Origin: Buxus sempervirens
Taxonomy: Eukaryota > Streptophyta > Magnoliopsida > Buxales > Buxaceae
Length of the DNA: 64,000 nt
Assembly: GCA_947561395.2 (NCBI GenBank)
Contig: OX387192.1
Span: 9,956,221-10,020,220, forward strand
Reading direction: 5' to 3'
Shown here: in pieces, positions 1 to 64,000 of the stretch
How the letters are laid out: each line of letters begins with the position of its first letter
Numbering within the stretch: position 1 is the stretch's first letter
The notes under the pieces: generated by a model
Databases searched by the model: none
The model's input: the letters and a program-made list of their open reading frames with translations, nothing else
What the model was told of the DNA's origin: nothing
Position numbers and translations under genes: made by a program

Positions 1-2831
1 TGTTTGTATCCGATATAATATGCCGGATACAAAAGAAGTGCAGTTTATTAGACATAATATGCCGGATACAAAGGAAGTGTAGTGTATCCGACATTAAATG
101 CCGGATACAAAAAAGTTTCTATAAAAAGGCAACAGCAGCCCCAGTTCGGGGGTTGGCTTGGCTTAGGTTGTTTCCACCCCTTCTTCCCCATTATACCTAG
201 TCCGAAACCTCCAACCTTTGCCCCTCCTTGCTCCCCAAACCCAACAACCTCCTTGCTTGATCATCTTACCCCTCCCTATTCCCTTCTCTCCCTCACTCAA
301 GAACTTGAAGAAGGAGAAGAGGCTACTGTTGGTGGGAGGAGGTGCTGCTCCAGCAGCTATTCTTGCTCCAAGGAGGATCCAACACACTCCACAAAGGGTT
401 GTAATACCTCTCGGGTATTGTTTCCTACCATGCTCCCTTTCATATATATAAAAATGGAAGTATTATAAAGATGCTCAAGGAGCTGATTTTTTCTCTTTGC
501 TTAGTAAAAGCCTGCTGTAGTACCTAGCTTGCATGTTTTTTTTCTTCATTTTTGTACCATGGAAGCCTCCCAAGGTAAGGGAGACCCTACACATGATCCG
601 ATGGGTGAAGGAGAGGTCTTTCCATAGGCTCTCTTTTGAGTTTCTAGCTGCTGGTCGTGCATGTTTGATTTGGAGGGAGCATGTTCCCTTCTAGTAGCTT
701 ATCTCATTGTACCCCTCATGTAACCCCCCTTCTCTTCCTTTCTTTAAGTGTCTTTTAAGTTGATTGATTTAGTTAAAATGAGATGAGCATGCTGAGTTGA
801 TTGCTTCTACTTCACTTGCACTTGGCTTAGTTGCCATTTTGGACATGCATGAGATCTCCTGGCACTCATCTTCACTTGTGAGCCACATGTCGTTGTCCTA
901 TAACCATGCAATCCCCCTTTGTTTGTTGTTCTTGTGTGTTTACCATGATCTCCAAGTCTACTTTAGGTAGGCATGGCAGGTGCACTCTCACATACACTTT
1001 GGTAGGTAGTTTGTGCTTTAAATTTTGTAATGAGTTCAATTTATATGGATGTTTGGGTCATTGGTTCTCGTAGTGAGGAAGGAACCACAGCAAGGACTCC
1101 ATTTGGTCCTTGTTCCACCATTGAGTTGAGCCACCAACAGTTCCCATTAGTCCCCTTCAATAGTTTCTGTAACTAGCTAGTCAACCTCCACCAAGCCCCC
1201 TTTTGGTGTTGCCTTCGGCCCCATTGGCATAAGCAAATACACCTGGTTTGTTGCTGTCCCCTAAACCTGCTGCATGATCTCCTTATCTCTTGTTTGTGTA
1301 TGCATGCCATGTTATTTTTGTTTGAGTGTTCTGAATGCATATATGCTAGCATGTGAGTCCCCATAGTCAAGAACCCCCTATCCCCTAGCTCGGTTGCTGG
1401 TGTGTCCATTCATGTGCCACTGTTCTATGTATAAGCATGTCTCCCAACCCCTTTAGCACTTGCTAGCATGTCTCAAACCCCCATGCAGTAGCTTGCTGTC
1501 TAGCTAGCTCACTTACCATCAAAGCCCCCATCTTTTCCCTTTAGTTCTCAAAACCCCTTCAAGAGAAACCAAGTGGCTCTCATCTGAACCACTGTTGGCC
1601 CACACAATTGCTGGAACACCCCGAAAGAAAGCCAAATGAGGCCTCTCCCCCATACCAGAACCAATATGGGCCTGCCCAAGGGCCCACATGACTTGTAGGC
1701 AGCCCCTAGGAACCCCTGGAAACCACCCCAACGGTCCAACCCCGAAAAAAGGCCATTTTAAGGTGATCCGGCAACTCAGGCCGGATCACCTATGGCCTGT
1801 GTGTATCCGGCAACTAAGGCCAGATACACGACAAAAATGCAGCTTTTATGTTTTTGTTGATCCTTGTCGAATTTTGTGATAATTTTAACCAAATCAAGTG
1901 AACCAATAGGGTTTCCGAGTGGGACATGGACCGCCGGTCCAACTTGGAATACCCGTTGACCTTCTAACGGGGTCCACCAAGCCCAATGAATCCAAAAGCA
2001 TGCAAATAAGTAAGTTAAGTGAACTAATTGAACCGGATGGGCCAAACCCAATGCGGCCCACCCGAACCTTGGTGTGTGGAATGATGTGAATTGCATGATT
2101 TGGCCGAGACCCAAGGCTAGGGCCTATTGGACCCGCCAAAGCCCACTAACCAAACCAAGTGTGGGTTTAAACCCTAACTTCATGGAATTCAGGCTTTCAA
2201 GGCCGGAACTGGACTACGAGCCCCAAGCCCAATGTCCAAAACATCTTGGCAAATTTAAATAAAGATAAATTGAAAACACTCTGGCATCCATCATGGGGGC
2301 CCACCCAGGGGCCCACAAACCAAGGCAGACCCATTGCATGAAAATCATTAAGTCTCCAACTTGAATAAACTAAGTAAAATCAATTCATTACACCTAAGCC
2401 CAAAGGGCCTCCTAGGTTTAGGCAGAGGCACATGAGCTTAACCAAGCCCACCAAGGACATCCTGGGCCTTCCAACGGGGCCCACCCAATCTGACTCAGAT
2501 CATCTAAATAAGCAAGATAAAATCAATTAAAGGGACCCACACCATTCAGGTGGTCCCGCCAGACTTAACCAAATTGCCTATCGGATTAGGAATCGGGTGA
2601 GACCAAAGTAAGCTGACTCAAACCAAGGAACCCACGGGATCCGTCATCCGACGAGGTGGACTGGGGTGTCTACGGACTTCCCCAGACCACAACCGAGACC
2701 CTACTTAGAATCTCAAGCCGCAGACCAAAGCCCAAAATAGACAAAACTAAGGCACCCAGGTGTCCGCCTGCACCCCATCAGGCGGGTGGCGACTCCGAAC
2801 TTTCCCGTGCCGGGTTTCCGACACTCGCACA
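1..2831 (+). mobile_element. Tat-type Ty3/gypsy LTR, 5' end outside window
   Basis: The layout matches the complete LTRs of the TR-GAG element further right. Three copies of a short imperfect palindrome (TATCCGnn...nnCCGGATA) at about 6-115 come just before a TATA box (CTATAAAAAGG near 119). A long leader follows, then a stretch rich in GGGCCCA/AACGGGGCCCA words (about 1900-2600), and last the 2640-2831 segment, which parallels the TR-GAG LTR end (CCGTCAtCCGACG, GGACTTCCC, GCCGCAGA, then TGGCGACTCC). I place the end at CGCACA, by analogy with GCGCACA in TR-GAG. No primer site follows, so this is a 3' LTR or a solo LTR. A further palindrome pair lies at 1760-1830. No protein domain was recognised. 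Confidence 0.6.
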
Positions 2832-3697
2832 CTACGAATCCACCTGTTCTCTTTTCCCCTAGCTCTCTCTTCACGTTTTACGGCTAGAGAGGAGTCTTGA
2901 GGTACTTTGAGATAGGTTTGGGGATACAAACACAATCAATGGCCTTATTCTAAAAAAAAAGAAGGAAAAGAACAGACTATAGGGTTCTATTCTAAGGATC
3001 CACCTGTTCCCCTTTCCCCTAGCTCTCTCTTCACGTTTTACGGCTAGAGAGGAGTCTTGAGGTACTTGGAGGCAGGTTTGGGTATACAAATATAAAAAGG
3101 CCTTATTCTATAGAAATGGAGAAGATTAGACTATTTCTGGAATTAAAAAAAGAAAATAAAAGAGAAAAGAGACTTACTTGTATTGAGGAAGCAGAGGAGC
3201 AGGGGTTCCCTTCTTCACTTGGAGATCTTCAAGCTTCAGATTATTGGCCTGGTGCTTGAGGAAAGGCCCTTTATTTATAGGCAAACCCAGGGGCATGGTT
3301 GGTCCAAAGAGATATGCCAAAATCTTCCAGATTGAGTTAAAAAGGATTTAATGTCAATCCATTAAACCATAAAGGATAAACAAAAGGATTCGAATGGATA
3401 AGCAAGAGAATTCGAATCTCCCAGAGATATACTTGAGTGCAGATAAGGCTCAAAAATCGAAAAAGGATAAATTTGCACAAAAAACCCGTGCCCGTATATA
3501 TACTACGGTCGTGCCCTGCCTGTATTATTAATATGGGCACGCCATGCCCGTATATCAACTGCGGGCATGACCAGATCGTAAACAAAATACGAGCATGACC
3601 AGTTTGGCCAAATTTTACACTTTATTGACCTGTTTCAAATCCCAATTAATATTTTCAATTATTTTCTCATTTTGTAGTGCAATTTGGGGTGTCTACA
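2832..3697 (-). mobile_element. Reverse-strand LTR fragment, related Tat family
   Basis: On the reverse strand the piece starts TGTAGACACCCC at 3697, the same first ten bases as the TR-GAG LTR. It then shows a palindrome-rich U3 (about 3480-3600, CCCGTATATnnnCGGGC types), a TATA box (CCTATAAATAAAGG, near 3270-3285) and a leader. A block of about 95 bp around the words CCCTAGCTCTCTCTTCACG and TACGGCTAGAGAGGAGTC is present twice, at about 2836-2938 and 2998-3090. The rest of this LTR is cut off at 2831, where the forward LTR appears to have inserted. The same family recurs at 43224-45597. Confidence 0.55.
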
Positions 3698-5279
3698 AGT
3701 ATGTGTGATAATGGTGGAAGTCATGAGAATATGGAAAATAGGCACATTTTCTCAAAATCAAGAGGCATCAAAAGCAAAGTTAGAGGTGTTCGTGCAGGTG
3801 GAAGTGTTCAAAGATACAAAAATGCACTTGAGAAAGCTATGAAGAAAAGATGTAAGAAAAATAAAAGAATCAGTGATTGGATTGGAACAAGACAATAATG
3901 ATTCTTTACTGCCAGTTGTCACTAATACTCCCTTCCCTCAAACTTTATCTGCTCCACCAATACCATATTGTAGTGATGCAGTTATGATGCCAATAAGCCT
4001 ATTGACTCCAATAACCTCATCTCTCTAGTTACAAGCAGAGTTAATTTTATTAATTTTAAAATATAATTGGTATGATTCTTTACTAGTATTTATTTAACTT
4101 TAATGAAGAATATACAAGACTCAATATGCTCCAGCCAAGGGTTGCAAACTCACATCAATAATTGCAATCCTGCCTTAAGTCGACATGCCATGAAGAATTT
4201 TAGTGAAGGATTGGATGGTATAGAATAAGACACTGTAATTAGGCTTAGTCAGAGTAATTATGGGTTTACCAAAACGTTACAGGTACCAAACTTAAAATAT
4301 GTGATTGTTGTTTTAAAATTTATATTTTGTATTTGCACTAAATATAGTTTCTAATGTGAAAAAAATGTTAAAATCAATTTGTAATATATTTTCTATTATG
4401 CAGCCTTTTTTATATAGTTATAGAGGTCCAAATGCAAAATAATGAGACTTTTCATCTTCCAAGTTATGTTCGCTAGCGAAGGTAATATTGTGGTGGTGTT
4501 TGCCGAAGATACTATTAATTTGAATGTGGTATGTAATAGGGTATATAATTAATAATGTTTCATACTTTTACCATAAATATTATATAATTTGAATAGGCAT
4601 GTGTTCCTTATTTTCATGCAGGACAAAAAAATTCAGTCCCATTACCTCTTTTGTTGGTTTGTATTGACGATGGGCGATGCGGAAATTCAACCATTAGGTG
4701 TTGGATAATGCCAAGTAACAGTAGCAAAAAGGAGATGGAGAACTTTGGACACATGCAATTGGATTATAGAGCTTCTGGTTAATTTTTGTTTAATTTACGG
4801 GGAAAACAGTTAGACTAGATGAAGGATATTGATCCCATGAAATAGAGAAGGTTTCAATTGTAATACTTTTGACAGATTTTGTGGGAAGAAATCCATAATA
4901 AGTTTAAATTCATTGATTGTTCTATGTACCTATTGTTGTCTTGAAGTAATTATCTCCACTATTATTTTCTTTTTCTTGACCAAAGGTTCGGTTGCCTTGA
5001 TAACATTGATAGTATTTATATGTATATTGATAGAGATTATTCATGAGGTTATAACCAATGATTTTTTAATACTTTTGTAGATTAGATGATGAGATGCAAA
5101 TGGAGAATTGGGTATACTTTTCAAATAGAAGAAAATAACTTCAAAACCAGGCTCCTGTATCACAAGAGTGATTAGCAATTTTGTAAATTTTATCTGTTAT
5201 GTGCAAACTTTTGATAATCAATTCAATCTATTTTTTGAATCATATGTACCATCAAATTTTTCATAACACTACCAAAATA
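3698..5279. other. Unassigned AT-rich sequence, possibly part of an old transposon
   Basis: This stretch lies between the reverse LTR start and the tandem array. The only notable open frame (3677-3898, +) encodes a lysine/arginine-rich segment ending before a stop and matches nothing I recognise. Scattered exon-like phrases are broken by stops. It may be the remainder of the decayed element that carries the Ulp1-type gene at 8.6-11.2 kb, but no terminal repeats were found to prove it. Confidence 0.3.
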
Positions 5280-5540
5280 ATAACGATATATTAATTGTTA
5301 TATACCAATTTTTTTATCAAGAATATACCAATTTTTCATTGGCTATATATATTAGTGTATTCATCATCGCATACTAGCTTGCTTTAACGTTTTTATTACA
5401 CTATCTTTTTAGTAGAATATACCTATTGTTCAACTATATACTTGTTTTTATTACACTATCTTTTTAGAAGAATATACACGTTTTTATTACACTATCTTTT
5501 TAGAAGAATATATCTATTTTTCCTCGTCCCATACTAGCTT
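5280..5540. repeat. Tandem array of short TATACCAATTTTTCATC-type units, left part
   Basis: The words TATACCAATTTTTCATC, CATACTAGCTT and TTTTTATTACACTATC recur several times in imperfect order. The array is interrupted by the solo LTR at 5541-7946 and resumes at 7947. The joined target reads ...CATACTAGCTTGACGCAATG, which matches other copies in the array, so the two halves were once one array of about 0.75 kb. Confidence 0.7.
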
Positions 5541-7946
5541 TGTAATGCCCCAAACTCAGGTCAATGCAATCCGACACCTGACCCGAATCCGGTTCGCTAC
5601 TGTAACAACCTGAATCCAGCTCAACCGAATTCGAGATGCTACTGGGCCCATATCAAACAATCACCCAAAATAAATCAGACTAAAGAATTAAAACAATCTA
5701 TTTACTATTAATAATCAAAGTGCAAAATCATCAATGTGCGGAAGTGTAGACTAACATCCTCATGAAAACAATAACTAAACCATCCAATCGAAGTAATCAA
5801 GTCTGGTAATAATAAGGGTCACTAAAGCTCTCAATCTCTCTAGTACATCAAAACCAAATAGATAATAAAATCAGACTGTCAAAGTCTCAAAAGTCATCTC
5901 TCCTCGACCTCAGATCAAGTCAAGATAATAATAATCCTCCGGCGAAATATCAGCAAGCTCACTCTGATAATCCCCACTAAGATCCCCCTCTCGCGTATCA
6001 GCTGAAAAATGAAATAAGAAGTAGGGTGAAATATGAATATCTCAGTAGGCAACACATGCATGATATAAACAGTTAATATAAATACAAAGTAGATGTTCAT
6101 GCACGATTAAGCAGTCTCGAGTAAACAGGTTCGTATAAATATTCATAATGATCAAGAAATACAAAACAGCATATAAAACAGTTTAAGTATCAGTGAACAG
6201 TATCATGTATATCAAAGATCATGATTTAGAAATCAACAACAGAATCCAATATAAAACCGGGATGTACTAAACAGTGACATCCAACCATAGCATCCAATAC
6301 ATGCGTCCAGCATGTGAACAATATCAAAAGTAAGTGTTTGTGATCTCAGTATCATTGTAGGACTTACAAAGAAAGATAAACCTTTAAGAAGACTCTCAAC
6401 CATATGCTATTACCACTGTGCGGCTTAAGGGCGATACTACTAATGATACTCAAACCAGTGAACATCACCTTAGATAGGAGCCGTAGTCATCGACTTATTG
6501 CACACGACTTAATAAAGTTGGCATGAACCACTAGCATACAGTACCAAAATTAATACATGGAGATGGTTGCTTATCCACATGTACAGGGAATCACCAGCGG
6601 AGCACCGGGGTGTCCCTTCGGACATAGGATCCTCTAGAGCAACCCAACTTGCAAAGGAAGCGCGATTGCACAAGGGAGTAACTCAACCCAAATGAAATAT
6701 CCCTTAGCTACCTAGCCAAAACTATGGATCCATAACCAGCTATGCCCACTAGACACCAACAATCCCTAAGGACTAAGATTTCTGTAAGTAATAGTGCCTA
6801 GCGGCATATAAAGGTTAAATCTGTAATTTCTCTCAATATCGGGATAACTGGGTTTGAAATTCTGATCTGGAAATCGTTTATATAGTAATCTGGTTGTCAA
6901 TATAAATTTACATGTGTCATAGTTAATTATCTCAAATTTATAAGTCTATTTATTACAAAACTTGGATTTTCTCATTATTTTCAAAACACGGTAACTAATA
7001 CCCTAAATACTTCCCTATTTTTTTTTTAATGTAAAACAGGTAATTGGTAATTTATTTTGGTTTTAAAACATCTTAATTATTGATTAAAATTGGTTAAAAA
7101 TAGTTTAGAATTTAATTTGGAGTTAAATTTGCAAAATTCGGATTTTTCTGCACTGAGCGCTCAGGATTGCCTAGGAGCGCTCAGGCGGTCTAGGGTCAGC
7201 GGTCATTCAAAACAAAGCGCCAACCTTCCGTCAGTAAGCGACAGTCGGCGCTCAAGGATTTTATACTAGCGCCTAGGAGCGCTGAGGATCGCCGAGCACA
7301 GAGAGGTTAGCGGTCTCCCAAAATCGGCCATACAGTGTGTAAAAACTTGATTTTTCATGTTTTATTCAATACTAACATATTTATAAGATCACTATCATGC
7401 TAAATACATATAAATACAACACGAATCGATTAATCTCAAGAACACAAAATGAACGTAAAATCGGTGCTACCTACCTTTGTTCGTGCGTTTCCTCTCATTC
7501 TCTTCTGAATAGCAACACTCACACTTCTATACGATTGCAAAACATGTCTCAGAGTGAGAAGAAACCTGGTCTTCCCCTCTTCTTCTTCTTCTCTTCTCCC
7601 AGTCGCTGGTCGCTCTCGGTCATTCTCTCTTGCGGCTGAAGGATACGGATACGATTAGAATACTCTTTGTATTCTATTAGGTTATTTCAACTTATTTACA
7701 TACGTTTTTATCCCACGCAACTCACGCACAGCAACTCCATGCACATCGCCCAATCATATCACATCAAATTTAAAATATTAATCATACCTCGATATCTCAT
7801 GATCAGACGGTCGAATCTGCGCCCAACTCTGGATCTCCACTAATTACGACATCACCTACATTAATAAATTATTTCCATCAATTAAAACCCTCAATAATAT
7901 TAATCATTAATTTATTTTTATATTTAGGAAAATTCGGGGTCATACA
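5541..7946 (-). mobile_element. Solo LTR (about 2.4 kb), gypsy-like
   Basis: Read on the reverse strand it starts TGTATGACCCCGAATTTTCC and ends ...GGGGCATTACA. The + strand flanks are CTAGCTT on the left and GCTTGACG on the right, giving a 4-5 bp duplication (GCTT or AGCTT). It lies within the tandem array, whose units continue on both sides, which confirms the borders. Inside, near 7145-7310, is a GC-rich patch of GAGCGCTCAGG/AGCGCCTAGGAGCGCT words, a feature shared with the LTRs at 29936-32346 and 59.6-61.3 kb. No internal coding domain is present, so it is a recombined solo LTR. Confidence 0.75.
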
Positions 7947-8440
7947 GCTTGACGCAATGTTTTTATTACATGATCTTTGCATCCGCATATACCAATTATT
8001 CATCAGATATATACCAATTTTTCATCAAATATAACAGCCTATTCATCATCGCATACTAGCTTTATGTAACATTTTTATTACTCTATATTCCATTGTTATA
8101 TACCACTTTTTCATCGGCGGTATACCTGTTTTTCATCCAATATACCAGCTTATTCATGGTCCCATATAACATCTTTTTATCCGTATATACCAATTATTCA
8201 TCGGATATATACCAATTTTTCATCAAATATACCAGCCTATTCATCGTCGCATACTAGCTTTATGTAACATTTTTTGTTGCACTATATTTCACTGTCATAT
8301 ACCATTTTTTCATTGACGTATACTTGTTTTTCATCCAATATTCTAGCTTATTCATTGTCCCATACTAGCTTGGCGCAACGCTTTTTTTTACACAATCTTT
8401 ATATCCGCATATACCAATTATTCATCATTGCATTCTTTCA
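7947..8440. repeat. Tandem array of TATACCAATTATTCATCGG-type units, right part
   Basis: Continuation of the array at 5280-5540. Larger repeats of about 170-190 bp can be followed by the recurring series: CATACTAGCTT, then ACATTTTTATTAC, then CACTATATTCCATTGT, then TATACCACTTTTTCATCG. The array lies just past the 3' end of the decayed Ulp1-type gene on the reverse strand. Confidence 0.65.
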
Positions 8441-8649
8441 ATGCCATCCATATTTTCATTTAAAAAACAAGCTTATCAAAATATACATTTCTTCCATACA
8501 AAATATATAGATGTGCCATACATTGGTTCAGAACTTGGTTTAATACGTCAACATGGAACATCACAGCTCCTACACACCATGGCGAATAAAACTTACAATA
8601 AAAGTATGCAATCCTATAAACAAATCTCTAATCACGAACATCCATAGAT

Positions 8650-11200
8650 TTATTCTATCCAAACTTGCCCTAGAATGCTAGCTTCATTATTCAGGTCCAT
8701 CAACAAATTAGCAATTATTTTATCTCGAAAGTATGACATGTTAGCCTGTCAAATAACAGAGATATAAAAGTATTAAAATAATGGCGAAAAAAACATAATA
8801 GCACATATCCATATTAGATGTAAGACAAGTACTTTCCTGTGAAAACATCTTTGTTATTTTCTTTCCATCCCAATACTCCATGTATTTCATCAAGAATACT
8901 CCACATTCAACTCTACAAAATTTGACATTGCTTGGTATGCTTAAATGTGATGTTTGTAATTATGACATAAGCTGAAAATTGGGGGCGGGGGGACAAAACA
9001 TTACCCTTTAATTTGGTGCGGGACATCTGCACGATTGACCTCCCATTTAGTGATTGACATGGGTGCTTCAAGTATAGAAAATATAAATTCAATCCCCCTA
9101 ACTGCAAGACAAATTTTTTTAGCTATGGTAATGCTAATGCTATTATTTTAACAATACATACCACTATTTGAGCATCGTTACTTCTGAGGGGTCATAAAGA
9201 TGTCCTTAAATTTAAAATATCAACACATCTTGTGCGAACATTGACGACAAATGCATACCAATGTGCGTTGGAGCAAACGGGAACAAATAACTGCACAAAA
9301 AGGAAAACCTAATAAATATGTCATATTAGATTTTATAATGTAGAAATAGTGTGACTTTTGATAATTATATCAAAATATCAACTTCACCAAATCACAGTCC
9401 TTCAGGTTGTAACCCAATTGCACAGGATTATAATATCCTTTCCTCTTACTTAAGTTCATAAAATTTCCTTTTGCATTAAACAATTATGCCTGTACAACAA
9501 ATTTTTAATGGTCAATACCATAAAAAAAAAAGTTTGCCATGATACATCCAATAAATGCATACACAGAGTGCATATTGCAAAAGCTGTGGGAAAAAAGTGC
9601 TTAACTACTTCTCTGCTTTCTTTTTGAAGCTGACAACGTTGGAAAATATACACATCAATCACTTGCAAAATGAATTTTTATTTCACAAAAATTGCATCTA
9701 CGATTTGGGTCTTATGTTCCATAAAATTTAGAAAAAAAATAATATAAAGGTTATATAAATATTTACGACATCAATAACCATTCTTCCATTGCACAAATAC
9801 TGTATCTGAGATTTGGTTACTTGAACATTAGGAAAGACAACCACATATTGCCTACAAAAAAAAATTATAAATAAGTTATTTCACTAATAATTGATAACAA
9901 ATAAAAGTACCATATTGATTAGCACATACGTTTGGAATTCTTTCTTGCTTGCAAACTTCACATATGTCGTTTCATCCACTGTTAATGATGGGAAACTATA
10001 TGTTACCTTATACTAATTCCTCAAATTAACTCTAGGTGTCATGCACGCTTTTCACATGGATCTATGATATGAGGTTCTTCACAAGTGCTTAAACAATGAG
10101 CATCACATGGATCTTTACTTGAGGCTTGTCCTTTTCTTGACACATGAGCATCATCATTGGCAATTAAACTACCCTCCACTTTATAAGTACCTATAGGACA
10201 TTGAATTCCACTTTTTGTTACTGGAGAGGAATGACCTTCCCTATTCATTGTAGTATCATCTTGAGGAATTGAATTGCTCGCTTCAACATTGACATGGGAT
10301 GAGTGCTCAAAATCCTTTGCATAGTGTGTAGAACATTTTTCTAAACTGTTTTTCTTTTTCCAAGTGTGTTCTTAGTAGTTGGATTTCTATTACAATTTTA
10401 TGCATTATAGAACCTATATCTATCATATTTTATTTAAATTTATCCAAATAAGAACTGAAGTCCTGCTCTTGTTCAATATGAGTAGCTCTACTGGGACCAA
10501 CAAACTTGGTATCAACTATCTACAAAATGAATAAACAATTAATGTTAACAAAATCAAAAAATAATAAAAAAGCAACTAATTAGTTTAAAATAGTTCTTTT
10601 TACACCTCTCACATCCCATATCCTATCTTTTTTTGCTTTCTTTCACGTTCTACCACATCCTTGTCACTTCAAGCAAGCAATCGTGGAAGGCATAAATTTG
10701 GCACACACATGCCAACTTTTACATGCTCGTAATAAAACAACTAAAGCAAAAATAATCCACTTGTAAGTAAAAATATTAACTATCAATAATAGCAAACAAT
10801 TGGATAATATAGTATAAGATTACCTCAAGGAAAAATAGGCAGCCTCCAAGGTACTCTTTTTTCTCTTGCTTAAAATCACGAACCTTTTTAATAAACCGAT
10901 TCAATATTAACTTACTCCATTTACTATTCTTTATTTCTTCAACTTCAGTAATAGAGTGCAAAAAACCCGTGCTGACGCAATGATTAGAAAAAGGGCATAA
11001 AAGGACACCTAAAGAATATAGTACAAAAGCCCTCTTGAAATTATCCCCTAACCCAAGATCCTTGAATTTTTCTTCAATTTTTTTACTGGCACACTGTTTG
11101 TTTGACAATTCAACATATCTAATATAAATGATACTCTATCATCTGGTCCATTTATTACCACGTCATGTTCGGTGCAAGGCAAACCTAAAATGAGATTCAT
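8650..11200 (-). pseudogene. Decayed transposon Ulp1-type (C48) gene with upstream domain
   Basis: Reverse-strand exons can be read in order. At 10824-11190 there is a segment with GLPCTEHDVVINGP, AFVLYSLGVLLCP and GGCLFFLE, ending in a GT donor. At about 10590-10735 is LFYYEHVKVG, with stops. Near 9250-9275 is LFVPVCSNAHWYAFVVNV, the catalytic-His block. At about 9015-9080 is KWEVNRADVPHQ, the Gln block. At about 8838-8905 is ECGVFLMKYMEYWDG, the catalytic-Cys block, and at 8690-8750 FRDKIIANLLMDLNN. The first two blocks match the HMG-box gene of the 24-kb MULE and the later ones match its Ulp1 gene, so here both halves lie in one transcription unit. Several stops and a lost Asp block show it is dead. 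The 5' end is cut near 11200-11213 by an LTR fragment. Confidence 0.75.
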
Positions 11201-11212
11201 AGACTCTGGAGT

Positions 11213-12195
11213 TGTGAGACATGGAGAAATTCAATCTCGTGATTTTCCGGTCATCACATGGGATTCGAAAAAGGGAAGAGTCGCCACCATTCTTTTTAGG
11301 TGTGAATGGACACCAAAATCATCAAAATAAGCACAAAAGGCAAATCTAGATAAAAATTAATTCTACTTTAAAATAATAAAAAAAACCCAGAGATGGGTAA
11401 GGGGATTAGATTATGAATAGGGGAAGGTGTTAGGCACCCCCATTCACCCACACAAGGTGGTTGCCAAGTAGTGTTCATGTTCAAAATAAAGAAAGCTCGC
11501 TAATTAAAATAATCAGAACGGCTTGAAAAGAATCAAACACATGTATGATCCCTCCACATGAGAATTCCAATGAATTCTAGATCCTCTTTTATGGAAGTAT
11601 CACTTCTAAGACATCACCATTAATTGCAAATCAAAATAAAACTTGAATACAAGCAAGTTGAGGCAAATCCGGAGCACTCGGTAAAAGATGGAGCCATTTG
11701 ACCATAAATCATTCAAATCAAATTCAAATTGAATTAAACCAAATCCATTTGAAAGATTATGATAAATAAAAGACTCAGGAAAACTAAGAGTTATGCTTGT
11801 TTGAAATTCACTGTTATAAGTTGATAAAAGTGGCAAGTGGGCAACTTTGAAAACCTATTTGTGAAGATTGGCTCCATATAAATCTTTGAAAATTTGCAAG
11901 AATGAAGTATGAGGTGCCATATTTCAAATGAAATAAGCCTCACACAAAACTCCATTTAGATATGACTTGTGTGACCTCATGAACATGCCCAGAGGATCAC
12001 AGATCAGCACAGAATTGTGCTATAGGGCAGTTCTGAGTAAATCAGACACACAAGACACAAATGAAAGTAAAAAATTTTGAAACCAATTGGATTTGAAAGC
12101 ATACTCATAAAGGAAAACCCAGAAATCAAAATCACTTAAATTGGACTTAAATCGAGCAAATGGTGCTCAGTCAAAGTGACAGGTTCAGCAAGCGC
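11213..12195 (-). mobile_element. LTR fragment, same family as 43224-45597
   Basis: The + strand begins TGTGAGACATGG and runs parallel to 43224 onward: CATCACATGG, then GAGTCgCCACCATTC, GTGTGAATGGACACC, GGTAAGGGgTTAG and GAATAGgnGAAGGTGTTAGGCAC, and on to GTGACAgGTTCAGCAA. Similarity stops near 12195. On the reverse strand this is the 3' part of the LTR, ending CTCACA. The rest (U3, TATA) is missing. Confidence 0.55.
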
Positions 12196-12269
12196 CAAAC
12201 AAAAGCTTTTGCAGCTTTTCAATTTTTCATTTAAAAAAAATCCAAAGGTTATAAAATGAGAGAAGACTT

Positions 12270-12850
12270 CAAGGCCCAACGATGGCGTTAATAGAAGGAG
12301 GAGCGTTAGGCTCTTTAAAGCTGTTTAGTGTGGGCCCCATTTTTGCGGATGCATGTTAGGCTCTTACAAGCGTAACACGCTCGGCACATACGTAATGTAA
12401 CAGAAGAAGCGGGTTTGGTTTTTACTGGCGATTTTCAGAAACTACCGATAACTATTGAATAGAACTATTTTACCGACAGTTAAACCGATGGTAAAGGTTT
12501 TTATTTCTTCATAAAAATTAATAGATACTAACTTATTGGACAATTACCGGCGATTTCTACAATCGCCGATAAAAATTGGAGATGGAAAATTTCCTCTTGT
12601 TTTTATTTTATTTTATTTGGTTTAAATTTTTAGCGGCAGTAAATTACCGCCAGTAAAAGTGGAAGTGAGAATTTCCCGTTTTCCATTGCACGAATTATTT
12701 TGATTTATTTTTAGTGGCAATATGTTACCACTAGTAAAAGTAAAAGCGGGAATTTTCCCTCTTTCTCATTGTGCAAAGTATTTTGATTTACTTTTACGGG
12801 GTAGCCTATCGCTGGTAAAAGTTTTCCCTATATAATTCACCCAAGCCTCG
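12270..12850. mobile_element. CACTA-like subterminal repeat region
   Basis: Short inverted and direct words of the type ACCGGCGATT...AATCGCCGaTAAAA, ACCGaCAGTTAAACCGatGGTAAA and AGCGGCAGTAAATTACCGCCAGTAAAAG repeat through the region. Such subterminal motifs are typical of En/Spm (CACTA) elements. No CACTA terminus or transposase was found, so this is a remnant and the assignment is tentative. Confidence 0.4.
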
Positions 12851-13541
12851 TTATCATTTGTTCTTCTTCTTCCTTATTTCCTCTCCTTCTTCATCACTGT
12901 TAAGATATGATTATTTAAGCTCCTTCTCTTTAATTTCTTTAATCTCATGTTTATATCCATTTTTCTCTTACTAACTAGTTGAAAGCACGTGCATTGCATG
13001 TGGACAACTAAATCAATACTATGGCCTAATTATAAAAAATGAATATACTTTTATCATTTTGTATATTTATTTAATCAAGTCCTTCATAAAGATATTATAT
13101 AAGTATATACCCAAAAAAAAAAAAAAAGAGAAAAACTTAAAAAATTTACATATATTAATTTGGGTTTGAAGTGCAAAGCTATATTTATATCGCTATCACC
13201 TCATAAATCGCAACATGAAGTAATTATTTTAGTCTAAAGGTTGCACTTCCATGCATTAGTTATATACATCTAAAATTCTTTATAGTGCATCCCGAGAAGA
13301 TTTTTTTTTCCCTACCTGCAAGGAACTGATTTTAATTCCATTGTCTTGGTCTATCTATTTATTTCTTTTATTATCTTATTAAGTCTGAGATGAAAATTTT
13401 GCATCAAGGGATATGTAAATCTGGAATTCATGCATAATTTCACAATACTATGAGCCTCTTCAACCTTAAGCCATCAAAGTATCCCAAGGAATTAAAAAGA
13501 ACAAAAAATAAATAAATAAACAAAAAATAACTAACATCGCG
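12851..13541. other. AT-rich spacer with a Helitron-like 3' end on the reverse strand
   Basis: At 12975-13003 the reverse strand reads CCACATGCAATGCACGTG, then CTTTCAA, then CTAG followed by T. A short hairpin a few bases before CTAG|T is the hallmark of a Helitron 3' end. No matching TC-type 5' end was found to the right. The rest is AT-rich, with no supported gene. Confidence 0.35.
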
Positions 13542-13616
13542 TCCTCATTGATTTTCCATTAAAGGTACAATTCTGTGGAAATATTTATTCAAGCATCCTC
13601 ACTGATTTTCCATTAA
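13542..13616. repeat. 54-bp tandem duplication at the insertion site
   Basis: The words TCCTCAtTGATTTTCCATTAA and TTTATTCAAGCA define a unit of 54 bp (13542 and 13596). The second copy is cut after CCATTAA by the outer Harbinger-like element and resumes at 42105 with TAAAGGCAAAATTTTG and TACTCAAGCA, ending near 42140. This gives independent support for the element borders. Confidence 0.6.
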
Positions 13617-15103
13617 GGCTCTGTTTGTTTCACAGAAAAATAAGGAAAAGAAAATATTTTCTGGAATTTTAAACTTTTCCAGACGTTTGTTTTAAGGGAA
13701 AATGAAAACTAAAGTAAAATATTTTCCAAACTGAAGGAAAAACGGCGGAAAATAACTTCCGCTAAAATTCTGCGGAAGTTATTTTCCGCCAGGCATTACG
13801 AAAGGAACTCTCGCCTCGGGTTTCAATTTTTTTTCTTTTATCCTCGACTTCGACTCCCTTCTTCCTCCTTGTGGGGCATTTCGACGAAGATAGCTCGAGA
13901 GCTTCCTAGGCACGACGAAGGTAGGTCGAGAGCCCCTTGTTTACTTCCTTCTCCTTGGGCATGACTTCCTCCCTCATTATAGCTTTTCCTGCGGTGGTGA
14001 AGAAATCCGATATCTCTCTACTATCTTCGCTTCTCACTTCCATTTGCTCTCTGGATTGTTTTCTTCTCATCTTGCAGTGAAGACGACCAACAAGCAACAC
14101 ACATAAGCGTTGCCCCCCATTTATGTCTCATGAGATACATGAGACACACAACCGTCATCAATCGTTTAGTTCAGTCTGGTAAACTGAACGGTTGAGCAAG
14201 AGACAGCAAGTGACAAGGTTCTCTGTTGTTTCCCCCCATTTAAACCCTTATTCCACCGATTCTGTTAGCCACCACCGATATTCCCCTTTGAAAAATCCAC
14301 TCTCCCAGACAACTTTCTTCATTCAACGTGTCTATCCAGCTTTCTTTAAAAGGCGAGTTCTTCTATTACCTGTCTTTCCGGATTGTTATTGGTGACTTAT
14401 TGCTTCTGGTTTCCAGTAGTGATGGTGGATTCTCTTGAATGTATGTCTTTATGGTGCATTTTATGCATTTTTTTAGCGGGATTTCTGATTTCTTATTTTG
14501 GATCGTTTAGGGATATATATATGTTTGACTGATTCATATTTTTCATGAGTAATTGCAAATGATTCTGATTGAATATCCTATACATTTCTGATATTTGATA
14601 ATTTTCACCATTTTGGTGTATGAGGTATCCGGCCATATCTTGGGGCTAAATTCTAGGTATTTAGTGCAAGCAATAAGACATGTTTATCTAAACCTAAACA
14701 TTAAATCATCATTTTCATCTACCTAGACTGAATCCTGTCTTCTGGGGAATTTTCTTCAGGGATGTTTTAATTGGTTACTTGATTGTACTCATTCTGTTTA
14801 AGTCATTCTTGTTTGAATTGCAAAGTTCTGCCAATCCATACGCATGATCACTAAATTGCCCGTTTCCGTTAGTCTTAGGTGGCGTTTGGTGGGCATTATA
14901 GAATCTGGATTAGGATTCTAATCCCAGATTCCATAACCCAGATTATATTTCCTTAATTTTAGAAAACCAAAATCCTATTTGGATGAGTTGGATTGTGAAC
15001 TCAGATTTTTAAATTAGAATTTGGAATCTTGTTTGGCTGCCACCGATATTAAATTTGGAGTTTTTTTATTAAAAATTACATAAAAATAATATAATATATA
15101 TAG

Positions 15104-15112
15104 AAAAATTAA
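15104..15112. repeat. 9-bp target site duplication of the MULE, left copy
   Basis: AAAAATTAA directly precedes the left TIR and is repeated exactly at 39145-39153 after the right TIR. Nine bases is the usual MULE duplication length. Confidence 0.9.
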
Positions 15113-16373
15113 GGGAAAATTTCAAAAACATGCCACTTTACAGCGATTATTACAAAAACATGCCACTTTTGAGAATTATTACCAGAAAGGGGTCATTGCA
15201 CGTTTGGGGAAATTGCAATGCCCAAAATGCCCTTGGATATAAGGGCATGTTTGCACGTGCCCCGTTCTCTCCTCTCCTCTCCTCGCCTCTCGCCCTCGTC
15301 CTGTGCGAGCGAAAAATCCCACCTGCGAAACCCTAAACCCGACGACGAACGCCGGCTAATCTTCTCAAAATCCGGCGAGCTAGGGTTGTTCCCGCGTTCT
15401 CTCCTCATTCTCTCCTCTCCTCTCCTCTCGTCCTGTGCGGAATTTCAAAAAGTGAGAACCCTGCGAATCCCAACCCTAAACCCGAAGCCGACGACGAACG
15501 ACCGGCCAATCCCTTCTTCGCCGGCGAGCTAGGGTTGTTGCCGGAGCAAGTTTGCTTCGTCTCCAAGCCCGACGAACCCCCACGAACCCCGACCATTCTC
15601 ATCTTCTTCTCCAGAAGGGCGAAACCCTCTCCTTCCCCCATTCCTCTCTTCGACTAAACCCTCTCGTTTCGTGCATTGTTTTCCTCTCCTCTCTATTTGC
15701 ACACATTGAGGAATTCGTCGTTGGAGAGCCACCGCGGTTGAAGTTTGTTGCCGTCGACGACCTGCTGTTCGTCGCCGTAGGGAGTGCTGCCGTTGGCGAC
15801 CAGGTAGCTGCCGAGTGCCTCCTTTGAATTTTATTTTGGGAAATTGAATTTAAATTTGCGCATTTGCATATTTGCACATATTTAAATGGTAATCTTCTTG
15901 TAGAAATGGCTTAAATTTCAATGATTCTGTTGTTTGCCTTAGCGAAATGTGCCCTTTCGAATTTGAATATGAGTTATTTGCATGTTTTTCGAATATTGGC
16001 TGTAGTAAATGTTTACACCATCGTTGTCCAACTATAGAAGCGAGCAAGCAGCTCCATTACACTGAAAAAAGTCCATGAATGATGTAGTGCTCTGAGTTAC
16101 GAATGTGTTCTGAAGCCATTAAATTTTTTGCTTCCACTCTAGCAATGGCCTTGTATAACCATGCTTCTTTAGAAGTTCTTCCCAAATTCAATGAGTTTGT
16201 TGGCTCTACCGATGAGACTTCCAATACTTAACAGATTGTTATTGGAGGTTTTTAATCTCTTCTATTTTAAACTGAAAAGCAAACAGCACCAAACAGATGT
16301 AGAGAGCTAGCTAGTGAGTAGTGACATAAATTTCAAACATTCACAAGTATATTTTAGCTTACACAATTTGCAT
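15113..16373 (+). repeat. MULE left terminal inverted repeat
   Basis: 1261 bp, matched in reverse by 37856-39144 with only scattered differences. It starts with two copies of a CAAAAACATGCCACTTT word (near 15123 and 15154). A GC-rich stretch (about 15290-15830) looks like a captured 5' UTR or first exon (AACCCTAAACCCGACGACGA, CTCTCCTCTCC runs) and holds a tandem duplication of about 130 bp (15291-15404 and 15421-15542). It probably carries the promoter for the + strand genes. The open frames in it are copied in both TIRs and show no known domain. Confidence 0.9.
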
Positions 16374-18071
16374 GAAATAATGGAACTCCCACGACAATAG
16401 TATCTTCGGATATCTCTTGTGCAGGCTTTTCAGGGTTGCTTGAGATGCTGGTTTTTTCTCCTCATTTGGACCAAAAACTGAACTTTTGCTTTTGCTATAT
16501 CTTCTTCATATCCTGTGACAATTCAAATCAAAAGGAATGAAAATTTCTCATCTTATAAGAGAGGCAAAGAGAGAGCAACCATAGTCTTTACAATTTAGTA
16601 AATAAAAGGTATATTTAACAGCCACATAACATTTTGAGTCCTCCTCTTCCCCCAAGCAGGTCAGTTGCATAAGAAATATGGAACATGATAATAGGCTTTT
16701 GGAGTGTGTTGTGAGGCATTAAGAAATATGGAACATGACCGACGCCTACCTAGTCCTTACTCCATACCAACAAAGCCTTCAATCATGCCTTCTTTTAAGG
16801 GTGAATGCTCCACTCCCCATGCAACCACCACAAATACTTTCACTGTCGTCATAGATCACAACCATCATATTAGCCTCGTGTCAGGTAATGACCCATGACC
16901 TGGAACCTATCAGCTGCAGTAGATAAGACTTTATAACCTTTGTGCCAAATCAAAGATCTGATGGTGATGATACCTTTGATAACAGATCCCTATTTCCAAA
17001 GGGGTAGTTTCACAAAGTGGCCTGAATTTAACATTGCCACCTTTGTGTTCTCAGGCTTAGACTCAGGACATCTTGATAGGAGACTGCACCTCAATTTTTG
17101 TAGTAGATATTGAACACAATATAATTAAGTAAATGTAAATACTTTTAGCACAAATAAGTGTATCTATTACCTCTCTTTTACCGTCTAATTTTTTGGTTAA
17201 ATAAACATAAATAAACCCATTAAAGATAGAGAGAGGAATTAAACCTTACTGCTACTGCCATGCCAAAATCAGTTACTTTTTGCATTGCACAGAGCATCAA
17301 GCCTTACTGCAAATGTTTATCAGCAGTAGATGCTGTTATGCCCATCACCTCCTCCTCCTCATATCATTATTTTCTGCTGAATCTGAATCAAAACCCACCT
17401 CTCCTATCATCCAATCTCAATCTCCAAAACAAATTAATAGATGTAATAAACCAAAAGATAACATTGAAAACACTGAAAACAAGAATATGGATCATAAGAA
17501 ATCTGAATTGACAAGTTGCCCAATGACTAAAGACTTTCAACAAATATATATAACAAAGCAACCAACAAAAAGCAGCACAACCCTCCTTTAAAGCAAGAAG
17601 ATGAACAGCATCAGGTCCAATGTTACCATCTATGGGGGTTAATGGTGTGGCTACATCAATTAATTTCCTTTGAATCACCTGAAAATTTCAATTACCAATA
17701 CAGGCAACTTAAAATGAACAACCAGCCAATAAGTTGTTGCAGAAATAAATCTATCAAGCAATGAAAAATGCATAAAAGCAAACAAAGAAATGAAATAAAA
17801 GTTTTTTACAAGGAACAAACAACCAGATAAGAATTAAACAAATACAGAGAATCATAGTGAAAAAGGCATAGCTTGCCAAATTTGATACCTAGTTCAGGCA
17901 TTTTGTGGCCAGAAAACATGGCAGAAGAGACCCTTCACCATCTGTAATTCAGGCATTTTCCATATGGAATGGATGTAACTTAATGGCCTATTAAACAGGA
18001 ATGAGGCAAGGTGGCATCTTGTATTAAAGTTTAAAATCATATTTTGTGTGTGAATGTTATGTGCCTTAGGC
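16374..18071. other. MULE internal segment with unidentified exon-like fragments
   Basis: No complete gene is seen. On the reverse strand two exon-like pieces have a plausible splice acceptor. One, at about 17575-17681, follows TTTTCAG and reads VIQRKLIDVATPLTPIDGNI and onward without a stop. The other, at about 17255-17315, contains VTDFGMAVAV, faintly kinase-like. Both could be captured host exons, but I cannot name the source genes. The rest is AT-rich with no signal. Confidence 0.35.
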
Positions 18072-20761
18072 ATGGATTTTGCACGGGATCAGGAGCGGGC
18101 GGCAGATGATGTGACTCACGTGCCGACAGATATAGATCCGGTAAGGCAAGCCATTGCATTATTTCTTTTATTTTACACATTCTTCTATACATCTCCTTTC
18201 ATCAATATGTTTTCATTGTCGTAGGTATTACGAAGTCACATTGTTCGTATGATCGGCTTTGCCCGTGACTTCACACGGCATTGTACCGACTTTGCTGCCT
18301 CTTTAAGCCACTCCCAACGACATCCACCACCGCCAGATGCTGAGCCCGACTGGCGTTCTACTGATGATGTGGCTCCTCCACCACCTCCAGATGCTGAGCC
18401 CGACTGGCCTTGTAATGATGATGTGCCTCCTCCACCACCTCCAGATGGCGATGGCACTGTTGATGCACACCCAGAGTTTTCATCACCTCCTTTTGCTGGA
18501 AGTGTGCCAACTGATGAACCCGCAACTACATCTGAGGGTCCAAGTACGATGCAATCTTGTCCCAGAGGTAGGGGGAAGAGAGTAAAGCACCTTGTACATA
18601 AATTGAGGTCACCCTTTGTCGAGACGCATAGATTCCCCCCATTACCTGAACGAGAGAAAAAAGCGTCGATGTATGCCATGACAGGGGGGTCGCCGATGTA
18701 AGTATATATCTTCTGTAATTGAGAGTAATTAACAGATTTACACCATTCAATATTATGTTTATAGTTGGTTGTTGTTTTTTTTTTTTTTTTTGCCTTATAA
18801 GTGGAATTGACGCATGCAGGGAAAAACTTGTTGATTTCGGTGATTGCTTTGCGACTCGATTCGATCTACTTGGTCTTTTTCCACGACGAAGGGTTAGCGA
18901 CCTGGTAAGTTATTTGTATCGAAAAGTCTATCATTTGTTTTAGGTTACAATGGTACTTGGATTAGTTTTCTCACTAAGGTGATTGTGGAATAGGTTATGC
19001 ACATGTATGTGCTTGCTCGTGTCAAATCTACGCGGGAACATGCATCAACTATCCGTCGTCATTACATTACACCCTATACATCTGTACGTATATAGGATTG
19101 TATGTTAGGACGCTTAGAATAATTAATTATCAATGCATATGGAGTACTACAGCGGACTAATATATTGTACTTGTGATTTACAGGCTGCAATCCTAAAAGG
19201 AACAGTGACTGTAGAAGATGCTGTACGAAGTCAATTTTCACAAGATGTTGTAGGATGTAGTTTGCTTCGATGTCATATGGTATGATAAATTTCGAATATT
19301 TTATTAATCTCATTTACATAATTATTAACGCCTAGTACACCTTGTATTGTCATTTGATAGGTTTTCCTACCGATCTTGAGGAGGAACCATTGGTTCCTGG
19401 TTGTTTTGAACATCAAGGACCAACGGGTCGAAGTGTTAGATTCGGTACCGAAGAGTCGGCCTGGTGATTACCGTGCTGTATCAACGAAATTGGTATGTAA
19501 AAAGCTATATAGTTTCAATGTATTATATAAATTGATATTGAATGGTTCAATTTTCATTGCAGACAACTTTTTTTTCAAAAGTCTTTGAGGAGCTTAAACG
19601 TGGCTGTGACAAGAGAGTGCAGGAGTGGTCAGTGGTGCCTGTGTCTGTGCCCTGTCAAAGTAGTTCGTAAGTTCCCAATTTTATCACTCATATGTTACCT
19701 TAAATTACATGACCATTATACAGATATTGGATAATGCCCTTAGGTTGCTTATTTGCTTATTTCCAAATAAGCAACCTGTGGAGCTCAAAGATGGTGTAGA
19801 TGGGAAGATGGAGAGACGATGTAAACTTAGTGAGATTATACAGTTGTATATTAGGATGGTTTAGTTATTTTGAGTGGATGTATAAATTGTATTTATCAGG
19901 TGGTCATTTGTGTTTGAGGGCTTAGCCCATACTCGTATTTACAGGCGTTATATAGCCGTTTTTCTGAAAAAAATTTAAGAGGTTATTTTGTGTGTTTGGT
20001 TAGTTCTGAAGTTGGTTTTCATTACTTTGGGCCCTAAGCTAGCGCCCAGGAGCCAATATAAACCTGATATGGGTCGACCTGGTTCCGGGGTGCCACATTC
20101 TTTTAGTCGTTGAGATTGAAACTCAAATATTATAGGTATATCATTGGGTATTATGATATAAATAATTCCAATTATTAAAATTCTTTAGCAAGATACGTAT
20201 TGGTGGAGTCTAATTTATTTTGATTTTATTTGTAATTCCAATTATTAAAATTATTTTAGCTAGATTCATTGGGTATTATCATCTGAATAATGGTGATATT
20301 TATTGAAGAATAAATCTTGAAATGAAATTAAAAGTATCCTCGGTGTTGCAATAATATTACATGCATAAAATACAGTGGGAAAAAACATGAAATCATTATT
20401 GTTCGATCATGAATAATTACTACATTGAATTATAGCTTTACCTTACCCCCAATAACACCTGTACTTTCTAGTTATTTGCCATGTCTACCTTCTCTTGATC
20501 TTTTCCATTTGTTGTGTAGTGACGATTGTGGTGTATTCGTAATGAAGTACATGGAATATTGGGATGGGCATCAATTGTCGACTAGGTTTGGGCAGGCAAG
20601 TATATATTTTCCTATGCAACTTGATGTGGTTAAGACTTACACAATTTTTTTTAGCAAGTGTTTCATTTAAATTGTAACAGGAAAATATTGGACACTTTCA
20701 GCATGAATTGTTAGCATACCTATTGCTCCACCCTGCAAACACAATCAAGTACCCGTTCTAA
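18072..20761 (+). CDS. Transposon Ulp1/SENP-like C48 cysteine protease
   Basis: Nine exons give 407 aa: 18072-18140, 18225-18697, 18802-18904, 18994-19083, 19184-19279, 19361-19492, 19563-19666, 20520-20595, 20681-20761. The sum is 408 codons with no internal stop. Exon 2 is proline-rich, with three copies of a PPPPPDAEPDW-type unit and a basic stretch (RGRGKRVKHL). The protease block follows: His in RNHWFLVVLNI, Asp in EVLDS, Gln in VPCQSSS and Cys in DDCGVFVMKYMEYWDG, a full C48 tetrad. It ends ELLAYLLLHPANTIKYPF. Known family members remove SUMO or similar modifiers; its substrate here is unknown. Intron 7 holds an LTR fragment and intron 8 uses a GC donor. The start is the first ATG before a good donor; an upstream non-coding exon in the TIR is possible. 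Confidence 0.85.
19735..20098 (+). mobile_element. Internally deleted LTR fragment in Ulp1 intron 7
   Basis: The words TATCAGGTG, TTTGAGGGCTTAGCCCAT, CTCGTATnTACAGGCGTTAT and ATAGCCnTTTTTC occur in the same order as in the solo LTR at 29936-32346 (there at about 30008-30085). It ends TTCCGGGGTGCCACA. The left border is uncertain. It lies between exons 7 and 8 and so need not harm the protein if it is spliced out. Confidence 0.6.
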
Positions 20762-21734
20762 TTGAGATGCTTAAACCTTCCTGAGAATGTGGATGCGTAC
20801 GAATTTCGACCTTCTTGAGTTGCATTCTTTCTAAAGTCTCTTAATTTTGTGACCTTCTTCTAATTTTTGTTTACTTTTGTATTAGATTATGAAAATTCCA
20901 AGAATTTAGTAGAAGCGATTTATATTCTTCTTTTTGAAATGCCTTTTCTGCTGTTCCTATTGCTGTCAGAGTGTTGTATCAGAAGATTCTCACTTTCATA
21001 GTATTATGAGCATACTGTCTGTAGTTGGACTCGTGGTATGTCTAGTTATGTGAAATTTTCTGAAGTCTTACTTGTTAGTTTTTTTCTGTCAACGATTTGT
21101 AACCTTATTTTTACATAACTTTTATCTTTCAGGCTTTTGTAATAGCATAGTTGTTGGGAATGGGACCCATTCCGTGGATTATATTGTCTGAGGTATGCAT
21201 AGTTTATTTAAATTGTTTACCACATCAATATAAGGAAAAATCCCTATTGTCAGTCTATTTTCACTTCAAGTCATTTGTCTTAGCACCAATGATGCTGATG
21301 CTAGTTTCGTCCTTCTTTTACGTGTCCTTCACGATGTCTCTTCGTCTTCTTACAACATTTTTTTGTGTATGCAAGCAAGCGTGGATCTATCCAGTACGGG
21401 TAATTGAGATGCTTAAACGTTCATGATAATGTGGATGCGTACTCTTTTCCATATCGTGAATACGACTACAAAAAGGACGGGGATTACAGAAATGGGAGAC
21501 AAGAAGGGATGGATGTAAAGGCCGATTGGCATAACTTTAAGGTTGTCGACTGATCAAAATCATGCGATAATGATTATCAGATCTTTATAATTGTTGATAT
21601 TTTATTATTATATTTGCATATAATATATTGGTATCAAGAGAGGGTATTGTATTAGTAGGGGTGCATGTCCCTGAATCTGTTGAAAGATGAACATTAATTA
21701 ATATGATCCAGTCCCGTGGTCCCGCCTATCGTTA
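20762..21734. other. Spacer between Ulp1 gene and array
   Basis: No gene is supported. At 20763-20795 and 21402-21440 the phrase TTGAGATGCTTAAAC...TGAnAATGTGGATGCGTAC occurs twice, so the end of the Ulp1 gene and its 3' region (about 600 bp apart) appear to be partly duplicated. Confidence 0.4.
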
Positions 21735-23095
21735 GCTCGAGTCCCATGTAAAATAATTCGAGTCCCTTGTAACATTGCTCGAGTCCTACATATACTTAGC
21801 TCGAGTCCCATGTAAAATAACTCGAGTCCCATGTAATTAGCTACGGCACTCACGTATACTAAGCTCGAGTCCCATGTAAAATTGCCCGAGTCCTACATAT
21901 ACTTAGCTCGAGTCCCATGTAAAATAACTCGAGTCCCATGTAAAATTGCTCGAGTCTCCCGTATACTTAGCTCGAGTCCCATGTAAAACTGCTCGAGTCC
22001 TACATATACTTAGCTCGAGTCCGATGTAAATTTGCTCGAGTCCCATGTAAAATTGCCCGAGTCCTACATATACTTAGCTCGAGTCCCATGTAAAATAACT
22101 CGAGTCCCATGTAAAATTGCTCGAGTCTCCCGTATACTTAGCTCGAGTCCCATGTAAAACTGCTCGAGTCCTACATATACTTAGCTCGAGTCTGATGTAA
22201 ATTTGCTCGAGTCCCATGTAAAATTGCCCGAGTCCTACATATACTTAGCTCGAGTCCCATGTAAAATAACTCGAGTCCCATGTAAAATTGCTCGAGTCTC
22301 CCGTATACTTAGCTCGAGTCCCATGTAAAACTGCTCGAGTCCTACATATACTTAGCTCGAGTCCGATGTAAATTTGCTCGAGTCCCATGTAAAATTGCCC
22401 GAGTCCTACATATACTTAGCTCGAGTCCCATGTAAAATAACTCGAGTCCCATGTAAAATTGCTCGAGTCTCCCGTATATGTAGCTCGAGTCCCATGTAAA
22501 ACTGCTCGAGTCCTACATATACTTAGCTCGAGTTCGATGTAAATTTGCTCGAGTCCCATGTAAAATAGCTCGAGTCCGATGTAAATTTGCTCGAGTCCCA
22601 TGTATCCAACTGCTCGTGTCCGATGTAAAATAGATCGAGTCCCATGTAAATTTGCTCGAGTCCCATGTATACTTAGCTCGAGTCCAATGTAAATTTGCTC
22701 GAGTCCCATGTATACTTAGCTCGAGTCCGATGTAAATTTGCTCGAGTCCCATGTATACTTAGCTCGCGTCCGGTGTAAAATAGCTCAAGTCCCATGTAAA
22801 TTTGCTCGAGTCCCATGTATACTTAGCTCGAGTCCGATGTAAATTTGCTCGAGTCCCATGTATACTTACCTCGAGTCCCATGTAAAATAACTCGAGTCCC
22901 ATGTACAATTTGCTCGAGTCCCACGTATACTTACCTCGAGTCCCATGTAAAATAACTCGAGTCCCATGTAAATTTGCTCGAGTCCGATGTAAATTTGCTC
23001 GAGTCCCACGTATACTTAGCTCGAGTCCCATGTAAAATTGCTTGAGCCCCACATATACTTAGCTCGCGTCCCATGTAAAATTGCTCGAGTCCCTC
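21735..23095. repeat. Tandem array of 21-22-bp CTCGAGTCC units with 171-bp higher-order period
   Basis: More than 60 units of the type gCTCGAGTCCCATGTAAAATTg. Variants (CCTACATATACTTA, CTCCCGTATACTTA, CCGATGTAAATTT) recur in a fixed order of eight, giving 22+22+21+21+22+21+21+21 = 171 bp. The marker word GCCCGAGTCCTACATATAC falls at 21884, 22055, 22226 and 22397, exactly 171 apart. After about 22600 the order becomes irregular. Most units carry a CTCGAG palindrome. The array ends about 150 bp before the TATA box of the GRF gene. Reading frames through it are an artefact of the 21-bp period. Confidence 0.95.
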
Positions 23096-23243
23096 CTACT
23101 AAAAGTCCTATGTTGGTGTCCTTGAGTCGTATGTCAAGTACGGTCGAGTCCTTAGTAAATAGGTCAAGTGCCCTCATATTTTGCGTGCTCGCATCTACTA
23201 ATACAACCAACGTGTTTCACGTGGGCCTGCCTTCCGGCTCGTT

Positions 23244-23251
23244 TATAAATA
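23244..23251 (+). promoter_or_regulatory. TATA box of the GRF gene
   Basis: TATAAATA lies 51 bp before the proposed ATG, between the end of the array and the gene. This places the array in the position of an upstream regulatory region. Confidence 0.55.
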
Positions 23252-23301
23252 CAAGTGTGTCAAGCGAGTCAATTATGCGCTACCCTTTGTGCGAAGGAAG
23301 A

Positions 23302-23973
23302 ATGGAAGTTTCGGCAAAGGCTACCGATCCCCACGCTCGTGTCCCATGTCCATGCGGGAAAGGGATGCTTAAAAGGAAACTCTCCCACACCTCACGTAAT
23401 CCAGGGTGCTTTTTTTTCACTTGTCCATCGTCTGTAAGTATGCATTTTTACCAATCTGGCCATTCAACTATTATAAGACTGTCTAAATTAAATGCATTAT
23501 TTCTTACAGGGCAATGGTGGGAATGGATGTGGGTATTTTGTTTGGTGCGATGAGTTATTACTGTGTGAATGTGGGAGGGGACCATGCCGTGTGTTAACCG
23601 CAAAAACTCCAACGAACAAAGGGAGAAGATTTTACCGATGTCCTTTTGAAGTATGTGTGGAGTTGTTTAGCACTCAAATACGTTCCTCCCACACGAGATA
23701 TTTTGCACAATGGGGACTTCCTAATTGATTTTCATGTCATTGTATTTCCAGGGCGAACAAAGCTGCCATTTCTTCTCCTGGTTGAATGAAGTTGGGGTAG
23801 AAAAGGGTGAATCGTCGAATTCATGCGATGCAGAAAACACTGAACAAATACAGCCAAGGGCATGGGAAGTAGAACGACGGCTATTGCAGGAGGAGCGTGA
23901 TCATGCGAGAAGGATGTCCGACATATACCGTGAGTTGCTTCACGACATTGACAAAGTTAAACTGGACGAATGA
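23302..23973 (+). CDS. Double GRF-type zinc-finger protein
   Basis: Three exons (23302-23433, 23510-23650, 23752-23973) give 164 aa with no internal stop. Two zf-GRF-like modules follow each other: CPCGKGMLKRKLSHTS, then NPGCFFFTCP and CGYFVWCDE; and CECGRGPCRVLTAKTP, then NKGRRFYRCP and CHFFSWLNE. Each is split by an intron at the same place, just after the CP dipeptide, which points to an exon-pair duplication. The tail (EVERRLLQEERDHARRMSD and on) looks like a short coiled coil. GRF fingers in other proteins bind single-stranded nucleic acid; the role in the MULE is unknown. The gene follows the Ulp1 gene on the same strand, and the tandem array lies directly upstream. Confidence 0.85.
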
Positions 23974-24306
23974 ATTGGTTAACCGGTGATGGAGATGCAT
24001 GTTTGGTGTGGTTGTCATTGAGTTTTGGTTACAAAATGCTACTAAATGTAGTTTTATTTGGTCTGACAAAATGCTAGTAAATATTGTGTAATATGTAACT
24101 GAAGACCATGTATGAGAACCTAAAAGTAGTTTTATTTCCATTTTCATGGAAAAGGAACATTATGTTTGATACAATGTTCACATTCACTAAAGGTATTATG
24201 AAAAAGAACTTACATCATATAGTGCCCAGAAAATAAGAATGAAGGAAATAGTGAAAATGGAGACCTCAATCACTCTTCATTGGTTAACTGCAAATTGTGA
24301 AAACGT
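23974..24306. other. Intergenic MULE DNA
   Basis: AT-rich sequence after the GRF stop, presumably its 3' UTR. No further feature seen. Confidence 0.3.
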
Positions 24307-24387
24307 TACCCCTGTATAAGTCCACCACTGTATGGCCCACGCCTTGTGACTTCCATTTGATTAATCAACTCCGTTGCTTTTACCTGT
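24307..24387 (-). pseudogene. Captured exon of anthranilate synthase alpha subunit
   Basis: After an acceptor-like GATACAG the reverse strand reads VKATELINQMEVTRRGPYSG followed by GLIQG and a stop. VKAxELIxxxEVTRRGPYSGG is the conserved block of plant anthranilate synthase component I, the chorismate-binding enzyme that starts tryptophan synthesis. Only this exon, including its 5' splice context, is recognisable. The reading stops where the host exon would continue (GGI). It is too short to be functional and fits transduplication by a Pack-MULE-like process. Confidence 0.75.
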
Positions 24388-24649
24388 ATCACAATTGAAG
24401 CTCCCATTCAGAAATGCAGCAGGTACCAACCAAAAGAAAAACAAAGAAACGCCCTTTCTTTTACTATCTTAGGATCTCACAATCTCAATACATAACACAA
24501 TTTTCCAAACAACAAACAAAGGATTTATCTTCTCCAACAAAATTTCTGGGTTTATGTAATGACTCAGACAACTAGATAAAATCTTTAATCAATTCATTGG
24601 CCGGACCCTGGTTCCAAAGACTGTGAAGTAACCTATTAAATCACACAGC

Positions 24650-24775
24650 TAGATACAGGCATTTGAATCCTGTATCTAGATAATGGAAGATACATGCATT
24701 TAAATCTCATAGCTAGATACAGGCATTTAAAGCACACTTGGGAGATACAGGCATTTAAAGCACACAACTCTGTAC
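24650..24775. repeat. Short direct repeats of a GATACAGGCATTTAAA word
   Basis: AGCTAGATACAGGCATTTgAA, AAGATACATGCATTTAAA, AGCTAGATACAGGCATTTAA and GGGAGATACAGGCATTTAAA occur within 125 bp, about 30-45 bp apart. No function can be read from it. Confidence 0.6.
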
Positions 24776-25723
24776 ATTTTCTTATTGCAGAAATCCATAG
24801 CTGTTGACTGGAAAACTCCACTTACGACAAATGTGTACATTTGATTGAATGTTTCAGAAACGTAAATATTAAAAGGGGGAAAAAGTACAAGGTACCCACA
24901 AGGGTTGAGCAAACAGAGTAAAAAACAAAACAACAAAAAAGTCCAAAAACCCTTGGGAAGAAAAACCAAAACCCAACAAAAATTACTCCATAAATGCTAC
25001 AGATGACCAATTGCAAAACACTTATTGTGATAAAGGTGTTGCTTTAAATATCTTGTTGTGGCAGCTTGACGAAACATAACTGTTAGGTGGACTTTTAAAG
25101 CACTGGCTCAATAAATTTGGGAGACATCCCAGATTCCATATGACTGAAGAAATCCAATATTTATAATTGCAGTTCCCACCATGTGGCACCTTTAGATACC
25201 TCGATCAACCTGCAAGTTCAAGGTCCCACATTTCATAAAAAGATTTAATGCCTCTCAAACATGGAATTTATTGATATTTAAACAATCTACAATTCCATAG
25301 AAATAATACAAGATTTGAGCCTTAAAAGGCACAAATTCTAACACAATTAGTAAGAATTAACATAATACAACACCAATGGCATTCTGCCCCAAGTGGGTAT
25401 CCATGTAGTGCATGAATATCCATAGAAATACACTCCAAATTAACGGTCTTAAATAGACAGGATCGAACTTAATTAAAGCATAATCCGGGCCACTTATATA
25501 ATGATATAACAGGAGCTGCGCTTCCGGCCTCCCTCATTTTAGGCATCTCTTTTAGCATTTGATAGTAATCACTCATCGGGAACAATGCAGTACTGGAGCC
25601 ATAGCGTTGTTTATGTTATGATCTGCATATGCAAAAGCATGTAAGAAATCTGATTTCGACTTATACACAACAAGCGAAAGGGGAAGGGAGAGAGGGAGAG
25701 AGAAAGCACCTCGTTTCTTACAC

Positions 25724-26870
25724 GCTTAAGCCTTTTGTCTCTGGGACATAAAACACCACGAATAGAAGTACTAGCAAAGCAATTGCCCCAAAAAGGAGGA
25801 ACAGATTAGCTGCACCCAGAATCTCCTGCAGAATTAAGAAATTAAAATGCGGACTAATTCATGATCAACCAATTCGATAAGTGGGACTCTAAAGTACTAA
25901 TCATGATAAATCGATTACTAAGTTTATATACTAAACTGAAAATAAATTCGTACCTTCAATGGGAAGAAAGCGGAAGCCACAATGGCATTTGAACCAAAGT
26001 TTGTAAGAACTGCAAGACTAATCCCTCTCCCTCTTGTGCGAAGTGGAAATATCTCAGATACCATTCACCAACTAATTGCTCCAAATGATATCTGAATGTC
26101 ATTTGAACAACATAAAAACCATTAGTAAAGCAATTCTTTCCTTGATTAAGCAATTATGCTGTTCTTCATGCATTCACCGAAAATGTAATCAAATAATTGG
26201 GTGATTCAACAAAAGGTGAATGAAAGGACTCCATTGAAGGATCTCATGTACCAGTACCTGCAAAGAGATAGTAGCCCCGGAGGTAGCACCAATATCATAT
26301 CCAAATAATAAGCCTCCAAAGGCTGGGAACAAGAACCTAACATTTTCTGTAATTAGTCCTTGCAGAGGGAACAAACACACACTGAATTTAGGTTTCCCCA
26401 ATTGGTGTTCAATACCATTTTTGGAAAAGGACAACAAGATAAAAGGAAGCATCATGGACCTCTTTATTCAATTTCAAGGTGGTGGATAAATATATTAAAT
26501 ATCATCGATAATTCCATCCATGTAACAGCTGTGGCCTTCTTAGTTTCCTTCTGTGAAGTGTGAACCCATAAATTAAAAGAGCGCCCATCACAATACATAT
26601 ACAATATCTCATGAAAAGGAATCTCAGTTTTAATGTGCAAGACATCTCAAGTACTTAAAGAAAGAATAACAAATGTCAAAAAAAACTTGCTCATTGGTAT
26701 TATGACGTAGGAAGGGGGGAAAAAAACAAAAATATAATAGTATACGAAACATTCACTTGGGAGCACCATGCTACCTGCAGCCTTTACTCCCAAATGATAA
26801 CTTGATGGAGATTTCACGAAGCCAGTCTTCTTCCTCAGTTTGCAGATGGACCTGCATTCACAGACACAAA
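25724..26870 (-). pseudogene. Captured plastid-type D-xylose/H+ symporter-like sugar transporter fragments
   Basis: Four separated reverse-strand pieces resemble the major-facilitator sugar transporter family that includes Arabidopsis At5g59250. Near 26800-26865 is KKTGFVKSPSSYHLGVKAAG (a possible transit-peptide exon). At 26256-26350 is RFLFPAFGGLLFGYDIGATSGATISLQ-type sequence (first membrane helix), ending at a GT donor. At 25955-26095 is ISFGAISW, a stop, then MVSEIFPLRTRGRGISLAVL and on. At 25724-25826 is EILGAANLFLLFGAIALLVL with PETKGLSV and a stop. The large middle of the transporter is missing, and one W-stop-M replaces the expected W-L-M. It is a dead, transduplicated gene fragment with host introns retained. 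Confidence 0.8.
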
Positions 26871-26979
26871 CCCAAACTTAAGTAACTATCAAGAACAAAG
26901 ACGAAACGAAACCAATTTTGAATGACAAGAACAGTAAGCACATGTTAAGTATTTATACAATTCTACTACAATCTCGTAT

Positions 26980-28726
26980 CTACAAGACTTGGTTCTCGGA
27001 ACCAGGTCTAGTGCGGAACATACCATCTTGCCTACCCATTTGGGATGCATAAGCGATAGCCATCTTATACTCGTCCTGCATCATGCGCAACGATGCACGC
27101 ATGCCATCCAACGCTTGTTGGGATGCCTAACAACAAAGTATTCATAATTTAGAACATTCTAAAACATGTCAACAACACCGACGACCAACGTAGGGGTGAC
27201 AAGTCTTACCGGATCAATCCCTGGAATAGGTCCTTCATCAACATCTCCAACTCCTTCCTCAGCACGCACCGTCAGTGCCACCACCTGCATCGACTACACT
27301 ATATTAATAGTCCATCCACAATAGACCATGTAGAATATGAAGGGGCATAGAAAATGATGTTTTACCTCCCCATTGCCATACCCGCCTGCTGATTTCTCAG
27401 CCTTCTCCCGTGACTTCACACGATCGTCGTCCCACCATCCCAGACGTGGCGTTGGACGACTTGATTCAATATCACCAACACGTACAACTTCATAGTAGAA
27501 AAGCTGAAACATTAATAAATTTGGGAAGTCATGGTGTATTCAGCATATACTTGTCATCTTGAACTAATACAACCAAAAACAAATCAGAGACAAAATTACC
27601 TGTAAAAATAGGAGGCATCCACCAATGTTGGTTTTTTTTTTCTCCCGATATTTCACAATTTCATCAAACAGAACATCAAGTACAAAAGCAGCCCAATTGT
27701 ACTGCCCAACCCTACTAATATTAGCTACGGCATGCAGAAAATGAAGCTTCACGTGTGGGTTCGAACCCGGGCATAACAAACATCCCACAAGAAATAGTAC
27801 AAATGCCTGTTGAAAGGCATGGCCGGAACCTAGAGTGGCCAATCTGGACTCTATATCGTTTAGTGCTATGCCATGCCTATCAAAAGTAAAGCTTGCCCGA
27901 AGCTGGGCAAGCTGCTCAATGGGACCATCTATGACAACCTTGGGCCCTTCGCTCCTAAGGCCCAAGATGGTACTTACAGCGGCGGGGGTAATGGGGACAA
28001 CCGAGGATCCAATCCTCAAACTACGACTATGTACATCGATGTGGTCTACTAACCAGGCGCAAAGCTTCACACATAGGGATGTGCAGCGCATCTGGAGAAG
28101 AGAACCAAATCCTATCTCAACAACTACACGTCGCTGGTCCTCGTCAAGCAAAGTCACGAAATGCACAAATCGCTTTGGGGAGCATCTTGTTCCGAGAGAA
28201 GCCTACACTTACATAAACATGTGTTAGTATAACGCAACTACATACAAAACATTCATAATGTTCAAGAAATGAAGTTATACCTTTCCTCTTATTTTTCCTG
28301 TTGGAGTCGGGGCCGCTTCCAACCACTCTGTCATTCGTTGATTGTATAAATCTTTATACTTCTGCTTCGCACCAGCATCCATCGCTTTCCATAGGCCTTG
28401 CGCCTCCTGCGTGATCTACAAAATAGTAATGCAACTGTATTTATTACAATTGACACTGTAAACATTATCAACTAATATATAGCACTTTAACCAACTCACC
28501 GTCGTGACATTTATGGAAGACCTACTCTTCCGAATTGTTTCAAGGTACTCATTTCTGTAAGAAGTAAGTATAACATTAGAAATCCACTTAGTTCGGATTT
28601 GGACAGTAAAACAACAATGCTTTAAGTGTTTATACTTCATCACCTGAATATGAGGAAGGCATTCACAGGACGCGATGGGCCACTAGAAGAACTACCCGAC
28701 ACGACATCCTTCTTCTTCTTACCCAT
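26980..28726 (-). CDS. HMG-box protein with Ulp1-associated transposon domain
   Basis: Seven exons from 28726 down (28726-28644, 28554-28500, 28415-28281, 28202-27600, 27503-27366, 27284-27210, 27126-26980) give 412 codons including stop, with no break. Residues about 18-80 resemble an HMG box (RPVNAFLIFRNEYLETIR, then GLWKAMDAGAKQKYKDLY). After a linker comes the domain seen upstream of the protease in plant transposon Ulp1 proteins: GTRCSPKRFVHFVTLL, EIGFGSLLQMRC, ILGLRSEGPKVV, AFVLFLVGCLLCP and GGCLLFLQ, then LFYYEVVRVG. The same blocks occur, fused to a protease, in the decayed gene at 8.6-11.2 kb. A DNA-binding partner for the Ulp1 protease or for the array is an inference. Protein start: the only ATG before the HMG region. 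Confidence 0.8.
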
Positions 28727-29188
28727 TATTGAGCTGCAACTAAAATAATATAACGCACAGATACTAAAACCATGGAAGGTTAGTAGTAATTACATACCAG
28801 GTAAGATTACAAACACAAACAGTCAAAGTAAGGCAACATTACAACTACCCAAAGTCATAATAAACACAAAAACATGTTTCACAATGCAACTAATAAACCA
28901 CCAATGTTGGTAGTAAAATATGTTTCACAACCAACATGTTTCACAATGTTACGGCACCCACGACTAAGTGGCAAACCAGTTCTTCATAAAACAGTAATAA
29001 AAATAAGGTTTCGTGGGGTTGTTGATCAAATGTTGCCACATTTCACGACACCTGGCAAAACACATCACGCCAACCTGCAAATTAGACGTCGGTAAGTCAA
29101 AGATAATTACAGGCTACAGCAAGAACTTAGATGCATGAATAGATGTAAGATGGACTACAACAACCTGCACATTATACCATGCCAGTTT
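28727..29188. other. Intergenic between HMG-box and transposase genes
   Basis: About 460 bp. It contains a threefold CCAACATGTTTCACAATG/CAACAATGTT-type simple repeat near 28875-28950. It should hold the 3' end of the transposase transcript and the promoter of the HMG-box gene. No clear TATA box chosen. Confidence 0.3.
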
Positions 29189-32100
29189 CTATATTGAAGC
29201 TCTGCAACTTGCTCGGTTGTGTCCAACACCCTTGCATCTGGAACAATGAACCTGTCGCTTGTCTTGGAATTGTGATTCAATGCGCTTCTGCTTAGGGCGC
29301 CCTGGACGTCTTGCTGTCTTTGGTGGGAACGAGATAGATGGGGTTTCACTTGAATCTTCTATGGAAACCACGTCGATGTCCTCAACCATGGGGAAGTCAT
29401 GTGTTGGCACAGCATGCATCAATTCGTCGTATATCAACCCTTGCGTTGCCTTGTGGTAGCATAGGTCGACAAAGTCATATACATTGAGCCTTACCAAGTT
29501 CAAGACGGCACATGCATGTGCACAAGGAATGCCCACCATCTGCCACTGTTTGCAAGTACACTCACGACGGATTAAATGCACCATGATATATATCTCATCA
29601 CCTCTAACTTCATATTCATGTTGCCCACATTGAATGACACTCAGCCCCAATGCTCTAGTGAGATTCTCCTGAATCTTGGCATCAATTCGACCACCAACAT
29701 TGGACACCCACGTGTCAATACACCTCCGCTTCCTCATCAATAGCTCTGTAAGCTTCACTCGATGTGCATCAATAAACCGCATTACAGGCAATTTCCTTTC
29801 TTCTACCATCCAAGCATTGAATGATTCCGCTAAATTTGAATTCAGCTTATCCCACCGTTTCATAGGGAACAATGAATTGGCCCAATGTTCGGGCCCATTC
29901 CTCCTCACCCAATCAGCTAAGTCAGGTGCATATTCTGTAAGACCCTGATTTTTTTTGTGAGGTTATCCATTATTTATTTATTCAGTTGATATACATAAAC
30001 TGTGTTTATCAGGTGTTTAGTGTGGTTTGAGGGCTTAGCCCATGCTCGTATGTACAGGCGTTATATAGCCATTTTTCGGAAAAATATTTAGTATTATCGT
30101 ATGATTATTATTGTATAGTGTCTACGTATTAATTAATTTATTTAATATGTCGATGCCGAGTATGTGGGGTTTTAGTGGGCGAGCGCGCATCGGATAAGAA
30201 AAAAAAGGAAATGCATCAAACGGCGTATGTCTCGCGGGGTAAAAAAATACCCAAGGGGGAAAGTAGGGTTTGGGTTGTAGGAATACGCGTAACTTGCGTA
30301 ACTTACGGAGGTAATCTTCGTTAGAGTTAGAGCTGGGCGATTTGGCGACTGCGGCGGAAATGGCGATTTGGGGTTATTCTCAGGAAGAAAAAGACTCTGA
30401 GGGACTACTAGAAGCTCATTCGAGTTGGATTTAGGCGGGTTTTCTCTCTCGTGAGCAGCGAACAGTTCGACTACCATTTCGGCTACCATTTCATCTTCGC
30501 GCATTCGGGATCGTGATCGGCCGATTTCGAGAAAGGCTATCAATCTGGGATTAATCGCACACTGGTGAGTGGCATTGTTTTACAACCGAGGTTTCGGATT
30601 ATTTCGTATATTCATTGAATGATATCATGGTGTTGAATTGCATTGATATTGAGGTTTCTGGGCGACACAGTTACGGAGGGTTTTGGTTTTGCACAGTGAA
30701 ATTGGGGATAACTGGGAAATCATGTAGATTAAATTCAAATTAGGTTTGGATGTATCCTGGGAATATTAGGAGGCTATATGGGTGGTTACAGACTGAAAAA
30801 TTACAGCCAGAGATGGATTTCTGGGATTAACAGAGACCTGGAACCGAGAATGACTTACCGCCTAGCTGGCGCTTACCTAGCGCCCACCTAGGAGGTGAGC
30901 GCCAAGAAAAGAAGACCCGGCGTCGAGCTAGCGCCCACCTCGCGCCTAGCTCGCGCCTACCTCAAACTCTCGCGCCTTTCTCGCGCTTTTCTCTCGCCCG
31001 TCTGGCGCCTAGCTAGCGCCCACTCGTCCACGGGTGAGCGCAAGCTTCAGTTAAACGAAGGGACTTACCGCCCACCTGGCGCCCACCTGGCGCCCACCTC
31101 AGGGAAGTGAGCGCCCAGTGGTTTTCGTGCAGAATCCTAAAATTTCACAAAAACAAAAGGGTGTTCTGGATAATAGGGGTTCTTCAACCACTTAACCAAC
31201 TAATAGATTTCGACATTAGAGGTAATAAATCTTGCTGGTGAGAACAATGGAGATAGATACTAGTTTTAGTACAAGCTTATGAGGTAGGTGTGGAGAAATG
31301 TTTCGAGGATGCTCGGGATGTTCACATACTAGGGCTTTATTTTAGTCCTCTTGAAATATGCATTGTTTGGTACCTGATTTGGTTTATTGAACCCCGTTTT
31401 GATGGCAAGTTTCGAATGAGGTTGTAATTATTATTTATTTGATTTCTTGTGTGAGTTGATGTTCTGGTTGGAACACTTGTGTGAGTTGATGTTCTGGTTG
31501 GAACACTTGTGTGAGTTGATGTTCTGGTTGGAACCACGGGTGATGTGTACTAATGCAGAATTTTAAACAGTTAATTATCGGTTTGGGTTTAGCTTCCCAT
31601 GGATCCTTGTTAAGCTTAGTAATGTGATGGTATGTGTTTGTTGGTGTAATTGCATGGCCACGTGTGTTGCCACGACCAGTGTAGAGCAGCCAGATACCCT
31701 GAGTAGGCCTGGTTGTCAGTGCCGATACCCGGAGTAGGCCGGCACTGGATGACGATACCCTGAGTAGGCCGTCATTTCAGAGTTTCCGATACCCTGAGTA
31801 GGCCGGAACTGTGTACATGGAGGTGTGGAGTGTCTACTTGGCATGTAAATTAATCAATGTAACCATATGCATGGCATTGACCTGGTTTGAGTTGTTATCG
31901 AAATCTACGTTGTTATTATCGTTGGTTATTTGTCGAAGCATGTCTTATAACTGTGTTAACTATTTTATGCATGCATGTGTCACTCGCTGGGATATTCGTA
32001 TCTCATTCCCTCGTTGTTACTTGTTTTTCAGATATTCGTGGTGAGGTGCCTACAGGGGTAGATCCGGCTGATACATATAGGGAGGAGGATTATTACTACC

Positions 32101-33894
32101 GACCTTAGTCCAGCAGGTTGTTCGGTCTTAAACTGTTAAGTTGAATTTTGAGGATTGTAATAAGATAGTAAACTTGGGACCATTTGATGATTTCATAACT
32201 TGCCTGGATAGAAATGTTGAATTGTGCACTCTGATATGATATAAAAGGCGGGTGATTATCCAGCGATCACCATTATTGAGATCCTTAACTAACCCCTAGG
32301 AGACGTGTTATATCTTTAATGAAGAACACGGATCCGGGGCGTTACATATTCATGCATGGCAGCCAATGCCTTATCGTAGTCCCGAGGGAGCCTTGCGTAA
32401 GCAATATCATCAAGTAACCGTAAGGCAAATTTCTTTCCCTCCCTCAAATGAAAGGATCCAACGAATTTACTAAAGTTTTCCTTCAGATGTGGAAGACAAT
32501 GAGAGTTGCTCCTAGCGCCAAAGGTAGCACTTACTGCAGTTATAATGCTTTGATTCCTGTCACTTACAATGACTAAATCCTCTCTGAAGGCTATGGATGA
32601 CTTAAGAAGTTGTAGAAACCACATCCAATCCTCATTATTCTCAGCACTAACAATTGCAAAGGCAACTGGAAACATGCCGTCATCAGCATCGAGGGCTGTA
32701 GCAGAAAGCAACGTGCCCTGGTATGGCCCACTGAGATGACTTCCATCAATGAACAACAGTGGTCTGCAACCGATCGCAAATCCCCTCAAGGAACATCCAT
32801 AAGCAATAAACAATTGCTTAAATTTTCCATCTTCACTTGCTGCCCAACTTGCCACTGTGCCAGGATTACTCTCTTGCAGCCGTTCACACATCCATGGGAT
32901 GAACTTATAAGACTCCTCCACATTACCATCTATCCTCTGTTTCGCCTTTTCCTTGCTCCTCCAACATTGCTGATATGTCAATGGCATTGCATGATCATGA
33001 TAAAAGTCTTTGCCAATTTGTCGTGGCAAGTAGCTTGGAGTGTTCCTAATTGTCCTCTCAATCACACCAGAAAGGAACTTCGTTCTCACAACCGGTTTCA
33101 TAGACAATTGCTCTTGGGCTGAGTGGCTATGCTCCTTCACAAACTTCATCACCCTCATAAAACTCGTATCCCTTACACGTCTTGCCGTTACCTTCCAAGG
33201 ACAATCCGTGCCTGCACAACAGACACTAATGTATGCTGGAGAATTTTTTTTCATCACATATTCAAACCTATTGGCAATAGCATGATTGTACACTGCTTCT
33301 CTAAACTCCTTAGGGCTCTTAAATATCTGGTCGACCTCAGTAATTGCATCCTGCCACAGGCTAGATACAAGGGGACCTCTGCTGACTTCAGTGCAACTTT
33401 CAAGAAGCGGAGTCTCCCGATCCTCTACTTCATCGTCATTGCACGGAAGTACAGAGTGACCACTTAAAGGTACACTCGTCCTGAAATTACAAAATATATG
33501 ACTATCATTACATGTAATATGGAGGAAACATAATCCCATGTACGGTTAATGAAAATTACCTCCGACAAGTGTCTCTTTCTTGTGATGATCCTTCATCATT
33601 ATAGACATAAATGTTGGCCCAACCCTCGTTGTAGCGAAATAGGTACGATAACGCATCTTGATCAGTGAGTGCCAGTAGAACGCTCTTGTCAAACTTGACC
33701 GAGTACTTCATACTTACACTCACCGGGGATATATTCAATAACCGACAAACAGCTTCAACGACCTCAGTATAATTCATGTTGCTATTTAGATCGATACCCT
33801 TACTACTTCCCCCACTATACCCCATTGACCCATCTTCCTTGGTGATTACTTGTCCTCCAATGTGACAAAAACAGAATAGAATCTCACCTGACAT
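29189..33894 (-). pseudogene. mudrA-like: MULE transposase (mudrA-like), split by a solo LTR
   Basis: Exon 1 is 33894-33560. Exon 2 is 33480-32347, is interrupted, and resumes at 29930-29189. Without the LTR and one duplication copy the coding length is 2211 bases, 736 aa plus stop, in frame. Exon 1 has a PB1-like fold signature (VSVSMKYSVKFDKSVLLALT). Exon 2 begins with the MuDR N-terminal region (FKSPKEFREAVYNHAIANRF). Then comes the DDE catalytic core: Asp in FIDGSHLSGPYQG, Asp in VIVSDRNQSI and Glu in NLAESFNAW. The C-terminal part has a SWIM finger (CTCKQWQMVGIPCAHACAV), a GRPKQKR basic patch and a CCHC knuckle (CSRCKGVGHNRASC). It cuts and pastes the element in related systems. The LTR lies between the second Asp and the Glu, so this copy should be inactive. 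Confidence 0.88.
29936..32346 (+). mobile_element. Solo LTR (2411 bp) in the transposase gene
   Basis: Begins TGTAAGACCCTGATTTT and ends GGGGCGTTACA, flanked by TATTC at 29931-29935 and 32347-32351. A TATA-like GTTATATAGCC lies near 30059. A GC-rich block (30860-31115) repeats TAGCGCCCACCT/GGCGCCTAGCTAGCGCC words. Three exact 30-bp repeats (TTGTGTGAGTTGATGTTCTG type) occupy about 31447-31535, and four GATACCCTGAGTAGGCC repeats lie at about 31691-31805. Its likely protein-coding parent is a gypsy element, but no internal region remains. Confidence 0.9.
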
Positions 33895-35469
33895 TGTGCA
33901 CTGTCCAGCGAATTGAAATATTAAATTCTTCATATTCAAATATAATGGAAAAAATATATTTTGAAATATTACAACATACTAAAATAAATATGACTCACAA
34001 GACAAGAATACATAGGCAGATCAGGTATGTCAGTCAATTCCCCTCAAATCCCCTCAAATTAATTGAAGACAGATGTTGGGGAAGACTTTAGACTTAAAAA
34101 AATTGTAAATAAAAAATAAAGGTTGTAGAGTTAAATTATAATTCTATTTCCCTAGTAGGAGGTTTTCACTTCAAAACAACTACCAGAAATAGAAACAAGA
34201 GAAAAAGAGACCAATTAAATGCAACATACTGCTATTAAACTGGATCACCAACACCTATTACATTTTAATGGCTTATGCAGATGAAATGCGGAATGTTTCT
34301 CTCAAAAAATCAATGGTAAACAAAACTTAATCCACAAACAATAAAATAACTGCAAGAAAGTGGGTTACATCTTATTTTTAATGCATATTAGGTGACTGCA
34401 GGTAGCGTTTCAACAAAACTAATGACGTTGATTAAATTTCCAATAATAAGGATTTTCATGCTTGAATAAAAGAACTACTGGACCTTGAGGGAAAAGAATT
34501 TAAGAGGGCCTCACATTGCCTTTAGCACCCCATAACCAATAAACCCAACCCTTCAGAGGCACCAGTCTAAAACAATGACAAAATACAAAATAATTGAAAC
34601 ACCATTTTCCTACATTAACAGAATCTCTTTACAAGGATGCTTGGCTGACCAGATACATCACAGTGGAAATCCCGGTGTGACAATTTCTACAAATGTTAAA
34701 TGAGTTGGCAAGACTCGTCTTGTCCATGTGCTCGTCCAAAGTTGCAGCCACAAACACATCTACTAAGCGGAAAAAGCAGCCTCTTTTCCAAATTTCTTTT
34801 TCTTTGGCAAAATACTAGGAAAAGTGTTAAAAACAAAAAACTTGAGACCACACCGTACGAATAACACAAGACAATTCAAGGTATGAATAGCACATTTCCA
34901 ACCAAAAGCACCAAAACCCTGTCTATGTGGTCGGTAAGATCTAAAAGAATTGATCACAAATGTGCGTGCACATATGCTTGGTTAAATACATATGTCTAAG
35001 TGTACTTGTGGAGATGTTTCAGAATCAAAACATTCACCACATAGCAGGTAGCACAAATGAGTTTGATAAAAAAAGTGTATCATTTTTGTGCATAACTTCA
35101 GAAAACAATTCCAGAGCTGTTTTTATGCATAAATAAATCTACAAAAATGTATTAATGTGGTCCATATGAGTTGAAATAATGTCAATATGGTTTATATCAG
35201 GGTCCCATTAGGTGGATGATTTGGATCAGCCAAATGAAACATCTAGCTAAATACTAAGAAGCTTAATTAAAAACAAAAAACTTAATGACTCTACTGTAAC
35301 TAATAACAGAATGATTCAAACTATGAATAACTGAATATCACATTTGCCAAGCAAAGCGCAAAATCCTATCATAATAATTAACAAGAATACTTCTTGTTTC
35401 ATTTGGTAACGTGGGAATCTATTTGTAAAAAGAAACAAGAGGGGGGTCTTGGGTTGAGGCCACTAAAGT
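33895..35469. other. MULE segment without recognised genes
   Basis: This lies upstream of the transposase start and should contain its promoter and 5' UTR. AT-rich, with many short open frames of no known domain. I see nothing else that can be supported. Confidence 0.3.
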
Positions 35470-35800
35470 TATTTACCAAAGCTTAAACTCAAATGCCATT
35501 CCAAATTGGGCGACTCAATTCCCTCCAACTGCTCCCTTAGTTTTTTTGTAGGCAATGAAAGTGGATTCCTTATAGAAGAGTTGGAACACTTGCCACTCAA
35601 AGATAAATTGGCTATATTTAACCTTGGGAATGTCAAAAGCAAAAATGAAGCAACAAGGGCAAATCTAAAGGGGAAGCCAAAAATTGTGGATTTGCAGCTT
35701 TCGTGGCAAAGCATTGGCGATGATGATGATACTAGAAATGATGAAGATGTCCTGGAGGGACTTGAAATCCATCAATATTTGAAATCCAAAATATTTTATA
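35470..35800 (+). pseudogene. Captured NBS-LRR resistance-gene fragment (LRR part)
   Basis: The forward frame contains LEHLPLKDKLAIFNLGNVKS, KNEATRANL, IVDLQLSW and EDVLEGLEIHQYLKS, the order typical of the first LRRs of CC-NBS-LRR (RGA-like) proteins (LxxLxxLxI-x-LENVxxKxEAxxAxL...LxLxWnnn...EdVLEgLqPHxnLK). The frame runs out soon after. No NB-ARC motifs are present. It lies in the MULE arm before a Helitron-like 3' end at 36371, so either a MULE or a Helitron could have captured it. Confidence 0.7.
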
Positions 35801-36341
35801 GGTACACAGTTTGTGTACCTATGTTTACAAAACTATATTTTCAGGAACAGAACAGAGAACTTATACATCATTCTTACATCATGCTTACAACCCATGCTGT
35901 CCCCTTCTAATCTGGAAACATTTCACACTGATTGGGAAACATCTCCACCCCTTAATGTTTACTTGACATCTGAGTTTGTAGGTGACAAAGGCAGTGTTGG
36001 TTCAGGATTCGGTGTAGTAGCAGGTACAGGCTTTTGCGAGTCGTGAGAAATCCAATGAATGGGTTGGGAAGAAAGGTTGCCATAGATAGTGTTTACAAGC
36101 TTCTCACAAAAACCAATTGGAGCTGAAGGGTGGGATTCCTTTTCCATAAGTAAGAGGGGAAAGACATATTTGGAAAGTCCGAAGAACAAAATCTAAGCTT
36201 AAAAAAAGATATCAATGATTCATTTAATCACTGATTTACTTGAATGTAGAAAAAGTGTGAACATTCATTAATCATGATGTTGCAATATTTTTTCTAATTT
36301 TACTAACTATTTTTTGTCTTTTTAATCATATCAACTCACAA

Positions 36342-36371
36342 AGCCCATGTATCGCACGGGCTGCCTGCTAG
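36342..36371 (+). other. Helitron-like 3' end
   Basis: AGCCCATG-TATCG-CACGGGCT forms a hairpin with one mismatch, followed by GCCTG, then CTAG, then T. This is the standard layout of a Helitron terminus. A TC-starting sequence (A|TCTATTATATATAGC at 36380) follows nine bases later and could be the 5' end of a second Helitron. No Rep/helicase sequence was seen. Confidence 0.45.
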
Positions 36372-36379
36372 TATTTATA

Positions 36380-37855
36380 TCTATTATATATAGCAATTGG
36401 TGAACTCTTGAGAGAGCTCCAAACCTAGGACTCTCCATCCTGGTAGCTCGACATTACTGCCAATGTGGCACCTTACCTGTCACAATATTAAAAAAATCGT
36501 TTAATCTATATCATCCACTATAATCACGTCGTTCCATCTACCGTAACATCTCCGTTAGAAATTCGGGTTCCCCAACTTCGTCTATTCCGCTCCTAGATTC
36601 TCTCAGACCGTCTATTCCTATACCCTTTAACAGGCCACTCTCCCCCATTGGCACTGCTCTCATTCATTCTTTCTAAAAATCAAGCACTAGCTCTTCCTCT
36701 CCTATCACAAACGTGCCTCTCTCTTCCTCTTCCCAACCTTGAAGCTGATGTTCAATAAATTTAGAGGTACACAAACACTGTAAAAGCTATGATTTTGGAG
36801 CTTTTTTTTAAAGTCTATGTTTCAGTGTTTCTTAATATTGTTGAAACAAGTGCCCTGTTTAAAGGCCTTATAACCTGGTTTGGTGTCTACCCTATCTTTT
36901 TTCGGTTCCCATTTCCACCAGGTTAATGTGCTGGCCGTCTCCAAGAATGACCAGTTGTCCTGCTACGGCCGACCATGATGAGCCCTTGACGCTATAATAT
37001 GCAATGATCAAAACTGAACTCCTCTGGATCATATCAGTAGCATCATGGATAATGGGTGATAGGTGCATTATGCTGCATTTTAATTTTTATGATCCCGCCT
37101 CTATCTTGGATGCTTTTTCATTTTATTTTCATTATTTCATTTGGCAATTGAATCTCTTCTTGATATTTCTAATTGTTTAGACAATTGAATTTTAGGCCTT
37201 CTTGTTTCTTGTCTGTTTCTGAGGATTTTAAAAAGTTGCTAGTACTTGAGATGAATCTGTGCACCAGGGATACAATTGAGTTTGACCCTGTAAGTTAACA
37301 TTCTACATCTCTGCTTTCTTAATATTCATTTTGTTTTATTAGTGTTGAAGACAAATTTGATAGCACTGCTTTGATAGTGTTTTCCCTTTCATGACACGAA
37401 GCATAGGTTATATGTATTGGTGGCTTTATAGAAGTCCTACCAAATAGGAGAAACCCATATTCTAAATTTATTTTTTCACATATTTTGATTATATAAGTTC
37501 CTCAATCGAATTTCCCAAATTTATTTTAACTTTTTTTTTTTTGGGTAATAAAAGTAGGTGCCTTAGGATTTGGAATTGGGAATTCTTAAGAGGATGGATT
37601 GATGGATACTTAATTGAAACCCTGGAATTCAACTCGGCAACAAAAAACCAATCTCTTGACATTGTAATGTTTAGCTGAAAATGTGATTCAGAATTGCAAT
37701 CCTTCAGAAATAAAAGACATTGCAAGAAACATATGAGAATTGATGAAGGTACTAAAAGGCATTTCTTGGGATAACTCAATGACAAATAATATAAAAATCA
37801 AAGATTGATGCCTACAGTTCGAATACAATGATAAATTTAATTTGCTTTTTATACT
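36380..37855. other. MULE right inner segment, possibly Helitron-derived
   Basis: Exon/intron-like composition with no continuous open frame and no domain I can name. It begins with a Helitron-like 5' motif. No matching 3' terminus was located before the right TIR. Confidence 0.3.
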
Positions 37856-39144
37856 ATGCAAATTGTGTAAGCTAAAATATACTTGTGAATGTTTGAAATT
37901 TATGTCACTACTCACTAGCTAGCTCTCTACATCTGTTTGGTGCTGTTTGCTTTTCAGTTTAAAATAGAAGAGATTAAAAACCTCCAATAACAATCTGTTA
38001 AGTATTGGAAGTCTCATCGGTAGAGCCAACAAACTCATTGAATTTGGGAAGAACTTCTAAAGAAGCATGGTTATACAAGGCCATTGCTAGAGTGGAAGCA
38101 AAAAATTTAATGGCTTCAGAACACATTCGCAACTCAGAGCACTACATCATTCATGGACTTTTTTCAGTGTAATGGAGCTGCTTGCTCGCTTCTATAGTTG
38201 GACAACGATGGTGTAAACATTTACTACAGCCAATATTCGAAAAACATGCAAATAACTCATATTCAAATTCGAAAGGGCACATTTCGCTTAGGCAAACAAC
38301 AGAATCATTGAAATTTAAGCCATTTCTACAAGAAGATTACCATTTAAATATGTGCAAATATGCAAATGCGCAAATTTAAATTCAATTTCCCAAAATAAAA
38401 TTCAAAGGAGGCACTCGGCAGCTACCTGGTCGCCAACGGCAGCACTCCCTACGGCGACGAACAGCAGGTCGTCGACGGCAACAAACTTCAACCGCGGTGG
38501 CTCTCCAACGACGAATTCCTCAATGTGTGCAAACAGAGAGGAGAGGAAAACAATGCACGAAACGAGAGGGTTTCGTCGAAGAGAGGAATGGGGGAAGGAG
38601 AGGGTTTCGCCCTTCTGGAGAAGAAGATGAGAATGGTCGGGGTTCGTGGGGGTTCGTCGGGCTTGGAGACGAAGCAAACTTGCTCCGGCAACAACCCTAG
38701 CTCGCCGGCGAAGAAGGGATTGGCCGGTCGTTCGTCGTCGGCTTCGGGTTTAGGGTTGGGATTCGCAGGGTTCTCACTTTTTGAAATTCCGCACAGGACG
38801 AGAGGAGAGGAGAGGAGAGAACGAGGAGAGAACGCGGGAACAACCCTAGCTCGCCGGATTTTGAGAAGATTAGCCGGCGTTCGTCGTCGGGTTTAGGGTT
38901 TCGCAGGTGGGATTTTTCGCTCGCACAGGACGAGGGCGAGAGGCGAGGAGAGGAGAGGAGAGAACGGGGCACGTGCAAACATGCCCTTATATCCAAGGGC
39001 ATTTTGGGCATTGCAATTTCCCCAAACGTGCAATGACCCTTTTTGGTAATAATTCTCAAAAGTGGCATGTTTTTGAAATTTTGCATCTTTATGGCATGTT
39101 TTTGTAATAATCGCTGTAAAGTGGCATGTTTTTGAAATTTTCCC
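37856..39144 (-). repeat. MULE right terminal inverted repeat
   Basis: Reverse complement of 15113-16373 with few differences. It is longer by 28 bp, explained by an extra copy of the terminal CAAAAACATGCC motif (near 39070-39105), so this end has three such words against two on the left. It probably holds the promoter for the transposase side. Confidence 0.9.
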
Positions 39145-39153
39145 AAAAATTAA
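39145..39153. repeat. 9-bp target site duplication of the MULE, right copy
   Basis: AAAAATTAA, identical to 15104-15112. Confidence 0.9.
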
Positions 39154-39181
39154 AGTCGTATTTACATATATATTATTACGT

Positions 39182-40098
39182 GACATGTATATTTTTATAT
39201 AATATATAAATATATATATAACATTATAATAATAATATTATAATAATATAATAATATGATAATAATAATAATATATAATAATATTATTTATATTATGTAC
39301 TACAATAACACTACTATTATTTTAATAATATTATAATAATATATATTATATTATAATATTATATATTATATGATATTATTAATATATATAATAGTTATAA
39401 TAGTATTATAATTTAGAATATAATATTATAATAATATTATGTATATTATATATAATATTATAATAAATTTATTGTAACACTAAATTTAATAAAATATAAT
39501 ATATTATAATATTAAATTTGTTAAATATATTAATATATATTATTATGTTAATATTAATATAATATTAAATTTGAATATTATTAATATTAATATATCAATT
39601 TGTTTAAAATATATAATATATTAATATGTTTCAGATTATTATATAATAATATAATATTATAATATATAATATTATTATAATAATATTATAGTATAATTAA
39701 TGTTTATTATAAAATAAATTCTAATATAAGTTATATTATAATTTATAAAATATTATTATATTAAATATAATATATTTATTATAATATTATATATATTATA
39801 ATATATTAAATTTATTATATTATTATATTTTATGATATAATAATATAATATAAGTTATATTACAATTTGTTGTTATTAAAATAATATATTATAATAATTA
39901 TTATTATTTATAATGTACATTATATTGAAATTTATAATTTATTATATATTATTATATATAATATTAATAATATTTATATTACATGTAATATAATTTAATA
40001 TTGTATTATCAATTATATAGCATATAACAGAATATATTATATTATAATACTTATAATATTATTATTTATTATAATATGTTTTATATAATATGTCATAA
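39182..40098. repeat. Almost pure A/T low-complexity block
   Basis: About 0.9 kb made of TATAATAATATTATAA-like words with very few G or C. It belongs to the right arm of the inner Harbinger-like element; the short left arm ends in the same type of sequence just before the MULE. Confidence 0.9.
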
Positions 40099-40308
40099 AT
40101 AATCTCTAGAATCACAGGTTTTGGAAATATAAGCACCAATGTCCATAATCCCTATAATCACCAAAAAAGGAGATACTGATTATGGGCTTGATTATACAAC
40201 TGGATAGTAGAATCCGGTCTTAAAATCCCAACCAAACACTCCTTTTGGATTATGGAATCGGATTCTAATAGAATCCAGATTCTATAATGCCCACCAAACG
40301 CCCCCTTA

Positions 40309-41414
40309 GTGGTTGCCAGCTCTGATATGCAATTTTGGACTGGGAATAGGGGGTGTAGCAATAATGTTTTTCAAGGTTTTCTTGGTGATGTTCAGGTAAA
40401 GTCATATAGAATTAGAAAAAGAAAGGAACCTTCCCTTCCCTAACAAGTGAAAGGGGCAGATACAAGCAAGTCTTTAGCATTATGAGAAATGGGTTTGATC
40501 TGGGATTTGTTGACAGAGTATAAGGAGGCAATTTGGTCTATTTGGAGGCCTTTTTGGATGTGGTAAAGAGAGGAATTGCAGGTCTGTAGAGTCTCCAAGC
40601 AAGCTTAAGGATACATAAGGGATGTAGAAGAAATAATATGAGCAGAGTTAGTGTGAACAAGAAGGGGATTTGGAAATATGGGGAAGTTCCATTATAAACA
40701 TGTGGGAGGAGCAATGTGACAATGTGTGAGTGAGACAACATTAAAGTCCAGAAATAAGATAATTGTGGATTCTATCATTGGGTTGTTATCTTAGCTCTCA
40801 ACTGTAAACTATAGATGGATAGATACATTGCATTTAAAAAATGGAGTGGAAAGTCATGTTTGTCTGCATTGTATTCCTTACCGTCTATTGGCCATGTGCA
40901 TGTATGTGCAGTGTGTTATGTCATTGAATAGTCACTTTATTTTTTTTTATTTAAAACTAGTAATATCCCTCAATTTTTTTCACTCTTTTTAAGTTACTAA
41001 TAGATTGGAGATTGCTTTCTAGTGGGGTCTTTGAATCCAATTCTACATCCAGACTTGGTCTTTCTTAGGCCTGGGGTTAGACCCATGTTCATGAAGACCA
41101 AGATGTTCATATATCCAAACTCAGTTCCTTCTATTAAGTAAATTAAGGATTAAATGCCTCCAAGTTGGTAGCACATGCATTCTTCTCTTGACCCCTAACA
41201 TGTGTTTGTTGTTGTTCAAGCATTTGGTCCCTCTCCTAATTAAGACCCGGTGGGCCTCACATGTGAAGCCATGTTGACCCAACAAACATATCATCGGTGT
41301 AGGCCCATTATGTGATCTATACTTCTCTTCCTTCAAAGTAGCTATAGATGAGGCCATCCCTCAATTGAGGAGAGAGAGAGAGAGAGAGAGAGAGATAGCT
41401 TCTATGGGGAGTAG
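40309..41414. other. Right arm of outer Harbinger-like element, non-coding part
   Basis: No supported gene. A (GA)n run lies at about 41370-41396, just before the ORF1 remnant. Confidence 0.3.
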
Positions 41415-41663
41415 TTGATCTCTAGGGATGGACTATATATAGAAAAATTAGTAGATCAAATTAGTGAAGTGGCCAAGGCAATGAAAACCAATACTCAACA
41501 AGAGTATATTTCATTTCTTTATGGAGAAGTAATGAAGGCGGAAGGATTTGATGAGATTATGCTCGAAGAAGCATTTGACTTCTTGAACGAAAATGAAAAG
41601 CTAGTAAGGTCATTTCTTTCAAAAGGGGAAAATGGTCGTAAAAGATGGTTGATAAAGTTTTAA
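41415..41663 (+). pseudogene. Remnant of PIF/Harbinger MYB/SANT-like ORF1 (C-terminal end)
   Basis: The 82-residue frame carries LYGEVMKAEGFDEIMLEEAF, then DFLNENEKLVRSFLSK, then RKRWLIKF. Plant PIF/Harbinger ORF1 and related MYB/SANT-like proteins end with the same pattern (EVMKVEGF...AFDYLxxNExxARxFLxK...RKxWL). The DNA-binding part is missing. Its place 0.4 kb inside the right terminus supports the Harbinger assignment of the outer element. Confidence 0.6.
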
Positions 41664-42140
41664 AATGAGATTCGTCAGAATGAAGTTAGTGCTAGTTTAG
41701 ACTAGGTTTTGGTTTATATACGTCTTGACTTATTTCTTTTTATGATATTTTAAATACTTCTTGTTTTTGTATGTACATTTGATTGGATATAGTTTGAGTA
41801 TGTGTCAGTCATGGATTTTGGAGATTTCATGCTCTTATATGCTTCGAGACTTATGTCTTTTGTTTGAAATGGTTGGTTCTTATTTTTTGCATGGAAAGTA
41901 AGCGCTCAAGCCACTTTAGTTCCTAGGGGAGGTGTTTTTATTTGCATTTGTACAAGAAAAGAAAAAAAATTAAAATTCTAAAACATTTTCCATGTTGCAT
42001 CCAAACACTTGGAAAATTTTCTTCTGGAAATTTTTTTCTTGGAAAATTTTGTTCCAGAAAATATTTTCCGGTGGAAAATGTTTTCTGGTGAAACAAACAG
42101 AGCCTAAAGGCAAAATTTTGTCAAAATATTTACTCAAGCA

Positions 42141-42889
42141 TTTTGTTGTTAAAGAGTTAATAGAAAACCATTTTCCAACAAAAAAAAGTGGGGGAATCGA
42201 TGGTTCACAGTTGAGGCAATTTGTTACATATTACAAGAAAGAAAATTTTGGAACATTTGATCTAAATTAGTCCCTCCCATTCCCAAAAAAATGTCATCCA
42301 CCTACACTTTGCACAAGCCTTAACTCTTCGGTATCCAAGCCACTTTTGAAACACAATGATACTGCTTTATTTGATTTTTGCTCCTTTACCGTTTCCCTGA
42401 AATTCTATTCTAGAAATAAAAAAAAGGCGCGCACACACAGAGAATGGGTGTATATGCATATACATGCAAGAGATGGAATGAGGTCATATATCGACAATGT
42501 GTCTACAAATGTAATAAAAGAGTTGTGGCATTATGATATTTTTAGAATATTAAAATTGTGCACAATGTATTTGGGCAAATTGGTATTAGGTAGAAAAAAT
42601 GATTGTTTATCTGTTAGTTCAGAATATAAGTAGAGCATAAGACAAGGTAAGAGATAGGACATGTTAAGAAAAATACAGATTAAAAAGAAAAATGGGCAAA
42701 AGATAACTGCTATCTTCTTCACTGATTCCTTTGCGGGACGGAGCAGATACAATGATATGTTGAGCACTTGATTAATAAAGCCTTCCTCTACAGCCTTATC
42801 AATAGATGACAAGAAGAAATTGCAGTACCCATCTACATTCAAAAAATAAACTTGAAAAATATTATATGGCTTCTTTGTTCCACTAGAGA
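42141..42889. other. Flank of the nest, no gene supported
   Basis: AT-rich with short open frames only. Nothing recognised. Confidence 0.3.
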
Positions 42890-43220
42890 AGGACCTTACA
42901 TGACATAGATTTTGATAAGGATAAACTTGGGTTGGGCCTTCTCATTGGCCTGATCAAAGGTTAACCACGGTTCAGACCTTCCGATGGGCTTAATCCAAGT
43001 TAAATTTCAAGCTCCGCCATCGGTCCAACCAAATTATATGGGAACCTGCCCCTTGGCGAGGTGACCCAAGGTATTTATGAATTTCCCTAGGTTATAACTG
43101 GATAACCTACTCACATCTTTGGATCAGACTGCCTCACATCAAGTGACCACCTACATCCAAACTCAATAGGTGGTGGCAAATCTATCAAGCCACCAGTGCA
43201 ACCCGAGGGGGGTGCGCACA
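42890..43220 (+). mobile_element. 3' end of a Tat-type LTR
   Basis: GGGCCTTCTCATTGGCC and CCTTCCGATGGGC words, followed by a terminal GAGGGGGGTGCGCACA. The end matches the TR-GAG LTR end (CGGGTGCGCACA) and the LTR end proposed at 2831. Only about 330 bp remain. Confidence 0.5.
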
Positions 43221-43223
43221 ATG

Positions 43224-45597
43224 TGTGAGACATGGAAAATTACCGAGATGACTTCTTAATCATCACATGGAAATTCATAAAATGAGGAGTCACCACCATT
43301 CAAGTTAAGGTGTGAATGGACACCAAAGTGAGCATAAAAAGAGCAAAATAGAGCTTAAATAGCTCTAATTCATGGTCTAGTCCAGAGATTGGGTAAGGGG
43401 TTAGGTTATGAATAGAAGAAGGTGTTAGGCACTCCTTCTCATCCACACAAGGTGGTGGCCACATGCTATTCATGCTTAATGTTGCTTGCAAATAATGATC
43501 ATTCAAAGAAACATGTAAAGTAAACAAATAGATGTGTGATTCCTCCATATGAGTAGTCTAATAGATCCTGGATTCTTTATATGAAAATATCACTTCTAGG
43601 ATTTCATTATCAAGTAAAAATCAAAGTAAAACTTGAAGAAAAGCAAACTACAACAAATCTGGAAAAATTAACTCAAGGTTAAGCCATTTAAACTTGGAAA
43701 ATTTAATCAATCATAAGTCATTCAATTTAAACTCAAATTGAGTAAAACCAAAGCCATTTGAAAGCTTATATGAAGTAGAAGATTCAGTGAAAATTTCAAT
43801 TAAATTCGATTGAGATCAAGGAAAATACATTTGTTCAAAATTGCTATTGTAAAACAATAAAAGCGGTGAGTAGCCAACTTTGAAAGCCTATTCATGGAGA
43901 TTGGCTCCATATAAATCCCAAAAAATTAGTATGAATGAAGTATGAGGTACCATTTTTTGAATGGAATAAGCCTCACTCAAAACTTCATCCATTTGTAGCT
44001 TGTGTGCTCTTTCAAATATGCTTAGAGAACTATAAATTGACTCTGTAATCTGCTATTGAGTATTACAGGGCAATGAAGCACACATAACACAAATTAAAGT
44101 GAAAAGTAATGAAACTAATTGGATTTGAAAGTAGACTCATAAAAGAAGACTCAGGAATTGAAATCACTCAAATTAGAGTTGAAATGAGCCTTTGGTACTC
44201 AATCAAAGTGACAAGTTCAGCAATTTGATCTGATCTAACTTATCAATTTTAATCAAATGGTTAGAAAAATCGGCTCCATAAAAATTGCTCAAATTTTACA
44301 GGATTAAACTAGACTTCTTCATCTTTCACATATCTCTAAAATCATTCAAAAATTCATCCATATGATTAAGTTATGAATGGAATGATCCAAGACAGGGTAT
44401 AGGTTCTGTCAAGATCGGTAGAATTGAGTGAAAATCAAGCCAAAACAATGCGTGTGTTTAGTCCATATGATATGATTTGAAATCACTTGAAATGAATTGA
44501 AATCACTCAAAATATTTAGGGCATGGATTTGGCTCATATCTCTCATTATTTGGAGAATGAGAGCCAAATTTACCCAAATTGATGAAAATTTACTCTAAAG
44601 CCTCTGATCTCAAATCTACTATATTGAGCATAGTAGATCTAAGATTTATGCTTAATTTGACAAAATCAAGTGAATGTGTGCATTGATGCGTGTAGAAAAT
44701 CAGATTTTAAAGAGAGAATTGAGATCTGATGCTATAGAGAGCATACATCTATGTAATTCCTCTAGTATAAAAATTGAAATAATCATAAATAGCAACCACA
44801 CATAAATCAACATGAATCATGCAAAATTATCATGAAAATTGGTTCTAAACCTAAAGGATCCATTCCACCACTTGTTTCCCTTAGCTCTCTCTTCATGTTT
44901 TACAGTTAGAGATGATGCTTAAGGTACTTTAAGCATGGTTTAGAGTTACAAACACATATATAGGCCTTACACTACAGAAAGGTAGAAGATGAGAGTATGC
45001 TTGAATTGAAATAAAAGGAGAAAAGAGTGTAGGAGCTCAACTTGGTTGTTTGAGTGCTTGAGTGGAGAATTGGGCAAAGGTTCCCTTCTTCTTCAAGAGC
45101 TCTCAATCTTCAGATTATTAGCCATTTGCTAGAGGAGAGGCCCTCTATTTATAGGCAAGAGTAAGGGTAGGAAAGTCCCAAGGGTAAGGCAAAATATCCT
45201 TCTAGAGTCTTCTAATTCAAGCCTAAGGCATGAATTAAAGTAAATCTAATAGTTTCGAAGGGCAAATAGGGTAGATCAAGTCTCCCAGAGAGAAGTTCAA
45301 AGGGTAAATAAGGCTCAGATCCCGAGCTTTTACGAATTTGATTAAAATGGCCTTGCCCATATATATCATACGGTTTTGCCTAAACCGTATGATACGTACG
45401 GACAAAGCAAAAAAACTGAAATCCGTATGAAGGTTACGATTTAAATTCTGTTACGCTCACATGTGCGCTGCCAATGTGGCATAACGGCCGAAGATTCCGA
45501 TCGACACGTGGCAGCCACTTGCGCTCACAAATAAAACATGAATCTTATCTGTAGGATTAATACGGATGCGTTCGTATAATATATATGGACAGAACAA
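43224..45597 (-). mobile_element. Reverse-strand LTR, U3 truncated
   Basis: On the reverse strand it has palindromic U3 motifs (CATACGGTTT...AAACCGTATG at about 45355-45405), a TATA box (CCTATAAATAGAGGG near 45150) and the leader word AAAACATGAAGAGAGAGCTA (near 44890), also seen at 2880 and 3040. It ends ...CATGTCTCACA at 43224. The first part of U3, including the expected TGTAGACACC, is missing at 45597, where another LTR begins. No open frame of note. Confidence 0.6.
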
Positions 45598-46401
45598 GTG
45601 TAAAACCTTAAATTTTTTAATATAGTAATATAATAAATAAATCTAAATATTGGATATAAGTTAGATAAACCTAAAAAAAATTAAGGAATAAAGAATTAAT
45701 CCAAGTATTGGAGGATTAGCATTATGTTTCAAGTAGTTATATATTAGTAATTAAATAAATGATAGTAATTACGAGTTATTGGGAATTTGATTAGTAATTA
45801 AATTAATTGGAAGATTAATTATAGATTTGACCTTAATTAATAGTGATAGGAAAAGTGAAGAATTAATTTAGAATAATTGGGAGAGTAAGTTAAATATTAA
45901 GTTTGAGAAAGATAGGTATTAATCCAAGTGTGTATTATGGTCAAGAATACTATAGAAAATAAATTTAGAAATTTTAGAAAAAATCCAATTGGTAGATATG
46001 GAATTATTAAGAGAAGGGTATTTTGGTCAATTCATACTAGTTATTGGTAAATAATTACATAGATTAATTAAATTATTATTTGACTTGAGAAATTACATTA
46101 GACCTAAGTTGGGTTTAAATTGCTTATTAATAATGATATTTATAACTTAATAAGTGGGAAAAGGGCATATTGCTAATTATAGTTGATCAGGAGCCTTAAG
46201 TTGAGGAAAAGAGGAGTTTTAGGGAATTTTTGTAATATTTAAAAATAAGGGAAATAATTAGCACGAAAATTAAGAAAAATAGAAGTTTTTCTTATTTAGA
46301 ATTAAGAGGAAAGAATTAGAAGGAGTTGTGAAAGATTAGGAATCCTAGTGGGGTTACTTAGAAAATTTCCAAACCCTATTAGGACTTCTATTTTAGGTGA
46401 G
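45598..46401 (+). mobile_element. Start of a gypsy-type LTR, interrupted by the TR-GAG element
   Basis: Begins TGTAAAACCTTAAATTTT, similar to the TGTAAGACCC start at 29936. It continues after the TR-GAG insertion at 59596, where a TATA box (TTTATAAAAGG) follows at once. The insertion therefore landed just upstream of the TATA box of this LTR. Confidence 0.55.
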
Positions 46402-48981
46402 TGTAGACACCTGATTTTTGAACCCCAAAAAATGTAGAAAATGAAAATTTTAATTAAAAAGTCAAACCCTGAGGGGGCCAAAATTTGATTTTTTTTATCC
46501 AAGGATAATTGACCATCAAACTTCATCTCATTGAAAAAAGCATTTCAACACGGTTCCAACGCAACTGAGTTTGCCGGAATCGGAGTTCGGATGAGAAAGT
46601 TATGAGTTGGTCAAAATTTTGGGAGAGAAAGTTGACTTTTTGCTCGGCCCCAATTCAGCTGTCCAAATTGATCCCAATGAACAGGTGACTCCAACCTGAT
46701 TCCAATGACACTAAGTTTGCTGAAATCGGACACCAAATGAAGAAGTTACGGGCAGTTACAGTTTCAAGAAAACCGCCCATGTGGAAAAATAGCAGCGAAA
46801 AAGCAGAATAAATTAATAAAATAAATAAGATAATCATTTAAAAAAATATCTTTATTTTTTAATAATATTATAATTAAAGAATCTCGTTTTTATAATAAAA
46901 TAATTAAAAAATGGGATAAAAATCTTTAAATAAATCAAATTTAATAAAGCATTTGAAATCCAGTATTTTAAAAACGTGCTCGCCCGTATTTGAAGTGCGG
47001 GCGAGGCATGCCCGCACTTAAATTACGGGCAAGCCTTCTGGAAGGGGACACGCGTCATCGTATGGCGGGACACGCGTCCCGTATGGGCGATTCGGCGAGA
47101 TTTTAGCACATGGGCGGCTCGCCCGCATTTGAAATGCGGGCAAGGCATGCCCGCATTTGAAGTACGGGCAAGGCATGCCCGCATTTGAAGTACGGGCAAG
47201 GCATGCCCGCACTTCAAATACGGGCACGAAAATTTTGGCTATAAATAGGGGGCCAGCCCCCCCCATTTGGGTAAGCTGGTCCTCCTTGTTGGCCCCCCTC
47301 TCCTCCTTGGTGTTTTCCACGGCCAAAGCCCTGCCAAAACCCTCTGCCCTTTTCCACCCAAATTTTATTCCCAAAATACCCCTAGACTCTACCTATTCCT
47401 TTCACCGTCCATCCCTTTCGATCCTGAAGGCGAAGGAGGCTCTTTTCAAGCCCATTTTGGGAAATCCACGGGAGTGCGGAAGCGCTGCCAAAATCATTCG
47501 GAGAATCTCCACACCTCAGAACAAGGTAATAATAGCACGATGAGAGTTTATTGATTTTATATTTGATATATATCAGAATCAAATCGATTAAAGCATCATT
47601 TTTCCTTCTATGGTTTAAATCTGCTTCCTTGCTGTTATAATCTAACTCGATTTGCTTCCTGTGCACAACCTGTGAACTCTCCTGGTGAGAGAGACTCATA
47701 TACGCGAAAAGATGGGAGGAGAGAGCTCTATGTAAAGAAAAGAGTTTCATTGTAGCATTTCTACTCTAACCCTTTATTTGTTCATTTATTTTATCTTAAA
47801 AGGGGGGGTTTTGTCCTCTCCGAAGTCTGTTGTATCCCATAATCCTCCCCCTCTCTCCCTTCTGGATTTCCTCACGTACGCAGGATCGTGAATGGTTTAA
47901 GCGAATCCCAAAGAGTTGAAGTCTCTTTTTCTGCGAAACATCAAAAAAGAATACATTTGAACCGAAAAGCAGGGAGTTTGAACCCCTTTAAAGTGCCACG
48001 AACCACCAATAGAAGTCGGCAAACAGCGAAAGGAAACCGGCGAGTCAGATCCGGCCGAAATCGCAGCCATTTTCGAGATTCGGGCCGAAACCGTATTTTA
48101 AATACGGTCTAGACTTGACCGCATTTGAAATACGGTATGGCCTAAACCGTATATTAAATACGGTTCAGTTCAGACCGTGATTAGAATGCGGTCAAGCCTA
48201 TAAATAACTTAAAGAATTAATTTTTCAGACCCGGTTGGACCCAATCCGACCCATTTAAACATAATCTAACCCATCGGGATTCTTGGACTTTTCCAAGCCC
48301 ATTTTGAGACCGTGGGCCCAACGAGCTCACCAAGGCTTCGTGGGGCCCTCCAATGGGGCCCATATCCCGTCTGTCCCAACCAAGGCCCATTTCGATAAAT
48401 GGGCTAAAGGCCACTTGGTTAATCGCTCTTGGGCCCAATCCAAGCCCGATAAGCCTTAAAAACTTAAACCCACTAAATTGTGTAAGTATAATTGAACCAT
48501 TAAACCAAATAGCCAAATCCAATCAGGGTTACCCAATAACCCAAATTGGGCCTTGGGCTTGACTTAAACCCAAGCTGGATTCCACTGGGCCATCCAACGG
48601 GGCCCATACCAGACCAACTTCATTAATTGATAAAAAGATAAAATCAAATAAAAAGGGGACCCACACCCTCAATGGTCCCCACCAAACCAAATAAGTGTGC
48701 ATGTTGGCCTAGGAATTGGGTGAGAATTAAGTTAACCAAAACGAGGGAGACCCATGGGACCCGTCAACCGACGGGGCGGGCTAGGGTGTCTTCGGACTTC
48801 CCTAGATGTAACCGAGAACTTGCTTAGATCTCTAAAAAGCCGCAGATCAGAAAATTAGGCCCGGATAGGTGCCCCTTTTGTGTCTACCTGCACCTCTCAG
48901 GCAATGGCAACTCCAAACCAGTCCCGAGGCGAGCATCACTTCGCATGCACCTCGTCGTGCGACCAAAATCGGGTGCGCATA
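46402..48981 (+). repeat. TR-GAG 5' LTR
   Basis: Starts TGTAGACACCTGATTTTTG and ends GGGTGCGCATA (expected CACA, one change). It contains palindromic words CGCCCGTATTTGAAGTGCGG and their inverses at 46978-47228, a TATA box CTATAAATAG at 47239, a second palindrome patch (GACCGCATTTGAAATACGGT type) at 48090-48198, and a GGGCCCA-rich stretch after 48230. Possible splice sites flank 47526-47883 (CAAG|GTAATAA, ACGCAG|GATCG). Confidence 0.9.
47239..47248 (+). promoter_or_regulatory. TATA box of TR-GAG 5' LTR
   Basis: CTATAAATAG directly after the palindrome array; the same sequence lies at 57883-57892 in the 3' LTR. Confidence 0.7.
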
Positions 48982-48984
48982 GCT

Positions 48985-49002
48985 TGGCGACTTCGCTGGG
49001 GA
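48985..49002 (+). other. Primer-binding site, tRNA-Arg type
   Basis: TGGCGACTTCGCTGGGGA begins three bases after the 5' LTR. It is complementary, with one mismatch, to the 3' end of plant tRNA-Arg (ending TCCCCAGCGGAGTCG-CCA), the primer used by Ogre/Tat-lineage elements. Confidence 0.8.
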
Positions 49003-50880
49003 CCCCTCAACTCAGTTGGACCCTGGTGCAAAGAGTCAACTTAGATGGATATAGATCGGTTTAGGTATTACCTGTTATCTTACTTTAAGTGAGATGCAGA
49101 ATACGCGTAATTGCGTGATCTGGGGAGTCCTATCAAAGGGACGAGATAATTGCCTAAGGAAAGTGGAATTTAAGTAGTTCCTTGTGACCCTCCACTTACC
49201 TGGAGACTCTCCCGGACATCGTATTGCGTGCCAGTTCTGCACCTCACTATAAAGAAATAACAAGGAACCCTTTACCAATCAAATGTCCAAAACTCACCCA
49301 AATAGACACAACACTTTGCCCAACTGCACACATGAGCACTCCATCACACCGTGGATGATTTCCTTTTCTGCGTTAAACTGTGTGGGGTGACATGCACGAG
49401 GGAGTCTGCGTGGATGATCCGATCTGAATGCTGTTATGAATTGCTGCTCTTCCTTACCAAAACTTAGATCTCCTTAGAAGCCACCCTTCTATTTCGATAA
49501 ACTTACTTTTGGGATGGTATTAGCCCCACACTTCCATGGCTTACCGGGGAAAACAGGGTAAACCCATCTCCCCAGGTTTCTGGATTCCTTAGCGCCACTG
49601 GCTTCATGTTGTAGTACGAGAGGGTCTAGTACTTGGCTCAGATCCTTGTAGGCAAATGTCTCGGGCTAGGTACCCTTCCCCTACCTAATGTTTCTGATAA
49701 ACCGCAGCTTTATGAATACAGTATGGATATGGATGTGAATGTGAATATTGGAGAATAAAAGCAATTTAAAATCCAAGAGTCCATCAGGGGCAAGTACCCC
49801 CGCTCTTTTACATCAAATTGAGTAAACCCTAGATCATGGGCTACCTTAGCCCTAATTCAGGAAGCCAACCAAATTCTAATCAGGGGAGCCACCCCAGATC
49901 CAAGCATTGAGTCTCGTAAGCCGTGGACCTTGACCCATTGAGTCCGTCAGAAGCACTTTGAATCCAGGTCGGCCTTTTGAGCAGATGAAAGCCAGCCAGG
50001 TCAGAAAATTAGGCAGAAATAGGCCAAATCAGAACAGGGGCATAAAACCCTAGATCTAGGAATCCAGCCTACCTGCCTTGAAGCAAATTTGTATCCTTCT
50101 TTTGGGTTCCCAAAAGCCTTTAAGATGAAATTTTGCAGATTTTGAATATCATGTAATTTTCGCCCTTGCTGGCAGATTGTCAATTTTTTTGGTCTAACAC
50201 CTGAAAGTAAAGGTAGATGAAAGAACAAATGAAAGAAGGTTGATTTGGACTCAGATGTGCTTCTATACACAAATATTTCTAGGAGTCGTGCCTCAAAGGG
50301 CACCAACCTTTTTAGGATTATGCACACACTTTTTTGTGCAAATGGGTAATATCATTTAATCTTTGCTTTAATTTTGTATACGCATTTTCATGCATCAAGT
50401 GCACACACTTACAGATCATCTGCATAAACATGCCTGATCAACTCATTCCTAAAAAAAAAATTCAAAAATCTGAATTGCTTCTAAGCGTTCATCAAACTTG
50501 CCTTAGGGCAAAAAATGGTTTCAATCCCCTGTGCTTAAACCAAGTTCAAAAAAATTTTGAGATCAATTGGCTCTGAAATAGCCCAAAATAATGAATTGAG
50601 AAAATCAAAGACAAGTCTGATCATTGCCTATGGCCATCGGACAAAGAAAAAAAAAAGAAGAAAAAGAAAAAAAAAATTCTCAAAGAAAGTCAGCCAATTG
50701 GGAAATCAACTCTTGTAGTTTCCCAAATCCTGATGGAAATCAATACTTTGTGTTCCCACCATCCCAAATCCCTTATCATTCTTTGGAATTCTCCAAACTG
50801 ATCCTTTGGAAATCAACGCTCCGCATTTCCGAAATCAAAATCGGCTCCTGTGGTTTCTGATCCCAGAGATTCTTTCTTTA
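49003..50880 (+). other. TR-GAG leader, first part
   Basis: Non-coding. Purine-rich runs near 50640-50680 (AAAGAAAAAAAAAAGAAGAAA type). No domain seen in any frame. Confidence 0.4.
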
Positions 50881-51900
50881 CCTCTGAAATGGCGGTTTTA
50901 ATCTTCTACCTTGACTTCCGAAATGGCGGTCCAAAACAAAAATATTTTCTCATGACCTCCAAAATGGCAGTTCAAAAAAATCATCCTCTTTATCTCTCAA
51001 GTGGTGGTCCCTTTCCTTACCTCCGAAGTGGCGGTTAACCTCCAAAGTGACGGTTAAAGGAAATCATTTTCAGAAATCTCCTTTCTTTACCTTCGGAGTG
51101 GAAGTTCTAATATCATCTTCTTCCCTTACCTCTAAAGTGGCAGTTAAAAGGGATCCTTTTCCTTACCTCCGAAATGGCGGTCAACCTCCAAAGTGGCGGT
51201 TGAAGGAAAACATTTTCAGAGAACTTTTTCCTTACCTCCGAAGTGGCGGTCAACCTCCGAAGTGGCGGTTGAAGGAAATCATTTCCAGAAATCTTTTCTC
51301 ATTACCTTCGAAGTGGCGGTTCAGAAGAGATTATTTCCTTACCTCCGAAGTGGCGGTCAACCTCCGAAGTGGTGGTTGAAGGAAATCATTTCTGGACATC
51401 TTTTCTCATTACCTCCGAAGTGGTGGTTAAAAGGGAAACCTCCGAAGTGGCGGTTAAAAGAGATTTTCCCCCTTTACCTCCGAAGTGGCGGTTAAAAGGG
51501 ATCTTTCCTCCGAAGTGGAGGCCAACCTCCGAAATGGCAGTCCTTTTCATTACCTCCGAAGTGGCGGTCAACCTTTGAAGTGGCGGTTGAAGGAAATCAT
51601 TTTCAGAGATCTTTTTTCCTTACCTCTGAAGTGGCGGTTAAAAGGGAAACCTCCGAAGTGGCGGTTAAAAGAGATTTTCCTCCTTTACCTCCGAAATGGC
51701 GGTTAAAAGGGATCTTTCCTCCGAAGTGGAGGCCAACCTCCGAAATGGCAGTCCTTTTCCTTACCTCCGAAGTGGTGGTTAACCTCCGAAGTGGCGGTAA
51801 AAGGAAATCATTTTCAGAAATCTTCTTTCCTTACCTCTGAAGTGGCGGTGAAAAGGAGATTATTCTCAGGGACTCTCCCCTTGTCTCCGAATGGCGGCTA
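50881..51900 (+). repeat. Leader minisatellite of CCTCCGAAGTGGCGGTTAAA units
   Basis: About 35-40 irregularly spaced copies of CTCCGAAGTGGCGGTnAA, often grouped as CCTTACCTCCGAAGTGGCGG, then GTCAACCTCCGAAGTGGCGG, then TTGAAGGAAATCATTTnCAG. A longer segment (about 51410-51570) is largely repeated at about 51630-51790. The frames through it (SEVAVK, PPKWRLK) are repeat artefacts without starts in context. Confidence 0.9.
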
Positions 51901-52064
51901 AAAAGAGATCAAATTATCCTCCTTGGTTGTTGAATAAAAGTTTCAAAACAAAGGAAAAATCAATTAAGTGGAAATCAATCAAATCAAAAAGTCTTGAATA
52001 ATCTGCATTGGCATGCATCAACATGCATTATATTTTTTATCTAATCTAAATTTGTTATACTAAT

Positions 52065-54536
52065 TTGTGTTTTTGTATAATAAAGGTACCACGATTGCGT
52101 ATCACAGCCCATACCTCCTACGATCAAGAAGAAAACTCCAGATGGATCCTGCTGAAGGACTTTGAACAAGCACTACCTCCACCTCCTCAGGGGCAAGAAA
52201 AGCTGGAAGATCATCCAGTAATCATAGGAATTAACCAGCAAATGGCTCACATCACGGCCATGATGGCAAACATGATGCAGCGAATGGAAAGGCTGAAAAT
52301 ACTACCCTGGTTTATACAACCACAGCAGCAGTTGCCGATACCTCCACAACAGTCGGTACCTCCCCAGGAGCCACCAGTACCACCACCACAGCCATTGGCA
52401 CCTCAACCACTGCCAGTGATGCTAGAGCAGCTACCACCTACCATTCCACAGATAAACTTGCATCCGCCAGAGCAGCCAGTTCCTCAACCACTACTTGTCT
52501 AGCCAGAACAATTAAGGATTCCGGCACCCCCTGTTATTCCAAAACAACAAGTGATGGGAATAGGACACGAAGTAGAAGATTGGTATCGGGCACAAGAATC
52601 AATGCAAGCCGATTTACAGGCCCTAAAAGAACATGTACGGAATGCGAACCGAGGTTCTGTGCCAAAAGAAGCCTCACTGGATAGGCTAGGGTTCTTCCCT
52701 GATTTACAGCTTCCGCCAAAATTCAAGTGTCCGGATTTTGTGAAGTTTGACGGAAATGGAGATCCGCTGTCACATCTGAGAGCATACTACCGAGACATGT
52801 GCCAGTATGCACATGATGAAAAAATTATGATCCAATTTTTCCAACGCTCATTGATGGGATCAGCACAGAGGTGGTTCACCAGTCTGGACAGAAGTCGAAT
52901 CAAGACTTGGGATGACCTAGCAAGCACCTTCCTGGAGCACTTTAAATTCAATACTGAGGTCTTGCCAACTCGAATGGAGCTACAAAAGATGGCCAAGAAA
53001 AGTACTGAGTCCATCCGTGAATATGCCAAGAGGTGGCGAGAAATGGCTGCGATGGTCCAGCCTCCCATGCTGGAGAAAGAGATGGTAACCTTGTTCATCT
53101 CAACATTGGGGCAACCATATTATACACTACTGCTGGGGTAGTTTGCTACGAGTTTCGCAGACCTGGTAGTTGTGGCAGACAAAATAGAGGACGGGGTCAA
53201 GTCCTGCAGAGTCACCGGATTTCCTGAGCAGAAAAGGAACCCTGTTAGTGGGAGAGGTCCGGAAAGGAAGAAAGAAGACGAAACTGTTAATTACGTCCAG
53301 CCAAACAGACCTTTCCATTTCTCAGCACTTGACAGGAGAGAAAACCAAAACACTAGCCAGGAAACGCAGGCTACAAGACGGCCTAGGTTGACCAGAGAGG
53401 AACACCAAGTGAGAATGACTAGGCTGTTTACTCCCCTCCCCTACTCAGTGTCAGAATTGCTACCAACCTTGTTGAAAAAGGGATATTTGCAAAAAAAGCA
53501 GCCAACCCACCAGCCGACTAATAGTCGCAATTACAACGCTAATGAGCGTTGCGAATATCACATGGGAGCTCCTGGTCATCATACTAACTATTGCTGGGAC
53601 TTGAGGCATGATATACAAGATTTGATCGACAATAAGCAAATTTCCGTCGATCCCCCAGCAACAACTCCTGCAACAGGGGTACAGACTAATCCTCTTCCGG
53701 ACCATAACAAGGCATCTACTAGTGGGCTAGTAAACCTTGTAAGCAATTGTGACGAAAGCCAGAGGCAATTTGACCCGGCAATGCTGATTGGACAGCCAGG
53801 TCAGAAAGTAAGGGTGTATCTTCGGGAGGGAATCAAATCATTGGCTGTGGTTGTTATCTTGAAAGGAGATAATGAAGGCATGTCACCTACTCCCATTAAG
53901 GAATCTAAGGCTGAAGAGGACCAGGATACCCACGTCTGTGCGCTTGAGGATGACCCTCAAAGCAGTGAAGAGGTAACGGGACCACAGCGTCCAAACAACT
54001 GTGGATGGATCAGTGATTCTCCATCAGCCAGAGAAGGAGCAGGTAGCTCTGCAGGATTCTGGTATCAAGGCAGGTCACCTGCCCAAGATTCATCGGTGGA
54101 TAGCTCAAGGGCACCCCCTCAAAGGTCTGTTGAAGGGCCTCCTGACTGTATGTCTGCCACCTCGGAGCCGAATTTCTATTCCCTTACAGATCCACTGTCA
54201 CCCGAATCTGGGCCGGAATCTATCTTGACTGAGATGCGTCTGTGGCTTAGCCTCCCTTGTGTCACAGTAGAAGGAGTGCCACCATCCACTCCTGAGCTCA
54301 AGAACTTGCCTGACCCATATGAAAGCCAGGGTGAGGATTCAGAGGATACTTCATCAGAGGAGGAGGATCCGGATGAAGACATGGAAGATGCAACGGCGTC
54401 AGATGAAAGTGATCCAGAAGAATCCATCAATATGATCACGGTTGGTGGAACGGAACCAGAGGAGGTGGTTGAAGTCAAGACACCGCTCAGGAACTGGAGC
54501 GCTGTGCTCATTGCAATCCGCAAAGCCAACCTTTGA
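52065..54536 (+). pseudogene. gag: TR-GAG gag gene with two in-frame TAG codons
   Basis: One frame runs from 52065 to 54536 apart from TAG at 52500-52502 and 53139-53141. The first part is proline/glutamine-rich. The Retrotrans_gag domain lies at 52735-53138: CPDFVKFDGNGDPLSHLRAY, then QFFQRSLMGSAQRWF, WDDLASTFLEHFKFN and REYAKRWREMA. After the second TAG come FATSFADLVVVADKIEDGVK and a knuckle-like CEYHMGAPGHHTNYCWDLRH. The long tail is acidic (EDPDEDMEDATASDESDPEE). This is the Tat/Ogre type of GAG. The two stops could be decay or, less likely, readthrough sites. The start is not defined; 52065 is only the first in-frame ATG. Confidence 0.8.
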
Positions 54537-57062
54537 AGGGAGGTTTAATTTACTTTAATGCTTTTTGATGTAAATACCTTTTAATTCTGCATAATAAAAA
54601 AAAAAGAAAAAGAAAAAATGCAAGTGTTTGGTCGGTGATGACATTGTTCTGAGACCACACCCTTTGGCAAGACCATGATCATGGAAAAATGCCGAGTAGC
54701 TCAAAGGTGTTTTCAGCTAGGTGCAATATACTATCCCATGAGAACCTTGATTGAGTCAAAGGCAACCCTTTCTTGATCCATGCATAAACTTTTCTCCCAA
54801 ACCCATCCTTGCACTGGGGCAGAATAACCCTGGAGAGGAAAAAGATGAAAAGAAAAGAGAGAAAATGTCTAATCTAGCTAAGGGCCAAGGCCAACTTAAA
54901 CATCATGTCTTTGAGAAAGGATGAAAGGCCATCCTGAATTTTAAGAATTGCTAATTAAACACTTTGGGCCTGATCGTATTATTCAAATACCCGTGTTGTG
55001 TCTAGCCATTCCACACTGGGGCAAAGCTGAAAAGGAAATAAAAAGGATGAATTAATTCCTAAATGAATTTGCATGAAACAATCCAACCAAGTTGTCACAA
55101 CTTCTGTAAAAGGATGAAAGGCCATTTTTGCTTCACATCCCAAATTTCCAAAATCATATCCTTAGTCAAACCCCTTGAGCCTAACAATCTTCTTTCCAAC
55201 CTACTGAGTCCGAAGCCCTAAATAGAGTACTTGGCAAAAAAAAAAAAAAGAAAGAAAGAAAAGCACACTGGGGCATCAAAAAGCAAAAGTAGACCCCAAA
55301 GGCAAAAGCAAAAATGCTAAAGAAGAAATGAAGGTCACAAAAAGCCTCTAAAAGGAAAAGAGAAGGAAAGAAAGAAGAATTAACACTGCCAAAGTTCAAG
55401 CAACCAAGAAAAGGGTAGAACATGACTCGACCCATTTACAAAAGAACTTTGAGCCGCAATCCTTTTCTTTCATAAACCAAAACCTCGACCTTCATTTTGT
55501 CCCAACAAAAAGTCCTTTTTGATTACAGAAGAAGTGACAATCAGACTTGTGCGGATTTGTGGTGAAGGAATCTAAAGAGGAAGAACGAGCTTCGGCAAGA
55601 CACAAAGTGAAACCTGAGAATGAAAAGATAAAATTTTGAGCCTTGCCACCTTTCATTTCTCAGACTTGAAACCAAGCCGACATTTCCTCCTAATTTCAAG
55701 ACCTCTCTGATCTGAAGGGCATGATATGCAAAAAGTTGGCCAAGAACCCTCAAGTTGGGATAGTCACTAACCCAGGAAAGAACCCTCAGTTGCCAAATCT
55801 TTAAATTGCCCCAAAAAGGAGAAAATGAGAGAAACCAAAACCAGGAAGGGGGACATTCCTTGAAATACCCCTCAACCTTTAAACCCTTGTTGGCACAAGT
55901 CAAGAATTTCATGGGAATACGTGTCAAGCACACTGTCCCAAAACACCTCGAGCCAACAAGGCAAATCTCTGTGGTCATTGGTCTTGCCTTTTCTTTTAAG
56001 ATCACTTGCAAAAAAAAAAACAGAGAAGAGAACCTATTCTGCTACTTATCTTCTTGATTTCAGATACCTCACCGCTTTGTGAGATCTTTGCAGGCCATCA
56101 AGAAACGCCTTAAAGCCAGAGAAAAGAACAAGCCGAAAAAAAGGCTAAGCAGAAAGCCAAGGCAAGGGAATTGCAAAAGGATCCCTCATCCCCAGTGGAT
56201 CTTGTTCCCCAGCAAAGTTCCATTAATCCCCACGGAGTGCCCATACTATACTCAGCAGAAAGAAGCAAAATGTGCGAAGAGGAAAAGACGGTAGAGGCTC
56301 CCACCAATCTCCAGTGGAGTCATTCCAAACCAAGAAACCTCTACCGTATCAAGAGAGGAGCTGACAGAGGAGCTTTTCCCCAAGCTGAGAAGGCCATGCC
56401 GTGAAGAAAGAGCGGTGAAGTTCTCAAGACTTGAAGAAGAAAACAGAATAAAGAAGTTCTGGGCAAATGGGCCCTTTTGTAATTTTTGATTTACCACTTT
56501 TGTAAATAGAATAGGTCAGGTGTGCGAGGTTCTCCGGATAACGGACAACAGCAAGAGAGCCTCCTCCCTACTCCTTCCTTCCTGAACCATCATCAACCCT
56601 CATCTAGCCTCAAGAAAAAAAAAAACTTAAAATCCAAAGTCTGCAAAAGGATAAAAGAAAGCCACAAACTGAAATCACCTAAAAACTTTAATGGAACAAA
56701 TAAGAGAAAAAGAACATTGTTGAGTATCTTGCATCAACGCCGAAACAGGTCGGTGAGCTTAAGTCCAATTCTCAATCTGTCTCTTCTTAATCTGAATTAA
56801 AATCAAGAAATTGCTCCAAGAAACCCGCGAAATGTGGGTGAGCAAGCTTCGAGATCCAAGTGGAAACCAATCAGGAGTTGCTCCAAGAAGCCCGCGAAGT
56901 GTGGGTGAGCAAACTCCAAAAAACTTAGTGGAAACCATTTCGTGTTTCCGCTACTTTGAAAATCAAGAGGACTTAAGCTTGTTGATCATGTCGACCGAAA
57001 TGCAAGGTGCAAAAATAAAGTTCTTTTTCTTCTTTACCGTTCATCCTCAAGGTGACTCCGGC
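54537..57062 (+). other. TR-GAG region after gag, no pol
   Basis: About 2.5 kb of purine-rich, non-coding DNA where an autonomous Tat element would have pol. I looked for reverse transcriptase (YxDD), protease (DSG/DTG) and integrase (HHCC, DDE) signatures in the reading frames and saw none. A phrase (GCTCCAAGAAnCCCGCGAA, GTGTGGGTGAGCAA) occurs twice near 56812 and 56880. Confidence 0.6.
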
Positions 57063-57075
57063 AAAGAGGGGCAGC
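57063..57075 (+). other. Polypurine tract of TR-GAG
   Basis: AAAGAGGGGCAGC directly before the 3' LTR start TGTAGACACC, the position where plus-strand synthesis would begin. Confidence 0.75.
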
Positions 57076-59595
57076 TGTAGACACCTGATTTTTGCACCCC
57101 AAAAAATGTAGATAATGAAAATTTTAATTAAAAAGTCAAACCCTGAGGGGGCCAAAATTTGACTTTTTGATCCAAGGATAATTGGCCATCAAACTTTATC
57201 TCATTGAAAAAAGCATTTCAACACGGTTCCAACGCAACTGAGTTTGCCGGAATCGGAGACCGGAAGATAAAGTTATGAGCTGGTCAAACTTTTGGGAGCA
57301 AAAGTTGATTTTTTGCTCGGCCCCAATTCAGCTACCCAAATTGGTCCCAATGAACAGGTGACTCCGAGCTGATTCCAATGACACTAAGTTTGTTGAAATC
57401 GGACACCAGATGAAGAAGTTACGGGCAGTTAAAGTTTCAAGAAAACTGCCCATGTGGCAAAATAGCAGCAAAAAAGCAAAATAAATTAATAAAATAAATA
57501 AGATAATCATTTAACAAAAATATCTTTATTTTTTAATAATATTATAATTAAAGAATCTCGTTTTATAATAAAATAATTAAAAAATGGGATAAAAATTTTT
57601 AAATAAATCAAATTTAATAAAGCATTTGAAATCCAGCAATTTAAAAACGTGCTCGCCCGTATTTGAAGTGCGGGCGAGGCATGCCCGCACTTAAATTACG
57701 GGCAAGCCTTCTGGAAGGGGACACGCGTCATCGTACGGCGGGACACGCGTCCCGTACGGGCGATTCGGCGAGATTTTAGCACATAGGCGGCTCGCCCGCA
57801 TTTGAAATGCGGCAAGGCATGCCCGCATTTGAAGTACGGGCAAAGCATGCCCGCACTTCAAATACGGGCACGAAAATTTTGGCTATAAATAGGGGGCCAG
57901 CCCCCCCATTTGGGTAAGCTGGTCCTCCTTGCTGGCCCCCCTCTCCTCCTTGGTGTTTTCCACGGCCAAAGCCCTGCCAAAACCCTCTGCCCTTTTCCAC
58001 CCAAATTTTATTCCCAAAATACCCCTAGACTCTACCCATTCCTTTCACCGTCCATCCCTTTCGATCCTGAAGGCGAAGGAGGCTCTTTTCAAGCCCATTT
58101 TGGGAAATCCACGGGAGTGCGGAAGCGCTGCCAAAATCATTCGGAGAATCTCCACACCTCAGAACAAGGTAATAATAGCACGATGAGAGTTTATTGATTT
58201 TATATTTGATATATATCAGAATCAAATCGATTAAAGCATCATTTTTCCTTCTATGGTTTAAATCTGCTTCCTTGCTGTTATAATCTAACTCGATTTGCTT
58301 CCTGTGCACAACCTGTGAACTCTCCTGGTGAGAGAGACTCATATACGCGAAAAGATGGGAGGAGAGAGCTCTATGTAAAGAAAAGAGTTTCATTGTAGCA
58401 TTTCTACTCTAACCCTTTATTTGTTCATTTATTTTATCTTAAAAGGGGGGGTTTTGTCCTCTCCGAAGTCTGTTGTATCCCATAATCCTCCCCCTCTCTC
58501 CCTTCTGGATTTCCTCACGTACGCAGGATCGTGAATGGTTTAAGCGAATCCCAAAGAGTTGAAGTCTCTCTTTCTGCGAAACATCAAAAAAGAATACATT
58601 TGAACCGAAAAGCAGGGAGTTTGAACCCCTTTAAAGTGCCACGAACCACCAATAGAAGTCGGCAAACAGCGAAAGGAAACCGGCGAGTCAGATCCGGCCG
58701 AAATCGCAGCCATTTTCGGGATTCGAGCCGAAACCGTATTTTAAATACGGTCTAGACTTGACCGCATTTGAAATACGGTTCAGTTCAGACCGTGATTAGA
58801 ATGCGGTCAAGCCTGTAAATAACTTAAAGAATTAATTTTTCAGACCTGGTTGGACCCAATCCGACCCATTTAAACATAATCTGACCCATCGGGATTCTTG
58901 GACTTTTCCAAGCCCATTTTGAGACCGTGGGCCCAACGAGCTCACGAAGGCTTCGTGGGCCCTCCAATGGGGCCCACATCCCGTCTGGCCCAACCAAGGC
59001 CCATTTCGATAAATGGGCTAAAGGCCACTTGCTTAATCGCTCTTGGGCCCAAGCCAAGCCCCATAAGCCTTAAAAACTTAAACCCACTAAATTGTGTAAG
59101 TATAATTGAACCATTAAACCAAATAACCAAATCCAATCAGGGTTACCCAATAACCCTAATTGGGCCTTGGGCTTGATTTAAACCCAACCTGGATTCCACT
59201 GGGCCTTCCAACGGGGCCCATACCAGACCCACTTCATTAATTGATAAAAAGATAAAATCAAATAAAAAGGGGACCCACACCCTCAATGGTCCCCACCAGA
59301 CCAAATAAGTGTGCATGTTGGCCTAGGAATTGGGTGAGAACTAAGTTGACCAAAACCAGGGAGACCCGTGGGACCCGTCAACCGACGGGGCGGGCTAGGG
59401 TATCTTCGGACTTCCCTAGATGTAACCGAGAACTTGCTCAGATCTCTAAAAAGCCGTAGATCAGAAAATTAGGCCCGGATAGGTGCCCCTTTTGTGTCTG
59501 CCTGCACCTCTCAGGCAGTGGCGACTCCAAACCAGTCCCGAGGCAAGCATCACATCGCATGCACCTCGTCGTGCGACCGAAATCGGGTGCGCACA
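57076..59595 (+). repeat. TR-GAG 3' LTR
   Basis: Ends GGGTGCGCACA. It is 60 bp shorter than the 5' LTR, mainly because one unit of the first palindrome array (57648-57870) and one unit of the second (near 58770) are absent. Otherwise the copies differ at scattered bases, which indicates a moderately old insertion. Confidence 0.9.
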
Positions 59596-61349
59596 GTGAG
59601 TTTATAAAAGGGAGGCTTTAGGGAGGAGTTAGGGTTTCTTCTAATCAAATCATATAGAGGAAAATAAGGAGAAAGGAGGGCTCTCACGTTTGGAGAATAT
59701 AGAGAGAAGGTGCTGCAGAAATTTTTTACTAGAGTTCATCTAAATGCGATCTAGAAAGATTCAACTATTGGATCGGACTCAAATTTGGGGTTTTGTTCAT
59801 GACTAGTGGAGCTTCAATCTGAACGGTGGAGATGGTGTTCTACGGTCTCTAGAGAGATGCGATAATAGCAGAATCTCGGCGGTAACTTGAAGAGAAAGAT
59901 TTTTGTTTTGAGGCAAGTAGTAACACCCCGTTTTGTTTAGTCATTGCATGATTTTAGGTTTAAACGTTTGGATTTGATCTAGAATTAATGTATGATGATT
60001 TGAGATTCTAAACCATGTATTTTATACAATATATTTCGTGGGTTTAATTGATCTTAGATAGGGTTTATGACAACTATCAAGCATGCTAAAAGTATTGAGT
60101 TTCCTTAGGTTTTGACTTAGATTTACTATAAATCTATGTTTAGATGTGTTTCGAATGATCTAACATGTTTAGAGGATGAAAATATATGAATTAGAAGTGA
60201 TTTGAGGATTTGGTTTGATGTTATTCAGATTTAGAATGAAATTTCGCGACTTAAAGAAAAACCCAGAATTTGCGATTTTGTATGGGCGCCTGATAGGTCG
60301 CTTGAGTGCCCTGTTGAGCTCCCATGTTAAATAAGGGAGCAGTAGACAAGACCGCTTGAGCGCTCTGTTGAGCGCCTGTTTTTTTTTTTTTTTTTTGTTT
60401 CAAAGATTGCTAGACAGGACCGCTTGAGTGTTCTGTTGAGCGCCCAACCCAGATTTTATGATTTTGGGAAAAATACCTAGATTTTTACTATAAAATGATT
60501 TTTAGGCAAATCAAACACATATACAAATAAAATTTGGGTGTTTATGAGTTGTTTTCAGGGGTCGATTAATTTTATAAAAATTATACAAAGTTTTTGGTAC
60601 GTTCTACTAAAATATGTCTTGTTTTGACTTGAAAGAGAGTTTTGGTTGATTTCTAAACTTGTAAAACATTGTTTTAGATATAATTCAAGTCCTGGAATTT
60701 ATAGAAATACTTTTATAATAGATTTGAGTACGTTGAGCCTATGTTTGGAAATATAATAAGTATTGACAAGAGGTTTTGGATTATTGATTAAACATGAACA
60801 AACTACTTTATATACGAATTGGATTGTGGATTTATGCTCTTCCATGTACCATGGAATGATTTATATGCCATGGATGGCAATGTGAATTATTTATACAATG
60901 GCTCAGTGACCAGATTTATTGATTACCTGCTTGGTGGCAGAGACTTTTACCTGTTTGGTGGCAAAGATGTGTATTATCACCTTGGTGGCAGAGAATATTA
61001 CCTGCTTGGTGGCAAAGACTTTTACCTGTTTGGTGGCAGAGATGTGTATTATCACCTTGGTGGCAGAGAATATTACCTGCTTGGTGGCAGAGACTTTTTC
61101 TTGCTTGGTGGCAGAGATGTATTACCTCCTGTAGGGGAGATGTAATCATGATGTGATTGCATCCCACAGGAGAGATGTGTGTGTTACCTCCTGTGAGGGA
61201 GATGTAGTTCTGATGGGATTGCATTCTACAGGGAAAATACCTCATATAGGGGAGATGTGATTACTATGTGGTTGCATCCTATATGGGAGATAGGTGTATG
61301 AGTTGCCACTTGAGGGTGAGGAAGCTATCTCCTGCGGGGGATAGCACAT
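59596..61349 (+). mobile_element. Continuation of the gypsy-type LTR with internal repeats
   Basis: TATA box TTTATAAAAGGG at 59601, a leader, then three GACCGCTTGAGCGCTCTGTT-like repeats (60290-60440) and a tandem region from 60925. The right end is unclear. The order TATA, GCGCC-rich block, short tandem repeats is the same as in the LTRs at 5541-7946 and 29936-32346. Confidence 0.5.
60925..61345 (+). repeat. CTTGGTGGCAGAGA minisatellite followed by about 65-bp repeats
   Basis: Eight units of 24-27 bp (CCTGCTTGGTGGCAGAGAC type) at 60925-61130, arranged in a larger pattern. Then come about three units of GGGGAGATGTnnTnnTGATG...GATTGCATCCnnnAGG at 61130-61290. Confidence 0.85.
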
Positions 61350-61865
61350 CTCTAAAGCTCACCTTCAAGCAAATTTTGCCTACATTATATCTGTAGGATT
61401 TAGTCCTTTCATTGTGATTTATGGCTACAATCCAAGAGCTCCTGTTGATCTTATTCTCGTTCTAGATTTGGAGAGGGTTAGTGTGAATGCAAAAGATTTT
61501 CTTCAACAAATTGCAGAAAATTCATGAAGACACATAAAAAAGGTTAAATTAATCTACAACAAAATACTAGGAAGATGTAGATCGAAGGAGGCGTGGGGTA
61601 TCCTTTGAGGTAGGTGATCTTATTTGGGCAGTTTTGACTAAGGACAGGTTTTTCAATTGACGACTACAATAAGCTTGTTGCAAGGAAGATTGGACTATTA
61701 GAATTTCTTGAAAAAATAAATGAGTATTCCTACAGATTGAAGCTCCCAAAGCATCTCAAAACCAGTGATGTGTTCAATGTTAAGCACTTGATCAAATATC
61801 ATGGTGATTTTGTAGAAGAAACCTTGAATTTGAAGGACAAATTCTTCGCAACCAGGGGAGGATAA
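61350..61865 (+). pseudogene. Decayed Ty3/gypsy integrase C-terminal end
   Basis: Broken frames read GFSPFIVIYGYNPRAPVDLI, then LERVSVNAKDFLQQIAEN, then a GVSFEVGDLIWAVLTKDRF block and a KTSDVFNVKHLIKYHGDFVE block ending FFATRGG and a stop. This order (SPFxxxYGxNPRxPxDL, FxVGDxVWxxLxKxRF, TFNVxHLxxY) is the end of plant gypsy pol. Stops and frameshifts are frequent. A purine tract (AAAAAAAGGAGAGAG, about 61893) follows. Confidence 0.75.
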
Positions 61866-61899
61866 TGCATGTTGAAGGAAAATAAAATTATAAAAAAAG

Positions 61900-62659
61900 G
61901 AGAGAGTTGGGCATGCATGGTACCCACTTGGACGTTGTGAATTTCGAGAAGTCTAGAGACGGATGATGTGGCATGAAGTTAGGGAAGATTTTCCATTAGG
62001 ACGTGCACAGTTATGAAGAGTTTAATTTAATTTTAGAGATAAGTTTGAGTTAAAATAGGAGTTAACTTATTTTTTTAAAAGAACATGTAACCCACGTATG
62101 GTTTTTTTTTTTTTTTACCATAATTTTTTGAATCTAATTTGGAGGTTTTCTTCTCAAAACGTGTGGAATTTTTTCCATTCTTTTGAATGCCTATAATTTC
62201 CTGTTCGAAAGTGAATCTAGGGCTGTGGAAGAGTTGAAGATCCCCACATCACTAGCATATACATGAATATACATTGTGGTTAAGGATTTAATTAACTGTG
62301 ATCAACCATGAACAAGCAAATTGATCCTACACCAAACATGAATGACATAGTCACTCCCTATCAATCGAGATGGCATCATCGCAAGCCCAATCCTGACCAC
62401 AGTATATTAGTAATGTAATTCATTCACAATCAATGACATTGATCTACCCAAGATCTTATCCTCATAATGTGAAAGCCAAGGTAGGATACATATTATGTCT
62501 CCTCATCCACTATGTTTGAGGGTCAATCTCACTGTTCAAGTAACAAAACTTATCAAATGGTAATGGATGATAAGCTAGTTCAATTAACACTCACAATTAT
62601 ATTGACTAGTGTATATGTATCACATGTGCAAAGTTTGAATTATATGCAATAAATATATT
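61900..62659. other. Unassigned, AT-rich
   Basis: May include the start of a gypsy 3' LTR, but no border was found. No gene supported. Confidence 0.3.
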
Positions 62660-63288
62660 TTAAAATTTTTGGGCCCCAAATATTCTTTTGAATTGACTTA
62701 GCCAAAAATAAATTGATATAGGTGAAGAAATAAATAATGCACACCTAGGCAATATATCAAACACCAGAAGAACAAAAAAGAACACACCAAATTTACGTGG
62801 AAAAACCATCCAGTGTAGAGGGAAAAAACCATGGGACAAATCCAATCAATCCACTATAATAAAATAGAGATTAAAATGTACTTAAGTTCTTGCCTGAAAC
62901 CTGAGTTCTCAAATTTTTGGAAAATCAACAATATCACCTCCCTAAGAATAACAATGATCTCACTCAAACCACTACAATGTGAAGAACACAAGAATGTAAT
63001 GAGAATTCTACTATAGCTCCCTATAGCAGCCAATCTTAGAGAGAAATACAATCCCAAATCCTTGTGCAAAACCACACCTGAAGAGAAAAACAAATAAGAA
63101 CATACCTTTTTCCCTTCTTTTTAATCTATGCTTGTATTCCGTCTTCTTCAAAACACCCACGTGATATACCCTTTTTTTTTCTCTTTTTTCTTCTTTTCAT
63201 TCTCAATGCCACGACCACCACTTCATTGCTCTCTTGTTGCATTGAATAAGAAAGAGGGCAATGACGCCCTAATGTTGAGGGTCTAACA
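62660..63288 (-). mobile_element. Ty1/copia 3' LTR (reverse strand), far border approximate
   Basis: On the reverse strand it begins TGTTAGACCCTCAACATTAG right after a purine tract. It contains, in + orientation, AAATTTACGTGGAAAAACC near 62788, a word common in copia LTRs. The distal end is an estimate. Confidence 0.5.
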
Positions 63289-63296
63289 ATCTTGCG

Positions 63297-63312
63297 CGCC
63301 CCACCCCCCACA
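63297..63312 (-). other. Polypurine tract of the copia element
   Basis: Reverse strand TGTGGGGGGTGGGGCG between the end of pol and the LTR start. Confidence 0.6.
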
Positions 63313-63347
63313 AGCCTACAAAAGAAGGAGACTATACTCTTAATTTT

Positions 63348-64000
63348 CTAGGTAGAGTCCATGCAAGCCATTCTGGTACAAAATTCTAGCTTCTCTCTGA
63401 TAACAACCCTTGTCATCATGTCTGTTGTATACTTCTTACTATGAATCTTCTAGTAACAATTGTTCCACAAGTGCCTCGCATAGCCAATGATATCTCACAT
63501 CTATGTGCCTTGCACATGAATGATAAGTAGCATTCTTGCTTAAGTTTAAGGCACCATGATTGTCACAATGAACCACATACTCATCCTAATTCAAACCCAA
63601 ATCTTGGAGAAACCATTTCATTTGAAGCATCTCTTTCGATGCTTTTGTAACTGCAATATACTCAACATCTGTGGTAGGTAAGGCAATACCCTTTTGTAAT
63701 TTTGACTGCCATAATATAGCTCCCCTTGCAAAAGTAAGCAAGTACCCTGAAATTGATTTCCTACCATCAAGGTCACCTGCCATATCTGCATCAGTATTGC
63801 CCTCTAAAATTGGTTTTGAACTCCTAAAAGTTAAGCACATCTTGGAGCTACCACCCAAGTATCTGAGAATCCATTCCACTGCTTGCCAATGATGTTTGCC
63901 AAGATTAGAAAGGAACTTGCTTACAACTCCAACCACATAGGCAATGTTTGAATGTATGAAAACCATCACATATATCAAACTCCTGACTGCAGAGGAGTAA
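63348..64000 (-). pseudogene. Ty1/copia pol end: RT tail and RNase H, runs off the window
   Basis: The main frame (63586-63978) reads NIAYVVGVVSKFLSNLGKHH, then RYLGGSSKMCLTF, EGNTDADMAGDLDGRKSISG, ILWQSKLQKGIALPTTDVEY and KASKEMLQMKWFLQDLGLN. These are the classic blocks around RNase H of copia pol. An in-frame TAG (63586-63588) is followed by DEYVVHCDNHGALNLSKNA and HIDVRYHWL. A frame change near 63440 leads to DMMTRVVIREKLEFC with a stop at 63348. It belongs upstream to reverse transcriptase outside the window. Confidence 0.85.

Follow-up and report, generated by a model that had tools for sequence, protein, structure and literature searches.

The window (the whole 64,000-nucleotide stretch of Buxus sempervirens DNA that was analyzed) contains one long-TIR Mutator-like element (MULE), bounded by two TIRs (Table 1). 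We put at about 0.95 the probability that this is one interrupted-transposase copy of a long-TIR MULE family carrying mudrA, an HMG-box plus plant mobile domain (HMG-PMD) gene, a tandem GRF gene, an Ulp1/C48 gene, and a tandem array. An anti-silencing mechanism involving the HMG-PMD protein and the array, proposed from a predicted fold and by analogy, is given roughly even odds (about 0.5).

Table 1. Features of the window element (positions within the window)
Feature	Position	Strand	Details
Whole element	15113–39144		both TIRs included
Target site duplication, left	15104–15112	.	9 bp, AAAAATTAA
Left TIR	15113–16373	+	1,261 bp, starts GGGAAAATTTC
Ulp1/C48 cysteine protease gene	18072–20761	+	9 exons, 401 aa: 18072–18140, 18225–18697, 18820–18904, 18994–19083, 19184–19279, 19361–19492, 19563–19666, 20520–20595 (GC donor), 20681–20761
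Tandem array, candidate binding array	21732–23093	+	21/22-bp units, core CTCGAGTCC
Tandem GRF zinc-ribbon gene	23275–23973	+	173 aa; exons 23275–23433, 23510–23650, 23752–23973
Sugar-transporter (Sugar_tr) gene fragment, not a working gene	25721–26450	-	PF00083, 25.5 bits versus 22.3; edges approximate, by eye
HMG-PMD gene	26980–28726	-	7 exons, 411 aa: 28726–28644, 28554–28500, 28415–28281, 28202–27600, 27503–27366, 27284–27210, 27126–26980
mudrA transposase, 3' part	29189–29935	-	SWIM zinc finger
Solo-LTR-like insertion	29936–32346	-	2,411 bp, TG..CA ends, 5-bp duplication GAATA
mudrA transposase, 5' part	32347–33894	-	exons 33894–33560, 33480–32347; DBD_Tnp_Mut PF03108, MULE domain PF10551
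R13L1/DRL21-type LRR gene fragment	35467–35907	+	PF25019, 58.2 bits
Right TIR	37856–39144	-	1,289 bp
Target site duplication, right	39145–39153	.	9 bp, AAAAATTAA

Element borders and family copies

The TIRs align with 98.6% identity over 1,256 bp, differing by six substitutions, one 29-bp indel, and one 1-bp indel, and their outermost 53 bp are identical. MULEs typically carry long TIRs and duplicate about 9 bp at the target site. The element shows both traits, with a perfect duplication, together with the transposase domains PF10551 (56.7 bits), PF03108 (56.6 bits), and SWIM (29.4 bits). The matching 1.26-kb TIRs and perfect 9-bp duplication described in an earlier sequence-only reading were thus borne out. 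That reading had also proposed a single element, to be checked by looking for other four-gene copies, and a TIR search supported it. Near full-length TIR matches in the genome numbered at least 40, including both TIRs of the window element (40 of 305 first-look candidates scored), and 16 other TIR pairs were found, of which seven long copies and one 4.4-kb copy were read whole and two long copies in pieces. The four genes occurred in identical order and orientation between the same TIRs in six of the nine other long copies read, a rate that describes those nine rather than the genome, with six pairs and six unpaired TIRs outside the count; four-gene copies fetched whole spanned 20.7 to 22.1 kb. 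This recurrence argues for one element rather than neighbors with missed borders, and four genes in separate nested elements were ruled out by the copies with the same gene order. Eight other MULE transposase loci (L001–L008, ∼3.3 kb each) had no accessory-protein match within those short stretches.

Target duplications matched at nine of nine positions for the window element, C4:20777930, C15:16472200, and L027 (the last from its printed flanks), at eight for C11:5138514 and C14:15798568, at seven for C12:18368078, and at three for C14:4466793, while the C10 copy has a damaged left end. Among the six four-gene copies, two matched at 9/9, one at 7/9, and one had the damaged left end; the remaining two were fetched in pieces.

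Coding capacity of the accessory genes and transposase

Four multi-exon genes with closed frames had been proposed, which holds for the Ulp1/C48, GRF, and HMG-PMD genes, whereas the mudrA transposase of the window copy is split within a coding exon by the 2,411-bp insertion. The insertion has TG..CA ends, a 5-bp duplication, and no second LTR copy, as expected of a solo LTR. It was present in none of the seven other copies fetched whole, which rules it out as a normal family intron, and its site was uninterrupted in all seven copies read that keep the site. By inspection of the junction letters, a frame-keeping GT..AG reading can be written across the insertion, which may be why the mudrA frame had appeared closed. 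All four frames are open in three copies of one genome.

The predicted protease scored 53.2 bits with PF02902 (cut-off 20.7), could be aligned with SENP2, and has a catalytic domain with H, D, Q, and C residues, in agreement with the C48 gene described earlier. Its frame was open in six of seven other copies fetched whole, and a protein search with it returned no match at E 0.001 among 5,212 candidates. The double GRF protein likewise stood up, with PF06839 matched in two stretches (78.8 bits) and similarity to the tandem GRF of NEIL3 (7omk, 7jl5); the frame was open in all six other whole copies that keep the gene.

Nonsynonymous and synonymous changes between copies (N:S) differed among the genes. 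The transposase had 16 N to 14 S (p 0.006), HMG-PMD had 6 N (one a stop) to 5 S, which is suggestive only, and GRF had four changes in all. For ULP the count was 47 N to 11 S (13 N to 2 S in the C48 part alone), so that no purifying selection on the protease was seen between copies. Pooling the four genes gave 72 N to 31 S (pN/pS 0.77), and purifying selection on all four was not seen in this pooled count (p 0.14). The ULP and 5' transposase counts omit C14:15798568, and those for HMG-PMD and the 3' transposase part omit C14:4466793.

With a ULP pN/pS of 1.5, the protease may be dispensable for the element, which fits a reading in which the accessory genes are captured passengers kept by hitch-hiking and the transposase alone matters. 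Also consistent with passengers, sugar-transporter and LRR fragments lie in the element, and TIRs still enclose derivatives that have lost HMG-PMD along with the whole transposase or most of it; a 4.4-kb foldback copy that has no genes but has matching 9-bp flanks indicates that movement in trans needs none of a copy's own genes. The captured fragments, however, are broken and patchy (only 36% of the sugar-transporter fragment is retained in four-gene copies fetched whole, and the LRR fragment is in two of seven other copies fetched whole). The four genes, by contrast, have several exons each and occur together in six of the nine other long copies read. Moreover, the protease keeps its HW, LDS, PCQ, and DCG motifs unchanged in seven aligned copies (one frameshifted copy omitted), and gene predictions from Vitis and Rhododendron link related transposases to PMD-like, C48, or GRF sequence. 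We consider the passenger explanation unlikely.

The HMG-PMD gene and its relatives

The HMG box reported earlier is real (PF00505, 46.0 bits versus a cut-off of 25.4), but it belongs to a seven-exon gene that also encodes a PMD (PF10536, 47.7 bits versus 34.9). The PMD, the Sugar_tr fragment, the R13L1-type LRR fragment, and the 1.36-kb array were not in the sequence-only reading. In the available portions of two papers, the function of the PMD is given as unknown or undetermined, and PMD genes of Arabidopsis have a role in silencing, opposite in sign to anti-silencing (PMC5418596, PMC7156037). The predicted fold of the PMD models matches residues 297 to 521 of the VANC21 chain at 10 to 18% identity, and VANC21, an anti-silencing protein, was the one PDB protein that the PMD clearly matched. 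No PMD–VANC21 link was seen in sequence among the best 60 of 74 matches. As VANC21 has been solved with its DNA, the modeled likeness would provide a concrete hypothesis for the PMD. A three-helix HMG model was made for the host relative P0013 only.

Among the database matches listed, the whole protein is most similar to plant genes that combine an HMG box with a PMD. A SINA zinc finger is present in many of them, and the likeness stops before the SINA part. In these strongly conserved eudicot genes (P0001 and others) the HMG box is joined to the PMD in the same way as in the MULE, via GGYG.GEV. These observations would suit an HMG-PMD gene taken from a host HMG-PMD-SINA gene and acting as a decoy or dominant-negative of a host chromatin protein, a reading that we regard as improbable. 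Host proteins are 74 to 95% identical among themselves (25 species) and 36 to 39% identical to the MULE protein, so any exchange is old, and recent capture is ruled out by these identities. Trees, built from 40, 25, and 17 of the 120 host matches listed (135 found), disagree on placement and leave the direction of exchange unsettled: with the PMD only, host genes form one side (support 87/76), a second tree nests a very long window branch among the host genes, next to Ericales sequences, and a third puts it on the asterid side.

The tandem array and a proposed mechanism

The 1.36-kb array contains 46 exact copies of CTCGAGTCC, all on the + strand, and an exact match is found neither in the TIRs nor anywhere else in the window. 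Arrays with this core were found in nine of nine other long copies read, and are non-coding, same-strand, and variable between copies. In the seven copies measured, the array stops 191 bp upstream of the GRF ATG, and TATAAAT lies 31 bp upstream of that ATG in the window copy. The array could serve as the GRF promoter, or it could be an ordinary minisatellite undergoing expansion.

In the mechanism to which we give even odds, the HMG-PMD protein would be the anti-silencing factor of the element. Its PMD, with the predicted fold of the DNA-binding VANC21, would recognize the same-strand array motifs, while the HMG box would bend or grip DNA; the bound protein would then relieve family copies of silent chromatin with sequence specificity, as VANC proteins do for VANDALs. 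Transposase would thereupon be expressed and move copies through their TIRs. By analogy, the Ulp1 protease may remove SUMO from proteins of silencing or repair, and the tandem GRF protein may hold single-stranded DNA during excision and repair. The earlier suggestion that the transposon has a regulatory module of its own gains from the predicted VANC21-like fold and the array, but the transposase of the window copy is interrupted and the protease lacks signs of purifying selection.

Alternatively, HMG-PMD could be a transposition cofactor, with the 1.3-kb TIRs bent by its HMG box so that the transposase can pair them, the protein directed to the element by its PMD, and the array a GRF promoter or enhancer. 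HMGB1 reportedly helps RAG, RAG-HMGB1 entries are among the PDB matches of this clear HMG box, and the fixed spacing of array and GRF ATG and the TATAAAT are as expected for a promoter. The PMD, however, has its only clear PDB match in an anti-silencing protein, and the array core has no exact match in the TIRs or the rest of the window; a cofactor role appears rather doubtful.

For the anti-silencing mechanism, the family offers test material in its three all-open copies, a candidate array at a fixed place, and HMG-PMD-less derivatives as natural comparisons. More tentatively, and at somewhat less than even odds, PMD and VANC may be one fold family. On this reading, the MULE family would be a second system for anti-silencing, built on a VANC-like PMD that has gained an HMG box and is directed at an array of the element's own making, and the eudicot HMG-PMD-SINA genes, with MAIN and MAIL, may derive from or have given rise to such transposon proteins. 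If so, one DNA-reading fold would serve both the silencing and the anti-silencing of transposons in plants.

Comparison with known systems

No report of mudrA, HMG-PMD, C48, and GRF together in one element was found in the literature searched. The novelty claimed earlier must be narrowed, since ULP-bearing and PMD-bearing MULEs are described in published work (PMC2528002, PMC5418596, as far as the available text extends) and subsets of the four genes occur in predicted proteins of Vitis and Rhododendron. In these, the transposase parts are related to the query (identity over coverage: Vitis P0127, 42% over 92%; Vitis P0226, 68% over 10%; Vitis P0220, 32% over 51%; Rhododendron P0144, 36% over 99%), and P0127 and P0226 carry a PMD-like stretch by BLAST, P0220 a C48 domain, and P0144 a GRF domain. 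Pfam listed neither an HMG box nor a PMD for the three Vitis proteins, and the gene predictions may reflect adjacency rather than true fusion.

Pack-MULEs are defined by host fragments in a non-autonomous element (PMC9168764, available portion); host fragments are present here, but the family encodes a transposase. As described in the available text, Kaonashi and other ULP-bearing MULEs of Arabidopsis, melon, rice, and grape share mudrA and an Ulp1 domain with the window element (PMC2528002, PMC13317346), and in both KI-MULEs and this element the protease is opposite to mudrA (ULP +, mudrA - here). KI-MULEs are described as lacking TIRs (PMC2528002), whereas this element has TIRs of 1.26 kb and adds the tandem GRF and HMG-PMD genes; TIR-MULEs carrying ULP are described from grape and melon (PMC2528002, PMC13317346). 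Arabidopsis VANDAL21/6 with VANC, as reported in the accessible sections (PMC5735166, PMC10398659), have in common with it a multi-gene MULE and non-coding, same-strand tandem repeats of varying length, and one gene of the window element encodes a protein whose predicted fold is VANC21-like. VANDALs with VANC are further marked by a VANC-type protein (DUF1985/DUF287) that binds specific sequences and brings about loss of methylation. VANDALs are classed as non-TIR MULEs (PMC13317346), in contrast to this TIR-bearing element, and those sections say nothing of HMG-box or GRF genes in VANDALs (PMC5735166, PMC10398659). The MULE-encoded PMD-C of grasses and Amborella, in the available part of its description, likewise places a PMD on a MULE and has a proposed anti-silencing role; there the PMD is fused to the transposase (PMC5418596), whereas in the window element it is encoded by a separate gene and fused to an HMG box.

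Copies of the four-gene element in the B. sempervirens genome

The terminal inverted repeats (TIRs) of the element, starting at 15113 and 39144, match each other in inverted orientation with 98.6% identity across 1,256 bp in a self-comparison of the window, differing by six substitutions, one 29-bp indel, and one 1-bp indel. Their terminal sequence is GGGAAAATTTC, and AAAAATTAA flanks the 24,032-bp element at left and right as a target duplication. The left TIR served as query against the assembly that contains the window (247 contigs totalling 676.5 Mb), and 40 of 305 first-look candidates were scored, giving 41 rows: one 49-bp piece and 40 near-full-length matches of 92–100% identity (shortest, 1,097 of 1,261 positions), the element's own two included. 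On recount, these scored candidates comprised 17 opposed pairs spanning 4.4–25.2 kb, window element included, and six unpaired TIRs.

Seven other long copies were examined whole, two long ones in pieces, and one 4.4-kb copy. The protease gene (ULP), tandem array, zinc-ribbon gene (GRF), HMG-PMD gene, and transposase gene (mudrA) occur in window order and orientation in six of the nine other long copies, four of them whole (C4:20777930, C15:16472200, C12:18368078, and C10:23996645) and two in pieces (C1:49303235 and C3:45988478), the latter informing on presence and order only, with their ends, and a 1.5-kb inner gap in C1, outside coverage. The sequence-only reading had proposed one transposon with four genes; the shared set and order bear this out, and the element is a member of a family of copies. 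Among the remaining long copies, C11:5138514 keeps ULP and GRF; C14:15798568 keeps a frameshifted ULP, GRF, and the first transposase exon; and C14:4466793 keeps ULP, partial HMG-PMD, and mudrA without GRF. The 4.4-kb copy (L027, G000:C15:5950547-5955192) is a gene-less foldback of two inverted copies of the element's left 2.3 kb, with a matching 9 bp, TATTTAAAA, at both ends.

Features of the element and its surroundings (window positions)
Feature	Position	Strand	Description
ULP		+	9 exons, 401 aa, including one GC-AG intron; gene model
GRF		+	3 exons, 173 aa; modelled borders, frame open
HMG-PMD		-	7 exons, 411 aa; gene model
mudrA transposase		-	DBD_Tnp_Mut, MULE, SWIM domains, split in two pieces; domain search
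Tandem array	21732-23093		21/22-bp units
Sugar_tr fragment	~25721-26450	-	putative passenger
R13L1-type LRR fragment	35467-35907	+	putative passenger
AT-rich repeat tract	39188-40103		adjoins element's right edge; self-similar in direct and inverted sense
Decayed PMD stretch	~11230-10603	-	outside element; relative of accessory genes
C48 piece	8959-8744	-	outside element; relative of accessory genes
1.8-kb direct repeat	47149-48979 / 57794-59593		95.7% identity; 0.8-kb pieces adjoin
Retrotransposon-like reading frames	~52500-54500		long; between the 1.8-kb repeats; by eye
Minisatellites	50900-51870; 60922-61127		encode peptide repeats in long open frames

Gene content and reading frames

The ULP protein scored 53.2 bits for Peptidase_C48 and was alignable with SENP2 through the HW, LDS, PCQ, and DCG motifs, which we take to contain the four catalytic residues (H, D, Q, and C). 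Profile search placed two GRF zinc ribbons in the GRF protein, and its two PDB matches were both the tandem GRF of NEIL3. The earlier designation of an HMG-box gene was right as to the HMG box (residues 17-80) and missed the plant mobile domain (PMD; 163-323, profile search); as both lie in one protein, HMG-PMD is a fusion. Between the mudrA pieces lies a 2,411-bp stretch that has TG..CA ends and a 5-bp duplication, GAATA, consistent with a solo-LTR-like insertion. ULP intron 7 (19882-19977) and this insertion (29995-30090) have a stretch in common at 87.6% identity, because of which an older related insertion may sit in the intron. The insertion is absent from all seven other whole copies, the 3% coverage seen most likely being the short related stretch of ULP intron 7. 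C3:45988478 and all five whole copies retaining this region of mudrA share an uninterrupted 20-letter junction; C1:49303235 has both mudrA parts contiguous, with no gap, and no exact match to the 20 letters.

Window exon borders were projected onto the seven whole copies, which judges frames, not splice sites. Frames were open for ULP in six of seven, GRF in 6/6 retaining it, HMG-PMD in three of five, the mudrA 5′ part in 3/6 (one retaining the first exon alone), and the 3′ part in four of five. All four were open in C4:20777930, C12:18368078, and C10:23996645; 1-bp deletions affect both HMG-PMD and the mudrA 5′ part of C15:16472200. The Sugar_tr fragment (36% coverage in the four whole-fetched four-gene copies) and the LRR fragment (present in 2/7 other whole copies) are, judged by sequence, passengers outside the conserved gene set.

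Between copies, window included, nonsynonymous to synonymous substitutions numbered 47:11 for ULP (expected ratio 2.87), 3:1 for GRF, 6:5 for HMG-PMD (a stop among the six), and 14:10 and 2:4 for the transposase parts. By single gene, only the transposase shows constraint (16:14, p 0.006); all genes pooled gave 72:31 (pN/pS 0.77, p 0.14). A protein-guided recount of ULP gave 48:13, with 13:2 in the C48 part. The protease motifs were invariant in seven aligned copies, frameshifted C14:15798568 being excluded.

A tandem array upstream of GRF

The array holds 46 exact CTCGAGTCC cores, all on one strand and spaced mainly 21 or 22 bp apart; the rest of the window has no exact match. Its CpG observed/expected ratio is 1.26 versus 0.61 for the window, which is weak evidence because the repeat unit itself includes CG; among 63 AGTC-anchored places, CG is kept in 59, with TG in one and CA in one. 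All nine other long copies carry the array, on a single strand within each, with 31–57 exact cores in the seven whole copies, 50 in one C1 piece, and 29 in one C3 piece. Span and unit composition vary between copies; the distance from the last core to the GRF ATG is a constant 191 bp (seven copies measured, window included).

Relatives in other plants

The HMG-PMD protein search returned 135 matches. Among the best 120 of these, PF00505 and PF10536 occur together in 104, many adding the SINA zinc finger PF21361, and the named relatives, as far as recognised, are presumably eudicots. These plant genes (25 species) share 74–95% mutual identity, versus 36–39% to the element protein; our literature search found no paper on this conserved HMG box and PMD gene. 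The mudrA 5′ part had 106 matches, the closest a Vitis protein (42% over 99%). Two Vitis relatives (P0127 and P0226) carry, following the transposase, a PMD-like stretch that is matched by BLAST (E 7e-11 and 1e-16) and not listed as PMD by Pfam; a third (P0220) has a C48 domain with 33% identity to the window ULP across 99 residues, and a Rhododendron relative (P0144) has a GRF domain at the protein start. In the transposase tree, the window groups with the P0144-containing group (support 87), and the Vitis PMD and C48 proteins fall within the adjacent group. These predicted proteins suggest that parts of the gene set adjoin related transposases in other plants.

Comparison with known elements

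In published work, MULEs carrying ULP are described in either orientation, with or without TIRs (PMC2528002), as are KI-MULEs and VANC genes with Ulp1 (PMC13317346); PMD families, capture of PMD-C by MULEs, and an anti-silencing idea (PMC5418596); PMD and PP7 (PMC7156037); and VANC and RdDM (PMC10398659, PMC5735166), the VANC21 structure being referred to as unpublished (PMC8756742; related work, PMC6446971, PMC9168764, PMC6419827). Neither this four-gene combination nor a MULE-borne HMG-PMD gene turned up in a literature search that missed most subscription papers and preprints. The element is a variant of ULP-bearing multi-gene MULEs, and an anti-silencing mechanism is our best guess, at about even odds. 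What gives it added weight is the predicted link of its PMD to the VANC fold, together with the array, which is like the same-strand tandem repeats of VANDAL elements in pattern but unlike them in motif.
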